A DNA stretch of 64,000 nt from Hymenobacter radiodurans (GTDB lineage: Bacteria; Bacteroidota; Bacteroidia; Cytophagales; Hymenobacteraceae): NCBI RefSeq assembly GCF_004355185.1, contig NZ_CP037922.1, positions 1,116,001-1,180,000 of the forward strand, given 5' to 3'. Numbering within the stretch: the first letter of the stretch is position 1; the number at the start of each line of letters is the position of its first letter. A program made the position numbers and the translations under genes. This document shows positions 1 to 64,000 of the stretch, piece by piece. Under the pieces are notes generated by a model, which searched no databases, was not told the DNA's origin, and worked only from the letters and a program-made list of their open reading frames with translations.

Positions 1-238
1 ACCGCCCAAAACGGCCGGTATTCTCCTTTTTGTTTTTGTATAACGCTTGGTGTAGCTTGCCCGTCAGCTCATTCAGGTACTGCGTGGTCGTGGAGTCGGG
101 GTAGAAAGTACGCGCGTACGATAGATCGTCGGTGAGTTCTACAAAGCGCGCCGCCAGCTCATCCGGATCGGTGGTGGGCTGACTGGTATAGCGTTGCCAC
201 TTCTGGGTATTTTGCCGCAAAAAAACCGCTTCACGCAT
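1..238 (-). CDS. SpoIIM-like (DUF95) integral membrane protein, N-terminal part
   Basis: The reverse strand reads open from an ATG at 238 to the window edge (79 codons). The start MREAVFLRQNTQKWQ and the segment ELTDDLSYARTFYP match, from memory, the N-terminal cytoplasmic part of Bacteroidota proteins annotated as stage II sporulation protein M. These are multi-pass membrane proteins, and the name does not imply sporulation in this phylum. The membrane segments would lie beyond the window edge. It is divergent from the RDD-family membrane protein at 376, a pairing common in this phylum. The 137-base spacer should hold both promoters. The start is uncertain because there is no clear ribosome binding site. 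Confidence 0.75.
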   Translation of the reverse strand, partial: MREAVFLRQNTQKWQRYTSQPTTDPDELAARFVELTDDLSYARTFYPDSTTTQYLNELTGKLHQALYKNKKENTGRFGR

Positions 239-375
239 ACTGGTTAAAGGGCAGCTAAAGAGAAAGTAAGAATAGTTGGAAGCGGCAACACGCGGCGGCG
301 GGCACTCTGGCAAATATATTGATTATCATCAGCGGGCCGTACGGACGGTGCCTGTTGTTTTGCACTTTTTTTAGC

Positions 376-1113
376 ATGCGCACCATTCAGGTTCAAACCC
401 CCCAGAACGTCACCGTCGAGTATGAAATCGGGGGCATTGGCGACCGCATCTTGGCGGCCCTCATCGATTACCTTGTCCTCTTCGTTTGGGGAGTAGTGTG
501 CTTTGGGGTCGGAGCAGTGTTGCTGAGGACAGCATCAATCTCAAAAGCTGGAAATAGCTTAACGGTATTCTTAATTGCTTTTCTGGTCGGGATTCCATGG
601 GTGTTTTATCACCTGCTCAGCGAAATATTCCTGAATGGCCAAAGCATCGGTAAGCGTGCCCGCGACCTAAAAGTTATTCGCCTTGATGGCACCCAGCCTG
701 GCCTGGGTGACTATTTCTTGCGCTGGCTCCTGCGCCTGATTGATATCAGCCTGATGTCGGGCGCGGTGGCGGTTATCACCATTCTGATTAATGGTAAAGG
801 CCAACGCCTCGGCGACCTGGCGGCTGGCACTACCGTCGTGCGCGTTAAAGCCAGTACACGGCTGGATGAAACCATCATGCTGCCCGATGCTAACTATCAG
901 GTAGTATTTCCGCAGGCGGCTAGTCTCACTCCCGAAGATATTACGCTTATTCGGCAGCTCTTTCAGCAAGGCATGCAGCGTCAGAACTATCTGCTAATTA
1001 ATGAAGTAGCCAATAAAGTAAAGAGCATAGCGGGAATCAGAACCGATTTACAGGATGAGCCTTTCCTACGCACCGTGCTCCGCGACTACGCCCACCTGCT
1101 AAATCAGGTATAA
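376..1113 (+). CDS. RDD family membrane protein
   Basis: A 245-residue protein beginning MRTIQVQTPQNVTVEYE, followed by GDRILAALIDYL, the usual opening of RDD proteins (Arg-Asp-Asp membrane proteins of unclear transport-related function). Three hydrophobic segments lie at about residues 25-50, 60-82 and 114-138. The conserved GKRARDLKVIRLDG loop sits between the second and third, and QRLGDLAAGTTVVR follows the third. The last 80 residues are soluble. An upstream TTG at 319 would add 19 residues, but the ATG at 376 fits the family start better. Five bases after the stop comes a CTGGGGGGCTTTTT tract, one copy of the dispersed motif, and then a true terminator. Confidence 0.85.
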   Translation: MRTIQVQTPQNVTVEYEIGGIGDRILAALIDYLVLFVWGVVCFGVGAVLLRTASISKAGNSLTVFLIAFLVGIPWVFYHLLSEIFLNGQSIGKRARDLKVIRLDGTQPGLGDYFLRWLLRLIDISLMSGAVAVITILINGKGQRLGDLAAGTTVVRVKASTRLDETIMLPDANYQVVFPQAASLTPEDITLIRQLFQQGMQRQNYLLINEVANKVKSIAGIRTDLQDEPFLRTVLRDYAHLLNQV

Positions 1114-1234
1114 GCTGGCTGGGGGGCTTTTTAGCAAACCACCTGACGTCATCAAGCACCTGGCGAAAGAGGGAATGATTTAGGTTAATTATCATAACTG
1201 TTACCAGCCAGATACACTTGGTATATATCCTAGT

Positions 1235-1272
1235 AAAAAAGCCCCCAGAGACGTTTCTGGGGGGGCTTTTTT
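1235..1272. terminator. bidirectional terminator between convergent genes
   Basis: An A6-GCCCCCAGA arm pairs with TCTG(7)C-T6 across a 6-base loop. The left arm has five C and the right seven G, so the stem is slightly unequal. It serves the RDD gene on + and the nitrilase fusion on -. Confidence 0.85.
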
Positions 1273-1291
1273 GCTAGGATGTCAGCAGAAG

Positions 1292-3001
1292 CTAGCCGGC
1301 TGCAATAGCTCTGCGCTTGCTCGTACGGGGTGCGCGCTCTTCGCCTTGGCTAAGCAATTCGTCATCGCGCTCGGCTTTTTTCACCACCCAGCTTACTGAA
1401 TACAAATCCTTGCGACGGTCGCGGAGGTTACGCACGGCGCCGCTGCTGTTCAGGTCTTTGAGCAAGTCGAGGTCGAGGTCAGCAATGAGGGTCATCTCGG
1501 TGTTTGGCGTTGCCTCGGCCACAATGGCATCATGAGGGAAGGCAAAGTCGGAGGGACTAAACACGGCCGATTGCGAATACTGAATATCCATGTTCTCAAC
1601 GCGGGGCAAGTTGCCCACGGAGCCTGTAATGGCTACATAGCACTCATTTTCGATGGCACGCGCCTGCGAACAGAGCCGCACCCGCTGATAAGCATTCTTG
1701 GTATCGGTCCAGAAAGGCACAAATAGGATTTTCATGCCCTCATCGGAAAGCATGCGAGCCAGTTCGGGAAATTCTACGTCGTAGCAAACGAGGATGCCAA
1801 TTTTGCCAAAGTCAGTATCGAAGCACTTTAGCTTATCGCCGCCACGCATACCCCAATAGCTGGCTTCGTCGGGTGTTACGTGGAGCTTATACTGCTCGTC
1901 CATGGTGCCATCGCGGCGACAGAGGAAAGCCACGTTGTACAGCTTGCCATCTTCGTACACGGGCATGGATCCAGCCACGATATTGATGTTGTAGCTTACT
2001 GCCAGCTCCATCATCTTAGCTTTGATGGGCTCCGTAAATGCTGCCATAGCCCGAATGGCCACTGAAGGAGAATCTTCGTTGGTAAGCGCCATCAGCGGAG
2101 CGTTGAAAAACTCCGGAAACATCACGCAGTCCGACTTATAGCCGCTAACTGTATCTACGAAGAACTCAATTTGCTGCAACAGGTCTTCTAGGCTACGAGT
2201 AGCGCGCATTTGCCACTGTACAATACCAATGCGGACGTTACTTTTCTGGTTACCAATAAGCTTTTCCTCTTCCTCGTAGTACACATTCAGCCACTCCAAC
2301 AACGTTGCAAAGGCTTTCGACTCAGAATCGTAGGGCAAGTAGCCACGAATGATTTTGCGCACGTGAAACTCATTGGAGAGCTGGAAAGTCAGGATTGGGT
2401 CGGTGATTTCCTTGTTGCGCACCATCTCCACGTATTTAGCCGGGGTCATTTGGTCGGCGTAGGCTGCGTAGCCCGGAATTCGCCCCCCAGCCACCATGGC
2501 GCGAAGATTCAGGTTTTCGCACAGTTCCTTGCGAGCATCGTAGAGACGACGCCCCAGGCGTAGAGAGCGATACTCAGGATCAACGAATACATCGACACCA
2601 TAAAGCGTATCGCCATCAGGATTGTGGGTGTCGAACTTACCGTTGCCCGTTATCTTGGCGTAAGTATGCCGGTCGCCGAAGTCGCTGTATTGCACGATGA
2701 TAGCCAACGCCGCTGCCACTAAGGTGCCATTGTCTTCAATACCAATCTGCCCCTCCGGAAATTTGCGAATCAGCGCCGCATACTCATCCGACGACCAGGA
2801 GCCCTCCATGTTGGAGTACACCTTATCCATTATGCCTTTCACCGCTTTAAAGTCGGAGCGGCGTAAGGTGCGGAGTACTAGCTTGTGCGCTGGGATAGCC
2901 GTGGGCGTAAGCAACTCCGGAATTGGCAGTGCTGGTTTGTCTGTTATTTTTTTGGCGTGGCTGCCACCGGTGCCGGTTTTGCCATTTGAACTGGTTGCCA
3001 T
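1292..3001 (-). CDS. GNAT acetyltransferase-nitrilase (carbon-nitrogen hydrolase) fusion protein
   Basis: A 569-residue two-domain protein. Residues about 38-245 form a GNAT N-acyltransferase domain: VDVFVDPEYRSLRLGRRLY at 136-154 carries the acetyl-CoA pyrophosphate-binding loop. Residues about 255-540 form a carbon-nitrogen hydrolase with the complete triad: Glu297 in FPEFF, Lys372 in EQYKLH and Cys406 in LVCYDVEFPE. Such proteins are widespread in Bacteroidota and are annotated as bifunctional GNAT/amidohydrolase; the substrate is unknown. The ATG at 3001 (MATSSNGK) is preferred over one at 3052 because the extra 17 residues look like translated leader. The first 35 residues are low-complexity. 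The gene is divergent from the lipoprotein at 3327. Confidence 0.9.
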   Translation of the reverse strand: MATSSNGKTGTGGSHAKKITDKPALPIPELLTPTAIPAHKLVLRTLRRSDFKAVKGIMDKVYSNMEGSWSSDEYAALIRKFPEGQIGIEDNGTLVAAALAIIVQYSDFGDRHTYAKITGNGKFDTHNPDGDTLYGVDVFVDPEYRSLRLGRRLYDARKELCENLNLRAMVAGGRIPGYAAYADQMTPAKYVEMVRNKEITDPILTFQLSNEFHVRKIIRGYLPYDSESKAFATLLEWLNVYYEEEEKLIGNQKSNVRIGIVQWQMRATRSLEDLLQQIEFFVDTVSGYKSDCVMFPEFFNAPLMALTNEDSPSVAIRAMAAFTEPIKAKMMELAVSYNINIVAGSMPVYEDGKLYNVAFLCRRDGTMDEQYKLHVTPDEASYWGMRGGDKLKCFDTDFGKIGILVCYDVEFPELARMLSDEGMKILFVPFWTDTKNAYQRVRLCSQARAIENECYVAITGSVGNLPRVENMDIQYSQSAVFSPSDFAFPHDAIVAEATPNTEMTLIADLDLDLLKDLNSSGAVRNLRDRRKDLYSVSWVVKKAERDDELLSQGEERAPRTSKRRAIAAG

Positions 3002-3326
3002 AGGTAGTATGTGATATTGTAAACGAAATCGAAAGAAAAGGCCATTATCCAAGCAGCAGTGAGCTGCTAACAGACGACTTTACGGGTAGGGTACTCCGCA
3101 TCGGGGCTTAAGGTTTGTACAAGGCTGTATTCAGCACCTGAATGGCCGCCGCCTTGCCCCGTCTCCGCCTGCAAGAAAACTGCTTCTAAGGCTGACTACC
3201 CCAGATGGAAAAGCGCATACTCGCCTAATAGGCCCTACACAAGATAAGCACTTGGCCGTGGCAGATAACTACTAGGGTATAAGATTCGTTTCTGGTAGTA
3301 CAAATTCACCCTTAGCCTTTAGTCCC
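3002..3326. other. divergent intergenic region, 325 bases
   Basis: Separates the nitrilase fusion (-) from the small lipoprotein (+). It must hold both promoters. I see no clear TAnnTTTG box, repeat or conserved small ORF here. Confidence 0.5.
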
Positions 3327-3575
3327 ATGAATGCTGCGCGCCTTTTTCTGCTCCTTGCTGTTGCCTCCGTTGGGGCGTGTACCTCCGATCCGGCTGCTTC
3401 AGATGCCCCTACCACTACGGCTGATATGACTCCTCCGGATCCTTCAGCTGCTACTGATACGTCAGCTGTTGCTGAGCGAGTTGACTCAGCTGGCCCCGTG
3501 CGCCCCATCCCCAAGAATGTACCGTCTACGGAGTATTCAGCGCCAGCTACCAAAACCACAACAACAGGCAATTAG
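3327..3575 (+). CDS. small secreted lipoprotein, Thr/Pro/Ala-rich
   Basis: An 82-residue product. The first 17 residues are a lipoprotein signal peptide ending in the lipobox VGAC, so Cys18 would be lipidated and the protein anchored to a membrane. The mature part is rich in Thr, Ala, Pro, Asp and Ser and has no recognisable fold; it is probably disordered. I do not recognise a family. Such short lipoproteins are common in Hymenobacter-like genomes. It stands alone, with a terminator hairpin 26 bases after its stop, convergent with scoB. Confidence 0.65.
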   Translation: MNAARLFLLLAVASVGACTSDPAASDAPTTTADMTPPDPSAATDTSAVAERVDSAGPVRPIPKNVPSTEYSAPATKTTTTGN

Positions 3576-3601
3576 CATCAGTTGCCGTTCGGTGTACACG
3601 A

Positions 3602-3630
3602 GAGAAGCGGGCCATATAACCCGCTTCTTG
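3602..3630. terminator. terminator between lipoprotein and scoB
   Basis: Inverted repeat GAGAAGCGGG / CCCGCTTCTT with an 8-base loop, lying between two convergent genes. The following sequence has only a weak T-run. Confidence 0.6.
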
Positions 3631-3653
3631 CAACACATTCAGAGAGAAAGTAG

Positions 3654-4310
3654 CTACAACTGCATTTCAGGTACGTCGCCCTCAGGAACTACTAGCTTGC
3701 CGGCTGTTGCGGCCTTAATCTGCTCTACAGTTACGCCAGGTGCCCGCTCACGCAGCACAAAGCCATCGGGTGTGATGTCAATGACGGCTAGTTCTGTCAC
3801 AATCTTTTTCACGCAGCGCAGGCCGGTAATGGGCAGCGTACAATCGGTGAGGAGCTTGCTGCTGCCGTCGCGGGCTACATGCTGCATGGCCACGATGATG
3901 TTTTTGGCCGAGGCCACCAGATCCATAGCACCCCCCATTCCTTTCACCATTTTGCCCGGAATCTTCCAGTTGGCAATGTCGCCGCGCTCGGATACTTCCA
4001 TTGCTCCCAGGATGGTCAGATCGACGTGCTCGCCCCGAATCATACCGAAACTATCGGCTGAGCTGAAAAGGCTGGAGCCGGGTAGCGTGGTTACGGTTTG
4101 CTTGCCCGCGTTGATAAGGTCAGGGTCAACTTCGGCCTCTGTGGGGAAGGGCCCCATCCCCAACAGGCCGTTTTCAGATTGTAGTTCGACGTTGATTCCG
4201 GCCGGAATATAATTGGCGACCAGCGTCGGAATACCAATGCCTAAGTTGACGTAGGAACCATCGCGCACTTCCTGGGCGATACGTTTGGCGATACCGTGTT
4301 TGTCTAACAT
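3654..4310 (-). CDS. scoB: 3-oxoacid CoA-transferase subunit B
   Basis: Beta subunit (218 residues) of the succinyl-CoA:3-ketoacid CoA transferase, which moves CoA from succinyl-CoA to acetoacetate in ketone-body and short-chain acid use. The start [15 protein letters not shown] and [11 protein letters not shown] are typical. The catalytic Glu46 lies in SENGLLG, the glutamate that forms the covalent CoA thioester. The ATG at 4310 was chosen because upstream codons read into the end of the preceding hydrolase region. The partner scoA lies at 5728-6429, separated by a serine hydrolase gene on the same strand; only 25 bases separate that gene's stop from the scoB start, which suggests one transcript. 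Confidence 0.93.
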
Positions 4311-4335
4311 AATGGATGTGGGAGGAGAGGGCGGA

Positions 4336-5643
4336 TTAGTTAGCGGAACCAGAAGCGGCTGGCGGCCCAGCAACTGCCTGCCGGACTTGCAGCTTGTATT
4401 TGCCGGCCAAGTCGCGGGCAGTAGTGTTTGGGTATTTTTGGGTATAAAGCAAGGCCACAATCTTTAGCTTGGGGTCAACCCAGTACGTAGTCCCAAAAAT
4501 GCCCCCCCATTCATAAGAACCCTCAGACAGGCCGGATACTTCCGTGGTTTTGGGGGTAGTAATGCTGAAGCCCAGCCCAAATTTGTTCTGACCCTGCTCA
4601 ATGGCTCCTATTTGATTACTGGTCATGAGGCGCACGGTGGCTGGTTTTAGGTAGCGTCGGCCGTTATATTCACCCTCGTTGAGAAGCATTTGTAAGAAAG
4701 CGGCGTAATCATCGATGGTTGAGGACAGACCTGCCCCGCCCGAGAAATACTTGCCGGCTTCTTTGGGGTAGTCGGGATTCATGCCGTACAGGCCGGTTTG
4801 CTTTACCGTGGCTTTCGCGGCATCCTCGGTGTAAAGCGCCGCCAGGCGGCTCTGCTTGTCGGCGGGTAGGTAAAAATAAGTATCGCGCATACCCAGCGGC
4901 TCAAATAGCCGCGTGCGCAGGTACTGATCAAGGGTTTGCTTACTGAGCACCTCAATGAGGTAGCCTAATACATCTACGCTCAAGCCATACGTGAATCGCT
5001 CGCCTGGCTGGTGCATCAGCGGAAGGGCACCTAGAGCGTTCATAGAGGTAGCTAGCGTACCATTTGGCGTACCAATACCGCTCGGAATGCGGGCTTTCGC
5101 GTAAATAGCCTTCGCTTCCTTCGAGCCGATAACGGGATAACTGATGCCCGAAGTGTGCGTCAGGAGCTGGCGGATGGTAACCTCTGATTTGGCTGGTACA
5201 GTGGTGTAGCTGGAGTCTTTTTCGTTAAAACTAGCCAGCACCTTAGGGTTTCGAAACGCTGGTAGGTATTTAGAAATAGGGTCGTCGAGCTGGAATTTGC
5301 CTTCATCGTAGAGTAGCATCAGCCCGACGCTGGTGATGGCCTTGGTTTGGGAAGCAATCCGGAAAATGGCGTCGGGCTTGAGGGGCGTTTTGGCCCCCGT
5401 ATCATCAAAGCCAAAAGCTTTACGGTAGATGATTTTCCCATCGCGGGCAATCAGGGCAATAGCACCGGGCACGCGGTTATCGGCCGTGTATTCCTCCAGC
5501 AAGCGGTCGATGCCCGGTAGGGGGGCTAAGCTGGTAGTAAGAGTTCGCGGCTTGGTAGACTTCTGTTTCGGCGACGTGGCCGTTTGGGCGTAGGTGTGGC
5601 TGCCAAAAGCCAGCGTAAGGAAAAGAAGAACCGTGTTTTTCAT
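4336..5643 (-). CDS. serine hydrolase, class C beta-lactamase family, exported
   Basis: A 435-residue protein with a signal peptide ([20 protein letters not shown]). The Ser98-Gln-Thr-Lys101 motif (IASQTKAIT) is the SxxK nucleophile/base pair of the beta-lactamase/PBP-like fold. The second motif is Tyr219-Gly-Leu rather than Tyr-x-Asn. [10 protein letters not shown] and [13 protein letters not shown] are also family features. Members include esterases, D-amino-acid peptidases and beta-lactamases; substrate cannot be told. The gene lies between scoA and scoB on the same strand with 84- and 25-base gaps, an unusual place. Esterase activity supplying acids to the CoA transferase is possible but only inference. 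Confidence 0.88.
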
Positions 5644-5727
5644 AGCTAGCGTAGAGGCTTCTGCAGTTTGCGGAGGTGAGGCGGCTTCATACTGGACTCA
5701 GGCGTCGGCGTAGAGCAAGCCCAGACT

Positions 5728-6429
5728 TTAGCTGACGGTCCGTACAGTCCGTTGCTCAATACGCTTCTCGTAGTTTTTGCCCTCAAATATGCGCTGCACG
5801 AAGATGCCGGGCGTATGAATCTGGTTTGGGTCCAGCTCGCCGGCCGGCACGAGTTCCTCTACTTCGGCCACGGTAATTTTGCCGGCCGTTGCCATCATCG
5901 GATTGAAATTGCGGGCCGTGCCTTTATAGATAAGGTTGCCGGCCGTGTCGCCGCGCCAAGCTTTTACAAATGCATAGTCGGCGGTGAGGCCAGTCTCGAG
6001 CAGATACATCTTGCTTTTAAATTCCCGACTTTCCTTTCCTTCGCCTACCTCGGTGCCATAGCCTGCGGGCGTGTAAAACGCCGGAATGCCTGCCCCACCG
6101 GCCCGAATGCGCTCAGCCAGCGTGCCCTGCGGAATGAGCTCTACTTCTAACTCACCGGATAATAATTGCCGCTCAAACTCCGCATTCTCCCCCACATAGC
6201 TCGATATCATCTTGCGCACCTGCTTGGTTTGCAGTAGAAGCCCAATACCAAAATCGTCGACGCCGGCATTGTTACTGATACAGGTCAGTTCTTTTACTCC
6301 GAGGCGCAGCAGCTCCTGAATAGCATTCTCGGGAATGCCGCATAGGCCGAAGCCGCCGAGCATGAGCGTCATGCCGTCGGTGATGCCGTGCAGGGCCGCC
6401 TGGGCGTCGGCTACAACTTTGTTTATCAT
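5728..6429 (-). CDS. scoA: 3-oxoacid CoA-transferase subunit A
   Basis: Alpha subunit (233 residues) of the same transferase. The start [16 protein letters not shown] and the glycine-rich [13 protein letters not shown] are characteristic. The C-terminal RIEQRTVRT is the usual end of the subunit. Length is normal. Together with scoB it would form the heteromeric enzyme, with the catalytic glutamate in scoB. First gene of the scoA-hydrolase-scoB run; ribF lies 70 bases upstream on the same strand. Confidence 0.93.
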
Positions 6430-6499
6430 ATCAGGTGGGTGGGGTAGTTGGGAGCGGGAAGTTAAAAGGATAATAGGTTTCGCGGAAGCAGACTACAAA

Positions 6500-7453
6500 T
6501 TAGCCCCCCACTAAGTGCTGTCGAGCCGCATCGGCGTCCTTGGCCAATTGCGCCTTCAGCTCATCCAAACCCGTAAATTTCTGCTCATCACGCAGGCGGG
6601 CTATCAGCTGTATGGTCAGCGGCTGGGCGTATAAGTCGCCCGAGAAATCCAGCAGATGTACTTCAATGGTCTGCGCTAAATTGCCCCCCACGGTAGGGCG
6701 CACCCCGATATTGAGCATGCCCTGCTCTACATCGCCGGCGGCAGTGGTAGCCATTACGGCGTACACACCCTGAGCCGGCACCAGCTTAGAGTCCTCTGCC
6801 AGCTCCAGATTGGCGGTAGGAAAACCGATAGTGCGGCCGAGCTGCTTACCGCGTACAACAGTGCCAGTCAGGGAGTAAGAGTAACCGAGGTGGCGGTTGG
6901 CGGTGGCAATGTCGCCGCTAAGCAGGGCGCGGCGGATACGAGTGCTGCTTACCCCAACCGCGTCCACGTCTTCGCGCGGAATCTCTTCTACTTCCAGCCC
7001 GTAGCGGGCGGCGTTTTTGCTGAGGTATTCAAAGCCTCCTTCGCGGTTTTTGCCAAACCGGTGGTCATAACCAATCACCAGCTTTTTAGCGCCTACGGTG
7101 CGCAAGAGGAGTTGCTGAATGTATTCCTCGGAGGTCAATTGTGCGAATTCGCGGGTAAAGGGCACAATGAGCAGGTAATCAACGCCAAAGTGTTCGAGGC
7201 GCTCAATTCGCTCATCCAGAGTGGAAAGCAATTGCAAGTCGAGCGGCTCGGGGTGCGTGGGCGGCGGGTCCAGCACTAGGCGCGGGTGAGGCCAGTAGGT
7301 AATGACCACGGCGGGGCCGCCACTTTGCCGAGCCACTTCCAGCAGCCGGTGCAGAATTTTCTGGTGCCCTACGTGTACGCCATCGAAGGTACCGCTCGTT
7401 ACGACGGCTTGACCTAGAAACGGGAAGTGCGCCGGGTCACGAAAAACTTGCAT
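6500..7453 (-). CDS. ribF: bifunctional riboflavin kinase/FAD synthetase
   Basis: A 317-residue cytoplasmic enzyme converting riboflavin to FMN and then FAD. The N-terminal nucleotidyltransferase domain (about 1-180) has GTFDGVHVGHQ at 21-31 and the GYDHRFGKNREG motif. The C-terminal riboflavin kinase domain (about 185-310) has GKQLGRTIGFPTANL with the PTAN signature. Length and domain order are standard. It lies 11 bases after truB in the direction of transcription, so truB-ribF is probably cotranscribed. The last codons and stop fall on a copy of the dispersed C6 motif (6503-6510), with another at 6683-6690 inside the gene. Confidence 0.96.
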   Translation of the reverse strand: MQVFRDPAHFPFLGQAVVTSGTFDGVHVGHQKILHRLLEVARQSGGPAVVITYWPHPRLVLDPPPTHPEPLDLQLLSTLDERIERLEHFGVDYLLIVPFTREFAQLTSEEYIQQLLLRTVGAKKLVIGYDHRFGKNREGGFEYLSKNAARYGLEVEEIPREDVDAVGVSSTRIRRALLSGDIATANRHLGYSYSLTGTVVRGKQLGRTIGFPTANLELAEDSKLVPAQGVYAVMATTAAGDVEQGMLNIGVRPTVGGNLAQTIEVHLLDFSGDLYAQPLTIQLIARLRDEQKFTGLDELKAQLAKDADAARQHLVGG

Positions 7454-7464
7454 CTGCTGGATGG

Positions 7465-8295
7465 CTAAATGGCGGTAGAACTATTCCTGGGGGCTTTTTC
7501 GGCGTCGGTGGCAGAAGCTGCCGCAACGGTAGAAGCGTCGTAGTACGCTAAACCCTGACGCACTGGCCGACGTCGTTCGCCGGCCGGGCGCGTTGGCTTG
7601 GCTGGGTCAGCTTCGGGCCGCGGGGGCCGCAGTGCCTCAAGATCGGCTATGGTGAGAGCGTCCGATAAGGCGTACTCTCCAATGCGAGTGCGGGCGAGCT
7701 GAGTAAGATGCGCGCCACAACCAAGTGCTGCCCCAAAATCGCGGGCGAGGCTGCGGATGTAAGTGCCTTTGGAGCACACCACCCGAAACTGCACGTTGGG
7801 CAAGTCTATGCTCGTGAGCTCAAACGCGGTAATGGTAATCTGTTTGCTCTTGATTTCGGCAGTATCGCCGCGGCGAGCTACTTCGTAGGCCCGCTCACCG
7901 TTGATTTTTACGGCCGAGAATAGCGGTGGCGTCTGCTCAATAAGACCGATGAAAGGCGCAGTAGCAGCTTGCAGATCATCTTCAGTGAGGTGAGCGTAGG
8001 GAAGCTCCGCATCGACGGGCGTTTCGAGATCGAAGCTGGGTGTGGTCTGGCCAAGGCGAAAGGTACCAGTATATTCTTTCTCCTGCGCCTGAATGGTATC
8101 GATATCCTTGGTTTTCTTGCCGGTGCACAAAATAAGCAAGCCCGTCGCCAACGGATCGAGCGTGCCCGCATGCCCGATTTTCTTGATGCGCAGCATGTTT
8201 TTCACCTTGCGCACCACGTCAAACGACGTCCAAGTAAGCGGCTTATCCAGCAACAGAACCTCGCCGGCTTCAAAGTCAAACTCTTTCTGCTTCAT
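7465..8295 (-). CDS. truB: tRNA pseudouridine(55) synthase
   Basis: A 276-residue enzyme making pseudouridine 55 in the T-loop of tRNA. The catalytic Asp47 is in [23 protein letters not shown] and the later [13 protein letters not shown] are also family motifs. The core ends near residue 230; the last 45 residues are Pro/Arg/Ala-rich and look disordered, a modest lineage extension. Its start overlaps the uppP stop by four bases (ATGA type), implying translational coupling within uppP-truB-ribF. Confidence 0.96.
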
Positions 8296-9080
8296 ATCAA
8301 TTGCAGATCAATACCCAACCCTATCATTATCAGAATAATAACGCCGATGCCAATGCGATAGATGCCGAAAGACCGGAAACCAAAGCGCGAAACGAAGTTT
8401 ACAAACGAATTGACCGCCAATAGCGCTACCACAAACGCCACCACGTTGCCAAAGGCCAGTACTTGCAAATCGCCGGGCTGGAGCGGGGTGATTTTGTAAG
8501 CTTTATAGAGTTGATACGCAGTAATAACAAACATGGTAGGCACCGCCAGCAGAAACGAAAAGTCGGCAGCGGACCGGCGGTCGAAGCCCTGGCTAAGACC
8601 ACCCACAATGGTGGCCGCCGAGCGCGACACGCCCGGAATAAGGGCGATGCACTGAAACAACCCTATTTTAAACGCCTGCTTGAGGTTTGGCGTCGTCACT
8701 TGCTTACGCTCTCCACTGAACCACTGATCAACAAACAGTAGAATAATGCCCCCCAGAACCAGGGAAATGGCTACTACCGTCACGCTTTTCAATAATTCGG
8801 TGATTACGTCTTTCAGCACGAAGCCCAGAATGCCAAATGGAATGAAGGCAACGGCCAGCTTGAGATAAAAATCGAAGCTCTGCAAAAAGCGGCGCCAGTA
8901 CAGCGCAACCACCGACAGAATAGCCCCAAACTGAATGGAGGTAATGTATACTTCCGTAAATGGAGCCTGCCCGATACCGAGCAGATTGGCCACAATAATC
9001 ATGTGGCCGGTGCTTGATACCGGTAAAAACTCCGTCAGACCCTCCACAATAGCGAGGATCAGCGCATGCCAATAATTCAT
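8292..9080 (-). CDS. uppP: undecaprenyl-diphosphate phosphatase
   Basis: An integral membrane enzyme (262 residues) of the BacA/UppP family. It recycles undecaprenyl pyrophosphate to the monophosphate for peptidoglycan and other envelope polymers; members also confer bacitracin tolerance. Both signature motifs are intact: [14 protein letters not shown] at 13-26 and [10 protein letters not shown] at 149-158. Multiple hydrophobic helices span the protein. It overlaps truB by four bases and follows the DUF3098 gene after a 3-base gap, so ftsX-DUF3098-uppP-truB-ribF reads as one operon. Confidence 0.96.
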
Positions 9081-9083
9081 CTA

Positions 9084-9407
9084 TTAACGCTTATAAGTAG
9101 GGCGCGCCGCCGGGGTAGGAACCGCTACTGGTGGCGCGACGCTGGCCGTTGAGGCCGCCTCCACTGAAATTGTCTCGGTGGGAGTCGAAATTTGCCCCCC
9201 AGGCTTGGCCATGATGGCAAAAAACTCAATTACAAACCCGACAACCAATAAAATGGGACCGAGTGTGATGCCCATAAACCCAAGGCCGTAGTCCGCAGTA
9301 TCGAGGGTCATGGTGATAAAGCCCGCTACCAATACGGCCAAGCCTATAAACATGAGCCGATAATTACGGGGCCCAAATGCGAAATGGGAAGTGGGGCGTT
9401 GTTCCAT
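9084..9407 (-). CDS. DUF3098 family small membrane protein
   Basis: About 107 residues from the ATG at 9407 (MEQRPTSHFAFGPRNYR). Two membrane helices at about residues 17-37 and 44-66 carry the GLAVLVAGF and LGPILLVVGFVIEF patterns of DUF3098, a family I associate with Bacteroidota. The function is unknown. Its constant place next to ftsX and uppP hints at an envelope role. The C-terminal 35 residues are a Thr/Val/Ala/Pro tail that begins at a copy of the C6 motif (9194-9201, read as PGGQI). A start at 9428 would add seven residues. Confidence 0.85.
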   Translation of the reverse strand: MEQRPTSHFAFGPRNYRLMFIGLAVLVAGFITMTLDTADYGLGFMGITLGPILLVVGFVIEFFAIMAKPGGQISTPTETISVEAASTASVAPPVAVPTPAARPTYKR

Positions 9408-9466
9408 GGAATCCAAATGGGGTTTCAAGCGGTGGTTCAGGCCAGCTTGATAAAAGTGAATTGATG

Positions 9467-10366
9467 TTAATATAAATCGTCGAGCGACATGCCCAGATAC
9501 TTGCGTACGGCGCGGTAGGAGCTAAAAAAGCCAATAACACAGCCCAACACGACCATTAGCACCAGCAAAGCGCCGATTAAGCGTTCGTCGAGCAAAAGGC
9601 GAAGCTCATCTACCTGCAAGTACGCGTATTGCTGCAGCGCCAGCAGAATCAGAGCCGCCAATGCGCCGCTAACGAAGCCTTGCCAGGTAGCGCGCCGCAA
9701 AAATGGACGTTGAATAAAGAAGGAAGTGGCGCCTACTAGCTGCATGCTCCGAATAAGGAAACGCTGGGAGAATAGCGCCAACTTAATGGTATTGTTAATC
9801 AGAATGGTTACAACGAGCGTGAGTACTACGGCAAAGCCCAGTAGCACTAGGCTAAGCTTGCGGACATTCTGATTAATGCTCGTAATCAGGCTCTGTACGT
9901 ATTGTACCTCGTGCACGCCGCTTTCGGCTCGCAGCTCCTGCTCTATTTTGCGTAGGTTGAGCGAGTCGGTGTACTCGGAATTGATGCGTAGGATATAGGC
10001 ATCACGCAACGGATTATCGCCCAGAAATTGCTGAAAATCTTCGCCGGTTTGTTCAATGAACTGACGGGCACCTTCTTCCTTAGACAGGAAACGCACTTGA
10101 GGCTGCCGGTCGCGGAAGGCGATAAAGGGCTTGCTCGAAAAGGCTTGCTGCAAGCGCAGAAGCTGTGCTTCGGGGAGGTCGCGGTCTAGGTACACCTGCA
10201 TTTCCAGGTTCTCTTTTACTAGGTTGGAAAGCTTGTGGGCATGAACCAGCAGCAGCCCAAAAAGCCCAATTACCAGCAACGCCAGCGTGATACTAAACAC
10301 GACCATCGTGTGCGGGTAATTACCCAGCTTTTTCTTACGAGTGGACGAACGGGGAGGGGAAGCCAT
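9467..10366 (-). CDS. ftsX: cell division protein FtsX-like permease
   Basis: A 299-residue membrane protein with FtsX topology. A basic N-terminal tail is followed by a helix at about 21-41, a periplasmic domain of about 130 residues, then three more helices at about 175-195, 225-247 and 258-282. FtsX pairs with the ATPase FtsE to control cell-wall hydrolases at the septum. No ftsE is in the window; in many Bacteroidota the two genes are apart. The periplasmic segment MQVYLDRDLPEAQLLRL is a typical FtsX N-terminal region. It heads the ftsX-DUF3098-uppP-truB-ribF run. Confidence 0.9.
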   Translation of the reverse strand: MASPPRSSTRKKKLGNYPHTMVVFSITLALLVIGLFGLLLVHAHKLSNLVKENLEMQVYLDRDLPEAQLLRLQQAFSSKPFIAFRDRQPQVRFLSKEEGARQFIEQTGEDFQQFLGDNPLRDAYILRINSEYTDSLNLRKIEQELRAESGVHEVQYVQSLITSINQNVRKLSLVLLGFAVVLTLVVTILINNTIKLALFSQRFLIRSMQLVGATSFFIQRPFLRRATWQGFVSGALAALILLALQQYAYLQVDELRLLLDERLIGALLVLMVVLGCVIGFFSSYRAVRKYLGMSLDDLY

Positions 10367-10486
10367 GCCGCAAAGGTAGGATTAGCAATTAGCAATGAAC
10401 GCAATTACCCAATTTGAATTCGAAAAAAGCCCCCCAGGACCATCACAACGCAATCGTAGCCTTTCTCGATACAGCATAAATGCCGC

Positions 10487-13400
10487 TTACATAATGGTGC
10501 GAGGATCATCGTCGACGATGATGGCTTCGCGGGCTTTGCGGGCGGCTTCGTCGCGGCGACGGACGCGCTTACGGGCAAAAAGCTCCTGTAGCGAGTCAAA
10601 TTGCTCCGTATGCAGCAAGCTGACGGCCGCGCGGGGTTGGTTGATGGTTTCTAAGTCGCGGGGCGTAGTCTGGTAGCGGAGGCGAGCCCGAAAACGGCCG
10701 TCAGCCTGGAGATAGTATTCTAGGCTTAGGTCGCCGAGCAGGGATGTTTGGGCCGTCTGATCGATGTCGCCGGAACCTGGTACGGTGCCCAAGTTGGTGG
10801 AATTGGTAAAGCCCCCTTCGCGGGTCACGCGCAGCCGGCCATTCATAAAGCTGTAACTCAGGCGCACTTGCAACGCCTGAAGCTGCTCTTGGGAAAGCCC
10901 GTTGAGGTTGAAGTCAATCTCCAGGTTCTGGTCAATTTGAGAGGTGAGCAGACCCAGTTGCGTCGAAAGAACTTGGCCCAAGCTGTTGCCCACCGTATTG
11001 TTGCTGCCGCTCAAGGAAAGCTGCGCGAAAGAGCCGGGGGGCGAAAGCTGCTTGAAGACCAGTAAGCTGAATACTTGGCGGTTCAGCTCCTGCTCATCAT
11101 TGCGCAAAGAGTTCGTAAACGAAGCCAAATCGCCCTCCAAAGCGGAAGGAGCATCATTAAACTCAAGCCCTAGCTGAATGGCCGGTAGCAGCAACGGGCC
11201 CGTCAGGTTCATAACGGCCGTAACGGGAACCACCGCGCCCGCGCTGGGAGTAGCCGTGCCGAGCACTGGGGCCAATGACGTGCGCTGGGTGTAAGCAGCC
11301 GTTACGTTCATCTGGCCGTCCAATGGGTTGCCGTTCCAGGAAATGGTGCCGCCCGGCCGGACCACAAATTCCTTATTAATCAGGCCTTGCAAGGTGAAAT
11401 TATAAGCCCCCCGCACGATTTCAATCTGCCCGTACATATTGAATTCGCCGCGGGTATCCACGTTTAGGCGCAACTGACCCACAGCCGTGCCCCGAATTAC
11501 GTCGCCAGTGCTTTCGTCGAGAATAATCTCCACGTAAGCATCCTCGGTTACTGTCAGGTTGAAGTTGAGCTGCAGGCCCGAAAGATCCACGCGGCCAGCC
11601 GCTGCCGCTACGATGGGCACGGTGGAGGTGGTATCAGTAGGCAGATTACGATTCACAAACTTGATATAGCTGGCCTGCTCGGCTTTGGCTGCATTATCGA
11701 GGGGGAGCGAAACCCGGGTGCCGGCCTCGCTGCGTGCCGTAACGTTCACGGTTAAGTTATCGACGGGGCCGAATACGCGCGCCTCGCCCGTGCCGTAAGC
11801 GCGGCCGAAGTAGAGCTCGTTTTCCTTGCGGGTAGTATTGAGTAGCTGGAGCTTTCGGAAATCGGCACTCAGATTAAGCACCATGTTCTGAAAGCCTTGG
11901 TGTCGAATCTCCCCGTCGAGCGTGCCGGTATTGCCAAACACATCCCGCAGATTCACGTCCCGGAAGACAATACGGTCTTCGCGGAATGAGATGCGGTCGG
12001 TGAACCGGTAGGTAGTGCCCAGGTAGATGAACTTGAAGCGGCCATTACTTACATCCACATCGCCCACAAGATTGGGCGCGGCAAGCGGACCAGTCAGCCG
12101 CAGCCGACCAACGGCCGTGCCACGCATATTGTCGAAGAGCGTGCTTAGGAGCGGCTCCGCTATTTTCACCGGTGCACTATCCAGTACCGCGGTAAGGTCG
12201 AGCTGGCGGATTGGCTCGCGCGGCGCGACGGTGCCTGTCACTGTAAGTACCCGCTGTTGGCTGTTCATCACATCTAGGTTCACCCCCAGCTTACTGGTGG
12301 TATTATCCCAGTCGCTGCTGCCGGTGACGTTGCCGATCAGGATATCATCAAACCGAAGCGAATCGACGGCCAGCGAGCTATTAACAACCAAGGCTCCAAA
12401 AACGCCACTTACGGTTCCTTGCGCGTTAGCTACTCCCGTAACATTCTGCTTAGTGAGGGAGCTAAGCGTGGCCAACTCCAGATTCTGAACAGCCAGCTGT
12501 AAGGTTTTGGCCGGATCGGTGGAAATGAAACCCTGGGCACTCACTTGTTGAGCGCCATTCGAAAGAGTCAGGCTGCGAATGTCAATCTCTTTGCCTCCAT
12601 TAGAAATCAAGACTACGTTTTCAGGCGCCAGCGTCCAGTCTTTGCCCAACAGGTTGACGCCCGACTGCCGGAATATCACCTGCACGGCTTGTGGTAAAAA
12701 AGCCACTGAGCCATTAATTGCCCCCCGGTTGGTGGTGCCGGTCTGGGCGAGCGAAGTCGAAAAATTAATCTTGTCCTGATCCCAGACGCCTTCCACGTAG
12801 AAGTTCTCCGTCTCCTTCAAGAGCGGAAGTTTTTGCTTTGCGGAAGTGATGTTAGCCTGCGCGAGTATTTCGGGTTGATAGGGCAGCTTGGAGGTGAGCA
12901 GTTCCATCGACGTATTTATGGCCCGAATGCTATCGTAGCGCAGGCTGTCAAATTGCCCGGCGAGCGTAAAAATAGAAGTGGGACCATTGCGAAAAGAACC
13001 GTCAACTCGTGAGTAGTCGGATATCTCCAGCTTTGGCACAAATAGCTGAATAACCGGATTCGCACGCTTCAGATAAAGATCTAAGTCGATAGCATACTCA
13101 GGAATTGCCCCCTGACGCTTCCGGCGGTAGTAGTTAGCGGTTTCAGTGTCGTTGCTCTCGAAGTTGAGCTGATACTCCTTGATGAGCGTTTGTACGTCGC
13201 GGGCTACGGTCGTGAAATTGAAGTCGCCGTTGGCCGTAAGATTCAATACTTCGGAGCGCACGGCCACGTTGCGCTGCCCATTCTGGCGTTGGCTTACAAT
13301 ATCGAGCGTATCGATGGCCACGTTGCGGCCGGCGTAGCCTACTTTAGTTTCGCGCAGGATAATGCGGCCAATCAGGTCATCGAGCTTCAAGCCTTGGAAA

Positions 13401-15055
13401 CGCAGATCCGCTTTGGTGGCAACAGTAACGGCCTGATCGGTGAGGCCGAGGGCGCGCAGATCGGCGCGGCGTACCTGCGCGCGCACGTCGAAGGCTTGGC
13501 GGGCTTTGTTCAGGTCTACGCGGCCGTCGGCGGATATTTGCAGGGCAGGGTCATTCACAGCCAATTTACCCTCAAAGGTTTCGCGGCTGAACTGGCCATT
13601 GGTGGTGATGTTGCGGAGGCGGTAACCTTTCAGCCAAATGCTTTGCACCGTGGCATTGGCGCGCAGGCGGGCCCCTTCCGGCGTAAACCCAACGCCCTCT
13701 ACCCGGCCGCTGAAGGCAATGTCGCGCACGGTGCTCTGGTCGCCCAGAAACTTGCCCAGCTGGAAGCCCGTTGTTTTTACTTGGCCTTCATAAGTAGAAT
13801 AGCGAGGATCGGTTTTGAACTTGATGTTCACGTCCGACACCACGTTGCCAAGAGCAGTATTGAAAGAGCCGTTAGCGACGAAGTCGTTATAGAAGCCCAG
13901 AAATTGCCCTTTGAGCTGCACGGTACCTAAGCGCTGCACATAAGCCCAACCCTTCGCAGGTACGAATTTGCGGATGTCGCGCCCATCAATTACGGAGGGC
14001 TGCAAGCGCATTTCCACGAAGCTTTCCTTCAGGTTGGGCAGCCCTTCCACGTTGATGTTGCCCACCACGTGCGTGTTTTGCCCGTAGCGCACATCAAGGT
14101 TGCGGGTAGTAAAATTGGTGACGTAGCCTTTGGCCTCGCCGGAGAACAGCACCGTTTCGTTTAGGTCGCGGAGCTGGGGGGCAAAATGGGCGATGTCATC
14201 GGAGAAAAGTCGGGTGGGTCCCAGCCGCGCCGTTACGCGCACCGAATCGTTGAAGTGCGTGAAGTTGAGAAAGCGCTTATAATCGAAACGTACGTAGTCT
14301 TTGAGGTAGCTGCGGCCCACGCGCAGATCGGTGTTGGCAAACTCCCAGTAGGTGGGCGCAAACGTCATGTCAGTGTCCCAGTGCTGCACGCGGGTTTTCG
14401 AAGGCGTTTCCACGGCACGCATATCCCGAATTCGGGTGATGATGGTGTCGCCGTTCATTTTGATGCCCGAGAAGTCAGCATAGATGCTGTCGACCTGCAT
14501 GTGCGCGTAATCGATGCCATATTTGACGCGCGGCTGGTTCTGTCTCTCCAGCACAAAGCGGCCGTTGCGGAGCCCAACGCTTTGAATCTGAAAATCGAAG
14601 GGCTTCTTGACTTTGGTGGTGTCGGTGGGGCCGAGAAGACGGCGCACAGCGGATACAAACTGACTTAGGTTGGTAGAGTCGGGTGCGTCGGCGTAGGTGA
14701 CTAGGGCAAAACGCGGCTCATTTAGCACGAGTTGGCCCACGTGCAGATGGCGCGGATTTAACAGCGAAAACAGCTGGATGTCCGCTTCTGCCTGCCCAAT
14801 GTGAAACAGCTCGCCTCCGCGCCGGTCCAGCACCTGCACATTCTGGAGCAGCACCCGCGAAAACGGCCGCACATCTACCCGCCCGATGCTAACGCGCTGA
14901 CCCAGCTTATCCGACAAAAATGTGGCTGCTCGTTGTGCTACCCGCGTCTGCACGCTTGGTATCCGCAATGCCACCAACACCGTGCCCACAGCCAGCACCA
15001 CAAGCAGGAGCAGCCCCAGCAGGATTTTGAGCAGTACGGAGATAAAACGGGGCAC
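10487..15055 (-). CDS. tamB: translocation/assembly module TamB-like protein (DUF490)
   Basis: A very large protein (1522 residues) with an N-terminal signal anchor at about residues 8-30, then long beta-rich AsmA/TamB-type repeats. The C-terminal DUF490 domain is recognisable by GYNFTLQG-like and REGGFTNS-like strands. TamB proteins span the periplasm and are linked to outer-membrane protein assembly and lipid transport. The TamB partner TamA is not in the window. The last residues are basic (RKRVRRRDEAARKAREA). It is divergent from tsaD across a 305-base spacer, a common Bacteroidota arrangement. Several copies of the C6 motif lie in the gene (11035, 11406, 12720, 14175), used in different frames. 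Confidence 0.9.
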   Translation of the reverse strand: MPRFISVLLKILLGLLLLVVLAVGTVLVALRIPSVQTRVAQRAATFLSDKLGQRVSIGRVDVRPFSRVLLQNVQVLDRRGGELFHIGQAEADIQLFSLLNPRHLHVGQLVLNEPRFALVTYADAPDSTNLSQFVSAVRRLLGPTDTTKVKKPFDFQIQSVGLRNGRFVLERQNQPRVKYGIDYAHMQVDSIYADFSGIKMNGDTIITRIRDMRAVETPSKTRVQHWDTDMTFAPTYWEFANTDLRVGRSYLKDYVRFDYKRFLNFTHFNDSVRVTARLGPTRLFSDDIAHFAPQLRDLNETVLFSGEAKGYVTNFTTRNLDVRYGQNTHVVGNINVEGLPNLKESFVEMRLQPSVIDGRDIRKFVPAKGWAYVQRLGTVQLKGQFLGFYNDFVANGSFNTALGNVVSDVNIKFKTDPRYSTYEGQVKTTGFQLGKFLGDQSTVRDIAFSGRVEGVGFTPEGARLRANATVQSIWLKGYRLRNITTNGQFSRETFEGKLAVNDPALQISADGRVDLNKARQAFDVRAQVRRADLRALGLTDQAVTVATKADLRFQGLKLDDLIGRIILRETKVGYAGRNVAIDTLDIVSQRQNGQRNVAVRSEVLNLTANGDFNFTTVARDVQTLIKEYQLNFESNDTETANYYRRKRQGAIPEYAIDLDLYLKRANPVIQLFVPKLEISDYSRVDGSFRNGPTSIFTLAGQFDSLRYDSIRAINTSMELLTSKLPYQPEILAQANITSAKQKLPLLKETENFYVEGVWDQDKINFSTSLAQTGTTNRGAINGSVAFLPQAVQVIFRQSGVNLLGKDWTLAPENVVLISNGGKEIDIRSLTLSNGAQQVSAQGFISTDPAKTLQLAVQNLELATLSSLTKQNVTGVANAQGTVSGVFGALVVNSSLAVDSLRFDDILIGNVTGSSDWDNTTSKLGVNLDVMNSQQRVLTVTGTVAPREPIRQLDLTAVLDSAPVKIAEPLLSTLFDNMRGTAVGRLRLTGPLAAPNLVGDVDVSNGRFKFIYLGTTYRFTDRISFREDRIVFRDVNLRDVFGNTGTLDGEIRHQGFQNMVLNLSADFRKLQLLNTTRKENELYFGRAYGTGEARVFGPVDNLTVNVTARSEAGTRVSLPLDNAAKAEQASYIKFVNRNLPTDTTSTVPIVAAAAGRVDLSGLQLNFNLTVTEDAYVEIILDESTGDVIRGTAVGQLRLNVDTRGEFNMYGQIEIVRGAYNFTLQGLINKEFVVRPGGTISWNGNPLDGQMNVTAAYTQRTSLAPVLGTATPSAGAVVPVTAVMNLTGPLLLPAIQLGLEFNDAPSALEGDLASFTNSLRNDEQELNRQVFSLLVFKQLSPPGSFAQLSLSGSNNTVGNSLGQVLSTQLGLLTSQIDQNLEIDFNLNGLSQEQLQALQVRLSYSFMNGRLRVTREGGFTNSTNLGTVPGSGDIDQTAQTSLLGDLSLEYYLQADGRFRARLRYQTTPRDLETINQPRAAVSLLHTEQFDSLQELFARKRVRRRDEAARKAREAIIVDDDPRTIM

Positions 15056-15360
15056 GGGAAGTAAATGAGCGAGAAGGAATGTAACGACGAAGATGCTGCT
15101 TTTCAGCTAATCGTTGTCCGGCCTTGGCTGTAGGCTGGGAGAAGGGATAAAAAAGCCCCCCGCTTCGCCACAAGCGCCACTGGTAGTAAAAGCTGAACTT
15201 GAGTACGCGTCAGACCATTTAACAAGTCAGAGGTTTAATGATTTAAACGACCTTTGTCTTAAAATATGCGGCCACAGACAAAAGTAATCCGTGCCCGTTT
15301 GATTTTTTATGTTGTGTTTCCGGCCCAATGCACCACGAGGGCTTTGATTTTCTGCACGCT
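15056..15360. other. divergent intergenic region tamB/tsaD, 305 bases
   Basis: Holds promoters for tamB (-) and tsaD (+). Visible items are a variant motif AAAAAGCCCCCCG at about 15151-15162 and a minus-strand TACTTTTG box (15279-15286). No additional gene is supported. Confidence 0.5.
15279..15286 (-). promoter_or_regulatory. candidate -7 box for tamB
   Basis: The minus strand reads TACTTTTG, matching the Bacteroidota TAnnTTTG consensus. It lies about 220 bases before tamB, so it would give a long leader. No clear -33 TTG at the usual distance was found. Confidence 0.3.
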
Positions 15361-16371
15361 ATGTCATATCCTATAATTCTGGCCATCGAATCATCCTGCG
15401 ACGATACCTCGGCTGCCGTGCTGGCTGGGGGGCAAATTCGCTCTAACGTAGTTGCCACCCAGCGCGTGCACGAACAATACGGCGGCGTGGTGCCGGAGTT
15501 GGCTTCGCGGGCCCACCAGCAGCACCTGATTCCGGTGGTGCAAGAGGCGCTGCGCCAGGCTGGCGTGACTAAAGCGGACCTCGACGCGGTGGCTTTCACC
15601 CAAGGGCCGGGGCTGCTGGGCTCGTTGCTGGTTGGTAGCATGTTTGCCAAAACCTTCGCGCTGGCATTAGGTAAGCCGTTGCTGGCCGTGAATCATATGC
15701 GTGCCCACATTCTGGCGCACTTTATTAATGAGCCACGGCCCACGTTTCCCTTTTTGTGCCTCACCGTGAGCGGCGGCCACACCCAACTGGTGGTGGTAAA
15801 AGGCCCCCCAGACATGCAGGTAATCGGCCAAACCATCGACGACGCGGCCGGCGAAGCCTTCGACAAAACCGGTAAGCTACTTGGCCTGCCGTATCCGGCT
15901 GGTCCGCACCTCGATAAGCTGGCCAGTACCGGCAGCCCCACGCGTTTCCCATTTCCGGTGGGCGCGATGCCTGGCTACGATTTCTCGTTTAGCGGCCTCA
16001 AAACGGCTGTGATGTACTTTCTGCGCCAGCAAACGGCCAAGAACCCGGAGTTCATCCAGGAAAACTTACCCGACCTCTGCGCCAGCATTCAATACACCAT
16101 TATCCAAACTTTGCTGCGTCAACTCCAGCGCGCCGCCGCCGATTTGGGCTTGACACAGATTGCGCTGGCTGGCGGCGTGGCCGCGAATTCTGGTCTGCGT
16201 GCGGCTTTGCAGGCGTTGGCTGTGGAGAAAGGGTGGGCGGTATTTATTCCCGAGTTTCAGTACTGCACTGATAATGCCGCAATGGTTGCTATGACGGCTC
16301 ACTTCCAGTTTGAAGCCGGTGATTTTGCCCCCCAGCTCGTTAGCCCTGACCCACGGTTGAAGCTGGGGTAG
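15361..16371 (+). CDS. tsaD: tRNA N6-adenosine threonylcarbamoyltransferase
   Basis: A 336-residue universal enzyme that installs t6A at position 37 of ANN-decoding tRNAs, working with TsaB, TsaC and TsaE. The start MSYPIILAIESSCDDTSAAV is standard. The metal-binding HMRAH motif is at 112-116, and the C-terminal YCTDNAAMVA carries the third ligand. The ATG at 15361 is preferred over 15328, which adds 11 non-conserved residues. Three copies of the C6 motif fall in the gene at 15426, 15803 and 16327, encoding AGGQI, GPPDM and FAPQ: the same DNA word in different frames. Confidence 0.97.
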   Translation: MSYPIILAIESSCDDTSAAVLAGGQIRSNVVATQRVHEQYGGVVPELASRAHQQHLIPVVQEALRQAGVTKADLDAVAFTQGPGLLGSLLVGSMFAKTFALALGKPLLAVNHMRAHILAHFINEPRPTFPFLCLTVSGGHTQLVVVKGPPDMQVIGQTIDDAAGEAFDKTGKLLGLPYPAGPHLDKLASTGSPTRFPFPVGAMPGYDFSFSGLKTAVMYFLRQQTAKNPEFIQENLPDLCASIQYTIIQTLLRQLQRAAADLGLTQIALAGGVAANSGLRAALQALAVEKGWAVFIPEFQYCTDNAAMVAMTAHFQFEAGDFAPQLVSPDPRLKLG

Positions 16372-16397
16372 AAATGGTGCGAGTAAATAGGTAGGCG

Positions 16398-16491
16398 GTC
16401 ATGCAGAGCGGTAGCGAAGCATCTCGCGTGCTGATGTTAGGTTAGTGATCCAGCTAAACACGCGAGATGCTTCGCTACCGCTCTGCATGAC
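16398..16491. repeat. 33-bp perfect inverted repeat, REP/MITE-like element
   Basis: Arms 16398-16430 and 16459-16491 are exact reverse complements (start GTCATGCAGAGCGG) around a 28-base loop. It lies between tsaD and the thioesterase gene. The arm contains GCAGAGCGG and GAAGCATCTCGCG, which I recall from repetitive extragenic elements in Hymenobacter-like genomes. There is no T-run, so a plain terminator is less likely. Only one copy is in the window. Confidence 0.85.
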
Positions 16492-16524
16492 GGTCTGATT
16501 TCACGAGTCTTCACGTTACATGAC

Positions 16525-16938
16525 ATGAAAAACCCCTTTCAACCGGGCGACGTCAAAACTTATTCTTTCATCGTCACGGCGGCTGACTTTGCTACGATGG
16601 AAGGCCACACAGTGCACGACGTGCTAAGCACGTTTGCGCTGGGGCGAGGCATGGAGTGGGCGGGGCGGCTGTTTGTGCTGGAAATGCTGGAAGCAGGGGA
16701 GGAGGGGATTGGGACGATGCTGCACGTGGAGCACCACGCGCCGGCCTTCGCAGGCGAAACCGTTGAATTTCGCGCTACTTTTGCCGCCCTGGAAAATCGG
16801 GAACTGACTTGCGCCGTAGAAGTCCGAGTGGGTGCACGGCTGGTCGCAACTGGTCGTACCGGACAGCGCATCGTACAAAGCGAAAAACTGGCGGCTCGTT
16901 TTGCTGCCTTGCGCGCCGGTTCCCCAACATCTGCTTAA
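16525..16938 (+). CDS. hotdog-fold thioesterase, fluoroacetyl-CoA thioesterase-like
   Basis: A 137-residue protein of the hotdog thioesterase type. The region MEGHTVHDVLSTFALGRGM and HVEHHAPAFAGETVEF resembles FlK-like acyl-CoA thioesterases, in which Thr, Glu and His residues act on a small acyl-CoA. The His of the second motif is present, but I cannot assign each catalytic residue without an alignment. The substrate is probably a short acyl-CoA; fluoroacetyl-CoA specificity should not be assumed. It ends 28 bases before smpB on the same strand. Confidence 0.7.
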   Translation: MKNPFQPGDVKTYSFIVTAADFATMEGHTVHDVLSTFALGRGMEWAGRLFVLEMLEAGEEGIGTMLHVEHHAPAFAGETVEFRATFAALENRELTCAVEVRVGARLVATGRTGQRIVQSEKLAARFAALRAGSPTSA

Positions 16939-16966
16939 TCAGCGCCTCACCGCGCTTTCTATTAGT

Positions 16967-17437
16967 ATGGCCAAAGAAAAAGACGCTCCGCGCAAAGTCA
17001 ATATTGTGAATCGCCGGGCCAGCCACGAGTATTCTTTCCTGACGAAGTACGACGCGGGCATGATGCTGCAAGGCACCGAAATAAAGAGTATCCGCGACGG
17101 CAACGTGAACATGCAGGATGGCTTCTGCATTTTCCACCCCGATGGCAGCCTGTGGGTGCACAACCTGTCTATCTCCAAGTACACCGAAGGCACTTACAAC
17201 AACCACGAGCCTACCCGCGAGCGGAAATTGCTGCTCACCAAGCGTGAGTTGCGCCAGCTTTCTGATAAGAGCCAGGAGCAGGGTCTTACCATTATTCCCA
17301 TCCGTTTGTTTGTAAGCGACCGGGGTTTTGCGAAGCTCGAAATTGCGTTGGCCAAAGGCAAAAAGCTCTACGACAAGCGCGAAGACATCAAAGCCAAAGA
17401 CCAGAAGCGCGAAATGGACCGGGCGCGCGACTACTAA
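16967..17437 (+). CDS. smpB: SsrA-binding protein
   Basis: A 156-residue RNA-binding protein that brings tmRNA to stalled ribosomes. Motifs include VNRRASHEYSFLTKYDAG, LQGTEIKSIRDGNVNMQDGF and the basic C-terminal tail KKLYDKREDIKAKDQKRE, which inserts in the mRNA channel. Length is normal. The ATG at 16967 (MAKEKDAPRK) is chosen; upstream in-frame codons overlap the thioesterase gene and lack conservation. Confidence 0.97.
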   Translation: MAKEKDAPRKVNIVNRRASHEYSFLTKYDAGMMLQGTEIKSIRDGNVNMQDGFCIFHPDGSLWVHNLSISKYTEGTYNNHEPTRERKLLLTKRELRQLSDKSQEQGLTIIPIRLFVSDRGFAKLEIALAKGKKLYDKREDIKAKDQKREMDRARDY

Positions 17438-17478
17438 AGTTTAGGGCTAAATAGGGTGCATTTCCCTTATTAGGAATA

Positions 17479-17486
17479 TAGCTTTG
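17479..17486 (+). promoter_or_regulatory. candidate -7 box for the NlpC/P60 gene
   Basis: TAGCTTTG matches TAnnTTTG and lies about 90 bases before the next gene. No clear -33 element. Confidence 0.35.
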
Positions 17487-17575
17487 CCTGTGGTTGTTAG
17501 AAAACCGTTGCTACCAGACCGAATGGCCGGTAGTAGCAAGCTTTCTGGCTTCAAAACTTAAACTTTCGAACTTCC

Positions 17576-18367
17576 TTGGAATACGGAATTTGCCCCCTGA
17601 GCGTGGTGCCGGTGCGGGCCGAGCCTAATGATCGGGCCGAAATTGTCACCCAACTCATTTTTGGCGAGTGCTATACTATCGTGCTCGTTCAGGGCAATTG
17701 GTGCCAAGTGCGCATTGCCGCCGACCAATACGTGGGCTGGATGGACGTGAAGCAACACCTGCCCGTGACCAGCACCTACTTTGCCGAATGGGGCGCACAT
17801 GCCCACCCGCGCAGCCTCGATGTGGTGCAAATGGTAAGCGATTCCGACACGCGTCAGCCTATTTCCTTGGGCGCCCGCCTGCCTTTTTTTGATGGTATGA
17901 CCCTGCGTTTGGGTGAGCGGCAACTCTTTTATAATGGAGCCGCTACCAATCCGACGTCTAATGGCGACCCGGGGCGCAAAGCCGCGCTGCTTCAGAAAAT
18001 GGGCCAGGCCTTTTTGAAGGCGCCATACTTATGGGGGGGCAAAACGCTTTTCGGCGTCGACTGCTCGGGCCTCATGCAGCAGTTGTATGGCTTAGTGGAT
18101 ATCCAACTGCCCCGCGACGCCCGCCAACAGATTGACCACGGCCGTACCGTTCATTTCGTTTCGCAGACCCAGCCCGGGGATCTTGCTTTTTTTGATAATG
18201 CCGAGGGTAATATCGTGCACGTAGGCATGCTGCTGGAAGACCAGCAGATTCTGCACGCCAGCGGGGAGGTTCGCATCGACCCGCTCGACCACAATGGGAT
18301 TTACAACCGGCAGCGCCAGAAATACTCGCACAAGCTGCGCCTGATCAAGCGGCTGTTGCCGGATTGA
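17576..18367 (+). CDS. SH3-like and NlpC/P60 (C40) peptidase
   Basis: A 263-residue protein. Residues 1-70 form a bacterial SH3-like domain (VPVRAEPNDRAEIVTQL), and about 135-260 an NlpC/P60 cysteine peptidase with Cys163 in VDCSGL, His215 in IVHVGM and His227 in ILHASG. Such enzymes cleave peptidoglycan peptides, often after D-Glu. No signal peptide is seen, so it may act on recycled muropeptides in the cytoplasm. The start is a TTG: it places the conserved YGICPLSVVPVR segment at the N-terminus, and no ATG is available before it. Confidence 0.88.
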   Translation: MEYGICPLSVVPVRAEPNDRAEIVTQLIFGECYTIVLVQGNWCQVRIAADQYVGWMDVKQHLPVTSTYFAEWGAHAHPRSLDVVQMVSDSDTRQPISLGARLPFFDGMTLRLGERQLFYNGAATNPTSNGDPGRKAALLQKMGQAFLKAPYLWGGKTLFGVDCSGLMQQLYGLVDIQLPRDARQQIDHGRTVHFVSQTQPGDLAFFDNAEGNIVHVGMLLEDQQILHASGEVRIDPLDHNGIYNRQRQKYSHKLRLIKRLLPD

Positions 18368-18508
18368 AATAACGCTAAGCCAAAGCATGCTGCTATTTCT
18401 CTAAAAAAAGCCCCCCACGGCCCTAGGCTAAAGGAAACTTAACTCAGCGGCTGTTGTTAATGCGCTAAGAATCACCTAGCTTTCGCTAACCGGATTCTCC
18501 CTGAGCGT

Positions 18509-19000
18509 ATGGATCAAAAAGTGCTTGTCTTAAACGGTGACTACACCGCGATTACGCTTTGCAGCGTGCAGAAGGCTTTTGTGTTGCTTTTTTTGGACAA
18601 GGCTGAGATGATAGCCAAGTCGGATGGTACGCTGCGCTCCATTAGCCAGTCTTTCCCGAAGCCTAGTATTATCCGCTTGCAGCGCTATGTACGCGTGCCT
18701 TACAAAGGCATTGCCCTGAGTCGCCACAACATCATGAAGCGCGACCATTTTGAGTGTCAGTACTGCGGCTCAACCAAAAACCTGACGTTGGACCACGTAC
18801 TGCCTCGTTCTCGCGGTGGCGAATCGTCGTGGACAAATCTGCTCACGGCGTGTGCCCGCTGCAACCACGCTAAAGGGCATCGCACACCACACGAAGCGGG
18901 CCTCACGGTGCGGCAGCAACCCAAGAAGCCTACCTTGGCGGGCTTCCTGAAGCTCTCAGCCGGTACGATAGATCAGAACTGGCACGACTACCTGAATTGA
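18509..19000 (+). CDS. HNH endonuclease family protein
   Basis: A 163-residue protein with a complete HNH module: Cys83-x-x-Cys86, Asp95-His96 in TLDHVLPRSRGG, and Cys115-x-x-Cys118 with N119-H120. The Cys pairs should bind a structural zinc. The N-terminal MDQKVLVLNGDYTAI is typical of a stand-alone HNH group found across Bacteroidota and other phyla as chromosomal single genes. The biological role is not known, and nothing nearby suggests a phage or restriction locus. A strong hairpin follows the stop. Confidence 0.88.
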   Translation: MDQKVLVLNGDYTAITLCSVQKAFVLLFLDKAEMIAKSDGTLRSISQSFPKPSIIRLQRYVRVPYKGIALSRHNIMKRDHFECQYCGSTKNLTLDHVLPRSRGGESSWTNLLTACARCNHAKGHRTPHEAGLTVRQQPKKPTLAGFLKLSAGTIDQNWHDYLN

Positions 19001-19006
19001 GCTACG

Positions 19007-19045
19007 AATGGGGCGGTAAACGAAGGTTTGCCGCCCCATTTCCTT
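19007..19045 (+). terminator. terminator after the HNH gene
   Basis: AATGGGGCGGTAAAC pairs with GTTTGCCGCCCCATT (one T-G wobble) around a GAAG tetraloop, followed by a pyrimidine-rich TCCTTCT. It starts 7 bases after the stop. Confidence 0.75.
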
Positions 19046-19108
19046 CTCGTACCAAAAGGAATTACTGCGCTGCTTTAAACTAACCGTCGCTGGTTGAGGT
19101 TAGAGGCA

Positions 19109-19116
19109 TACCTTTG
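19109..19116 (+). promoter_or_regulatory. candidate -7 box for the desaturase gene
   Basis: TACCTTTG, 26 bases before the ATG at 19143, matches TAnnTTTG. The G of the box is also the first base of a GCCCCCCA motif copy (19116-19123), so the start site would fall in or just after the C-run. Confidence 0.5.
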
Positions 19117-19142
19117 CCCCCCATTCCACCCAATCAGCGTTC

Positions 19143-20206
19143 ATGTCAGTTCCTAAGTTTGCGGCTTCCCGCTCTTTTCACACCGAGCTAAAATCTCGGA
19201 TTAACGCCTACTTCGAGGAAGCGGGCAAATCGCAAACCGGCAACTCCGGGCTTTTTGTTAAGGCGCTTATCCTGACGACGGCTTTCGTGTTGGTGTATCT
19301 GCACTTGGTATTTTTCACACCAAGCGCCTTTCTAGGTATTCTGGAGTGTATTCTGCTCGGCGGCATTGGAGCGGCTATCGGCTTCAACGTCATGCACGAC
19401 GGCGCCCACGGCAGCTTCAGCAAGTCAAAGTGGCTCAACCAGTTCGCGGCGTTTACTCTGAATGTTCTGGGCGGCAATAGCTTCATGTGGAACATGAAAC
19501 ACAACCTCATCCACCACATGTATACCAATGTGGACGGTGTGGATGATGACCTCGACGTGCAGCCATGGATGCGCATGAGCAGCACCCAGCCCCGCCGCAA
19601 ACTCCACCGCTTCCAGCATCTTTATTTCTGGTTTCTCTACGCCCTGCTCTACATCGCGTGGATATTCTTTATGGATTACCAGAAGTATTTCAAGGGTAAA
19701 ATCGGGGGATGCCAATCAAGAAAATGACGGCCACTGACCAGTCGGTTTTCTGGGGCTTCAAAGTGATTCACCTATTGCTATTCATGGCTCTTCCAATTTA
19801 CACGGTAGGCTTCGTGTCGTGGCTGGTAGGTTTCGTAATCTTCGCGGCCGTAGCGGGCTTTACTCTGAGCTTGGTATTTCAGCTGGCACATACCGTAGAA
19901 CATGCTGCCTTTCCCATGCCCGACGAAATCACGAACAAATTGGAAGACGAGTGGGCTATTCATCAGATTAAGACTACCGCCAACTTCGCTACGCATAACA
20001 AAGTCATTAGCTGGCTCGTGGGTGGTCTGAACTTTCAGGTAGAGCACCACTTATTCCCCAAGATTTCGCACGTTCATTACCCTGCTATCAGTAAGATCAT
20101 CAAGCAGATGTGCGAGGAATTTGACATCACTTACAACGAGTATCCTAAGATGCGTTACGCTGTGGCATCGCACGTATCCTACCTGCGCGAGATGGGCAGA
20201 AAGTAG
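19143..20206 (+). pseudogene. fatty acid desaturase, interrupted by one frameshift
   Basis: A membrane-bound acyl-lipid desaturase of the FADS type, about 354 residues when repaired. Frame 1 (19143-19727) has the first His boxes MHDGAHG and HNLIHHMYTN. Frame 2 (19709-20206) has FQVEHHLFP, the third box. Pairs of hydrophobic segments fit the family. At 19704-19708 the DNA reads ATC-GGGGG-ATG; one extra G gives KIGGMPIKKM and restores the whole protein. All His boxes are intact, so the gene looks functional apart from this base. A sequencing homopolymer error is more likely than real decay. Desaturation of membrane acyl chains would be its role. Confidence 0.85.
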
Positions 20207-20220
20207 ATTGTTTATCATAT

Positions 20221-20257
20221 AAAAAAGCCCCCAGAAACACTTCTGGGGGCTTTTTTT
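20221..20257. terminator. bidirectional terminator between desaturase and hydrolase
   Basis: A6-GCCCCCAGAA pairs with TTCTGGGGGC-T6 around ACAC, between two convergent genes. Its stem is the five-C version of the dispersed motif. Confidence 0.92.
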
Positions 20258-20273
20258 ATGCGCCGTGTACGAC

Positions 20274-21152
20274 CTAGTAAGTCGTTGTGCTTTGGGCACC
20301 TCGCACCTGTTCTTGACCTTGTCCAATGAACTGTAGCAAGTCACGGTTTAGCTTGTCTTTATCGGTAATAAATACACCGTGTGGGCCTCCGCTATACTCA
20401 ATATAGGTAGCATGCGGCAGATACTGCTGCATCCGGGCGCCGCTGTTTTTGATTGGGACTGTTTGGTCGTCTTCACCGTGAATAACTAAAGCAGGCACCT
20501 TTATATTCTGTAGATCCTGGCGGAAGTCAGTGCCACCGAAGGCCCGTACGCATTGCTCCGTCGCACGCGGCGAGCCGAATTGGGCCAAAGCTTGAGTCCA
20601 ATCAAGCGTGGCTTGGCTGACGGGGTGGCTGATAACGCCTACCCCATAGAACTTCTTGCCAAAGGAAGAAAGGAAGTCGAAACGGTCTTTGTTGATATTT
20701 TCAATCATATCATCGAACACCGACTTATCCACGCCGTCCGGGTTGTCGTCCGTCTTGAGCAAGTATGGCGTCACGGCCGATACGAACACGACTTTGCTCA
20801 CGCGAGCCCCGCCGTGCCGGCTCATGTAGCGCGCCACTTCACCGCCGCCCATCGAAAAGCCGACTAGCGTTACGTTATTCAGGTTCAGCTCGTCAAGCAC
20901 AGCCTTCAAATCGTCGGCGAAGGTATCGTAGTCGTAGCCATCCCAAGGCTTATCGGAGTTGCCGAAGCCGCGGCGGCTGTAAGCAGTTACGCGCAGACCG
21001 TGCTTAGGCAACTCGTTCAGTTGGTATTCCCACGACTCGTAGCTCAGCGGCCAGCCGTGAATAAGCACCACGGGCGTGCCCTGGCCCAAATCGGTGTAGT
21101 GTAGTTTAACGGGGTTGCCTTGGGCATCTGGCCCGGCTTTGATGTAACTCAT
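20274..21152 (-). CDS. alpha/beta hydrolase, non-heme haloperoxidase-like
   Basis: A 292-residue alpha/beta hydrolase. The triad is visible: Ser100 in GFSMGGG, an Asp in GEDDQTVP (228-229) and His258 in GGPHGV; the oxyanion HGWPLSYESW loop is at 32-41. The pattern matches proteins annotated as cofactor-free chloroperoxidases, which are generally esterases or perhydrolases. The last 17 residues are a Gln/Thr-rich tail not needed for the fold. It is separated from the next gene by 400 bases and ends at the shared terminator. Confidence 0.88.
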   Translation of the reverse strand: MSYIKAGPDAQGNPVKLHYTDLGQGTPVVLIHGWPLSYESWEYQLNELPKHGLRVTAYSRRGFGNSDKPWDGYDYDTFADDLKAVLDELNLNNVTLVGFSMGGGEVARYMSRHGGARVSKVVFVSAVTPYLLKTDDNPDGVDKSVFDDMIENINKDRFDFLSSFGKKFYGVGVISHPVSQATLDWTQALAQFGSPRATEQCVRAFGGTDFRQDLQNIKVPALVIHGEDDQTVPIKNSGARMQQYLPHATYIEYSGGPHGVFITDKDKLNRDLLQFIGQGQEQVRGAQSTTTY

Positions 21153-21432
21153 AAGAAGAGTGTTTTGGGAATGAATAGGGTTGTATTCACTCCTTACTGA
21201 TCTTGCCTTTTATGGGTTACGGAGGCGTCTGGGGGGCTTTTTTTAGGTTTGTAGAGTTCGCGCTATGAATTAGGAAAACCGCACGATGAACTAAGCGAGA
21301 CGCTAGCCAAAGAATTAATGAGGAAAGCGCATTTATAGTAATGGAGCGCAGAGGGGATTTGAGTCTTCATCGAGAAGCAAATAGCTTTAGCAGATTACCA
21401 TACTAACTATATAACGTGCGCTAAAAACTCCG

Positions 21433-21440
21433 TACCTTTG
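21433..21440 (+). promoter_or_regulatory. -7 box of the rpsA promoter
   Basis: TACCTTTG fits the Bacteroidota TAnnTTTG consensus and lies about 110 bases before the rpsA start. A TTG at -33 is not evident. Confidence 0.5.
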
Positions 21441-21444
21441 CCGC

Positions 21445-21550
21445 CCCGCCAGGGTGGCGGGTCTGAAGCCTCAGCTTCAGGGAGTTACTCATAACGCGTT
21501 TCGGTAGGTGGCCCTGAGCCGGACGTGTAGATAAGGGCCAAACAGTAACT
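21445..21550 (+). promoter_or_regulatory. structured 5' leader of rpsA
   Basis: The presumed untranslated leader folds at least twice. CCCGCC/GGCGGG pairs at 21445-21450 and 21456-21461, and CTGAAG/CTTCAG at 21463-21468 and 21475-21480. Ribosomal protein leaders often bind their own product, so autogenous control by S1 is possible, but this is inference from position and pairing only. Confidence 0.4.
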
Positions 21551-23689
21551 ATGGCAGAAGTAGCAGATAACTTCGACTGGGACAACGTCGGAGCGACCGG
21601 CTTTGGTGGCAATTATAGCCCCGAGCAGCGCGCCGAGATGGAGAAAATGTACGGCGACACGCTGACCACCGTCCAGGAGGAAGAAGTAGTGAAGGGCACC
21701 GTAGTGGGCATCACCGACCGCGACGTTATCCTGAACATTGGCTTCAAATCCGACGGCCTCGTGCCCCTATCCGAATTCCGCGACCTGGTTGACCTGAAAA
21801 TTGGTGACCAAGTTGAGGTGTTCATCGAAGACCAGGAAGATTTGAACGGCCAGTTGATTCTTTCGCGCAAGAAGGCGAAGATCAAGCAGGCTTGGAAGTC
21901 GATTTATGACGCTCTGGAGTTTGATAACATTCTGGAAGGCGTAGTAAAGCGTCGGACTAAAGGTGGTCTGATCATGGAACTGGACGGCGTAGAAGCCTTC
22001 CTGCCCGGATCGCAGATTGACGTGAAGCCCATCCGTGACTTCGACATCTATGTTGGTCGCCGCATGGAAGTGAAAGTGGTAAAAATCAATGCCGCTTTCG
22101 ACAACGTAGTTGTTTCGCACAAAGTCCTGATTGAGAAGGACCTGGAGAAGCAGCGCGAAGCCATCCTGAACAACCTCGAAAAAGGTCAGATTCTGGAAGG
22201 TGTCATCAAGAACATGACAAACTTCGGTGTGTTTATCGACCTCGGCGGTGTCGACGGTCTGTTGCACATCACCGATATCTCGTGGGGCCGCATCGCTCAT
22301 CCGAGCGAAGTGTTGCAGCTTGATCAGAAACTCAACGTGGTTGTGCTTGACTTCGACGAAGCCAAGAAGCGTATCTCGTTGGGCCTGAAGCAGCTGACTC
22401 CTCACCCATGGGATTCGCTGCCCGCCGATATGGGCGTAGGCTCGAAAGTAAAAGGCCGCATCGTGAACGTCGCCGACTATGGTGCCTTCATGGAAATCGT
22501 GCCTGGCGTAGAAGGCCTGATCCACGTTTCAGAAATGAGCTGGAGCCAGCACCTGCGCAACCCGCAAGACTTCATCAAGCAGGGCGACGTGGTAGAAGCG
22601 CAGATTTTGACACTGGACCGCGAAGACCGCAAGATGAGCCTTGGTATCAAGCAATTGAGCGAAGACCCATGGACTCGTGGTGACTTTGGCGGCAAGTACG
22701 CTGTAGGAACCAAGCACAACGGCCTCGTGCGCAACCTAACCAACTTCGGCCTGTTCGTAGAACTGGAAGAGGGTGTAGACGGCCTCGTGCACGTGTCTGA
22801 CCTGTCATGGACTAAAAAGATCAAACACCCATCCGAAGTGGTGAAGGTAGGCGACCGTCTGGACGTGCTCGTATTGGAATTGGACGTTGCGAACCGTCGT
22901 TTGGCTCTTGGTCACAAGCAGTTGGAGGAAAACCCTTGGGATACGTTCCAGACGGTATTTACCCCTGGTTCGGTGCACAAAGCCACTATCACGGAGAAAA
23001 ACGACCGTGGCGCGGTACTCGAGTTGCCTTACGGCATCGAAGGTTTCGCTTACCCCAAGTCGTTGGTGAAGGAAGATGGTTCGAACGCCGAGAACGGCGA
23101 GTCGCTCGACTTCCGTGTAGTTGAGTTCTCGAAGGATGATCGTCGTATCGTGTTGTCGCACACTGCCGTCTTCAATCAGGCGCAGCAGGAGGAAGACACT
23201 CGTGCTTCGAAGTTCGCGAAGAAGAAGCCAACTGCTGGCCAAGCTGCCGGTGCTGCTCAAGGCGAAGGCAAGCTGAGCGACCTCAAGAAGCCGGCTACTG
23301 CCGACAAGTCGACCCTCGGTGACCTAGATGCGCTGTCCGCTCTGCGTGACAAGATGATGGGCAACGAGCGCGACGCTGGTGTTCAGAAGTTGGAAGCACA
23401 AGCTCCGAAGGCTCCAAAAGCCGCTAAAGCCGAAGAAGCTCCTGCTGCTGAGGCTGACACTACCGAGGAGGCGCCTGCTGCTACTGGTGGTATTCTGGCT
23501 GCCGTAACCGGTGCTGCCTCTGCTGCCTTCGACAAGGTATCGGAAGTAGCTGGTGATGTAGTAGACACCGTAGCTGATTCGGCTGCATTCGCGAAAGCGA
23601 AAGAAGTAGCTGGTGATGTGGTTGAAAAAGCAAAGGACTTACTGCCTGGCAACGAAGAGGCCGACAAGAAGGACGAAGAGAAAGCCTAG
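21551..23689 (+). CDS. rpsA: 30S ribosomal protein S1 with long C-terminal extension
   Basis: A 712-residue protein with six S1 RNA-binding repeats beginning near residues 46, 128, 214, 297, 383 and 472 (for example GVIKNMTNFGVFIDLGGVDG). S1 binds mRNA at the small subunit; in Bacteroidota, where Shine-Dalgarno pairing is weak, it matters for initiation. The usual end motif STLGDLDALSALRDKM is at about 586. After residue 606 comes a 105-residue Ala/Glu/Lys-rich tail. It contains a near-repeat (KVSEVAGDVVDTV and KAKEVAGDVVEKA) resembling amphipathic LEA-like helices, which I do not recall from typical S1. Codon use in the tail looks like the rest of the gene. Confidence 0.96.
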   Translation: MAEVADNFDWDNVGATGFGGNYSPEQRAEMEKMYGDTLTTVQEEEVVKGTVVGITDRDVILNIGFKSDGLVPLSEFRDLVDLKIGDQVEVFIEDQEDLNGQLILSRKKAKIKQAWKSIYDALEFDNILEGVVKRRTKGGLIMELDGVEAFLPGSQIDVKPIRDFDIYVGRRMEVKVVKINAAFDNVVVSHKVLIEKDLEKQREAILNNLEKGQILEGVIKNMTNFGVFIDLGGVDGLLHITDISWGRIAHPSEVLQLDQKLNVVVLDFDEAKKRISLGLKQLTPHPWDSLPADMGVGSKVKGRIVNVADYGAFMEIVPGVEGLIHVSEMSWSQHLRNPQDFIKQGDVVEAQILTLDREDRKMSLGIKQLSEDPWTRGDFGGKYAVGTKHNGLVRNLTNFGLFVELEEGVDGLVHVSDLSWTKKIKHPSEVVKVGDRLDVLVLELDVANRRLALGHKQLEENPWDTFQTVFTPGSVHKATITEKNDRGAVLELPYGIEGFAYPKSLVKEDGSNAENGESLDFRVVEFSKDDRRIVLSHTAVFNQAQQEEDTRASKFAKKKPTAGQAAGAAQGEGKLSDLKKPATADKSTLGDLDALSALRDKMMGNERDAGVQKLEAQAPKAPKAAKAEEAPAAEADTTEEAPAATGGILAAVTGAASAAFDKVSEVAGDVVDTVADSAAFAKAKEVAGDVVEKAKDLLPGNEEADKKDEEKA

Positions 23690-23711
23690 GTTTTCTTAGC
23701 TTATGCCTAAG

Positions 23712-23743
23712 AAAAGGCCCTGACATTCGTCAGGGCCTTTTTT
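23712..23743 (+). terminator. rpsA terminator
   Basis: AAAAGGCCCTGAC pairs with GTCAGGGCCTTTTTT, loop ATTC, 22 bases after the stop. Confidence 0.93.
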
Positions 23744-23885
23744 ATGTGTTGTTGGTAGCTTAATGATAATAGTCTTCTGATTCTACTTCGCACGCAACCA
23801 AGAGCTTAGACGGAACAGAGCTGAAAAAAGCCCCCCAGGTTTGGCGAACCTCAGATAATGGCGTAAGTTTGCACCCTCATTACCC

Positions 23886-23956
23886 GGTGACGTGACCGAG
23901 TGGCTAGGTAGAGGTCTGCAAAACCTCCTACGGCGGTTCGAATCCGCCCGTCACCT
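23886..23956 (+). tRNA. tRNA-Cys (GCA)
   Basis: Acceptor stem GGTGACG/CGTCACC, anticodon stem GAGGT/ACCTC with loop CTGCAAA (anticodon GCA), and T arm GGCGG-TTCGAAT-CCGCC form a complete cloverleaf of 71 bases including the discriminator T. CCA is not encoded. A terminator follows about 30 bases downstream. Confidence 0.95.
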
Positions 23957-23987
23957 CTTTCCTGTTCCTGTTTTCTTTTGCTTAGTA

Positions 23988-24019
23988 CCCCGGTTGATTA
24001 GCCCCAACCGGGGTTTTTT
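23988..24019 (+). terminator. terminator after tRNA-Cys
   Basis: CCCCGGTT pairs with AACCGGGG, followed by T6. Confidence 0.9.
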
Positions 24020-24250
24020 GCTTTATTCTCTGACTGTTATGATAGCTGAACAGTTGAGCTAGCTCTTGTACAAAGCCTTAAGCGCGGAAAGAAGCAGACA
24101 CACGCTATCGAAAGGCCACTATATTGGCTGAACGCTAGTCTAAGGACGTATTTTGCGCGGCGATAAATGACTTTATGCGCGCATTATCCCTACATTTCAT
24201 TTGTGCGTACAACTGCCCGCTAGCATTACCTCTTTTCGCCTCAACTTCCT

Positions 24251-26890
24251 ATGAAAATTACCGACCTCCGCACTATGCGCGGCCCAAGCTATTGGTCTGT
24301 CAAGCACCTGAAGCTTATTGTGATGAAAGTAGACCTGGAGGATCTGGCCGATAAATGGTCTAACGCCATACCAGGCTTGGCGGGTCGGCTCACGAAGTTG
24401 CTACCTGGAGTAGGCCAGCCTTGTGCTTCACCCGACTCATCCAAACAGGCTATTAAGCACCCCCCGTTAACCCAAGAGCAGCTTACGGATGGTGAACCAC
24501 TAGGCCACGTGATTCAGCACGTAGCCCTTGAACTACAGCGTCTTGCTGGTATGCCAGTGTACTGGGGCAAATCATATCCGGCCACGCAGGAGGAAGGAGT
24601 AGAATACGTTGTATTTACATATCAGGAAGAGCGCGCCGGGCGCGTAGCCGCAAATGCCGCAGTAGAGATTGTAGATGCTTTATGCCATAAGCAGAAAGTG
24701 GATGTAAAGCCCATTATTGCGGAGCTACACAATATTCGGGAGGAAGAATTCTTTGGGCCGAGCACTTACAGTATTGTGTCGGAAGCAGTGTCACGTAGGA
24801 TTCCTTATATCCGGCTTAAGAACACGTCGGTTATACAATTGGGCTACGGGGTGAATCAAAAGCGCATTCAAGCCACTACCTCATCCTACACAAGCTATTT
24901 CTCCGTTGATATCGCCGGCAATAAGAACCGCACCAAAGCGATGTTGGCCGATGCCGGGGTGCCTGTACCGCGTGGTACCACAGTATATTCACTGGATGGT
25001 CTGCGCGATGCTATTGAGGAACTTGGCTTTCCCATCGTGACGAAACCATTGGATGGAAATCACGGCAAAGGAGCCAGCATTAATATTCAAGACTGGAAAT
25101 CGGCTCAAAGTGGTTTTAAAGAGGCGCAGGAATACTCTCGCGCTGTGATCGTAGAGCAATTCATTGAAGGATTTGACCATCGACTGTTGGTAGTGAATGG
25201 CAAGTTGGTAGCCGCCGCCAAACGTACCCCAGCCGCCGTGGTTGGTGATGGACACAGCACCATTCAGGAGCTGATTGATCAGGTAAATCTGGACCCACGT
25301 CGGGGAGAAGGACATGAGAAAGTGCTGACCAAAATAAAGGCCGACAAGCATACGAATGCCATTCTCAAGGCTCACGATTTGACGCTAAAATCAGTGTTAC
25401 CGGAAGGGGAGGAGCTATTTCTGAAGAGCACTGCCAATATCAGTACGGGTGGTACCGCTACCGATGTTACTGACTTAGTGCATCCGTATAACGTGCTGTT
25501 GGCCGAGCGCGCGGCCGGAATTATCGGCCTCGATATCTGTGGTATCGATCTGCTGACTTCTGATATTGCCATCCCGCTGAACGAGGCGCGCGGAGCTGTG
25601 ATTGAGGTGAATGCTGCCCCTGGCTTCCGTATGCATATTTCTCCTACCAAAGGCTTGCCACGCAACGTAGCAGCGCCCGTTGTAGATATGCTTTTCCCGC
25701 GCGGTTCTACTTCGCGTATTCCCATTATTGCTGTTACGGGCACTAATGGTAAAACCACCACTACACGCCTGATTGCGCATATGGTGGCGGCCCAAGGCTA
25801 CAAAGTAGGCTTCACAACCACAGACGGAATTTACATCCAAGGTAACCAGTTGCAGAAAGGTGACTGCACGGGCAGTCAAAGCACAGAGTTTGTGTTGCGT
25901 GATCCTACCGTGAATTACGCCGTGCTGGAAGTGGCGCGCGGCGGCATGCTCCGCTCCGGGCTGGGGTTTGACACCTGTGATATTGCCGTCGTTACCAACG
26001 TAGCCGCCGACCACCTGGGCATGCGCGATATCCATACAGTAGAGGAAATGGCTGCTGTGAAGGGCGTGCTGCCTCGTACGGTGCACAAAAGCGGCTGGGC
26101 AATCCTAAATGCCGACGACGACTTGGTATATGCCATGGCCGAACGGTTGCAGTGCAAAGTGGCGTTTTTCAGCATGAACGAAAATAACCCCCGCATTCTC
26201 GATCATGTGGAAGCGGGCGGCGTAGCAGCGGTCTATGAGGAAGGCTATGTAACCATTTATCAGAACAGCTATAAGCTGCGCATCGATCGGGCGGCGGAGT
26301 TTCCGGTAACGCTGGGCGGACGCGCTGGCTTCAACATTGAAAACTGCCTTGCTGTGGCACTAGCTGGCTATGTAGCCGGCTTTGAGCGCGACGATATAAA
26401 GACGGCGCTACGCACCTTTGTGCCGTCGGCAGCCAAGACGCCGGGCCGGATGAACGTGTTCAAGTTTCCCCATTTCGAGGTTATTGTCGACTATGCGCAC
26501 AATACGGCAGGCATTAGCAAGTATGCTGAATTCCTGAATAACACGCCGGCTACGCACAAAGTCGGGATAGTATCGGGGCTGGGCGACCGGCGCGACGAAG
26601 ACACACTAGGCTTTGCGCGCATCGCGGGAAGTATCTTCGATGAAGTGGTATTGCGCCAAGACCGTGACTTGCGGGGAAAAACAGCGGAATACCTACAGGA
26701 AATTATGATGCGAGGCCTGCGCTTGGATAAGCCTGATCTGCCAATTACCTACATCGAAAACGAAGTGGACGCCATTCGTCACGTGCTGACCACGGCCCGC
26801 GAAGGATCTGTTGTTACTATTTTCACGGAAAACATCAGTGCTACAATTAAGCAGATTGAGGAGTTTGAGGCGCAAATTATGCAAGCCTAG
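24251..26890 (+). CDS. cphA: cyanophycin synthetase
   Basis: An 879-residue enzyme polymerising Asp and Arg into cyanophycin, a nitrogen reserve. The order is standard: an N-terminal domain (about 1-160); an ATP-grasp domain (about 215-470) with KPLDGNHGKGASI and FNVNAAPGF-type metal-site residues (EVNAAPGFRMH); and a Mur-ligase-like domain with the P-loop VTGTNGKTTTTR near 495-506 and DYAHNTAG near 750. The start MKITDLRTMRGPSYW is typical of Bacteroidota CphA. Cyanophycinase (cphB), often adjacent, is not here: the flanks are tRNA-Cys and a coiled-coil gene. It ends at a strong terminator. Confidence 0.95.
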   Translation: MKITDLRTMRGPSYWSVKHLKLIVMKVDLEDLADKWSNAIPGLAGRLTKLLPGVGQPCASPDSSKQAIKHPPLTQEQLTDGEPLGHVIQHVALELQRLAGMPVYWGKSYPATQEEGVEYVVFTYQEERAGRVAANAAVEIVDALCHKQKVDVKPIIAELHNIREEEFFGPSTYSIVSEAVSRRIPYIRLKNTSVIQLGYGVNQKRIQATTSSYTSYFSVDIAGNKNRTKAMLADAGVPVPRGTTVYSLDGLRDAIEELGFPIVTKPLDGNHGKGASINIQDWKSAQSGFKEAQEYSRAVIVEQFIEGFDHRLLVVNGKLVAAAKRTPAAVVGDGHSTIQELIDQVNLDPRRGEGHEKVLTKIKADKHTNAILKAHDLTLKSVLPEGEELFLKSTANISTGGTATDVTDLVHPYNVLLAERAAGIIGLDICGIDLLTSDIAIPLNEARGAVIEVNAAPGFRMHISPTKGLPRNVAAPVVDMLFPRGSTSRIPIIAVTGTNGKTTTTRLIAHMVAAQGYKVGFTTTDGIYIQGNQLQKGDCTGSQSTEFVLRDPTVNYAVLEVARGGMLRSGLGFDTCDIAVVTNVAADHLGMRDIHTVEEMAAVKGVLPRTVHKSGWAILNADDDLVYAMAERLQCKVAFFSMNENNPRILDHVEAGGVAAVYEEGYVTIYQNSYKLRIDRAAEFPVTLGGRAGFNIENCLAVALAGYVAGFERDDIKTALRTFVPSAAKTPGRMNVFKFPHFEVIVDYAHNTAGISKYAEFLNNTPATHKVGIVSGLGDRRDEDTLGFARIAGSIFDEVVLRQDRDLRGKTAEYLQEIMMRGLRLDKPDLPITYIENEVDAIRHVLTTAREGSVVTIFTENISATIKQIEEFEAQIMQA

Positions 26891-26918
26891 AAAACCGATT
26901 CACTTTACTATTTGAAAT

Positions 26919-26953
26919 AAAAAAGCCCCCAGAAATAATCTGGGGGCTTTTTT
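26919..26953. terminator. bidirectional terminator after cphA
   Basis: A6-GCCCCCAGA pairs with TCTGGGGGC-T6, between convergent genes; same stem seed as the other terminators. Confidence 0.92.
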
Positions 26954-26975
26954 ATAAGCGAGAATGCTTTGTGAC

Positions 26976-27923
26976 CTACTTCAGAGTAAAAGTTGATTTG
27001 CCGATCATTACACCGCCTTCATACAGTTCAACGGTGTGAAGACCGGTTTTGTAGGCTGCACCTTTCGCGTACACAAACTGTACGGGCTGACGCGTGTTGT
27101 CATACACGATGTCCTGCTTAGCGGTGTAGAAGGCTTCTGAGCCATCAATCATGAAAGTGCCACCACCAGTGCTCAGGTTGTACAGGGCTGAGCCATCAGG
27201 TTCCACGAGGCGCATCATAATCTGCTTGGTTTCCTTGGGCGATACGTCGTTGCGAGCAAGGTTGAAAGTAACCTTGATTTTCTCCACGCGCTTAGCCCGA
27301 AACTCGTTATCGTCGTCGTCCTTCTCTTTGTTGCGAGAGTTAATCACATTCACCCGGATGTTATCGGCCTGAAGGCGGGAGGCTACCGCTACCTTCTCCG
27401 TAAGCTCTTGGTTGGTGCGAGCGATGGTCGAAATCGTGTCAGTAAGCTTGTTCTGACGCTCTTTCAGCGTGGTGGTTTCGGTGTACAACACCTCATTGTC
27501 AGCTTTTAGCTGAGCAATTTCTTCGTCTTTCTTCCGTAGTTGCTGCTCCAAGTTGGTAGCGCGGTTGCGGAAGCGAGCCTGCTCAGCCAGCGAGAAGCTG
27601 CCTTTGCGGAAGGAGCGAAGCTTCAGCAAATCAGAGTTGATTGTAGCAATGCGGGCTTCCAAGGAGTCATTGGCCAAGCCCATGGCTTGTACTTCTTGGC
27701 TTTGACGCTCAAAATCGGCTTTGAGGGTCTCGTACTGTTTAATCTGTTCCTCGAGCCGGACATCCTTTGCTTTTACCTCGGCTGTCAGCTGCTCATTCTG
27801 CTTGCCTTTCTGATTGTTCATGTAGAAAAGCAGGGCATTAATACCGGCCAGAACCAGAAATAGAGCCACTATTAGCAAAAGACGGCTCTTGTTTTTAGGC
27901 TCCGTGTTTTCGTTTTGTTCCAT
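26976..27923 (-). CDS. membrane-anchored coiled-coil protein of unknown function
   Basis: A 315-residue protein. A basic N-terminus (KNKSR) is followed by a membrane helix at about 15-35 (LLLIVALFLVLAGINALLFY), so it is probably anchored with the bulk outside the cytoplasm. Residues 40-195 are heptad-rich coiled coil with many Glu, Lys, Gln and Leu. After an acidic KEKDDDDNEF linker comes a 100-residue beta-rich end (VTFNLARNDVSPKETKQ). Coiled-coil proteins of this shape are common in Bacteroidota and are often called chromosome partition or cell-division associated, without evidence. I do not assign a function. Confidence 0.75.
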   Translation of the reverse strand: MEQNENTEPKNKSRLLLIVALFLVLAGINALLFYMNNQKGKQNEQLTAEVKAKDVRLEEQIKQYETLKADFERQSQEVQAMGLANDSLEARIATINSDLLKLRSFRKGSFSLAEQARFRNRATNLEQQLRKKDEEIAQLKADNEVLYTETTTLKERQNKLTDTISTIARTNQELTEKVAVASRLQADNIRVNVINSRNKEKDDDDNEFRAKRVEKIKVTFNLARNDVSPKETKQIMMRLVEPDGSALYNLSTGGGTFMIDGSEAFYTAKQDIVYDNTRQPVQFVYAKGAAYKTGLHTVELYEGGVMIGKSTFTLK

Positions 27924-28054
27924 TGAGGAAGGGGATTGGTTAATTAATGTGGAAGTACGCGGCTAGTTAGGACGGTACGCTACCTTTACGCACAAAAATA
28001 AAGGACTTACCCACGTGGGCAAGTTTCGGCACTAAATACTCCATTTGCGCAAAT

Positions 28055-28654
28055 ATGGATTTACTGCTTGACGAGGCCTACTGGCGGACCCGTTATGTTA
28101 CCGGCCAAACAGGTTGGGATGTGGGAGCCATAACGCCTCCACTACAGGATTATTTTAAGCAACTAGGTCCGTCCGATGATCGGCGTATCCTCATTCCAGG
28201 CGCGGGAAGGGCGTATGAAGCCGAATACCTACACAATCAAGGATTCAGTGAAGTGTTTGTAGTGGACCTAGCGTCAGAGGCGCTGGAAGCGCTGCAGCAA
28301 CGCGTGCCTGGCTTCCCTCGGGGGCATTTAGTGCAGCAAGATTTTTTTACGCTGTCGGCTGAGCCACCTTACGATTTAATTATAGAGCAGACGTTTTTTT
28401 GCGCTCTGCCCCGTGCGCTCCGCTCTGATTATGCCCGACAGTGTGCGCATTTATTGCGGCCGGGGGGCAAATTGGTAGGTCTACTTTTCGAAGCAGATTT
28501 TGGCCCCTCATCCGAACCACCTTTCGGTGGCACCCGCGATGAGTACCGCGCGTACTTTGAGCCGTACTTTGAGTTCGTGCATTTTGAGACTGCCTACAAC
28601 TCCATCAGGCCCCGGCAGGATAGAGAGTTGTTTATTTGTTTGGAGAAAAAGTAA
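28055..28654 (+). CDS. thiopurine methyltransferase-family SAM methyltransferase
   Basis: A 199-residue class I methyltransferase. The N-terminal YWRTRYVTGQTGWD is the TPMT-family signature, and RRILIPGAGRAYEAEYL is the SAM-binding motif I (usually PGCG). DLIIEQTFFCALP matches the family EQT.FCA motif. Bacterial members methylate thiols or selenium/tellurium compounds, or bromide/iodide; the substrate here is unknown. It ends 16 bases before kdsA, possibly in the same transcript. Confidence 0.85.
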   Translation: MDLLLDEAYWRTRYVTGQTGWDVGAITPPLQDYFKQLGPSDDRRILIPGAGRAYEAEYLHNQGFSEVFVVDLASEALEALQQRVPGFPRGHLVQQDFFTLSAEPPYDLIIEQTFFCALPRALRSDYARQCAHLLRPGGKLVGLLFEADFGPSSEPPFGGTRDEYRAYFEPYFEFVHFETAYNSIRPRQDRELFICLEKK

Positions 28655-28670
28655 ACCTTATAATCTGCTC

Positions 28671-29495
28671 ATGTTTGACTCCCTGGCTAACGCGCTACCC
28701 CATTTCCGTAACACCAATTCCGGCCAATTTTTTCTGATGGCTGGTCCCTGCGTAATTGAGGGAGAAGACATGGCCTTACGCATTGCGGAGCGTGTGCGTC
28801 ATATCACGGATAAGCTACAAATCCCCTACATCTTCAAAGGCTCTTACCGGAAGGCCAACCGCTCCCGTCTCGATTCTTACACGGGCATTGGAGATGAAAC
28901 GGCGCTGCGCATCCTGCAGAAAGTAGGGCGCGAAATTGGGGTGCCGACCGTCACGGATATTCACGAGTCGGATGAAGCTGCTTTCGCGGCCGAGTACGTT
29001 GATGTCCTCCAGATTCCGGCCTTCCTGTGCCGCCAGACGGATCTGCTCATAGCAGCGGCCAAAACTGGCAAGGTGGTCAATATTAAAAAAGGCCAGTTCC
29101 TGTCGGGGGAAGCTATGCAGTTTGCGGTAGACAAAGTGCGCCAGTCGGGCAACGAGCACGTGGTGCTCACCGACCGTGGTAACTCCTTTGGGTACGCCGA
29201 TTTGGTAGTCGATTTTCGCAATCTGCCCGTTATGCAGCGCTTCGATGTACCCGTGGTGATGGACGTAACGCACTCACTACAGCAGCCTAACCAAGCCAGT
29301 GGCGTCACGGGCGGTCAGCCGGCTCTCATTGAAACTATCGCCAAGGCTGCTATTGCGGTTGGCGCTGATGGTTTGTTTATCGAAACGCATCCTACGCCAG
29401 CCACTGCCAAATCGGATGGGGCCAATATGTTGCCTTTGGATCAGCTGGAGGCGTTAATGGTGAAGCTTACGCGAGTTCGGGATGCGGTTCGGTAG
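28671..29495 (+). CDS. kdsA: 3-deoxy-8-phosphooctulonate synthase
   Basis: A 274-residue enzyme condensing phosphoenolpyruvate with arabinose 5-phosphate to KDO 8-phosphate, for the lipopolysaccharide inner core. Visible motifs are MAGPCVIEGEDMALRIAE, the KGSYRKANRSR substrate loop, GVPTVTDIHES and the late FIETHPTPA. This confirms an outer membrane. The ATG at 28671 begins the conserved part; the longer in-frame extension overlaps the methyltransferase gene. Confidence 0.97.
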   Translation: MFDSLANALPHFRNTNSGQFFLMAGPCVIEGEDMALRIAERVRHITDKLQIPYIFKGSYRKANRSRLDSYTGIGDETALRILQKVGREIGVPTVTDIHESDEAAFAAEYVDVLQIPAFLCRQTDLLIAAAKTGKVVNIKKGQFLSGEAMQFAVDKVRQSGNEHVVLTDRGNSFGYADLVVDFRNLPVMQRFDVPVVMDVTHSLQQPNQASGVTGGQPALIETIAKAAIAVGADGLFIETHPTPATAKSDGANMLPLDQLEALMVKLTRVRDAVR

Positions 29496-29514
29496 CCAAC
29501 AGTCCACCTCTGGC

Positions 29515-30345
29515 TTACGCAGAAAAGCGGCGGGCTCGATCTAATAAATTGTCCAGCACATTATCGAAGCGAAGCGAGAAGTGCTGTTTCGGCTGATTTT
29601 TCCTGAAAAACACTAGCCCCATAAAAAACAGGTCTACGGTCAACATCACGTCTGGGTGCGCTTTGATAGTTTGCCAGGCACTCTCCATTTCCGCTGACCA
29701 ATGAATATCGTCGAAGACGAACACGCTTTGATCGGTGCGGCGAGTTAGGCACTGCTCGAAGTAGCGTACCGTGGGCTCGTAGCGGTGGTTGCCGTCGAAA
29801 AAAACGAAGTCGACGGGTGTAGATAGGGCAGCTAAGGTAGGAGCAAGGGTAGCATCCAAGTTACCTTCGATAAGCTCCACATTACGTAGCCCCAAACTGC
29901 TGAATGTTTCGCGGGCCACAGCAGCGGTAGCTGGACAGCCCTCAAACGTAAGGACTCGGCTGTGGCTGTTTGGCGTAGCTAAGTAGGCAGTTGTGAGCCC
30001 CAACGACGTGCCTAGCTCCAGCACCGTACGCGGCTGAAAATGGTTAACCAACCGAAACAGAAGCTGCCCAAGCTGCCGCGACTTAGCGGCGGTACGCGCA
30101 ATATCGCGTACGCGGCGCTGTCGGCCGGCGCCCGTATGAGAGCCAGCACCGAAGTCGGTTACGGTTATCGTTTGCTCACTGGCTTGCAATTCAGTGCGGC
30201 GGTGCTCCACAGCCTCATAGGGAGCAAAAAAGCCCGTGTGGCGAACCACATGGTTGTAGAGGGCAAAAACGAACGGGGAATGCAGTCCGTGTGCATTCCC
30301 CGAGCGGAGCAAAAATTGGATGTAACTGAATGCTTGGTAAAGCAA
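29515..30345 (-). CDS. class I SAM-dependent methyltransferase
   Basis: A 276-residue protein. After an unusual 100-residue N-terminal part (HGLHSPFVFALYNHV) comes a Rossmann methyltransferase domain: RTVLELGTSLGLTTAYLA is motif I, VDFVFFDGNHRYEPTV matches the O-methyltransferase family 24 region, and SVFVFDDIHWS the next strand. In Bacteroidota this family is widespread and uncharacterised. It is convergent with kdsA (19-base gap). No substrate can be assigned. Confidence 0.8.
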   Translation of the reverse strand: MLYQAFSYIQFLLRSGNAHGLHSPFVFALYNHVVRHTGFFAPYEAVEHRRTELQASEQTITVTDFGAGSHTGAGRQRRVRDIARTAAKSRQLGQLLFRLVNHFQPRTVLELGTSLGLTTAYLATPNSHSRVLTFEGCPATAAVARETFSSLGLRNVELIEGNLDATLAPTLAALSTPVDFVFFDGNHRYEPTVRYFEQCLTRRTDQSVFVFDDIHWSAEMESAWQTIKAHPDVMLTVDLFFMGLVFFRKNQPKQHFSLRFDNVLDNLLDRARRFSA

Positions 30346-30403
30346 GTACTTGGGGTTGCGGGTTGAAAGAAGTGAGTTAGAAAGTGAAACCCACAGCTTG
30401 CCG

Positions 30404-30790
30404 CTAATTTAGGCGATATGGTACAACCAACGTGAATTCGGGAATCTCAACTGTGAATTCACGGCCATCGGCGAGGCGCTCCATCTGGTAGGTGCCCCGC
30501 ATTTTGCCCAGACCGGTCTTAAGATTACAGCCCGATACGTATTGATGTGCCTCACTGGGCTCCAGTACGGGTTGCTGGCCTACCACACCTTCGCCCTCCA
30601 CTTCGCGCACGACGCCGTTGGCATCATATATATACCAATGGCGACGGAGCAACTTTACTGTATACTCGCTGTTGTTGCGAATATCGATTTTATAAGCAAA
30701 CACGTAGTGTTCCTGGCCGGGGCTGGAATAATCGGGTAAATAGTTGGTCGTAACACTTACGGTCACTCCCTGCGTAGTGGTAGTATTCAT
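30404..30790 (-). CDS. apaG: ApaG domain protein
   Basis: A 128-residue single-domain protein with the ApaG fold (fibronectin III-like). YVFAYKIDIRNNSEYTVKLLRRHW, GEGVVGQQPVLEP and RGTYQMERLADG are characteristic. Enteric ApaG is linked to Co2+/Mg2+ homeostasis, but the biochemical function is not settled. It is divergent from ung across 107 bases with DnaA-box-like sequences. Full length. Confidence 0.93.
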   Translation of the reverse strand: MNTTTTQGVTVSVTTNYLPDYSSPGQEHYVFAYKIDIRNNSEYTVKLLRRHWYIYDANGVVREVEGEGVVGQQPVLEPSEAHQYVSGCNLKTGLGKMRGTYQMERLADGREFTVEIPEFTLVVPYRLN

Positions 30791-30897
30791 GGCGCCTGTG
30801 CGGTTCGGTGGATAACTAACAGCCGTTCTCGGAATTTGGTTTATCTACGCAAGCTATCCACAGAAAGGCTTGCCGAACCTGTAAAAAACTTTTCCCT

Positions 30898-31563
30898 ATG
30901 TCCATAAAGATAGAAGAAAGCTGGCGCAAAGTACTACAAGACGAGTTCGAAAAGCCCTATTTTCAACATCTTACTGCCTTCGTCCGGGGCGAGTATGCCA
31001 CGACTACTGTGTATCCGCCCGGGGGGCAAATTTTTCATGCTTTTGAGGCGTGCCCTTTCGATAAAACCAAAGTGGTGATTCTGGGCCAGGACCCCTACCA
31101 TGGAAAAGGTCAGGCGCATGGTTTAGCGTTTTCGGTGGCGGAAGGAGTGCGCACCCCACCTTCCTTGCAAAACGTTTTTAAGGAGTTGCAGGCCGATTTA
31201 CCCGAAACGCCGCCTGCCTCCAATGGCAACCTCGACCGCTGGGCCGAACAAGGCGTGCTTTTGCTTAACGCTACGCTTACTGTTCGGGCCGCAGAGCCCG
31301 GTTCGCACCAAAAAAAGGGCTGGGAGCAATTCACCGATACGGTTATTCAGCGCGTTTCGGAACAGAAAGAACACGTTGTATTTATCCTGTGGGGTGCCTA
31401 TGCACAAAAGAAGGTGGAGCTAATCGACGAGAAGAAGCACTTGGTGCTTAAAGCTGCACACCCGTCGCCCTACGCCGCTGACCGTGGTTTTTTTGGCTCT
31501 CGACCTTTCAGCAAAACCAACGAATACCTGCGCCAGCATGGGCTAGAGCCAATTAAGTGGTAA
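30898..31563 (+). CDS. ung: uracil-DNA glycosylase
   Basis: A 221-residue family 1 UDG that removes uracil from DNA. The catalytic Asp65 is in [17 protein letters not shown], and the C-terminal [18 protein letters not shown] contains the DNA-intercalation loop. Length matches the family. ATG at 30898. A variant motif copy (CGGGGGGCAAA, 31020) falls in the PGGQIF turn that precedes the catalytic strand. It ends at a strong bidirectional terminator. Confidence 0.97.
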
Positions 31564-31590
31564 AACAACGTTTAATATGTGAGCCATATA

Positions 31591-31629
31591 GCAAAAAAGC
31601 CCCCAGAATATCTCTGGGGGCTTTTTTGC
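31591..31629. terminator. bidirectional terminator between ung and lepB
   Basis: GCA6-GCCCCCAGA pairs with TCTGGGGGC-T6GC around ATATC. Confidence 0.93.
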
Positions 31630-31647
31630 TTCCAACTTGAAAGTGAT

Positions 31648-32808
31648 TTAGTGAATCACGTCGAAGAGACGGTTCCAACGGATTTTGCTGAAGAAATCAG
31701 CATAAGGGTCAACTGAGAGCCATATCAGAACGGCTTTACCTACGATATGATCTTCGGGTACAAAGCCCCAGTAGCGTGAATCAAGCGAGTTGTGGCGGTT
31801 GTCGCCCATCATGAAGTAGTAATTCTGCTTAAACGTGTAGCTCGTAAGCGGCTTGCCATTCTGCGACAACACACCATTCGCATACGTCACGCCTTCATTA
31901 CGCTCGTAGCGCATAATGATTTTTTGATAGATAGCCGTGTTCTGGGGCGTAAGCTCCACTGTCTGACCTTCTTTCGGGATTTGCAGCGGACCATAGTTGT
32001 CCCGATTCCAAGGGAACGCGGCCGTAGGAGTGCTGTGCGGGTAATCAGGATTGTTCGGGAAAACCTCCGATTCAGCTTGGCCGGGCTGCGCTACTTCTTC
32101 CACTACCCCTTTGATAAAGGGCTGCTGCTTGAAATAAGCCGCAATAGTGGACGTCGTATTGACCACGTAAGCAGGTCCCATGGCTGTCGTCTGCGCTTGA
32201 GGAACACCATTTGGCGTGTTGGAGTCGGTTACACCCAAATCCTGAAATACCTTATCACGCACGGGCTCAGCTACCTGTAAGTAGTAGCTGGATTGCATCT
32301 GCGGCGGGTTCGCCAGCGGCTGACCGTTGATAAACACTTGGGTCTTCTTTATTTCCAGTACATCACCGGCTACGGCTACGCAACGCTTGATATAGTTGGT
32401 GCGCAGGTCGGCGGGGTGTTCGCTTTCAAATGGAATATTAAAAACTACAACATCGCCCCGCGTTACTTCTGAAAAGCCAGGCAAGCGGTAGGAGGGAAGC
32501 TGGATAGCGTCGGAGTAGCTCTTAATGTTGGTGCCCCAGATGGTCTGGTGAGTAAGCGGCACCTGCAGAGGCGTTTGAGGCGTGCGTGGGCCGTAGTGCA
32601 GCTTGCTCACAAATAGATAATCGCCGACTAGTAAGGAGCTTTCCATGGAAGGCGTCGGGATGGTATACGCCTCAAAAGTGGCCCAGCGAATAAGCGAGGC
32701 CACCACCACAGCAAAGAGAATGGCGTCGCCCCACTCCCGCAAAAAGCCCTTCGGCTTTTTCGGTGCTGCTTCGGTAGTGGAGGTTTTCTCCCAGAATTTT
32801 ACGGCCAT
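31648..32808 (-). CDS. lepB: signal peptidase I
   Basis: A 386-residue membrane protease that removes signal peptides at the outer face of the inner membrane. A helix at about 27-43 precedes the nucleophile Ser54 (PTPSMESSL). The general base Lys141 is in YIKRCVAVAGD, and MGDNRHNSLDSRYWG is box E. The two catalytic regions are separated by long insertions, which is usual in Bacteroidota and explains the length. It follows dapB in the parA-parB-DUF5683-dapB-lepB run, after a 149-base gap. Confidence 0.96.
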   Translation of the reverse strand: MAVKFWEKTSTTEAAPKKPKGFLREWGDAILFAVVVASLIRWATFEAYTIPTPSMESSLLVGDYLFVSKLHYGPRTPQTPLQVPLTHQTIWGTNIKSYSDAIQLPSYRLPGFSEVTRGDVVVFNIPFESEHPADLRTNYIKRCVAVAGDVLEIKKTQVFINGQPLANPPQMQSSYYLQVAEPVRDKVFQDLGVTDSNTPNGVPQAQTTAMGPAYVVNTTSTIAAYFKQQPFIKGVVEEVAQPGQAESEVFPNNPDYPHSTPTAAFPWNRDNYGPLQIPKEGQTVELTPQNTAIYQKIIMRYERNEGVTYANGVLSQNGKPLTSYTFKQNYYFMMGDNRHNSLDSRYWGFVPEDHIVGKAVLIWLSVDPYADFFSKIRWNRLFDVIH

Positions 32809-32957
32809 AAATCAAGACGAAAACGGGCAGCACGCTGCCCAAGCAAAGCAAGGATACAATTGAATGATTAAATATCCGAATTAATGTAGGAATGTGCTTT
32901 GTAGAGGTCAGCCACTAGATAATTGGCTAATAACACACATCATAACAGGGTGCGTTC

Positions 32958-33677
32958 CTACAATCCGAGTAGCTCCTTCATCCCAAATACACCCTTGCGC
33001 CCCGGCAGCCATTCGGCAGCTAGCAGCGCTCCCTGAACAAAGCCATCCCGCGTATGTGCTTCGTGCTTCAACTCAATGGTATCGGCGGGTGAGGAATATG
33101 TAACAATGTGTGTACCAACTACCTGACCTGTGCGCTCCGAAAGTACAGCTAACTCTTCCGGAGCCGTAGTAGGTTCGTTGCGCCAGATGGTTTTGGTCGG
33201 AAAGTGACGAATGATAGACTCAGCGGCGGTAAGAGCTGTACCGCTGGGCTGATCTACCTTCTGAGTGTGGTGAATTTCGCGAACCTGCACATCGTAGCCC
33301 CCAAAGTAGTGCATTTTGGCGGCGATGTACTCATTGAAATGAAAGAACAAGTTCACGCCCACGCTGTAGTTGGAAGCGTAAAAAAGCCCCCCACCCATCT
33401 CCTTACATAGGTCGCGGGCTTCCTGAAAATGATGGAGCCAACCTGTAGAGCCACAAACCACTGGCAACCCTTGGCGCAGGGCAGCGCTCACATTAGCGAA
33501 GGCAGCATCAGGATGGGTGAACTCAATGGCCGCGTCAACGGTCGTAGCGTCAAAGTCGGAGATGCGTACACCGGGCCGCGAGGGATCCACGATACCAACA
33601 ATCTGGTGGCCTCGGACAATAGCCTGGGCCTCAATGGCCTGGCCCATCTTGCCGTAGCCAATCAGCAGCAATTTCAT
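32958..33677 (-). CDS. dapB: 4-hydroxy-tetrahydrodipicolinate reductase
   Basis: A 239-residue enzyme of the diaminopimelate/lysine pathway. The N-terminal IGYGKMGQAIEA binds NAD(P)H. GSTGW, HHTQKVDQPSGTAL and the basic pocket are the substrate region. It overlaps the DUF5683 gene by four bases. A copy of the dispersed motif at 33386-33393 encodes MGGGLFYAS. Confidence 0.95.
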   Translation of the reverse strand: MKLLLIGYGKMGQAIEAQAIVRGHQIVGIVDPSRPGVRISDFDATTVDAAIEFTHPDAAFANVSAALRQGLPVVCGSTGWLHHFQEARDLCKEMGGGLFYASNYSVGVNLFFHFNEYIAAKMHYFGGYDVQVREIHHTQKVDQPSGTALTAAESIIRHFPTKTIWRNEPTTAPEELAVLSERTGQVVGTHIVTYSSPADTIELKHEAHTRDGFVQGALLAAEWLPGRKGVFGMKELLGL

Positions 33678-34321
33678 TTCGTTGAGCGGGAAGTAGACTT
33701 CAAGTTTAAACTAAGGTTGATGCCGGCCGTGGGCTGCGCCGTGGGCATATAGAGCATCGTGGGCTCCCAGCGCAGGCTCAGATCGTCGCTGACGTCGAAG
33801 TCGCGTAAGTGGGCATCAACGAGGGCATCAACCACGCCTATGGCATACGCCACGGCGGAAAAGGCAATCCATTTGTCGCGGTTGCGGCGGTAGATAATTA
33901 ACCCTCGATCTATCGTCGCATTGTCTTCAATGGTGCTGGAAAGAGGCCCAGTATCAATGGTCAACGGATCAGTATCGTTGCGGGCTATTTTGGCTTCCCG
34001 GAACTCTTTAAAGCGACTTTGATAGAAAAATTCCACCGTAAGCGCCGTGCCTAACACGCCGTACACAATGGGGAGCTTCCAGTACTTGCGGTTATAAATC
34101 TGGCCAGCACCAGGCACGAGCGCCGATAGCATGGCTGCTTTGGCTGGCCGCGTCAGGTGAAGTCCGAACAGCCTTTCGGTGCGCCGCGTGGTATCAGCTA
34201 CCGCTGGCGTACTAACGCGGGTCGAATCGGGTCCAGTTGTTACCACTTGGGCTTGCGCCGACTGGGCTAGTGGAGCTCCCACTAAGCAAAATAAAAGCGC
34301 TGCTTTACAATACCCAGTCAT
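33674..34321 (-). CDS. DUF5683 domain protein, exported
   Basis: A 215-residue protein with a signal peptide (about 25 residues, ending AQSAQAQ). The LSALVPGAGQIYNRKYWKLPI stretch is the hallmark of DUF5683, with two hydrophobic segments around residues 85-105 and 155-175. The function is unknown. Its position between parB and dapB is conserved in the phylum from memory, so it probably belongs to the same transcript. The C-terminus ends in polar Lys/Ser/Thr. Confidence 0.88.
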   Translation of the reverse strand: MTGYCKAALLFCLVGAPLAQSAQAQVVTTGPDSTRVSTPAVADTTRRTERLFGLHLTRPAKAAMLSALVPGAGQIYNRKYWKLPIVYGVLGTALTVEFFYQSRFKEFREAKIARNDTDPLTIDTGPLSSTIEDNATIDRGLIIYRRNRDKWIAFSAVAYAIGVVDALVDAHLRDFDVSDDLSLRWEPTMLYMPTAQPTAGINLSLNLKSTSRSTK

Positions 34322-34337
34322 CTGCCGTTGCTACGTA

Positions 34338-35285
34338 CTAAGACGGTTGAAGAATATGGAGAATACGCTGCATATCCTCCACCGAGTCAAACGCAATTCT
34401 GATCTCGCCATTGCCCTGGGGGTTTGGCTTTACCTGTACCCGGCTGCCGAAGCGGTCGGATAGGTGACGCTCGGTACGGCGCAACTCGGCTACAGGAACC
34501 GGCTGGGGGGCATTTTCGGGCGCTTTCTGACCAGGCGTCGAGGCTGGAGCAGTAGTTGCGCCGCCACCACGCACAATCTGTTCTACACGACGCACCGACA
34601 GATCTTCGGCCACAATGCGACGATAGAGCATCAGCTGTTGCTCGGCATCCTCAATGTTGATAAGGGCACGGGCGTGGCCCATCGAAATTTCAGCGTCGCG
34701 CAGACCAATCTGAATGTCGGGGGGCAATTTTAGCAGCCGCAGATAGTTGGTTACCGTCGAGCGGTTCTTGCCTACCCGGTCGCCGAGTTCTTCCTGCTTT
34801 AAGCTACACTCACTCACCAGACGCTGGTAGCTAAGCGCAATTTCTATTGCGTTAAGATTCTCGCGCTGAATATTCTCAATCAGGGCCATTTCCAGCATCT
34901 GCTGGTCGTCGGCCTTGCGGATGTACGCCGGAATCGTATCCAAGCCCGCCAGCTTAGAAGCCTGCAAACGCCGTTCGCCGCTGATAAGCTGATAAGAATT
35001 GGTGCCTAGCTGACGGACAGTCACAGGCTGAATAATGCCCTGAATCCGAATAGACTCGGCCAATTCCTGCAATGCCTGCTGGTCGAAGTGAGTGCGAGGC
35101 TGATACGGGTTCGCCTCGATATGATTCACCGAAATGAAGCCTACCGAATTGACCGGATGCGGCACCAGCCGTTCACCTTTTTTCTCGTAGCTGCCTTCAA
35201 TAAGGGCATTTAGCCCGCGACCCAAGCCGCCAATTTTGCGCTTCGGAACTGATGCGGGAGTTTTTTCTTCGTTCTTCTCTGACAT
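34338..35285 (-). CDS. parB: ParB/RepB/Spo0J family partition protein
   Basis: A 315-residue chromosome partition protein. GLGRGLNALIEGS opens the protein. The ParB nuclease-like (CTPase) domain follows with INHIEANPYQPRTHFD and SGERRLQASKLAG. A helix-turn-helix (LGDRVGKNRSTVTNYLRLL) binds parS. A Pro/Ala linker leads to a C-terminal dimerisation domain. The linker carries a motif copy (34504-34511, ENAPQP). No parS-like TGTTTCACGTGAAACA was seen in the window. parA lies 170 bases upstream, with a hairpin between. Confidence 0.95.
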   Translation of the reverse strand: MSEKNEEKTPASVPKRKIGGLGRGLNALIEGSYEKKGERLVPHPVNSVGFISVNHIEANPYQPRTHFDQQALQELAESIRIQGIIQPVTVRQLGTNSYQLISGERRLQASKLAGLDTIPAYIRKADDQQMLEMALIENIQRENLNAIEIALSYQRLVSECSLKQEELGDRVGKNRSTVTNYLRLLKLPPDIQIGLRDAEISMGHARALINIEDAEQQLMLYRRIVAEDLSVRRVEQIVRGGGATTAPASTPGQKAPENAPQPVPVAELRRTERHLSDRFGSRVQVKPNPQGNGEIRIAFDSVEDMQRILHILQPS

Positions 35286-35391
35286 ACCTACTAACAGCCT
35301 AAGCCCAGTACCGGGCCAAAGCGGGATTCAAAAATACACAAACGCCGGGGAAGGACCGGAAATTTTACTCACTACTATCGTCATTGGCCTT

Positions 35392-35435
35392 AAACGAAAG
35401 CTGGCAGATGGAATACCACCTGCCAGCTTTCGTTT
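35392..35435. terminator. hairpin between parA and parB
   Basis: AAACGAAAGCTGGCAG (35392-35407) pairs exactly with CTGCCAGCTTTCGTTT (35420-35435). The arms are flanked by A and T runs in both directions, so it can work as a terminator or attenuator in an otherwise co-directional operon. Confidence 0.8.
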
Positions 35436-35455
35436 CTTTATCAAGAAGTCAGACG

Positions 35456-36262
35456 TTAAGCTGCTTCATCCTCAGCCGCTTCCGGGTCGGCCGCTACCGA
35501 GTTCTTCTCCACAATCTCGCGGGCTAAGTTTAGGTAACTGATAGAGCCTTTGCTATCGGCATCGTGCAGAATAACCGGGATACCGAAGCTTGGCGACTCG
35601 CTCAGCTTCACGTTGCGCGGAATAATCGTATCAAAAACTAACTGCTGGAAATGCAGCTTTACTTCTTCTACTACTTGGTTGGAGAGGCGCAGGCGCACAT
35701 CGTACATAGTCAGCAGAATACCTTCGATTTCGAGCTCAGGATTGAGTCGACTCTGAATGATTTTGATGGTATTCAGCAATTTGCCCAAGCCTTCCAGCGC
35801 GAAGTATTCGCACTGAACCGGAATAATCACGGAATGAGCGGCCGTAAGGGCATTTACCGTAATCAAACCTAAGCTAGGCGAGCAGTCGATAATGATGAAA
35901 TCATACTGATCGGCCAATGGCCGCAACGCCTCTTTCATTTTTTCCTCCCGATTAGGGAGGTTAATCATCTCTACTTCCGCTCCCACCAAATCGATGTGGG
36001 AAGGCATGAGGTCGAGGTGAGGCAAGATATTGGTTTGCAGAATGATATCCTGAGCATTGATGCCATCCACCATGCACTCATAGATGCTGTTCTGAATATC
36101 CTTGGGGTCGAAGCCAACACCGGAAGTAGCATTGGCTTGCGGGTCGGCATCTACTAGCAGAGTACGGTATTCCAAAGCTGCCAAGCTAGCCGCAAGGTTG
36201 ATGGATGAGGTGGTCTTGCCCACTCCACCCTTCTGATTGGCTACCGCGATAATTTTTCCCAT
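35456..36262 (-). CDS. parA: ParA family ATPase
   Basis: A 268-residue Walker-type ATPase for chromosome segregation. The deviant Walker A is [10 protein letters not shown] at 11-20, with [12 protein letters not shown] as A' and [16 protein letters not shown] as Walker B. Dimerises on DNA and is stimulated by ParB. First gene of the parA-parB-DUF5683-dapB-lepB run. The last 14 residues are an acidic Ala/Glu tail. Confidence 0.97.
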
Positions 36263-36361
36263 GTGGGTTTATTCTTACTTGTTTAATAGTTGACAGTTTA
36301 AGTAGTAAAAGGCTGAAGGCTGATATTATAAATCAATGATTCAGCTATTTAACTAATTAAA

Positions 36362-37040
36362 TTACAACTCCATTGTCGATCCGATGGCCATCAACACTAA
36401 TTCTTTTCCGGCTTGCGTGGCCTGTTCACGGGCCGCGTCATGGTCGATTTTAATAGGCGGGAAAGTGTCGTAATGCATGCCGATAAACTGACGAACTCCT
36501 ACCCAGTTGGCTGCCTCAATTGCATCGTCAATGCCCATAGTGAAGTTATCACCAATAGGCAGAATAGCAAAATCCAACTCATGCCGCTCATTAATGAGCT
36601 TCATGTCGTAGGTAAGGGCGGTATCGCCGGCGAAGTAAAAGTTTTTCTCGGCGGTTTCAATCACAAAACCAGCTGCCAAACCTCCATAGGAGCCATCGGG
36701 CATGGAGCTGGAATGGGCGGCTGGAACTAACTTCACTGTGCCGAAGGGTAGCTTTAATTTGCCCCCAGATTCATTTTGTAGTTGGCTTTCAGGCCCTTTG
36801 CTTCAAACCAGCTTAGCACCTCAAACATGCCTACCAATTCGGCGCCTGTGCGCTTCCCAATTTCCTCGACATCGGCTACGTGGTCGCCGTGGCCGTGGCT
36901 GAGTAGGATAAAATCAGCCTCAATTTTCTCAACGTCAATATCCTTAGCCAACTCATTGGGGCGGATAAAAGGGTCGAAGAGCACCTTAGTGCCCCAGTCT
37001 CAGCCAAGAAGCAGGAGTGGCCGTAATAGGTCAGTTTCAT
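36362..37040 (-). pseudogene. UPF0173-type metal-dependent hydrolase, two frameshifts
   Basis: A metallo-beta-lactamase-fold hydrolase of about 226 residues when repaired. MKLTYYGHSCF opens it, followed by LLSHGHGDHV (zinc ligands), VPAAHSSS and FAGDTALTYD. It reads in three segments. At 36992-36995 the minus strand has ACTGGGGCACT; one more G gives ETGGTKVLFDP. At 36762-36766 the motif reads AATTTGCCCCCAG; one more C gives NLGGKLKLPFG on the minus strand. Both missing bases are in G/C runs and every catalytic motif is present, so a sequencing artefact is the best explanation. The substrate of the family is unknown. Confidence 0.85.
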
Positions 37041-37133
37041 AAATAAAGCGAAGCGGAAAGGAGCGGTCGGACGCCAATTTAGCGTTACACTTGCACCGAA
37101 CTTAGCACAAATATACACTGTTTCGCCTTTCTC

Positions 37134-38800
37134 ATGTTTCCGTTTTTGCGTCGTTTTGCTGGTTTTGCCTTCCCGTTGCTCACGGCATTAGCTAGCTGCG
37201 GTGGCCCAAGTGGCTCCACCGACGAGCGCCGCGTTTTTCGATATAACCAGCCGGAAGCGCTTACTTCTCTTGACCCTGCTTTTGCCCGCAACCAGGCGAA
37301 TACTTGGGCCGTGACGCAGTTATATAATGGCTTGGTCGAACTCGACGACCAGTTGAAGCCCGGACCGGCAGTGGCTCGGCACTACGATATTTCGCCCGAT
37401 GGTCGGCGGTACACGTTCACGCTGCGTCCTAACGTATTCTTCCACGACAGCGAGGTGTTTCCGGGGGCAAAGGCCGGCGCGTCACCGCTCAGGATTTTGT
37501 ATACAGTTTTAAGCGTTTGCTCGACCCTGTGACGGCCAGCACTGGTGGCTGGATTTTTCGAGGGAAAGTGCTGGAAAACGCGGCGGGCGAGCCCTCGGAT
37601 ACGGCTTTTGTGGCCGTGAATGACAGCACCTTACGAATTCATCTGCAGGAGCCATTTATTCCCTTTCTGAGCATCCTGACCATGCCGTACGCCTATGTAG
37701 TGCCTCGTGAAGCGGTGCAGCGCTACGGCAAAGATTTCCGGGAGCACCCAGTGGGTACGGGCCCCTTTCTGTTTAAAGATTGGGACGAAGGCAATGCCAT
37801 TGTGTATCATCGCAACCCGCATTATTGGCGCAAAGACGCGCAGGGGCGGGTGCTGCCGTATCTCGATGCCGTTCAGATATCTTTCATCCAGGACCGAAAA
37901 ACGGAGTTCCTGACGTTTCAGCAGGGTAAGCTGGACTTTGTAAGCGGTATCCGAGCCGGCTCGCGCGACTTGATTCTGCACCCCGATGGTACTGTTCGTG
38001 AGGATTTTGAGGGAAAATTTCGCTTTGAGAAAGTACCGTATTTAAATACAGAATACCTGGGTATTCAGCAGGACCCCACTAATCTGCGGGGGGAGGGAGC
38101 CAATCCGGCGTTGCGCGATAAGCGGGTGCGGCAAGCTTTGAACTATGCGCTCAACAAGCCCGAACTCATTGCTTACTTCCTCAATAATGTGGGCCGGCCT
38201 GGCAACTCGGGGTTTGTGCCCGCCTCTTTACCGTCTTTCAGCGAAAAGCTGGTCCCTGGCTACACCTATCAACCCGAAAAGGCCCGTGAGCTATTAAAAG
38301 CTGCTGGATATGGTGCTGGCAAACCGTTGCGCCTGCGCTTGGGTACGGTGGCCGAAACAAAGGAAATAACCGAGTACCTCCAGAAGAAATGGGCTGAAGT
38401 AGGTGTGCAGGTGACCATCGATGTGAGTCAGGGGGCCGCGCATCAGGAGAACGTGGATAACGGCCGGGCAGCATTTTTTACCAAATCCTGGCTGGGCGAT
38501 TACCCCGATGCAGAAAACTATCTGGCGTTGTTTTACAGCAAGAACTTCTCGCCGGCCGGCCCTAATAAAACGCACTTCAAAAGTGCCGCCTACGACCGTT
38601 TGTACGAGCAGGCCCAACTAGAGCAGGACACTGAAAAGCGCTATGATCTGTACCGCCAGATGGACCGTATTATTGTAGAGGAATGCCCGGTTATTCCCAT
38701 GTATTATGATGAAGTAGTGCGGCTTACGCAGAATAACGTGCAAGGCCTGAAACCCAATCCGATGAACCAACTAGTGCTGGAGCGGGTCCGCAAACTATAA
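37134..38800 (+). pseudogene. peptide/solute-binding lipoprotein of an ABC transporter, one frameshift
   Basis: An extracytoplasmic solute-binding protein of family 5 (OppA/DppA type), about 555 residues. Cys22 in LASC makes it a lipoprotein. YNQPEALTSLDPAF and LRPNVFFHD are in the first frame; LDPVTASTGG, YALNKPELIAYFL and MDRIIVEECPVIPMYY in the second. At 37463-37467 CCGGGGGCAAAG should be CCGGGGGGCAAAG: that gives FPGGKGRRVTAQDFVY and one continuous protein. The permease genes are not adjacent. It ends at a perfect terminator. Confidence 0.87.
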
Positions 38801-38820
38801 CAGTACCTAGCAATACGAAG

Positions 38821-38861
38821 CATAAAAAAGCCCCCAGCGAGTCGCTGGGGGCTTTTTTATG
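38821..38861. terminator. bidirectional terminator between the binding protein and yidC
   Basis: CATA6-GCCCCCAGCGA pairs perfectly with TCGCTGGGGGC-T6ATG, with a 1-base GTC-type loop centre. Confidence 0.93.
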
Positions 38862-38872
38862 AGGTAAAGACC

Positions 38873-40719
38873 TTACTTGGTTTTTGGTTTAGCGGGCCCT
38901 TGCTTGCGGGCTTCGGCTTCCCGCTCCTGGGCGGTTTTCATGGCTTCCGCGAGGCGGGCCTGGAAGCCGCCAGGCTTTTTATCCTTGTTCTTTACCTTGT
39001 TGGCTTCAAGCTGAGCCCGCAGCTTGGTCTCATCTACGAAGCGGCGCGTAAGCGCCTGCTGCCCGAAGGTAATGACGTTGGAAACGAAGTAATACCACGT
39101 GAGGCCGGCGGCAAAGCTGTTCAACACGAACAGGAAAATCAGCGGCATCAGGTAGCTGTAGAACTTCATCGGGCCCTGCATGGCGGTGTTGAGCTGATTG
39201 CTCTGCCACGTCATGAGCAGAGTAGAAGCAGTCATCAGTAGCGTGAACATACTGATGTGGCTGCCATAATACGGGATTTCGAAGGGCAGCTTAGCGAATA
39301 CGTCGTAGCTACTCAAGTCTTTGGCCCACAAGAATGCCTCTTGCCGCAGCTCAATGGAGTTGGGGAAGAAGTTGAACATGGCAAACACAAGAGGCAGCGT
39401 CAGCAGCGTGGGTACGCAGCCACTGAGCGGGCTCACACCCATTGATGTGTAGAGCTTCATCGTCTCGCTCTGCACTTTAGCCTGGTCGTCGCCGTACTTT
39501 TCCTTAATCTCGTCTAGTTCCGGCTTCAATACCTTCATGCGCGCCTGCGACACGTAGGTTTTGTAAGTCAAAGGCCAAGTAACCAACTTGATAAGCAGTA
39601 CTAGCAGCGCGATAATAATGCCGTAGCTGCTGATGAATTGCTCCAAGAAATGGAACACTGGAATCACAATGAAGCGGTTCATCCAGCGGAAAATGCCCCA
39701 GCCCAAGTACACGTTGCGGTCGAAACCGGGTGCTACTTCCTTGAGAATCTGGAAGGAATTTGGGCCGAAATAATACCGAAACTGGCCTTTGCCCCCAGCA
39801 CATCGGCGGCGGGCACCGTGAGCGTGGTGCTCAGCGTTTTGATGAATTTGTTGGTAGAGTCCGTGGCAGCAGGCACATTGGAGTTGAACTTACCCGTGCT
39901 GAACTGGTTCTGGGCAATCAGGCCGGCCACGAAAAAGTCGTGCTTGTGCGCGGCCCACTTCACGGGCTCGTTAATGACGATTTCCTCGGGATCTTCGCTG
40001 GTTTCGGACAAGGAGCCTGGATCATCATTGGCTAAATAATGATTGATGGTCGTATGGTTGCGATTCTGAGCGCGGTCTTGCTCCGTCTGGCGCACACGGT
40101 CGAGGAAGGTGAGTGTCATCGGCTCTTGGGCAATAACATTGCCCAGGCCAGCAAAGCGCATCTCGTAGCCAACTTCGTAAGAATCATTGTAGAGCGTATA
40201 TACTTGCTCAATTTGCCCCCCGGCCACGGCAGCCGTAAAAGTTAGGCGCTGGCCTTGGCGGTTGCCCTCTGTGACAGATTGCGCGGCGCTAGGCTGAAAG
40301 TACAGATCAGAGAAGCGCACCGTGCGGCCGTCGGTGGTACGAAAGCGAGTATCAATTTTGGCGCTTTCCTTATCCAGCAGGTCGAAAGGCTGCCCAAAGA
40401 AGGTCTTGTACTTATTGATGCGCACGGCTTGCACCTGGCCACCTTTGGTAGAAAAGGTAATGGTCAGGTCGTCGTTGGCAAGCTGCACATCTTGGGCTGT
40501 GCCCTGAGCCGCCGCAGCAAAATTACCCAGGGCCTGTGCCATCGCGGCAGAGTCGAGGGGAGCAGGCGTAGCGGTGGCAGCTTTGGCGGGAGCAGTACTA
40601 GCAGTAGCCGCCGGCTTTGCGGGGGCTTTTTCCGGCTCCGACTTCGGCGCGAAGAAAAACAAATAGATGAGGAGCAAGGCCGAAATCAAGAATAGGCCGG
40701 TTGCTGAGTTCTTGTCCAT
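38873..40719 (-). pseudogene. yidC: membrane protein insertase YidC, one frameshift
   Basis: YidC inserts and folds inner-membrane proteins and is essential in most bacteria. Segment 1 (40719-39733) has the N-terminal signal anchor LFLISALLLIYLFFF, an Ala/Pro linker and the periplasmic P1 domain. Segment 2 (39712-38873) has the conserved five-helix core, including SYGIIIALLVLLIKLVTWPL and GVSPLSGCVPTLLTLPLVFAMF, and a basic tail. At 39791-39796 the motif reads TTTGCCCCCAG; C6 gives VLGGKGQFRYYFGPNSF and one protein of about 615 residues. Because loss of YidC should be lethal, this strongly suggests an assembly error. It follows pyrG on the same strand after 254 bases. Confidence 0.92.
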
Positions 40720-40904
40720 TGAAGGGTAAATAAATGCGTAGGTATTCGGTACTAAGAAAAGAGCTGGAAAAATGCGCCCAGCACGCTATTGTTGCCAGCG
40801 AAAATTCGGCAGCGCTGCTACAAAGGTCGGTAGTAGCAGCTTATTTTATGCAGAAGCAGAAAAATCGGGCGAGGTGGCAGGAAAATGGACCCGTTGTACA
40901 AGCA

Positions 40905-40955
40905 AGAGAGGAATCTGGCTGAGTAGTGAACATGAACTCAACCAAATTCCTCTCT
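40905..40955 (-). terminator. hairpin after pyrG
   Basis: AGAGAGGAATCTGG pairs with CCAAATTCCTCTCT with one mismatch, starting about 20 bases after the pyrG stop. A weak T-rich tract follows on the minus strand, so it is a terminator or an attenuator before yidC. Confidence 0.55.
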
Positions 40956-40973
40956 ATGTTAACAATCAATTAG

Positions 40974-42761
<1,788 letters not shown>

Positions 42762-42882
42762 TCAACTGTGCCCAGCACAAATATTGCTGCCCACAGTAAG
42801 GGTCGTTGAGTAGTAAAAAAGCCCCCCAGCGCTTCCTTTCCGATATAATGCTGTGCAAATTGCATAGATAACTGCTTGCACC

Positions 42883-44259
42883 ATGCCGTCTTTCCTGCGT
42901 TCACTGCCGTTTTTGTTTTTGTTGCTGTTTCCGCTGAGCGCCGCCGCGCCGCACTCTGGTATGGCCAGCGATGACGAAGAGGAGGAAATGAGCGCGAATC
43001 GGGGAAAAGGCCCCCGCTGGCTAAACAAGATGATTGCCGAGTCTCCGGTGCTACGCCAGCATCAGGTGGGAGTTTCTATTAGCGAGGTAGCGTCGGGCGA
43101 AAAGCTATATGAGCTCAACGCTGACCGCTATTTTACGCCGGCCAGCAATATGAAGCTATTCAGCTTCTACGCCGGTTTGCACTTGCTCGGCGACTCCCTG
43201 CCCAGCCTGCGCTACGTCGTGCGCGGCGACTCTCTGCTGTTCTGGGGTACCGGCGACCCCACGTTGCTCCACGGTGATGTGCCTTCGCGCAAGGCCTTTG
43301 ATTTCCTGCAAAATCGCCCTGAAAAACTGGTTTACCGCGAAATCCCGATGGCTCAGGCAGCCTTTGGACCGGGCTGGAGCTGGGACGACTACAACTATTA
43401 CTACCAGCCCGAGCGCTCGGCTTTTCCCGTGTATGGCAATGTTATTCGCTTCTATGCGGGCCCAAACCGGCGGCCCGCCGTGCGCCCACGCTTCTTCAAT
43501 CCCGTTGTGAAGGAAGCACCGGCCGGGTTCCCGCACCCAGCCGATGACCACGTGCGCCGCGAGCTAACGGACAATCGCTTCGTGTACTTTACGTCGCCCA
43601 AAAAGTGGATAGACGAAACGCCGTTTCGCCCTAGCTCGCAGCTAGTCCTTCAACTGCTACAGGATACTCTGCGTCGGCCCGTGCTAAATGCCCCCTGGCG
43701 CCCTGTTCGGCCGCAAGAGGCGGTGCGTACCCTCGCTGGCTTGCCCGCTGATTCGTTGTATCGGCGGATGCTACAAGTCAGTGACAACCTGCTGGCCGAA
43801 CAGCTGCTACTCATGTGCTCCGCGCGCCTGCGCTCCGATTCGCTGAGTACGCAAAGCGTTATTCGGGCCGTGCGCACGCAGTATTTGCAGGATTTGCCTG
43901 ATGCTCCGCATTGGGTAGATGGCTCCGGCCTCTCGCGCAAGAACCTGATTACGCCCCGTACCTTATCAGCCTTGCTGCTCAAGCTGCACCAGGAAGTGCC
44001 GGAACCTCGGCTGCTGAGTTTGCTGGCGGCGGGTGGTGGCCACGGCACTCTGCGCCGCGTGTACCGCGATGCTGCCGGGCCGTGGTTTTGGGGCAAAACC
44101 GGTACGCTCAGCAACAACCACAATGTGTGCGGCTATCTAAAAACGCGCAAGGGTAAGCTATTGGCGGTCAGTTTCATGAATAATAACCACGTAGCTGAAA
44201 CTACCGTCGTGCGCCACGAAATGGAGCGGGTGCTGAAAGAAGTGCGCGAGCGGATGTAG
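42883..44259 (+). CDS. dacB: D-alanyl-D-alanine carboxypeptidase/endopeptidase, PBP4 type
   Basis: A 458-residue exported penicillin-binding protein. The signal peptide covers about 1-21. The three active-site motifs of the DacB/PBP4 family are present: Ser88-Asn-Met-Lys91 (PASNMKLF), Ser-Asp-Asn in VSDNLLAE and Lys-Thr-Gly in WGKTGTLSN. It should trim or cleave peptidoglycan crosslinks in the periplasm. An acidic DDEEEE stretch follows the signal. It lies on the opposite strand from pyrG and ends only 3 bases from the serA stop, so the two convergent transcripts must overlap unless they end very tightly. Confidence 0.93.
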   Translation: MPSFLRSLPFLFLLLFPLSAAAPHSGMASDDEEEEMSANRGKGPRWLNKMIAESPVLRQHQVGVSISEVASGEKLYELNADRYFTPASNMKLFSFYAGLHLLGDSLPSLRYVVRGDSLLFWGTGDPTLLHGDVPSRKAFDFLQNRPEKLVYREIPMAQAAFGPGWSWDDYNYYYQPERSAFPVYGNVIRFYAGPNRRPAVRPRFFNPVVKEAPAGFPHPADDHVRRELTDNRFVYFTSPKKWIDETPFRPSSQLVLQLLQDTLRRPVLNAPWRPVRPQEAVRTLAGLPADSLYRRMLQVSDNLLAEQLLLMCSARLRSDSLSTQSVIRAVRTQYLQDLPDAPHWVDGSGLSRKNLITPRTLSALLLKLHQEVPEPRLLSLLAAGGGHGTLRRVYRDAAGPWFWGKTGTLSNNHNVCGYLKTRKGKLLAVSFMNNNHVAETTVVRHEMERVLKEVRERM

Positions 44260-44262
44260 GGG

Positions 44263-46164
44263 CTAGTAGAGCACCCGAAACTTAATCGTGTGCTCTACTT
44301 TGCGCAGTGCCCCAATTACCTCCGGCGCGTATTCCTTATCAATATCCGTAATCACGTAGCCAATGTGCTCGTTGGTTTTGAGGTATTGACCGAGGATGTT
44401 GACCTGATGGTCTGCCAATACATTGTTGATGCTGGCCAGTACGCCGGGCACGTTGGCGTGCAAGTGAATAAGACGATGCGCCTGCTGCACCGGAAGTTGG
44501 ATGTTGGGCAGGTTCACGCTTTGCTGAGTGTTGCCGGTATTCACGTAGCCCATAATGCGCTCGGGCACAAACTCGGCGATGTTGCGCTGGGCCTCGGCCG
44601 TACTGCCACCGATGTGAGGCGTGAGCAGGACATTGGGCAAGCCTCGCAGTTCACTTTCGAAGGTTTCGTGATTGGTTTTCGGCTCGTAAGGGAATACGTC
44701 GATGCTGGCGCCGCCAAGATGACCGCTACGCACGGCGTCGGCCAGCGCCGAAATATCCACGATATGGCCGCGGCTGAGGTTGAGAAAAATGGCCCCCGGC
44801 TTCATGTGCGCAAATTCTTCGGCCCCGATGAGATTCTTATTCTCGGCGCGGCCATCTACGTGTAGCGTCACCACGTCGGCCTGCTGCAAGAGCTCCTGCA
44901 ACGTGCGGCACTTCACGGCATTACCCAGTTGAAGCTTCTCGGCTATATCATAGTAAAGCACTTGCATGCCTATAGCTTCGGCCACCACCGAAAGCTGGCT
45001 GCCGATGTTGCCGTAGCCCACAATGCCCAGCTTTTTACCCCGAATCTCGAAGCTGCCACGCGCCGATTTGTCCCATTCACCCAGGTGCATTTTGGGGTTT
45101 TTATCGGGGATGCGGCGGGCCAGTACGATGATTTCACCCAAGGCCAGCTCTACCACTGAACGAGTGTTGGAGAAGGGCGCGTTGAACACGGCCACGCCCT
45201 TTTTCATGCAGCTTACCAAGTCAATCTGGTTGGTGCCAATGCAAAAGGCTCCGACGGCAATCAGGCGATTGGCCGCTTCAAGGACGCGGGGCGTTACCTG
45301 CGTTTTGGATCGGATACCGAGAATGCTCACGCCTGCAATGCGCTCTACCAGTTCATCTTCATCGAGGCCGCCGGGCACACTTTCCACCTGGTAGCCTTCC
45401 TGCCGGAAAAGCTCGGCGGCGCGAGCGTCGGGGTTTTCAAGCAAAAGTACGCTGATGCGGTTTTTGGGGTAGCTGAGCGTCATGGGAAGCTTATTTTGGT
45501 AGAGAAACTCGTCGAATGACGGAATAACTTCGTCGGCCTGGGCCACGACGGCGGCGCGGGCCACGTTTTCGGTGAAGGCGTAGAAGCGGTTGGCTAGGCC
45601 GGCTTCGCGCATCTGATAATCGGTGTAGCCGTCGCCGAGCACGTACACGTCGCCGGCAAGATCAAGCTGGCGGAGCTGCTCAATTTTGCCTCCGTCGCGG
45701 GTCAGCACGTTGTCGGCGTCGAAGCCCGTAATTTGCCCCCCAGTATCGTAGGTGAAGGTATTGGCCAGCACGTGGTCGGAATCAATGCCAAAGTCGGCTA
45801 CTACGGGCTCAATAAACTCCCGGAAGCCACTGCTCACGATATAGATGCGGCCCCGAAACCGCTCAAAAAAGCTGCGATTACGCACAATGCTGTCTGATAC
45901 CTTGGTTTTGAGCTGTGCCACCAGCAGCGGCAAGTGCTCGCGCCGCGCTTCCAACAGTGCCAGACGTTGCTTCAGCGACTCGGAGAAGTTCAGCTCCCCG
46001 CTCATACCCCGATCCGTGAGGCTGCGAATCTGCCCCACGATTTTTTCCCGCTCTGGGTGATGTTGAAGGGCAATATCCGCCAATTCGTCGAGGCCTTCCA
46101 CTTGGGTAAAGGTGCTGTCGAAGTCGATGATAAGATAAGGCAGAGGCTGAGTTGCGCTGGACAT
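44263..46164 (-). CDS. serA: SerB-SerA fusion: phosphoserine phosphatase and phosphoglycerate dehydrogenase
   Basis: A 633-residue fusion. Residues 1-230 are a HAD phosphatase of the SerB type with all four motifs: DFDSTFTQ (Asp14/Asp16), IVSSGF, the Lys of DGGKIEQL and LGDGYTDYQM. Residues about 240-550 are a D-3-phosphoglycerate dehydrogenase with GIVGYGNIGS (NAD site) and the catalytic His in TPHIGGSTAEAQ; the last 75 residues are an ACT domain for serine feedback. It could catalyse the first and last steps of serine synthesis in one chain. A motif copy sits just before the start codon (46167-46174), with another in the phosphatase domain (45735). Confidence 0.93.
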   Translation of the reverse strand: MSSATQPLPYLIIDFDSTFTQVEGLDELADIALQHHPEREKIVGQIRSLTDRGMSGELNFSESLKQRLALLEARREHLPLLVAQLKTKVSDSIVRNRSFFERFRGRIYIVSSGFREFIEPVVADFGIDSDHVLANTFTYDTGGQITGFDADNVLTRDGGKIEQLRQLDLAGDVYVLGDGYTDYQMREAGLANRFYAFTENVARAAVVAQADEVIPSFDEFLYQNKLPMTLSYPKNRISVLLLENPDARAAELFRQEGYQVESVPGGLDEDELVERIAGVSILGIRSKTQVTPRVLEAANRLIAVGAFCIGTNQIDLVSCMKKGVAVFNAPFSNTRSVVELALGEIIVLARRIPDKNPKMHLGEWDKSARGSFEIRGKKLGIVGYGNIGSQLSVVAEAIGMQVLYYDIAEKLQLGNAVKCRTLQELLQQADVVTLHVDGRAENKNLIGAEEFAHMKPGAIFLNLSRGHIVDISALADAVRSGHLGGASIDVFPYEPKTNHETFESELRGLPNVLLTPHIGGSTAEAQRNIAEFVPERIMGYVNTGNTQQSVNLPNIQLPVQQAHRLIHLHANVPGVLASINNVLADHQVNILGQYLKTNEHIGYVITDIDKEYAPEVIGALRKVEHTIKFRVLY

Positions 46165-46324
46165 GTTGGGGGGCAAATTAGCGCCGTCGATACGATTGAA
46201 CAGCACTTAAAGCAAAGATGATAGGCTGGCTCAAGCAATAGAGTAGGCAAGGCCAATGGCTACAGTTGCTTGACTGTGAAGCCGCAATAATACCACATGA
46301 AGTAAAGGCAGGCGCAAAAACTTC

Positions 46325-47041
46325 TTACGCGATTCGCAAAGCAGAGCAGGCTACTACCCAGGAATCGTGCTGGCAGACGCGACATTTGGCTGCTTCGCCG
46401 CGCGCTAGCTCCTGCACGTGTGCGCACTGAGCGCAGGCATGAGAGCCAGCTCCCTGAACCCGGCGGTGCGTGTCGGCCACCCTTTCCGGCCAGATGGGCA
46501 AGCCGGCCTTCACATCTTTATCCTCAAAAAAGTAGAGACTTATATCGCCGGTAGCTTCAATGTAAGCGCGCCGCACCTGCCCCAAGTGTTCAACCTGTAA
46601 TTGGCGCATTTCGCCGAAAAGCTCCTTCTGAGTTAAGTTTTGCTTGGTAAAATTTTCTAGATGGATTCGGCCATCTTCCACCAAAAGCACGGGCGCGCCC
46701 TCCAGCCAATCGCTGAAGCGAGGAAAGCGCTCGGTTAGACGGTTGAAGAGCAGATACAGGCCCGACACCATCAAGAATACCACGAGTACGTGCAGGATAG
46801 GCACATCATCGTAGAACATGGCATCGCCGGCCGCCGAGCCCAACGCCAGGATAATGCTCAGCTCAAAGAGGGAAAGCTGCCGTACGCCACGCCGGCCCGT
46901 GACGCGCAAGGCGCCAATAATAAACAGGTAAGTAAGCAGGCAGCGAAAAGCTATTTCCAAGAGAAATAGCGGCGGCATGTCCTCGGACAGGAAAATACGG
47001 TTCCAGTCAAAGGGCTCAATAGGGGCAGCAAGGAAAAGCAT
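46325..47041 (-). CDS. DUF421/YetF family membrane protein with C-terminal zinc ribbon
   Basis: A 238-residue protein. Three membrane helices occupy residues 25-105, followed by the cytosolic YetF domain (WLEGAPVLLVEDGRIHLENF, LTQKELFGEMRQLQVEHLGQV). The family is found across bacteria and lacks a firm function. Unusually, the C-terminus carries CAQC...CRVC spaced like a zinc ribbon. It is co-directional with the YitT gene (about 90 bases apart). Confidence 0.85.
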   Translation of the reverse strand: MLFLAAPIEPFDWNRIFLSEDMPPLFLLEIAFRCLLTYLFIIGALRVTGRRGVRQLSLFELSIILALGSAAGDAMFYDDVPILHVLVVFLMVSGLYLLFNRLTERFPRFSDWLEGAPVLLVEDGRIHLENFTKQNLTQKELFGEMRQLQVEHLGQVRRAYIEATGDISLYFFEDKDVKAGLPIWPERVADTHRRVQGAGSHACAQCAHVQELARGEAAKCRVCQHDSWVVACSALRIA

Positions 47042-47128
47042 AGGGATAGATGATTTCTGCTACCCTAACGCGACAAAGTAGCTTAGTGTTGAGCTAAACC
47101 TCCTGACTGTCTGGCTTCTTTCGTATTC

Positions 47129-48027
47129 TTAATGGAATGGACGCTTTTTAACCATGCCACCTTCCGCATCATCAATGTGGTGCTGCACCACGAACGCCTG
47201 CGGATCGAGGCGGCGGATTTCGGCGCGAAGGGCAGGAAGCTCCAGACGCGTAACGACGGTAAACAGGATATCCATTGCCAGGTCTTGGTGCCCCCGATGG
47301 CCAAAGCCACGCTTGCCCTGATAGATGGTTACGCCCCGCCCCAGATTGGTGGTAACAGCCTGCCGGATGGCCTCGCTTTGGGATGAAATAATAGTGACGC
47401 CCGTGTATTGCTCTATGCCATTGAGCACAAAGTCAAGCGCTTTGGAGGCTGAAACATAGGTCAGAATTGAATACAGCGCCACCTGCACGCCCAGGATAAA
47501 AGCGGCCACGCCAAAAATTACGATGTTGAGCAGCAGAATAACGTCGCTGACCTTGAGCAAGGAGCTGCGCTTGCTGATGAGGAGCGCAGCTACCTCCGTG
47601 CCATCGAGCACGGCCCCGCCACGCATGGCCAGGCCAATACCCGCACCAATAAATACCCCCCGAAAACGGAGGTCAGGAAGAAATCGGGAGTGACATCGGG
47701 GAAAGGCATCACGGCCAAACACAACGCCAAGCCAGCAATAGCGACGGCGCTTTTTATCGCGAAGGCCATCCCTATCTGGCGATAGCCCAGCAGCAAAAAC
47801 GGAATGTTGATGATAATAAGCAGAAAGGGAAGGGGAATGCCTAGCGTGGATGACAGCAGCATAGAAACTCCCGTGACGCCCCCATCGATGAAATGACTAG
47901 ATAACAGGAAGCCTTTCAAGCCAAAGCCCGCCGACAGAATACCCGCTATCACCAGACTAGTATTCTTAATGCGGCGGCTCAATGATAAGGCTGGAATATC
48001 AAGAGAAGTGGTTTGGGTAGCAGGCAT
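47129..48027 (-). pseudogene. YitT family membrane protein (DUF161/DUF2179), one frameshift
   Basis: About 298 residues when repaired. The N-terminal half has five hydrophobic helices (LVIAGILSAGFGLKGFL, DGGVTGVSMLLS). The C-terminal half has a further membrane part and a DUF2179 domain (RGVTIYQGKRGFGHRG, VVQHHIDDAEGG). At 47656-47661 the minus strand reads TTCGGGGGGTATTT; a seventh G gives VFGGVFIGAGIGLAM and restores the family sequence. No other damage is seen. YitT proteins have no settled function. Confidence 0.85.
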
Positions 48028-48151
48028 AAAAGAAAAGGAAATGATACTTGAGAAGTTCGCTAGTGCCTAGCGACTTGTCTGAGGCGGATGTGGTTCTTGA
48101 AGTTGCTGAGCTATGGTACGTAGGCGTTTTACAAATCCTATATAGCGGCCG

Positions 48152-49323
48152 TTATTCCCGTACTGCCGCCAGCACCCGCTTAATGAGTTCATCAGGCTTG
48201 CCATCGTGCCAACGCCACACGATGACTATATCGTGCTCGGGGTCGATCCAGATAGTGTTGGAGCCGGCACCGAGAGCTGCATAGCTAGTGGCCGGAGCGC
48301 TGGGCCAGGCTTTCTGCTCCGTGTTGAGCCACCATAAATAGCCGTAGTCGGGACCGACGGGGCCGCGGGTGGTTGCCTGCTTTATCCAACTGGCGGGTAC
48401 GAGCTGTTTTGCCCCCCAGCGGCCCTGACGCAGCATGAGGTAGCCAAATCGTGCCTCGTCGCGGGCGCTGATCCAGAGGCCGCCCCCCAGCGGGTGCCGC
48501 CACTCACGGAAGGCATTGCCTTACCATCAATTTCGACGGTAGAATTGCGGTACGGTACCCACTGCCATGTGTTTGACGCTCCGATGGGGTTCATTATTTC
48601 ATCACGAAATACCTCGGGCAGCGGCTTGCGCCAGAGCTGTAGCAACGACAGCGCCATGCGGTTGATGCGCACATCGTTGTACTCGTAGTAGGTGCCGGGC
48701 GGCTGAAGGGCCCGGGGCTTGCGCTCACCCTGGCCAAAGGCTTCTTTGCCAAGGAAATTAACATTCTTACCCCATAGTTCCCCGGCCCACTCGCTGGTCT
48801 GGCGCAGGTGGTGCTCCCAGGTAATCGATTGATTTTGGGCGGAGGCGTAGCTGCCATCTTTAATGTAGTTGGCTACGGGGTCGCGCACATCCTTGATGAT
48901 ACCTTTCTCTACGGATAGCCCCACAATAGTCGACAGCACACTTTTGGCCACGCTGTAGGTTGGGTCGGCTGCTTTGGTGTCGCCCCACTCGGCCACGATG
49001 TAGCCGTGACGTAGAATGAGGCCATTGGTAGCGGCGCGAGTGGTGGGCAACGGACCGAGCGGCTCGCCAAAAATCTCCTTTTGGGTAGAGAAATCAGGCT
49101 TCATCTGGGTGGTTTCCTGCTGCTTAGCAAAGGCTACAGCCTGTTCCAGCAGGGCGGCATCCATGCCTACTTGTGCGGCCTCTTTGCGCTGCCAGGCTTC
49201 ATCGGCAGCGGGGAAATAAAGGCTATTGGAGGTCTGAGTGGTTTGCTGCGCGGTTTTGGAAGGAGTTTTGGCGCAGCCCAGAAAGGCGAAAAGAACGAAA
49301 AGGTAGTAAGGTGTTAGACGCAT
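48152..49323 (-). pseudogene. serine hydrolase (class C beta-lactamase fold) lipoprotein, one frameshift
   Basis: About 390 residues when repaired. The signal peptide ends in FLGC (Cys17), so this is a lipoprotein. Ser-Val-Ala-Lys in YSVAKSVLST is the nucleophile motif and EYND the Tyr-x-Asn motif. At 48483-48488 the minus strand reads CGCTGGGGGGCGGC; a seventh G gives RWGGGLWISARDEARF, which joins the C-terminal segment ending VLAAVRE. Two motif copies lie close together here (48411 and 48482). Related to proteins annotated as 6-aminohexanoate-dimer hydrolase-like. Confidence 0.83.
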
Positions 49324-49392
49324 AGATGGCAGGTTCGAGACTGTCAAAGATGCTTATCTTTCCCCGTTCAGTAAAGTGGTGAAGGCTTTCTA

Positions 49393-49889
49393 TTAGGCTT
49401 GAGACGAGCGGCGCTGATAGTATCGATGAGCCAGTAGGGAAATTGGTAATCCAATGCAAAGCATCAGAATTCCGGCGTTTATAACTGCCTGCGTAGGGTT
49501 AAATGGCCCCGTAGACACCTGCGAGAGCGGCACCACTACCCGGTTCATTACCAGCCACACGCCTATCCCATAAAGCAATCCGCCCAGTACCGGATGCCGC
49601 CCCAGCCAAGCCAAGCGTGGGTAGAGCCAAAAAAGAAGACGGTGAATACCAGCGCAATACTAAAGTGGAATACCAGGCCCCAGACCAACATGAGAGGGCT
49701 GCCGCTAAAGGCTGCTTTGCCAAACACACCACTGGCCACATAAGGCAGCACCCGCAACGGACTACCGCCCGTCGAAACAGCGAAGTTGGTCATGGCCGCG
49801 CTGATATCGAGAGTGCCGGCCAGCAGCGCCGTGCCAGCAATATAGGCCACTCGGTTGGCGAAAAAAGGAGGCGCAGAGAAGGGTGGCAT
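49393..49889 (-). pseudogene. small integral membrane protein (YagU/DUF1440-like), one frameshift
   Basis: About 165 residues when repaired, with four hydrophobic helices. The N-terminal GTALLAGTLDISAAM and GVFGKAAF recall YagU-like DUF1440 proteins; that assignment is tentative. The frame breaks at an A6 run (49629-49634 on +); one more A gives VFFFWLYPRLAWLGRHP on the minus strand and joins the C-terminal half. This break is in an A/T run, not the C6 motif. Confidence 0.7.
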
Positions 49890-50084
49890 ATTGATTCTTC
49901 GGACAGTAAAATAGCGAAATGATATATTACTTCATTATTCTCGGGATTAAGCTATCTGCGCTGGTTTCAGTGAATACCAGCTTATAAATCACTTCGAAGC
50001 TAGTGCTGTTAAGGGCATAAGGCGGAGGTAATGGCCGGTTGGGAATACGTTACCAATGATGTTCTGAACCACAGAATTCACTTT

Positions 50085-51284
50085 ATGCAGCTCACTATTA
50101 CCCCGGCAATTGTTCTTCTGTTTGCGGTGCTGGCCCAGGCAGTATTCGCGGCGGGACTGCTGTGGTTTGCCCCCCACAACCAACTCCCAAACCGGTTTCT
50201 GGCGTTGCTGCTGCTGGCTATTGCCCTCTGGGTGCTGGACGGATTGTGGCGCGCCGCAGGACTGTATGGCCAGAATGCCAACTGGTATTTTACCCCAATT
50301 TACTATTCCCTAGCCTTTGGGCCGCTGCTCTACTTTTATGTGCAAAGTCTAGTAAGTCAGCCCTTTCAGTTGCGTAGGCGGCATCTGTGGCACTTTGTGC
50401 CCGTACTGGTGCAGGCAGTGCTTTACTGGTGGCTCCGGTTCGAACCTTACCAAACGCGGCTGTGGTTTTGGGAGCAGGTGCATCAGCCATACACGTACCG
50501 GATAGAGTTTATCGGCACCTGGGTGTCGCTGATTATTTATCTGGGTTTGAGCTTGCAGTTGTTGCGGCGCTACCGGCGCTGGTTACCCGACAATTTCTCG
50601 GAACTGTCGCAGCTGCGCCTGAAGTGGTTGCGGGTGCTTTTGCTGGCGCTGGGCGTGGTGAGCGTGCAGTGGCTGGTGGAGGTAGTGCTGCGCGAATTCT
50701 TTCATCTGTACTACGCCTACGATTATTCTACCTGGCTGCTAGGCGGGGTGGTGCTGTTGATTGGCGTGGTAGGCCTGCGCCAGGCCGACATGCGAGCTGT
50801 GCATTTTGCGCCCCTGCAAGCGGCTGAAAAAGCCCCCCAGCCAGTAGGCGAAACGCTATTGCCTGGGGAGACGAGCGGGGGGCTTTTTTCTACCTCCTCC
50901 AATGCGGTTGACGTAGCGCCCACGGTGCGCCAGGCGCCGGCTGCGGTTGATGCGGCGGTGTTGGAGCGCATTCGTCAGGCGCTGGAAGACGAGCAGCTGT
51001 ATCTGAACCCCACGCTCACGCTAGCCGAATTGTCGGCGCATACGGGTCTGGCGCCGCGACTAATTTCATTCACCGTTAATAATGGCTTTGGGCAGTCTTT
51101 CAACGACCTGGTGAATGGCTACCGGGTGGAAGCCGTGAAGCGCCGCCTCGCTAATCCTGCCGATGTGGCCCGCCTCACGTTGCTGGGAATTGCCTTTGAA
51201 TGCGGCTTCAATTCCAAGACCACCTTCAACCGAATTTTTAAGCAATTCACCGGCGTGGCACCCAGCGAATTTGCCCCCCAGTGA
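50085..51284 (+). CDS. membrane-bound AraC family transcriptional regulator
   Basis: A 399-residue protein. The first 235 residues hold about seven hydrophobic helices (from AIVLLFAVLAQAVFAAGLLW to LLGGVVLLIGVVGL), a sensor type common in Bacteroidota. After a Pro/Thr-rich linker the last 105 residues form an AraC helix-turn-helix domain, with LAELSAHTGLAPRLIS and AFECGFNSKTTFNRIFK as its two helices. The start at 50085 (MQLTITPA) puts the first helix at the N-terminus. The linker DNA contains a terminator-like hairpin, and the stop codon follows a motif copy (FAPQ-stop). It may control the downstream + strand genes, which is inference from position. Confidence 0.88.
   Translation: MQLTITPAIVLLFAVLAQAVFAAGLLWFAPHNQLPNRFLALLLLAIALWVLDGLWRAAGLYGQNANWYFTPIYYSLAFGPLLYFYVQSLVSQPFQLRRRHLWHFVPVLVQAVLYWWLRFEPYQTRLWFWEQVHQPYTYRIEFIGTWVSLIIYLGLSLQLLRRYRRWLPDNFSELSQLRLKWLRVLLLALGVVSVQWLVEVVLREFFHLYYAYDYSTWLLGGVVLLIGVVGLRQADMRAVHFAPLQAAEKAPQPVGETLLPGETSGGLFSTSSNAVDVAPTVRQAPAAVDAAVLERIRQALEDEQLYLNPTLTLAELSAHTGLAPRLISFTVNNGFGQSFNDLVNGYRVEAVKRRLANPADVARLTLLGIAFECGFNSKTTFNRIFKQFTGVAPSEFAPQ
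50827..50888 (+). terminator. terminator-like hairpin inside the AraC regulator gene
   Basis: AAAAAGCCCCCC (50827-50838) is exactly complementary to GGGGGGCTTTTT (50877-50888), followed by another T, with a 38-base loop that includes a smaller AGGC/GCCT hairpin. It lies in frame within the coding region of the linker. This is unusual; it may be chance use of two motif copies. Confidence 0.5.
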
Positions 51285-51436
51285 GCTGCTGCCATTGACT
51301 ACAGAGCTCGGAAGCCCCTTTTCGGCGCCACTTAGTGCCACATCATGATCTGGTACGCCCCACATCTGTATCTGGGGCGCTTAACGGAACTAGGTCGCCC
51401 ACCTTTGGATCGTATTCACCTACTCCACTCGTGGTC

Positions 51437-51943
51437 ATGAAAAACATTCTCTTGGCGCTGGCACTGCTGGCCCTTAGCTTCTCAGCAGCGGCCCAAACCG
51501 CCTGGACCGATCATACCCGCGTCCTGCCCGACAAGCTTCGTCAGGTGCCGGTGGGCCTCACGCTCTGGCACACGCCCAACCCCAATTATCCCGAGGCCGA
51601 CCCCGCCAAGCCAGGCCAATTTGTGTGGAAGCACAGCACGATGCTGCGCGCTGAGGTGGCCGACCTGGAGGTGGTAGAGTGCGGCAGCTTTATCTGGTAC
51701 AGCGCCGAGGGTTGGAAGGCCAATATGCGCGAAACGCCCGCCGAGTTTGCCGAGCTTTTCAACTGCCCCAACGGCCAGCTGCGCCAAGGAATTACCTACA
51801 CGTTCGCCAAAAACTACCGCTACGCCACCAGCGCTCAGCAGCTCTACGGCGGCGACGCACTCTGGTACATCCTGGCCAAAGACAAAAATGGCAAGCTCTA
51901 CAAAGGCATGGGCCTACTAGAAACCGAGGCCACCGTGCGCTAA
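51437..51943 (+). CDS. exported protein of unknown function
   Basis: A 168-residue protein with a signal peptide (MKNILLALALLALSFSAAAQ). The mature part mentions many aromatic and charged residues (VWKHSTMLRAEVADLEV, CGSFIWYSAEGWKANM) and no family I recognise. Two cysteines (about 81 and 103) could form a disulfide. ATG at 51437 was chosen because it gives a clean signal peptide; the longer in-frame form lacks one. A CGGGGGGCTTTTTT tract follows 17 bases after the stop. Confidence 0.75.
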   Translation: MKNILLALALLALSFSAAAQTAWTDHTRVLPDKLRQVPVGLTLWHTPNPNYPEADPAKPGQFVWKHSTMLRAEVADLEVVECGSFIWYSAEGWKANMRETPAEFAELFNCPNGQLRQGITYTFAKNYRYATSAQQLYGGDALWYILAKDKNGKLYKGMGLLETEATVR

Positions 51944-52010
51944 GCCAGGCTACTGCTTCCGGGGGGCTTTTTTCCTGTCACAATCGAAACTTTTACTTAT
52001 AAACACGACC

Positions 52011-52568
52011 ATGAAAGCGCTGCTTCTAACACTCGTTGTTACTCTCTGCCTGGCTTTCCGGCCGGCCACTACCACCTACCAAGCACTTCCTGCTGCCAGC
52101 CGTCTCACCTGGACGGGCTACGCGGAAGCTGGCTCCTGGGCTCCCAGTGGGCTGCTCCAACTTCGGCGCGGCACCTTCACTTCCGATGGCGCTACCATAC
52201 GCCAGGGGCGCTTTGAGTTCGATATGAACACCATCACGCATACCGATGTCAAGTTGCAGGAACACTTGCGGGGGGCAGATTTCTTTGATACCGAGCGCTT
52301 TCCGGTTGCCGTTTTCGTGCTGCGTGAAGTCGTGAAGGGGCAGGCGGTGGGGGAGCTTACGCTGAAAGGCATTGCCAAGCCGGTGCGCTTTCCGGTCACT
52401 GTTACGCCTCACCCCAAAGGCCTACAGATACAGGGCACCGCCAGCCTCGACCGCACGCAGTTTGGCGTGAGTTATAACTCCAGCAGCTTCTTTCAAAACC
52501 TGGGTAACTACGCCATCCGCAACGATTTCAGCCTGACGTTTGACATAATTGCCAAAGCTGATAAGTAG
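52011..52568 (+). CDS. YceI family protein
   Basis: A 185-residue exported protein with a signal peptide of about 18 residues. The lipocalin-like YceI fold is indicated by SRLTWTGYAEAG, GRFEFDMNTITHTD, HLRGADFFDTERFP and the C-terminal RTQFGVSYNSSSFFQNLG. YceI proteins bind isoprenoid or other lipid-like molecules in the periplasm. It sits in a + strand series after the AraC gene. Confidence 0.92.
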   Translation: MKALLLTLVVTLCLAFRPATTTYQALPAASRLTWTGYAEAGSWAPSGLLQLRRGTFTSDGATIRQGRFEFDMNTITHTDVKLQEHLRGADFFDTERFPVAVFVLREVVKGQAVGELTLKGIAKPVRFPVTVTPHPKGLQIQGTASLDRTQFGVSYNSSSFFQNLGNYAIRNDFSLTFDIIAKADK

Positions 52569-52639
52569 TTGGAAAATAGCTAAATAGTGCGTGCTTTACC
52601 ATCGTAAAGTATAGGTGATTACGACTAATCAGCAAGCCC

Positions 52640-53830
52640 ATGCACACGGCCCTGCAACTACAGAAGCTACTGCTTGCCTTTATGCTGGTGCTGCTGGTGG
52701 CTCCGGGCACGCTGGCGCAGAAAGCTACTATCCAGCGGCTTGATGGCAGCCACATATCGGTGCAGGAAATAGAGCGGCTAGTGCCCGCGCTCATGGATTC
52801 GGCAAAGGTGCCGGGCTTAGCGCTCGCTATTTTGGAAGACAATAAGGTGCGCTACGTGAAAGCGTTTGGCTACCGCAACGTGCAGAAGCGTCTGCCCCTG
52901 GAACCCCAGACGGCCATGTACGCTGCATCTTTCAGCAAAGCGGTGTTTGCCTACCTGGTGATGCAGCTGGTGCAGGAAGGTGCGCTGGATCTGGATAAGC
53001 CACTGTATCAATATCTTGGCAAGCCCCTGCCCGAGCTAAAGGACTACCAGGACCTCGCCGCTGATGCGCGCTGGAAGCAGCTTACCGCCCGTATGGCTCT
53101 CACCCACACTACCGGCTTTCCCAATTGGCGCTGGTTTGAACCCGATGAGAAGCTGCGGTTTAAGTTTGCCCCCGGTGCCCAATACTGGTACTCCGGCGAA
53201 GGACTACAGCTGTTGCAGGTGGCGGTGGAGAAAATCACTGGAAAGGGCCTGTTGCAGCTAAGCGAGGAGTGGGTGTTTAAGCCTTTGGGTATGACGCGCA
53301 CCAGTTATGTATGGCAGCCAGCGTTTGAGAACAACTTTGCCATTGGCTACATGGAAGATGGCAAGGCGGTGCCCAAGGAAAAGCGCGACGAGGCCCAAGC
53401 AGCGGGCTCCATGGAAACCACCATCACCGACTACGCTACCTTTATGGCTGCCGTAATGCAGAGTAAAGGGCTGACGCCCAGGGCGAAGCAGGAAATGATA
53501 CGGGCGCAGGTAGCCATTCCGTTCAAGGCGCAGTTTGGTCCGCTGGCCACCGTAGTCACCGACGAGAACAAAGCCATCAAGCTGGCTTACGGGCTGGGCT
53601 GGGGAGTATTTGAATCGCCATATGGTCCCGCGTACTTCAAGGAGGGCCACGATGATGGGTGGGAAAACCACAGCTTAGCATTCGGGGATCGGAAGAAGGG
53701 CTTAGTTATAATGAGTAACAGCTCCAACGCGGATAAGCTGTTCAAAGAGCTGCTGGAAAAGCTGCTTGGCGACACGTTTACGCCGTGGCAGTGGGAAAAC
53801 TATGTTCCGTATAATTACTCGACCAATTAA
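52640..53830 (+). CDS. serine hydrolase, beta-lactamase-related, exported
   Basis: A 396-residue protein with a signal peptide (about 1-26). The Ser-Phe-Ser-Lys motif (AASFSKAVFA) and Tyr-Ser-Gly in YWYSGEGLQLLQ are the active-site motifs. ALTHTTGFPNW and GSMETTITDYATFM follow the family pattern. The HDDGWENHS region provides the late His. The substrate is unknown. With the proteins at 4336 and 48152 it is the third such hydrolase here. Confidence 0.9.
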   Translation: MHTALQLQKLLLAFMLVLLVAPGTLAQKATIQRLDGSHISVQEIERLVPALMDSAKVPGLALAILEDNKVRYVKAFGYRNVQKRLPLEPQTAMYAASFSKAVFAYLVMQLVQEGALDLDKPLYQYLGKPLPELKDYQDLAADARWKQLTARMALTHTTGFPNWRWFEPDEKLRFKFAPGAQYWYSGEGLQLLQVAVEKITGKGLLQLSEEWVFKPLGMTRTSYVWQPAFENNFAIGYMEDGKAVPKEKRDEAQAAGSMETTITDYATFMAAVMQSKGLTPRAKQEMIRAQVAIPFKAQFGPLATVVTDENKAIKLAYGLGWGVFESPYGPAYFKEGHDDGWENHSLAFGDRKKGLVIMSNSSNADKLFKELLEKLLGDTFTPWQWENYVPYNYSTN

Positions 53831-53877
53831 CCGCTTGCCTTTCCAAAATTGCCCCCCAGTTCCTTCCGCTCATACGT

Positions 53878-54456
53878 ATGGCGCGCATTATTGACAGCTA
53901 TGAAATTGTGGATGCTCCTGACCCGACCAGTTGGCGCGCGTGGCTGGTAGCACACTATGCCAGTTCGCCGGGTGTGTGGTTGGTGCTGTACAAAAAAGCC
54001 AGCGGGCGGCGGCAAATGACCTACGCCGAGGCGGTGGAAGAGGCGCTGTGCTACGGGTGGATTGATAGCCTGCCGCGCTTGCGGGATGAGAATTGCTTCC
54101 ACTTGCTATTCACGCCTCGCAAGCCTCGTAGCGTATGGTCGAAGGTGAATAAACAGCGCATAGAAACGCTACTGGCCGACGGCCGCATGACGCCTGCGGG
54201 CTGGAGCAAGATTGAAGTTGCCCGCCAGGATGGCAGCTGGGACACACTTAACGCCAGCGACGCGCTGGAAATGCCCCCCGAACTCGCAGCTGCGCTGGCT
54301 GCCAATGTAGTGGCCCAACACAACTTTGCCGCCTTTCCGCCTTCCGCCAAACGGCAAATCATTCAGTATCTGAATAGCGCCAAACGCCCAGAGACGCGCC
54401 AGAAACGAGTGGAGCAGATAGTAGCCTTGGCGGCCGAAAATAAGCGGCTCAGTTAA
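53878..54456 (+). CDS. YdeI/OmdA family protein
   Basis: A 192-residue cytoplasmic protein. The features YKKASGRRQMTYAEAVEEAL, CYGWIDSLPR and TPRKPRSVWSKVNKQR are typical of the YdeI/OmpD-associated (OmdA) family, linked elsewhere to antimicrobial or bacteriocin resistance, with no established chemistry. A motif copy (53851-53858) lies 20 bases before its start. Ends at a terminator convergent with the aldo/keto reductase. Confidence 0.9.
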   Translation: MARIIDSYEIVDAPDPTSWRAWLVAHYASSPGVWLVLYKKASGRRQMTYAEAVEEALCYGWIDSLPRLRDENCFHLLFTPRKPRSVWSKVNKQRIETLLADGRMTPAGWSKIEVARQDGSWDTLNASDALEMPPELAAALAANVVAQHNFAAFPPSAKRQIIQYLNSAKRPETRQKRVEQIVALAAENKRLS

Positions 54457-54501
54457 CCTCCCAAATAGCGCAAGAGAGAGCCAGTATCCAGTATTCTACA
54501 T

Positions 54502-54553
54502 AAAAAGCCCCCAGCCAACGCTTTGGGAAAGACGTTGACTGGGGGGCTTTTTT
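54502..54553. terminator. bidirectional terminator between ydeI-like and aldo/keto reductase genes
   Basis: AAAAAGCCCCCAGCCAACG pairs with CGTTGACTGGGGGGCTTTTT (one bulge/mismatch). The left arm has C5, the right G6. Confidence 0.9.
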
Positions 54554-54597
54554 ATCACTATAGCAGAAGAGTGCGCTGAATGCTGCCCGTGCTGTAG

Positions 54598-55554
54598 TTA
54601 AGCCGCTACGCTGGCGCCTTCTAGTTGCTCTAGCGCCTCGGCATCCAGCTGTAGATCAGTGGCTTTCAGCAATTCTTCTACCTGTTCGGCGCTCGTGGCG
54701 CTGGCAATAGGGGCGGTAAGTCCGGGCTGAGCCATAATCCAGGCTAACGCCACCTGAGCGGGCGTTGCCTTGAGGCGAGCACTAACTGCATCGAGGGCCG
54801 CCAGAATAGAAAGGCCTTTCTCGTTCAGATACTTCTGGCCAACACCGCCGCCGCGGGCGCTTTTCTTAAGGTCGGCTTCTGAGCGGTATTTGCCCGTCAG
54901 GAAGCCGGACGCCAGGCCGTAGTAAGGAATGACGCCGACGTTGTGCTCCTGGCATAAGGGCAACAGGTCCTGCTCAAAATCGGCGCGGTCGTAGAGATTG
55001 TAGAGCGGCTGCAACGATTCGTAGCGCGGGAAGCCGTGCTGCTCGCTGGCTTGCAACGATTCGCGCAGGCGCTCCGCCGAAAAGTTGGAGGCACCAATTA
55101 CGCGCACCTTGCCTTCCTTTACCAGCTGAGCATACGCCTCCAGCGTTTCTTCTACCGGCACCGTCAGGTCGTCTTTGTGCGATTGGTACAGATCGATGTA
55201 GTCGGTTTGGAGGCGTTTGAGAGAGCCTTCCACGGCCCGCAGAATATAGTTTTTGGCCAAGCCCTTGTTCTGCGCATTCACTTCCCAGCCTACTTTGGTG
55301 GCGATAACCACGTCGTCGCGGCGGCCACGTTGCTTCAGCCACTTACCGATGATAGTTTCGGATTCGCCGCCCACGTGGCCGGGCACCCACACGGAGTAAC
55401 CATCGGCAGTATCAATGGCATTGCCGCCACCAGCTACAAAGGCGTCGAGCACGGCGAAAGAAGTGGCTTCGTCGGCCGTCCAACCGAACACGTTGCCGCC
55501 TAATACGAGGGGAGTTATGGAAAGGGAAGAATTACCTAATTGACGTTTGTTCAT
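54598..55554 (-). CDS. aldo/keto reductase
   Basis: A 318-residue NADPH-dependent oxidoreductase. The tetrad is visible: Asp48 and Tyr53 in IDTADGYSVW, Lys87 in IATKVGW and His126 in LYQSHKDD. The GHVGGESETIIGKWL loop and DYIDLYQSH are typical of the YajO/AKR11-type group. The substrate is likely a small aldehyde or ketone. Length is normal and the gene stands alone on the minus strand, upstream neighbour intergenic. Confidence 0.94.
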   Translation of the reverse strand: MNKRQLGNSSLSITPLVLGGNVFGWTADEATSFAVLDAFVAGGGNAIDTADGYSVWVPGHVGGESETIIGKWLKQRGRRDDVVIATKVGWEVNAQNKGLAKNYILRAVEGSLKRLQTDYIDLYQSHKDDLTVPVEETLEAYAQLVKEGKVRVIGASNFSAERLRESLQASEQHGFPRYESLQPLYNLYDRADFEQDLLPLCQEHNVGVIPYYGLASGFLTGKYRSEADLKKSARGGGVGQKYLNEKGLSILAALDAVSARLKATPAQVALAWIMAQPGLTAPIASATSAEQVEELLKATDLQLDAEALEQLEGASVAA

Positions 55555-55704
55555 GATAATAGTTTGGGTTTTGCTTGGATAAGCCAGGTTAGAAATGCTT
55601 CCGGTTTACGTCGAAAAGCGAGTAGGGGTGATGATGTTTTTATGGACGAGTCATCATTTGCCACACGGTAGCCTTACCAGCTGAGTCACGACCAGGGCCA
55701 AGAG

Positions 55705-58506
55705 TTAGTCCGGGCGAACCAGTACCAGCCGCTGATGCTGTCCCAGCATTTCGGCAGTATATACCCCGCCCGGCAGACGACGACCGTTCTGGTCTTCCGC
55801 ATTCCAGGATACCTCATGAACCCCCATTTCGGTGGCTGCTGCGAAAGTGCGCACTACCTGGCCCTGGGCGTCGCGAATACGAAGCGTGTACTGGCCAGGG
55901 GTGTGTAGCGTATAATTCAGGGTTGTGCGGCCGTCAAAAATCCGGTCGCTGGGTGCTGCTAGCGTTAAGCGGTCGGGAGCGGCGGCTGTATAAAAAGTAT
56001 TCAGGCGCAGGCCCTGTATAGCAACGGTAAGCGGCTGGTTTTGAAAGCGTACCCGCACCTGCAAAGTTTGGGTGGCAGTATCGTAACGCCAGGTATCAGC
56101 AGGCGCCGGCTGGCCAGTTACGAGCACAGCGGCAGGCGCGGCAGCTACACGCGGAATCAGCAACTCGATAATGCGGCTGGGGGGCATTTTGGCGTAGCCC
56201 TGGCCACTGGTGCTTATGCGAATATCGGTTTGGGTAGCAGAAGTAGCGCCCGCAAAAGCAAGGAGCTGAAATTGCCCCCCAGCCATCGCCTGCGCCGATT
56301 TTCCGTCATCTTCATACACGGTAAAGCTGGATTGGGGAACAGCATAATCAGCGTAGAATCGCACGCGCAACGTGTCGGTATGGTAGCGAGCCGTGGTGTT
56401 GACGTAAGGAGCCAATGGCAGAAAAGCACCGGCGCGCACGAGTAGCGGCACGCGCTCTAGTGGGGCGTTGCGCCCTACTATTTGCCTCCCAGTTAGGGTT
56501 TCATGAGAGTAGAAATCAATCCAAGTGCCGGCAGGCAGTAGCACGTTGCGGCGGCGCTGCCCCGGCTGTACTATGGGCGCTACCAACAAATTAGGGCCGA
56601 GTAAATATTGATCGTTTACGTTGCCCAATTGCTCATTATCCAGCCCAGAAGCTGCCTCGTAGTTCATGGGGCGGGCTAGTGGCGCGCCGGTCTGGGCATT
56701 CTGCCAAGCTAGCGTGTACAGGTACGGAAGCAGTTCGTAGCGCTGGCGGGCGGCGTTGCGCACGATGCTTTTGTAAGGCTCTGGGTAATAGTAGGGCTCG
56801 GGTGGCACGCCTTCGCCGTGGGGACGCATAATGGGGCAGAGCGAAGCCATTTGCAGCCAGCGCGTGTACAGTTCCGGGTCGATGGGGCCCACGCAGAAGC
56901 CGCCGGCATCGGAATGCATATAGCCCACGCCGCCCATGCCTACGCCCAGCATAATGGGAATCTGGGCCTGAAAGCCCGACCACGACCGGTTAATATCGCC
57001 CGACCAGGGAAACACGCTGTGGCGTTGCATACCCGCCCACCCGGAGCGCGCCAGATTGAACAAGCGCTCTTGCGGATATTCCTGGGCGTAGTTCTCGGCA
57101 AAAATGCTGGCCCATGCCTGCCCGTAGGCATTGTGTATCTGGCGGGTGGAGCCCGTGACGTGGTGCATCTCGGTGGGATGGTTTTCGGGCTCACCCAAGT
57201 CACTCCACCAGCCGCCGACGCCTTCCGTTTTACGCTTTTTGTAGTATGACCATAGCCATTCGTGGGCGCTGGGCTTAAACATATCAAGCAACGAGGCCGG
57301 CCCGGCCCAGAACGAGGCCACCGTGAAAGGCCGGCCCACCGAATCGGTGCCAATCAGGCCCTGGGTGCGCACCACGGAGTCGTTGCGGGAAGCGCGCATC
57401 ACATAAGGCTCCGAAATCAGAATGGTCTTAACGCCCACCGAGTCCAGATTGCGCATCATGGTGGCGGGCTTGGGAAATTTCTGGTAGTCCCAATCGAGGT
57501 TGCCCTGGTCTTTGGTAGTACCAAACCAGTACAGATCCAGCACCAGCGCATCCAGCGGAAATCCTTCGCGGCGCATGCGTTGAGCCACGGCTTCGGTCTC
57601 GGCTTGGGAGCGGTAGCCAAAGCGGCTCTGAATCAGGCCCAGTGCCCAGCGCGGAGGCAACGGCTGACGGCCGGTAAGCACCGTGTAGCGGTCCAGAATA
57701 ATGGCATATGAGTCGCCAGTTACGAGGAAGTAGCCCAGGTTGCGCAAGGCTTCGCCACCGTATTCCAGTACGCTCTTATTGGTGGCACCCAAATCGAGGT
57801 AGCCAGCCGTGTGGTTGTCGAAAAAAACCGCGTACCCCCGACTCGATACCACAACTGGCAGCGTTAAATTGAGGTTTTCGGTACCGTTCTGATAGGCATA
57901 ACGGGCTTGGTTATACAACTCCAGACGGCGGCCTCGGCGGTCAAGCGGCAAGGCCCGGGCACCGGTACCATAAAGCTGCTCGCCGGGCCGCAGCCGGAAG
58001 CTCACGCCTGTTTCACTTAAAGATGAGGTAGTTGCGCCGCGCTGAAAAGCCCCCCAAGCCTCCGTTGCTACGGTATCGGTACCTCGCAGCAGGTGCACTC
58101 TGAGCGGACGTTTGCTTACCGTTACGCGCAGATTTTCTGGTAGCTTCAGTTCCAGACTTTGCGCGGTTTCTCGCATACCCACTGCCAAATCAGCTGTAGC
58201 CGTCGTGACAACGCTAATGGAAGAATCGGGCTGAGTGGGGCGGCCTGCGGGAAAGTAGTCAACCCGCACGACGCCCGTAGCCCACGGGCGTACCCGTAGC
58301 GTCGCCCCGTCGGTAGCCCTGATGCTGAGTTGCCCGGCCGTGTACTGATGGGAGCGATACGCGGCAATGGAGCGAGCTAGAGCATTCGGCCTTGGAAATG
58401 GGTCGTTTGTAGGTGGCCCATCGTCGGTACGCTGCCCATAGCTAGGCAGGCTCAGCGTAGTGGAGAGCGAGAACAGAAGTAGGCAATAGCGTAAGCGTGG
58501 CAACAT
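55705..58506 (-). CDS. glycoside hydrolase family 31 (alpha-glucosidase/alpha-xylosidase type)
   Basis: A 933-residue exported enzyme; signal peptide about 1-25 (SLSTTLSLPSYGQ). The catalytic (beta/alpha)8 barrel has the nucleophile Asp436 in GGWWSDLGEPE and the acid/base Asp in FPWSGDINRSW. C-terminal beta domains follow. The last 95 residues (HTPGQYTLRIRDAQGQVV, SWNAEDQNGRRLPGGVY) resemble a FlgD Ig-like/type IX sorting domain, suggesting surface or secreted location. Substrate: terminal alpha-linked glucose or xylose. It may act with the branching enzyme and other glucan genes, but no glucan operon is visible. The ATG at 58506 gives the signal peptide. Confidence 0.9.
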   Translation of the reverse strand: MLPRLRYCLLLFSLSTTLSLPSYGQRTDDGPPTNDPFPRPNALARSIAAYRSHQYTAGQLSIRATDGATLRVRPWATGVVRVDYFPAGRPTQPDSSISVVTTATADLAVGMRETAQSLELKLPENLRVTVSKRPLRVHLLRGTDTVATEAWGAFQRGATTSSLSETGVSFRLRPGEQLYGTGARALPLDRRGRRLELYNQARYAYQNGTENLNLTLPVVVSSRGYAVFFDNHTAGYLDLGATNKSVLEYGGEALRNLGYFLVTGDSYAIILDRYTVLTGRQPLPPRWALGLIQSRFGYRSQAETEAVAQRMRREGFPLDALVLDLYWFGTTKDQGNLDWDYQKFPKPATMMRNLDSVGVKTILISEPYVMRASRNDSVVRTQGLIGTDSVGRPFTVASFWAGPASLLDMFKPSAHEWLWSYYKKRKTEGVGGWWSDLGEPENHPTEMHHVTGSTRQIHNAYGQAWASIFAENYAQEYPQERLFNLARSGWAGMQRHSVFPWSGDINRSWSGFQAQIPIMLGVGMGGVGYMHSDAGGFCVGPIDPELYTRWLQMASLCPIMRPHGEGVPPEPYYYPEPYKSIVRNAARQRYELLPYLYTLAWQNAQTGAPLARPMNYEAASGLDNEQLGNVNDQYLLGPNLLVAPIVQPGQRRRNVLLPAGTWIDFYSHETLTGRQIVGRNAPLERVPLLVRAGAFLPLAPYVNTTARYHTDTLRVRFYADYAVPQSSFTVYEDDGKSAQAMAGGQFQLLAFAGATSATQTDIRISTSGQGYAKMPPSRIIELLIPRVAAAPAAVLVTGQPAPADTWRYDTATQTLQVRVRFQNQPLTVAIQGLRLNTFYTAAAPDRLTLAAPSDRIFDGRTTLNYTLHTPGQYTLRIRDAQGQVVRTFAAATEMGVHEVSWNAEDQNGRRLPGGVYTAEMLGQHQRLVLVRPD

Positions 58507-58890
58507 AGGGTGGGAGCGGAGGGCAGGCGGCTTTTTGGATAAGCAAAGAAACTCTGCAAAGTGTACTCGGAGGTAACACAGTCCTTTGCTTAGACCACAA
58601 TACAAGCGTAAGGTAGGAAGGGAAGGTTGCGCGGCGAGATTGGGGTACCTGTTAGCTCGGGCTCAAAGGCACAGATAAAAAGCTATTAAGTCTGCTAATG
58701 GCCGCAAGACCAAGCGGCTAGCAGGGCAGTGCGTAAGGGTTAGGTGGCCGCTTAACAGACTAGTTTTTCATTTGTTTTAAGTATCTGATAATGAATATTT
58801 TGGACATAATTATGTACCGCCAAAAACTCAACTGTACCGAGATGAGCGCGTAAGCCTATTCATCTATCCATTTACCAAAACCCAATCGTT
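58507..58890. other. divergent intergenic region, 384 bases
   Basis: Between the GH31 gene (-) and the first small paralog (+). It contains a bulged hairpin CTGCTA..GCCGC/GCGGC..TAGCAG at 58692-58724 and an AT-rich stretch (58760-58820) before the paralog. No further gene is supported. Confidence 0.5.
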
Positions 58891-59241
58891 ATGCAAGAGG
58901 AAAGCAAATCAACCGGTACTGCTCAGCTCGACGCTACTATTCAGGCTCTGCAAGGCGGCAACCTTGCTGGATTAGCCCCCCAGGCTGGCCCCAACATTCA
59001 GAGCTGGATCAGTACTCTGCAACACTCCAATAATGGTCAGCTCTCGGGTATTGCCTCGGAGCTGGAGCGCCTGAACGACGCGCTGTCGGGCAGCGCGCCC
59101 GACACAATGCAGGTGCAGCAGTCATTAAAAACGCTGGGCGAGCACACGCTACGCGCTGCCGAGTCGGCTGATCCCGGTTCTCAGGACAAAGTGCGCCAGC
59201 TCGGTCAGGCGCTTAGCGCGGCCGCTAGTCAGATTCATTAA
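58891..59241 (+). CDS. small helical protein, tandem paralog 1
   Basis: A 116-residue protein with no signal peptide, no membrane helix and no known domain. It is rich in Gln, Leu, Ser and Ala and should be mostly helical. Key pattern: LDATIQAL, a GG, then SWISTLQ, GIASELERLNDAL, PDTMQ, SLKTLGEHTLRAAESAD and an Ala/Gln-rich end. The gene at 59341 is clearly related (see there), so they arose by tandem duplication. A motif copy lies inside (58975, LAPQAG). The function is unknown. Confidence 0.75.
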   Translation: MQEESKSTGTAQLDATIQALQGGNLAGLAPQAGPNIQSWISTLQHSNNGQLSGIASELERLNDALSGSAPDTMQVQQSLKTLGEHTLRAAESADPGSQDKVRQLGQALSAAASQIH

Positions 59242-59340
59242 GCACAAATTTGCCCCCCAGAGATTGGCCCGACGCCGCAAAGGTGTCGGACCGATTTCCG
59301 GTACTCTGTTTTCTACTCTTTTCCGACGCCTTTCTCTGCT

Positions 59341-59682
59341 ATGTCAACATCCCCCAACAACCTATCCCACCTCGATTCAACTCTGAATTCGCTGAATGGC
59401 GGCCTGCACGAAGCGCGCCACGGCGCCACGCGCAGCATCAACAGCTGGATTGATACGCTCAAGGTCAGTGCCGATACTAAATTAAATGGTGTGGCCCGCG
59501 AGCTAGAGAACCTCAAGGATTTGCTCGATTCGCCCATGCCCGACACCACCCAACTCAGTCAGTCGCTGACAAAGCTGGGCGAGCATACCACGAAAGCCGC
59601 TGCCGGCGCCGACGGTGCCACGGCCGATAAGCTACAGCAGCTAGGCCAAATGCTTAGTAGCGCCGCCGGTCAGTTGAAGTAA
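59341..59682 (+). CDS. small helical protein, tandem paralog 2
   Basis: A 113-residue paralog of the gene at 58891. Aligned by eye: LDSTLNSL with LDATIQAL, SWIDTLK with SWISTLQ, GVARELENLKDLL with GIASELERLNDAL, PDTTQLSQSLTKLGEHT with PDTMQVQQSLKTLGEHT, QLGQMLSSAAGQLK with QLGQALSAAASQIH. Roughly half the positions agree, so the duplication is old. No signal peptide or cysteine is seen. A motif copy (59252) lies in the 99-base spacer. Confidence 0.75.
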   Translation: MSTSPNNLSHLDSTLNSLNGGLHEARHGATRSINSWIDTLKVSADTKLNGVARELENLKDLLDSPMPDTTQLSQSLTKLGEHTTKAAAGADGATADKLQQLGQMLSSAAGQLK

Positions 59683-59703
59683 AAGCTGATTAGTATAATG
59701 TAA

Positions 59704-59747
59704 AAGAGGCTGAGTAAAGACTAATTATAGCCTTTACTCAGCCTCTT
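59704..59747. terminator. bidirectional terminator between paralog 2 and ggt
   Basis: AAGAGGCTGAGTAAAG pairs perfectly with CTTTACTCAGCCTCTT, 12-base loop, between convergent genes. Confidence 0.88.
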
Positions 59748-59753
59748 CTGTTG

Positions 59754-61520
59754 TTAACGAAGATTGGTTCTAGTAACCCATCGCTTTATCGTCGCCCCGT
59801 GGGTCGGCGCCGCCTTGTAGGTGGCCGTCGGGGAGCACACGGATAGCATCGACCCGCCCCACGCACTGCGCGGATTGATCTTGTAGCCGCGGCGCTGGAG
59901 CGTGTCGCGGGCGGCGGGAAGGAGGGCATTTTCTTCGGCATCGATCTGGTCGGGGAGCCACTGGTGGTGCAAGCGCGGCGCCGATACTGCCTGCTGCATG
60001 GTCATGCCGTAATCGAGCACGTGGATAATGGTTTGGAGGACGCTGGTAATGATGGTGCTGCCACCGGGCGTACCCACTACCATGAACAGTTTGTCGCCCT
60101 GCGTAACGATAGTCGGCGTCATAGACGAAAGCATGCGCTTGCCGGGCTCAATCGCGTTGGCAGTACCGCCCACTAAGCCATAATAATTGGGCACGCCAGC
60201 TTTCACCGAGAAGTCGTCCATTTCATTGTTCAGCAAAAAGCCCGCGCCGCCCACTACCACTTTGCTGCCGTAGCTGCCGTTGAGCGTAGTAGTGCACGAT
60301 ACAGCATTGCCGGTAGCATCCACGATACTGTAATGGGTAGTTTGGTCGCTTTCGTATACAGGCAGGCCCGCGCCGGCTTGCACCTCCGAAGACGGAGTAG
60401 CCCGACCATTATTTTCCAGCGTGCTCATCCGATTTTTCACATAAGTTGGATCAGTGAGCTGGGCTATCGGTACTTTGCCAAAGTCAGGGTCGCCGAGGTA
60501 AGTGGCGCGGTCGGCATATACCCGACGCTCGGCCTCCGTGATATAATGCACTGCCAGCGGCGAATGCCACCCAGCGGCGCGCAAATCGTAGGGCTCCAGC
60601 ATTTGTAGCATTTGCAGCAACGCCACGCCACCGCTGCTGGGTGGGGGCATGGCAATCAAATCGTAGCCTCGGTAGCTGCCGCGCAATGGTGTACGCCACT
60701 TGGGCTGATACTTTAGCAAATCCTGCTCGGTAATAATGCCGCCGCCCCGCTGCATCTCAGCTACGATTAGCTTGGCAGTTGGACCTTGGTAGAACCCTGC
60801 TCGGCCCTGGTCACGGATGCGCTCCAGAGTGCGAGCCAGGTCGGGGTAGCGGATAGTGTCGCCGGCCTGCCAAGGGCGCGTATCTCCATCGGGCCGCACA
60901 TAAGCGGGTAAGTTCTTGGGGTTGTACTTTATGAAATCTGGCCGGGTGCGGTTGAGGCCAGCGGCTTCTTTGGCCGTGAGCACCACGCCCCGACGAGCCA
61001 GCTCTACGGCGGGCTGCACAAGGTCAGTCCAGGGGAGTTTGCCCAGCTTTTGGTGCACCGTTACCATGCCAGCTACGGTGCCCGGCACGCCTGATGCTAA
61101 GTGACCCGCCGTGCTCAGATCAGTGATGACGTTGCCTTGCTTATCCAAGTACATGTCGCGGCTGGCGGCTGCGGGGGCCATTTCCCGGAAATCGAGCGCG
61201 CCTACACTGCCCTCATACCCCCGATACAGAAAGAAACCGCCGCCGCCGAGGTTGCCGGCCGTAGGAAATGCCACCGCCAAAGCAAACTGTACGGCCACGG
61301 CTGCGTCGTAAGCATTGCCGCCTTTCTGCAACACTTCCAAGCCAATGCGCGACGCCTCCGGGTGCGCCGACACAACCATAGCCTGTGCCGTAATGAGGCT
61401 CGGCTCGGAAGACGGCAACGGAGCCGCCAGCGTGTTGGCGGGAGTAACTGAAGCGGTTGGGGTGCTGGTAGTGCAAGCCAGCAGTGCCAATAAGGCGAAA
61501 GAGTAAAAGCGGGACTTCAT
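59754..61520 (-). CDS. ggt: gamma-glutamyltransferase (lipoprotein)
   Basis: A 588-residue N-terminal-nucleophile enzyme. The signal peptide ends in the lipobox LLAC, so it is membrane-anchored. The large subunit has GGNAYDAAVAVQFAL and GGGGFFLYRG; the autocleavage site is before Thr394 in DQTTHYSIVD, and GSYGSKVVVGGAGFLLNNEMDDF is the substrate region. It hydrolyses or transfers gamma-glutamyl groups of glutathione in the periplasm. The ATG at 61520 is preferred; the long upstream in-frame extension crosses the region before the branching enzyme and is not conserved. Confidence 0.94.
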   Translation of the reverse strand: MKSRFYSFALLALLACTTSTPTASVTPANTLAAPLPSSEPSLITAQAMVVSAHPEASRIGLEVLQKGGNAYDAAVAVQFALAVAFPTAGNLGGGGFFLYRGYEGSVGALDFREMAPAAASRDMYLDKQGNVITDLSTAGHLASGVPGTVAGMVTVHQKLGKLPWTDLVQPAVELARRGVVLTAKEAAGLNRTRPDFIKYNPKNLPAYVRPDGDTRPWQAGDTIRYPDLARTLERIRDQGRAGFYQGPTAKLIVAEMQRGGGIITEQDLLKYQPKWRTPLRGSYRGYDLIAMPPPSSGGVALLQMLQMLEPYDLRAAGWHSPLAVHYITEAERRVYADRATYLGDPDFGKVPIAQLTDPTYVKNRMSTLENNGRATPSSEVQAGAGLPVYESDQTTHYSIVDATGNAVSCTTTLNGSYGSKVVVGGAGFLLNNEMDDFSVKAGVPNYYGLVGGTANAIEPGKRMLSSMTPTIVTQGDKLFMVVGTPGGSTIITSVLQTIIHVLDYGMTMQQAVSAPRLHHQWLPDQIDAEENALLPAARDTLQRRGYKINPRSAWGGSMLSVCSPTATYKAAPTHGATIKRWVTRTNLR

Positions 61521-61740
61521 GCAGGTAAGATAGGGCATACAGCCGTTACCAAGCTTTGTGCCCCTTTTAGTAATATAGTCTCGGTAAAATATATTTTTTA
61601 AAACGCCCGCAAATTTGCCCCCAGCACCGCATGCTACGTTGAGAAGATAAAAATAAGGCAGCTTTGAGTAGCTTAAGAACCGAACTGCCTCGCTAACACC
61701 ACTTCCGCAAGAGGAGCCGGTGATAATCCAACGGTAATGA

Positions 61741-61748
61741 TAGTTTTG
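61741..61748 (+). promoter_or_regulatory. candidate -7 box for the branching enzyme gene
   Basis: TAGTTTTG fits TAnnTTTG and ends 19 bases before the ATG at 61768. No clear -33 element. Confidence 0.4.
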
Positions 61749-61767
61749 CCTAAACTCTAGTTGCGCT

Positions 61768-63809
61768 ATGAAAACTCCTGACCTTACTGTTGCCTCAACC
61801 GCTATCCTGCCCATCGTGCAGCAGGATTCTTGGCTCGAACCTTTCGAACCTGTGCTGCTGGCGCGGCAAGAGCGCCTGCGTCAGCGTTTGCAGGAAATTG
61901 AGCAATCGCATGGTTCGCTGAGCAAATTTGCCACCGCTCACCAACAGCTGGGCCTTAACTACGATGCTCGCCGTCGTGGCTATTGGTACCGGGAGTGGGC
62001 GCCGGCCGCAGAAGGCCTTTTTCTGGTTGGTGACTTTAACGGCTGGGACCGCGCTGCTACGCCCCTAAAGAAAGGCGAAAATGGTGTTTGGGAAGTGTTT
62101 TTATCCGATAAGGAGTACAAAGACCGGCTCACGCACTACAGCCGCTACAAAATACACGTCGTTACCCACCGGGGGCAAAAGACCGCCTGCCGGCTACGCT
62201 GCGGCGCGCCGTGCAGGACACCGAAACCAAAGACTACACAGGTCAGGTGTGGCGTCCCGAAGCGCCCTTTATCTGGACTGATCAGAAGTTTCGGATCAAT
62301 AATTATGTGCGCGAGCCCTTCATCTATGAATGCCATATTGGTATGGCCACCGAAGAAGGGAAAGTGGGCAGCTACCTGGAGTTTGCCGAAAAAGTGCTGC
62401 CCCGCGTGCAGGCTTTAGGCTACAATTGCTTGCAGCTTATGGCCGTAATGGAGCACCCGTATTACGGCTCCTTCGGCTACCATGTGGCCAATTTTTTCGC
62501 AGTATCGTCGCGGTTCGGCACGCCCGAGGAGTTGAAGCACCTGATAAACGAAGCGCATAACAGGGGCATCGCGGTGCTGCTGGACGTGGTGCATTCGCAC
62601 GCTGTGAAGAATGAAGCGGAAGGATTAGCTGATTTCGACGGCTCTGGGGGACAATATTTTCACGCTGGGCCCCGCGGCAACCACCCCGGCTGGGATTCTA
62701 AGCTATTCAATTACGGGCAGCCGGAGGTGCAGCAGTTTTTGCTCTCCAACCTGCGCTACTGGCTGGAGGAGTTTCACTTCGATGGCTTCCGCTTCGATGG
62801 CGTAACTTCCATGCTCTATCATCATCATGGTGAGGGCGTGGCATTTAGCTCTTATGCGCAGTATTTTGGTCCGGAGGCCGATGAAGACGCTATCTTATAC
62901 CTACAGCTGGCCTCCACGCTGGTGCAGGAAATAAAGCGCGGCGCTTTGCTTATTGCCGAAGATATGAGCGGCCTTCCCGGCTTATGCCGGCCCCTCAGCG
63001 AGGGTGGTGTCGGGTTCAATTATCGCTTGGGCATGGGCATTCCCGATTACTGGATTAAGCTGCTCAAGCACCGCCGCGACGAAGATTGGAACCTGGGTGA
63101 ACTTTGGTACACGCTCACCAATCGTCGCGTAGGGGAGAAAACCGTGGCTTACGCGGAGTCGCACGACCAAGCCTTGGTGGGAGACAAAACCTTGGCTCAC
63201 TGGCTTATGGATGCGGCCATTTACTCGCACATGAGTAAAAACGACCCCGACCCCGTGGTGGCTCGTGGTATGGCGCTGCACAAGATGATTCGCCTCATCA
63301 CACTAGCGTTGGGAGGCGAAGCCTACCTCACCTTTATTGGCAACGAGTTTGGGCATCCTGAGTGGGTCGATTTTCCCCGCCAAGGCAACGACTGGAGCTA
63401 CCACTACGCGCGGCGGCAGTGGTCGTTGGCCGATAACCCCGACCTTAAGTATCAGTACTTACTGGCCTTCGACAAGGCAATGATCGGCATGGCCAAATCG
63501 CGCCGTTTGCTGGCGGCTGCCCATGCCCATCTGCTCAACAACGACCCCGAAAATCAAGTCCTTATTTTCGAGCGTGGGGGGCTAATTTTTGTATTCAACT
63601 TCCATGTTGAGCGCAGTGTGCCAGACTACCGCTTCTTCGTGCCCAAGCCAGGTCGCTACCGGGTTGTTCTGTCCTCCGATTCGCCCCAATTTGACGGCTT
63701 CAATCGCGTGGATGATGCGTTGATTTATGAAACCTTCCAGGAAGATGAGGTAGACAAATTAAGCCTGTATGTAACCAGCCGCACGGCCTTGGTACTGGCA
63801 CGGGTATAA
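61768..63809 (+). pseudogene. glgB: alpha-glucan branching enzyme (GH13), one frameshift
   Basis: About 680 residues when repaired, close to the eukaryote-like branching enzymes. Frame 1 has the N-terminal CBM48-like domain (YWYREWAPAAEGLFLVGDFNGW). Frame 2 has the GH13 barrel with the nucleophile Asp in FHFDGFRFDGVTSM, the acid/base Glu in IAEDMSG and the third Asp in AESHDQALVGDK. At 62171-62175 CACCGGGGGCAAAAG should have G6; that gives HRGAKDRLPATLRRAV and one open frame. It forms alpha-1,6 branches in glycogen. The catalytic domain is intact, so the shift is probably an artefact. Confidence 0.88.
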
Positions 63810-63924
63810 TACTGGCTGGAAGTAGGCAGGTGGAAATGTGGGGGACAAATTGAACCTAAAATAGTGTCGCAAATGCCCCCTTACATTGTCGCATTTGCAC
63901 AGTTCCGTTCGCTGGGGTTGCTTT

Positions 63925-63932
63925 TATCTTTG
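63925..63932 (+). promoter_or_regulatory. candidate -7 box before the VOC gene
   Basis: TATCTTTG fits TAnnTTTG and lies 27 bases before the ATG at 63960. Upstream, GCAAATG (63869-63875) and CATTTGC (63892-63898) form an inverted repeat that could be an operator. Confidence 0.4.
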
Positions 63933-63959
63933 TTAGGTACTCCTTAAAACCACAACGTT

Positions 63960-64000
63960 ATGGCAACCCAGATCTTCGTAAACCTGCCCGTAAAAGACCT
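63960..64000 (+). CDS. VOC family protein, N-terminal fragment
   Basis: Only 13 full codons are visible: MATQIFVNLPVKD. This is the usual opening of VOC (vicinal oxygen chelate, glyoxalase-like) proteins in Bacteroidota. The rest lies beyond the window, so the subgroup cannot be told. Confidence 0.6.
   Translation, partial: MATQIFVNLPVKD

Follow-up and report, generated by a model that had tools for sequence, protein, structure and literature searches.

A highly iterated A-tract-GCCCCCCR word in one clade of Hymenobacter

The genome of Hymenobacter radiodurans contains 3,015 copies of the word WWWGCCCCCCR, as compared with 51 copies of the reversed control. Its 12-base form, TTTGCCCCCCAG, occurs 228 times on the forward and 225 times on the reverse strand, and the reversed control of this form is absent from both. 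It is very probable that the word is read by a protein and maintained at the DNA level. More tentatively, our analysis points to a lineage-specific self-DNA word that a candidate protein would read on duplex DNA, in the manner of DNA uptake sequences or of HIP1. Among the matches listed, titles and abstract beginnings of the open-licence PMC literature mention no such word in Hymenobacter or Bacteroidota, and the listed matches on natural transformation do not mention Hymenobacter.

Form and abundance of the word

The word is WWWGCCCCCCR, and its W part is a TpA-poor A-tract. A first-pass annotation of the 64-kb stretch analysed here (the window) had reported 33 exact copies of GCCCCCCA; the recount was slightly higher, 34, with 24 on the plus and 10 on the minus strand. 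Its 24 copies ending in G (GCCCCCCAG) and 12 further ones (GCCCCCCG) were recovered exactly, and a G indeed precedes nearly every C6 tract, namely 50 of the 55 C-runs of at least six on both strands. Run lengths on the plus strand (C5 28, C6 33, C7 1; G5 23, G6 19, G7 2) thus show a bump at six. The T- or A-runs described in front of GC6 hold as an A/T side but are better described as an A-tract, since a TpA step is found in only 13 of 287 W3 triplets of the word (background 36%). This avoidance suggests that the word is read on duplex DNA. A position table from 464 kb shows the word to be non-palindromic, which sets it apart from HIP1-type palindromes. Single one-mismatch forms are each far rarer than the exact word; their excess amounts to one third of that of the exact word. 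The sites in the window are:

1120..1130, minus, motif
6500..6510, plus, motif
6680..6690, plus, motif in gene (GG codons)
8745..8755, plus, motif in gene
9191..9201, plus, motif in gene (GGQ)
10426..10436, plus, motif between called ORFs
11403..11413, plus, motif in gene
12717..12727, plus, motif in gene
14175..14185, minus, motif in gene (FAPQ)
15152..15162, plus, motif between called ORFs
15426..15436, minus, motif in tsaD-like ORF
16324..16334, plus, motif in tsaD-like ORF, near ORF end (FAPQ)
18407..18417, plus, motif
19113..19123, plus, motif
21230..21240, minus, motif
23827..23837, plus, motif
28461..28471, minus, motif, in 4/4 clade members
31020..31030, minus, motif, in 4/4 clade members; GCGGGCC in BT730 and cavernae, GGGGGCC in BT18
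33383..33393, plus, motif, in 4/4 clade members
34504..34514, minus, motif in parB
34718..34728, minus, motif in parB (KLPPD); protein as in three outgroups, codons changed
40212..40222, plus, motif in yidC
42089..42099, minus, motif in pyrG (ELPPN); protein as in three outgroups
42818..42828, plus, motif between called ORFs
45732..45742, plus, motif in gene
46167..46177, minus, motif
48408..48418, plus, motif
50166..50176, plus, motif in gene
50829..50839, plus, motif in gene
50876..50886, minus, motif about 45 bp from the preceding one, opposite orientation
51270..51280, plus, motif
51960..51970, minus, motif
53848..53858, plus, motif
54270..54280, plus, motif in gene
54540..54550, minus, motif facing a C5 arm at 54507 (terminator-like pair)
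56178..56188, minus, motif in gene
56271..56281, plus, motif in gene
58046..58056, plus, motif in gene
58972..58982, plus, motif in gene
59249..59259, plus, motif
63575..63585, minus, motif in gene

A third-order Markov model of the window, a background check of the kind proposed in the first-pass annotation, expects 1.29 copies of GCCCCCCAG where 24 were observed, and 0.27 of TTGCCCCCCA where 15 were observed. Codon use was addressed with 100 within-gene synonymous codon shuffles of the called genes of 464 kb, the calls being those of a simple longest-ORF picker. These genes hold 217 word sites as compared with about 12 expected; 104 sites are in sense orientation (shuffle mean 8.15, maximum 14) and 113 in antisense orientation (mean 3.62, maximum 9). 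Chance, codon use and composition are ruled out as the source by these shuffles and the Markov expectation, and by the controls with the reversed word. The objections raised at the outset, that the count may follow from composition and codon use or that scrambled words may be equally dense, were both put to the data, and the word withstood them.

Distribution, conservation and placement

Occurrence en masse of the 12-base form is limited to four of 120 Hymenobacter genomes (445–533 copies); the other 116 have 0–5. The carriers are H. radiodurans, H. qilianensis, sp. BT188 and H. roseosalivarius, and they constitute one clade on the ParB tree (support 98/93), as would be typical of a clade-specific dialect. 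WWWGCCCCCCR is present in these genomes in 3015, 2516, 3521 and 3143 copies (reversed controls 51, 39, 58 and 77), that is, like DNA uptake sequences, in thousands of copies far over expectation. By contrast, 13 other genomes contain 16–57 copies (controls 13–92), and the word is missing from outgroups whose alignable DNA is 75% identical at the nucleotide level. In a phylum sample of 395 genomes, which did not include the three other carriers, a 13-mer form occurred 0–2 times in each of the 394 besides H. radiodurans; these counts rule out a phylum-wide word.

The proposed comparison with relatives bore out conserved positions, as word positions are 94–96% identical within the clade and their flanks 81–83%. 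The underlying counts come from alignments of the 64-kb window with 80-kb stretches of the relatives. Intact window sites number 30/37 in BT188 (31% for random 11-mers), 19/22 in roseosalivarius (23%) and 22/32 in qilianensis (24%), and GCCCCCCA is intact at 7/11 sites between roseosalivarius and BT188 (31%). Conservation extends to synonymous positions: codons for the same residue are identical in 93/97 cases under the motif (96%) versus 128/200 beside it (64%) in BT188, in 55/62 versus 81/129 in roseosalivarius, and in 60/69 versus 102/152 in qilianensis. Outgroup bases at word sites are mostly 1–6 substitutions away, with an indel at 2–5 sites per comparison. Judged from these alignments, the word is gained mostly by substitution in place and is then kept. 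The suggestion of selection or spread at the DNA level is thus strongly supported by the codon shuffle, by synonymous conservation and by this mode of gain.

Called genes hold 215 of 287 exact sites, and the density is 1.39 per kb for intergenic sites versus 0.52. Both strands carry the word, as had been claimed (1527/1488 genome-wide, hence no preference; 104 sense and 111 antisense sites in genes), whereas use of the reading frames, in all of which it had been reported, is uneven, sense phase 1 accounting for only 3 of 104 sites. Spacing is random, not even (CV 0.94–0.98), and there is no clustering in a subset of genes, 178 of 393 having sites where a Poisson model expects 178.6, so that placement points to no use. 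C5/C6 sites, given here as raw counts, lie within 100 nt of a stop in 38 and of a start in 29 of 271 cases, with no gene-end bias evident; coding C5/C6 sites comprise 124 sense and 147 antisense ones. The proposed plot against replication direction revealed neither replichore polarity nor strand bias, albeit in a test that is rough because GC skew is weak. A second contig of 190 kb, probably a plasmid, is word-poor, with 14 copies as compared with 538 in 824 kb of chromosome (a set in which a 4-kb overlap is counted twice and L013 and L014 are left out). At least on this one replicon, the word is depleted as uptake sequences are on horizontally acquired DNA.

Between genes, many copies form one arm of an inverted pair. 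With a facing arm defined as G4-7C and then three A/T, no more than 80 bp away, such an arm accompanies 92 of the 153 C5/C6 sites between genes, whereas in coding sequence just 9 of 270 have one; the terminator-like role considered in the first-pass annotation therefore explains only part of the sites, and the word as a whole does not have the inverted repeat followed by a T-run that marks Rho-independent terminators. Pairs with motif arms in the window are:

20221..20256, terminator-like inverted pair, C5 here; in BT188 and roseosalivarius one arm C6, the other with C>T
26919..26953, terminator-like inverted pair, C5 here; both arms C6 in BT188 and roseosalivarius
31593..31627, terminator-like inverted pair, both arms C6 in BT188
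38824..38858, terminator-like inverted pair

The third locus (31599) is the only one of these pairs for which outgroups align; there, BT730 and cavernae carry inverted repeats that differ in sequence and lack the word.

Candidate functions of the word

We propose that the word is a recognition site and that a sequence-specific protein would read the A-tract, with its narrow minor groove shape, together with the adjoining G-C6-purine. The word may have arisen on the stem of the clade formed by H. roseosalivarius, H. qilianensis, BT188 and the genome of the window, and have spread by base substitution wherever protein and terminator function tolerated it. Copy number would now be held at about 2,500–3,500 per genome, or roughly one per 1.4–2 kb. 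If DNA carrying the word were preferentially taken up or recombined, this would have both spread and maintained it. The protein reader and the self-DNA label are the parts of this explanation that we infer. A use as uptake or recombination label is possible, uptake being favoured. Like DUS of Neisseriaceae and USS of Pasteurellaceae, the word is asymmetric and present in thousands of copies on both strands and in genes, with inverted pairs between genes and clade-specific dialects, a comparison made at the level of features (PMC3630211). DUS are likewise described as facing pairs between genes (PMC3630211). The Hymenobacter word, with both orientations, sites within genes and intergenic inverted pairs, matches this pattern; it differs in belonging to Bacteroidota, in that some sister lineages have palindromic words, and perhaps, judged by raw counts, in having no clear gene-end bias. 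Uptake sequences have such a bias (Pasteurellaceae) or a favoured orientation in reading frames (PMC2346458). ComEC, as expected for uptake, was present in 13 of 13 genomes searched; since these include genomes without the word, it does not discriminate.

The A-tract rule, suggestive of duplex reading, would equally suit a nucleoid-organising or chromosome-maintenance protein that binds A-tract plus GC6 chromosome-wide, with loss of sites being selected against. Random genome-wide spacing, the absence of strand preference, maintenance of the sites and a chromosome rich in the word beside a poor second contig all fit. However, this would require a conserved core nucleoid protein to have acquired a new site inside a single genus, because the outgroups lack the word, and there is no clear replichore polarity (by the rough test) of the kind expected for FtsK-type sites. 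This model is rather unlikely. Architecture-imparting, KOPS-like octamers are strand-biased, unlike the Hymenobacter word. What the two share is that short words are repeated genome-wide (PMC5993296).

Chi sites are short, asymmetric, over-represented words, and Chi-like words differ between genera. The Hymenobacter word is likewise short, asymmetric, over-represented, G-rich on one strand (CTGGGGGGC), lineage-specific and maintained, so a recombination octamer read by RecBCD or AddAB had to be considered. We deem it improbable: the word is balanced between the strands overall and shows no evident bias along the chromosome (rough test), avoidance of TpA with A and T otherwise interchangeable would be hard to explain for single-stranded reading and suggests reading of the duplex, and palindromic words, as found in relatives, would not fit a Chi-like role.

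For cyanobacterial HIP1, methylation combined with biased repair has been proposed (Elhai 2015, PMC4390886), and the two could make and keep such a word here too. HIP1 and the alternate HIPs are also highly iterated, and in cyanobacteria one iterated word is replaced by another in a lineage-specific manner (PMC4390886), which fits the occurrence of other words, several with CTAG palindromes, in other Hymenobacter. An m5C methyltransferase is found in three genomes with other words (cavernae, fodinae, UV11) but not in seven further such genomes searched, and two of the four carriers, qilianensis and roseosalivarius, have matches to PF01555, PF02384 and PF07669. The genome of the window and BT188, by contrast, have no match to PF00145, PF01555, PF02384 or PF02086. 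The only methyltransferase found in these two among the five families searched is one MmeI-like protein each (PF07669). Up to residue 1000 its two copies are 86–100% identical per 50-residue block, except over residues 600–850 (36–62%), which cover most of the target-recognition domain; the two proteins should therefore read different sites, though the word is the same in both genomes. Thus the methylation role that had been entertained is disfavoured for these two genomes, in which no methyltransferase matching the word was found in the five families. Given also that the word, unlike HIP1, is non-palindromic and has an A-tract, a HIP1-like origin seems improbable as well.

Two explanations dispense with a reader. 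The word might be the clade's preferred Rho-independent terminator stem spilled into genes, as the facing arms and the higher density of intergenic sites would allow. This is very improbable in view of the 215 of 287 exact sites in called genes, the 261 of 270 coding C5/C6 sites without a facing arm, the conservation of coding sites on both strands at synonymous positions, and the wordless inverted repeat of BT730 and cavernae at 31599. Alternatively, C6 might result from codon use, from biased mutation or from errors in homopolymers. The 20 C5 sites of the window correspond to C6 in 14 of 18 aligned cases in BT188, 7 of 12 in roseosalivarius and 4 of 15 in qilianensis; C5 in the window and qilianensis assemblies where BT188 has C6 means that sequencing or real slippage touches the word, and sequencing error may be a source of lost copies. 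Errors from C6 to C5 remove copies, however, and do not create them (80 kb of BT188 contain 4 W3GC5R and 67 W3GC6R), and codon shuffles and reversed-word controls do not reproduce the word, whose one-mismatch forms are far rarer. Sequencing error as its source is rejected on these grounds, and the chance that the word is a mutational or assembly artefact is negligible.

Since the word climbed from background level to some 3,000 copies in one clade of a genus whose other lineages have other words, gain, upkeep and replacement of HIP1-like or uptake words become directly testable in four sister genomes with clear outgroups, many gains placeable on the tree, and two carriers almost devoid of methyltransferases from the five families searched. 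If the word is a self-DNA label, sequence-specific uptake or recombination would extend to Bacteroidota, and a handle for transforming these bacteria would be at hand.

Other iterated words in the genus

Other Hymenobacter lineages have different iterated words (CCTAGG, GGCTAGCC, GGCCTAGGCC, CCCTACCC or GGGGCCCC), some of them palindromic, which by an 8-mer measure are not weaker than A-tract-GCCCCCCR. Roughly mapped on the ParB tree, they require at least two changes per type. It is tempting to speculate about a marking system for self-DNA throughout Hymenobacter, in which the word would be replaced from lineage to lineage, each with its own reader and, in the present clade, no matching methyltransferase; this would amount to an uptake or recombination label in Bacteroidota whose specificity changes fast, and we consider it conceivable but on the unlikely side. 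Palindromic words are unlike known uptake sequences. CCTAGG is intact at 24/30 sites between L106 and L108 (48% for random 6-mers) and CCCTACCC at 9/14 between citatus and profundi (40%), whereas GGCTAGCC is not conserved (2/7; 38%); ACCTAGGT is intact at 1/2, from very few sites. In the counts of other words, the set named BT559 pools L104, L215 and L216 with L108, a different record. Some over-represented 10-mers at loci of other words resemble other repeats.

Shape and abundance of the iterated word

A-tract-GCCCCCCR is a genuine genome word that one clade of Hymenobacter strongly maintains; words of this kind are otherwise represented by uptake sequences and by HIP1, the highly iterated cyanobacterial word. 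Its over-representation, proposed in the first-pass annotation from the window, extends to the whole H. radiodurans genome: WWWGCCCCCCR (W, A or T; R, purine) occurs 3015 times vs 51 times for the same letters in reverse order, and TTTGCCCCCCAG has 453 copies in 4.92 Mb and its reversed form none. The window, at 1116001–1180000 of contig C2, holds GCCCCCCA 34 times, GCCCCCCAG 24 times and GCCCCCC 50 times (both strands counted). The distribution of C-run lengths there has a bump at six, and G precedes 50 of the 55 runs of at least six C, as had been noted for almost every C6 tract.

In a position table from 464 kb of this genome (the window plus 20 scattered stretches), each of the four positions before G is A or T in 94–96% of cases, A being favoured at −5 and −4. 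A contiguous stretch of 464 kb has 287 exact sites, of which 274 carry AAA, AAT, ATT or TTT directly before G. A TpA step is found at 4.5% of exact sites vs 36% of W3GCC contexts lacking C6, and in sp. BT188 and H. roseosalivarius together at 7.8% vs 30% of background contexts. TpA avoidance of this sort characterizes a rigid A-tract and suggests that the word is read in duplex DNA. In 240 kb of the latter two genomes the base after the C-run is a purine 750 times per Mb vs 42 for a pyrimidine. One-base variants of GCCCCCC amount to 0–71 per Mb each in the same setting, most being close to what the outgroups show; a few exceed that level (last C to T, 71 vs 4 per Mb; first C to T, 21 vs 1), and the summed excess of all variants equals one third of the exact copies.

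Origin and conservation within one clade

A 12-mer form of the word reaches 445–533 copies in four of 120 genomes of the genus and 0–5 in the remaining 116. In a sample of 395 genomes of the phylum, in which H. radiodurans is the only carrier included, a 13-mer form is present 427 times in this species and 0–2 times in the other 394. Named loci identify the three additional carriers as H. qilianensis, sp. BT188 and H. roseosalivarius. The four carriers group as a single clade (support 98/93) in a ParB tree with 30 rows, on which the label changes once. The nearest outgroups, BT730 and BT18, contain 34 and 57 copies (reversed control, 14 and 21). Contig C1 of H. radiodurans (190 kb), which is probably a plasmid, has 14 copies, a density per kb about nine-fold below that of the chromosome yet above the outgroup level.

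Among aligned window sites, 30 of 37 are intact in BT188, 19 of 22 in H. roseosalivarius and 22 of 32 in H. qilianensis, and none is intact in BT730 (0/18), H. cavernae (0/17) or BT18 (0/18). Identity within the clade is 94–96% at motif positions vs 81–83% in the flanks, an order that is reversed towards the outgroups (62–65% vs 73–75%). When each genome in turn served as the source of sites and the form one C shorter (C5) was counted as present, clade members had 65–86% of sites in common, and each comparison with an outgroup recovered 0 or 1. The outgroup bases mostly differ from the word by one to six changes, with an indel at 2–5 sites per comparison.

The proposed selection or spread at the DNA level is supported by codons that specify the same residue, which within the clade are more conserved in the word than beside it: 93/97 motif codons vs 128/200 flanking codons are identical in BT188, 55/62 vs 81/129 in H. 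roseosalivarius and 60/69 vs 102/152 in H. qilianensis. In comparison with each of the three outgroups it is the flanking codons that are more often identical (32–35% vs 51–58%). The residues of ParB KLPPD and CTP synthase ELPPN are unchanged in the outgroups, the codons having been altered to the word; at other sites residues changed as well (FAPQ vs outgroup FTTQ, FASQ or FATQ; PGGQI vs PGPQI), and motif codons share 72–79% of residues with the outgroups vs 79–82% for the codons beside them. From these alignments we read the word as having been gained through substitution on the stem branch and then maintained at the DNA level.

C5 forms are frequent in H. radiodurans and H. qilianensis. Of the 20 in the window, 18 could be aligned to BT188, where 14 are C6 runs. 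The yidC gene (38873–40719, minus strand) is split into two frames in both species and forms a single frame in BT188, H. roseosalivarius and BT730; just before the break, at 39791, both species have C5, and BT188 and H. roseosalivarius C6. We read the C5 forms as putative homopolymer under-calling in long-read assemblies, real slippage being a possible alternative. The true copy numbers of the two genomes may be somewhat higher, and assemblies may lose genes at the word, as the yidC split adjoining GCCCCC suggests.

Placement in and between genes

The 287 exact sites of the contiguous 464 kb comprise 215 in called genes (0.52 per kb) and 72 between genes (1.39 per kb). As had been claimed, genic sites use both strands (104 sense, 111 antisense). 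The further claim that all reading frames are used needs qualifying for the sense phase requiring xGC CCC CCR, which is nearly empty (3 sites). Codon use does not account for the word, since 104 sense and 113 antisense sites were observed vs 8.15 and 3.62 after within-gene synonymous codon shuffling (100 shuffles). Sites are spaced as if placed at random, and the number of genes with a C5/C6 site (178 of 393) agrees with the Poisson expectation. Between genes, many copies form one arm of an inverted pair: by sequence pattern alone, a facing G4-7C arm with three A/T after it lies within 80 bp of 92/153 intergenic C5/C6 sites vs 9/270 coding ones. For one of four listed terminator-like pairs, that at 31599, outgroups were aligned, and at the same place BT730 and H. 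cavernae carry an inverted repeat whose sequence is unrelated.

Candidate readers and other words in the genus

We favour the word as a candidate protein-read label of self DNA, which might be used in DNA uptake or recombination; the main rival is a site for an architectural protein. The suggested methylation role is weakened within the families searched. Neither H. radiodurans nor BT188 has a match to PF00145, PF01555, PF02384 or PF02086. Each has a single weak PF07669 match, in a protein that combines MmeI methyltransferase and target-recognition domains. This MmeI-like restriction-methylation protein is the sole methyltransferase of either genome among the five families. The two versions are 84% identical overall and 86–100% in 50-residue blocks up to residue 1000, except for residues 600–850 (36–62%), which span most of the recognition domain (~690–867). 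Two proteins that recognize the same word would be expected to agree in this region. H. qilianensis and H. roseosalivarius have several methyltransferase matches, and no reader common to all four carriers was found among the families tested. Thus, the methyltransferase rule for an iterated word, as given in the HIP1 work (PMC4390886), does not hold for the word of this clade within these families.

Samples of 16–80 kb per genome revealed other words (observed vs expected counts). Palindromes are ACCTAGGT, of the AACCTAGGTT type, in H. cavernae (100 vs 6.0; 80 kb, both strands), also enriched in crusticola (28 vs 2.7); GGCTAGCC in BT559 (52 vs 9.3) and CA2-7 (58 vs 5.9); GGGGCCCC in nivis (120 vs 15.8); and GGCCTAGGCC in fodinae (12 vs 0.7), which also has CTAGGCCA (56 vs 4.0). 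CCTAGG is enriched in setariae (182 vs 48.5) and Solirubrum (166 vs 30), the asymmetric CCCTACCC in citatus (52 vs 4.8) and profundi (14 vs 1.4), and CCTACCCC in UV11 (63 vs 3.3). On the same measure GCCCCCCA has 54 copies vs 5.3 in BT188; as 8-mers, the other words are therefore similarly enriched. Positions are conserved between neighbours for CCTAGG and CCCTACCC and not for GGCTAGCC. Besides the CCCTACCC words, some 10-mers that are in excess in citatus and UV11, GAGATGGTGA and TCACTGCTCA among them, resemble longer repeats. The words AACTGACA and AGCTAACA, perhaps intergenic repeats, recur across many Hymenobacter ParB loci.
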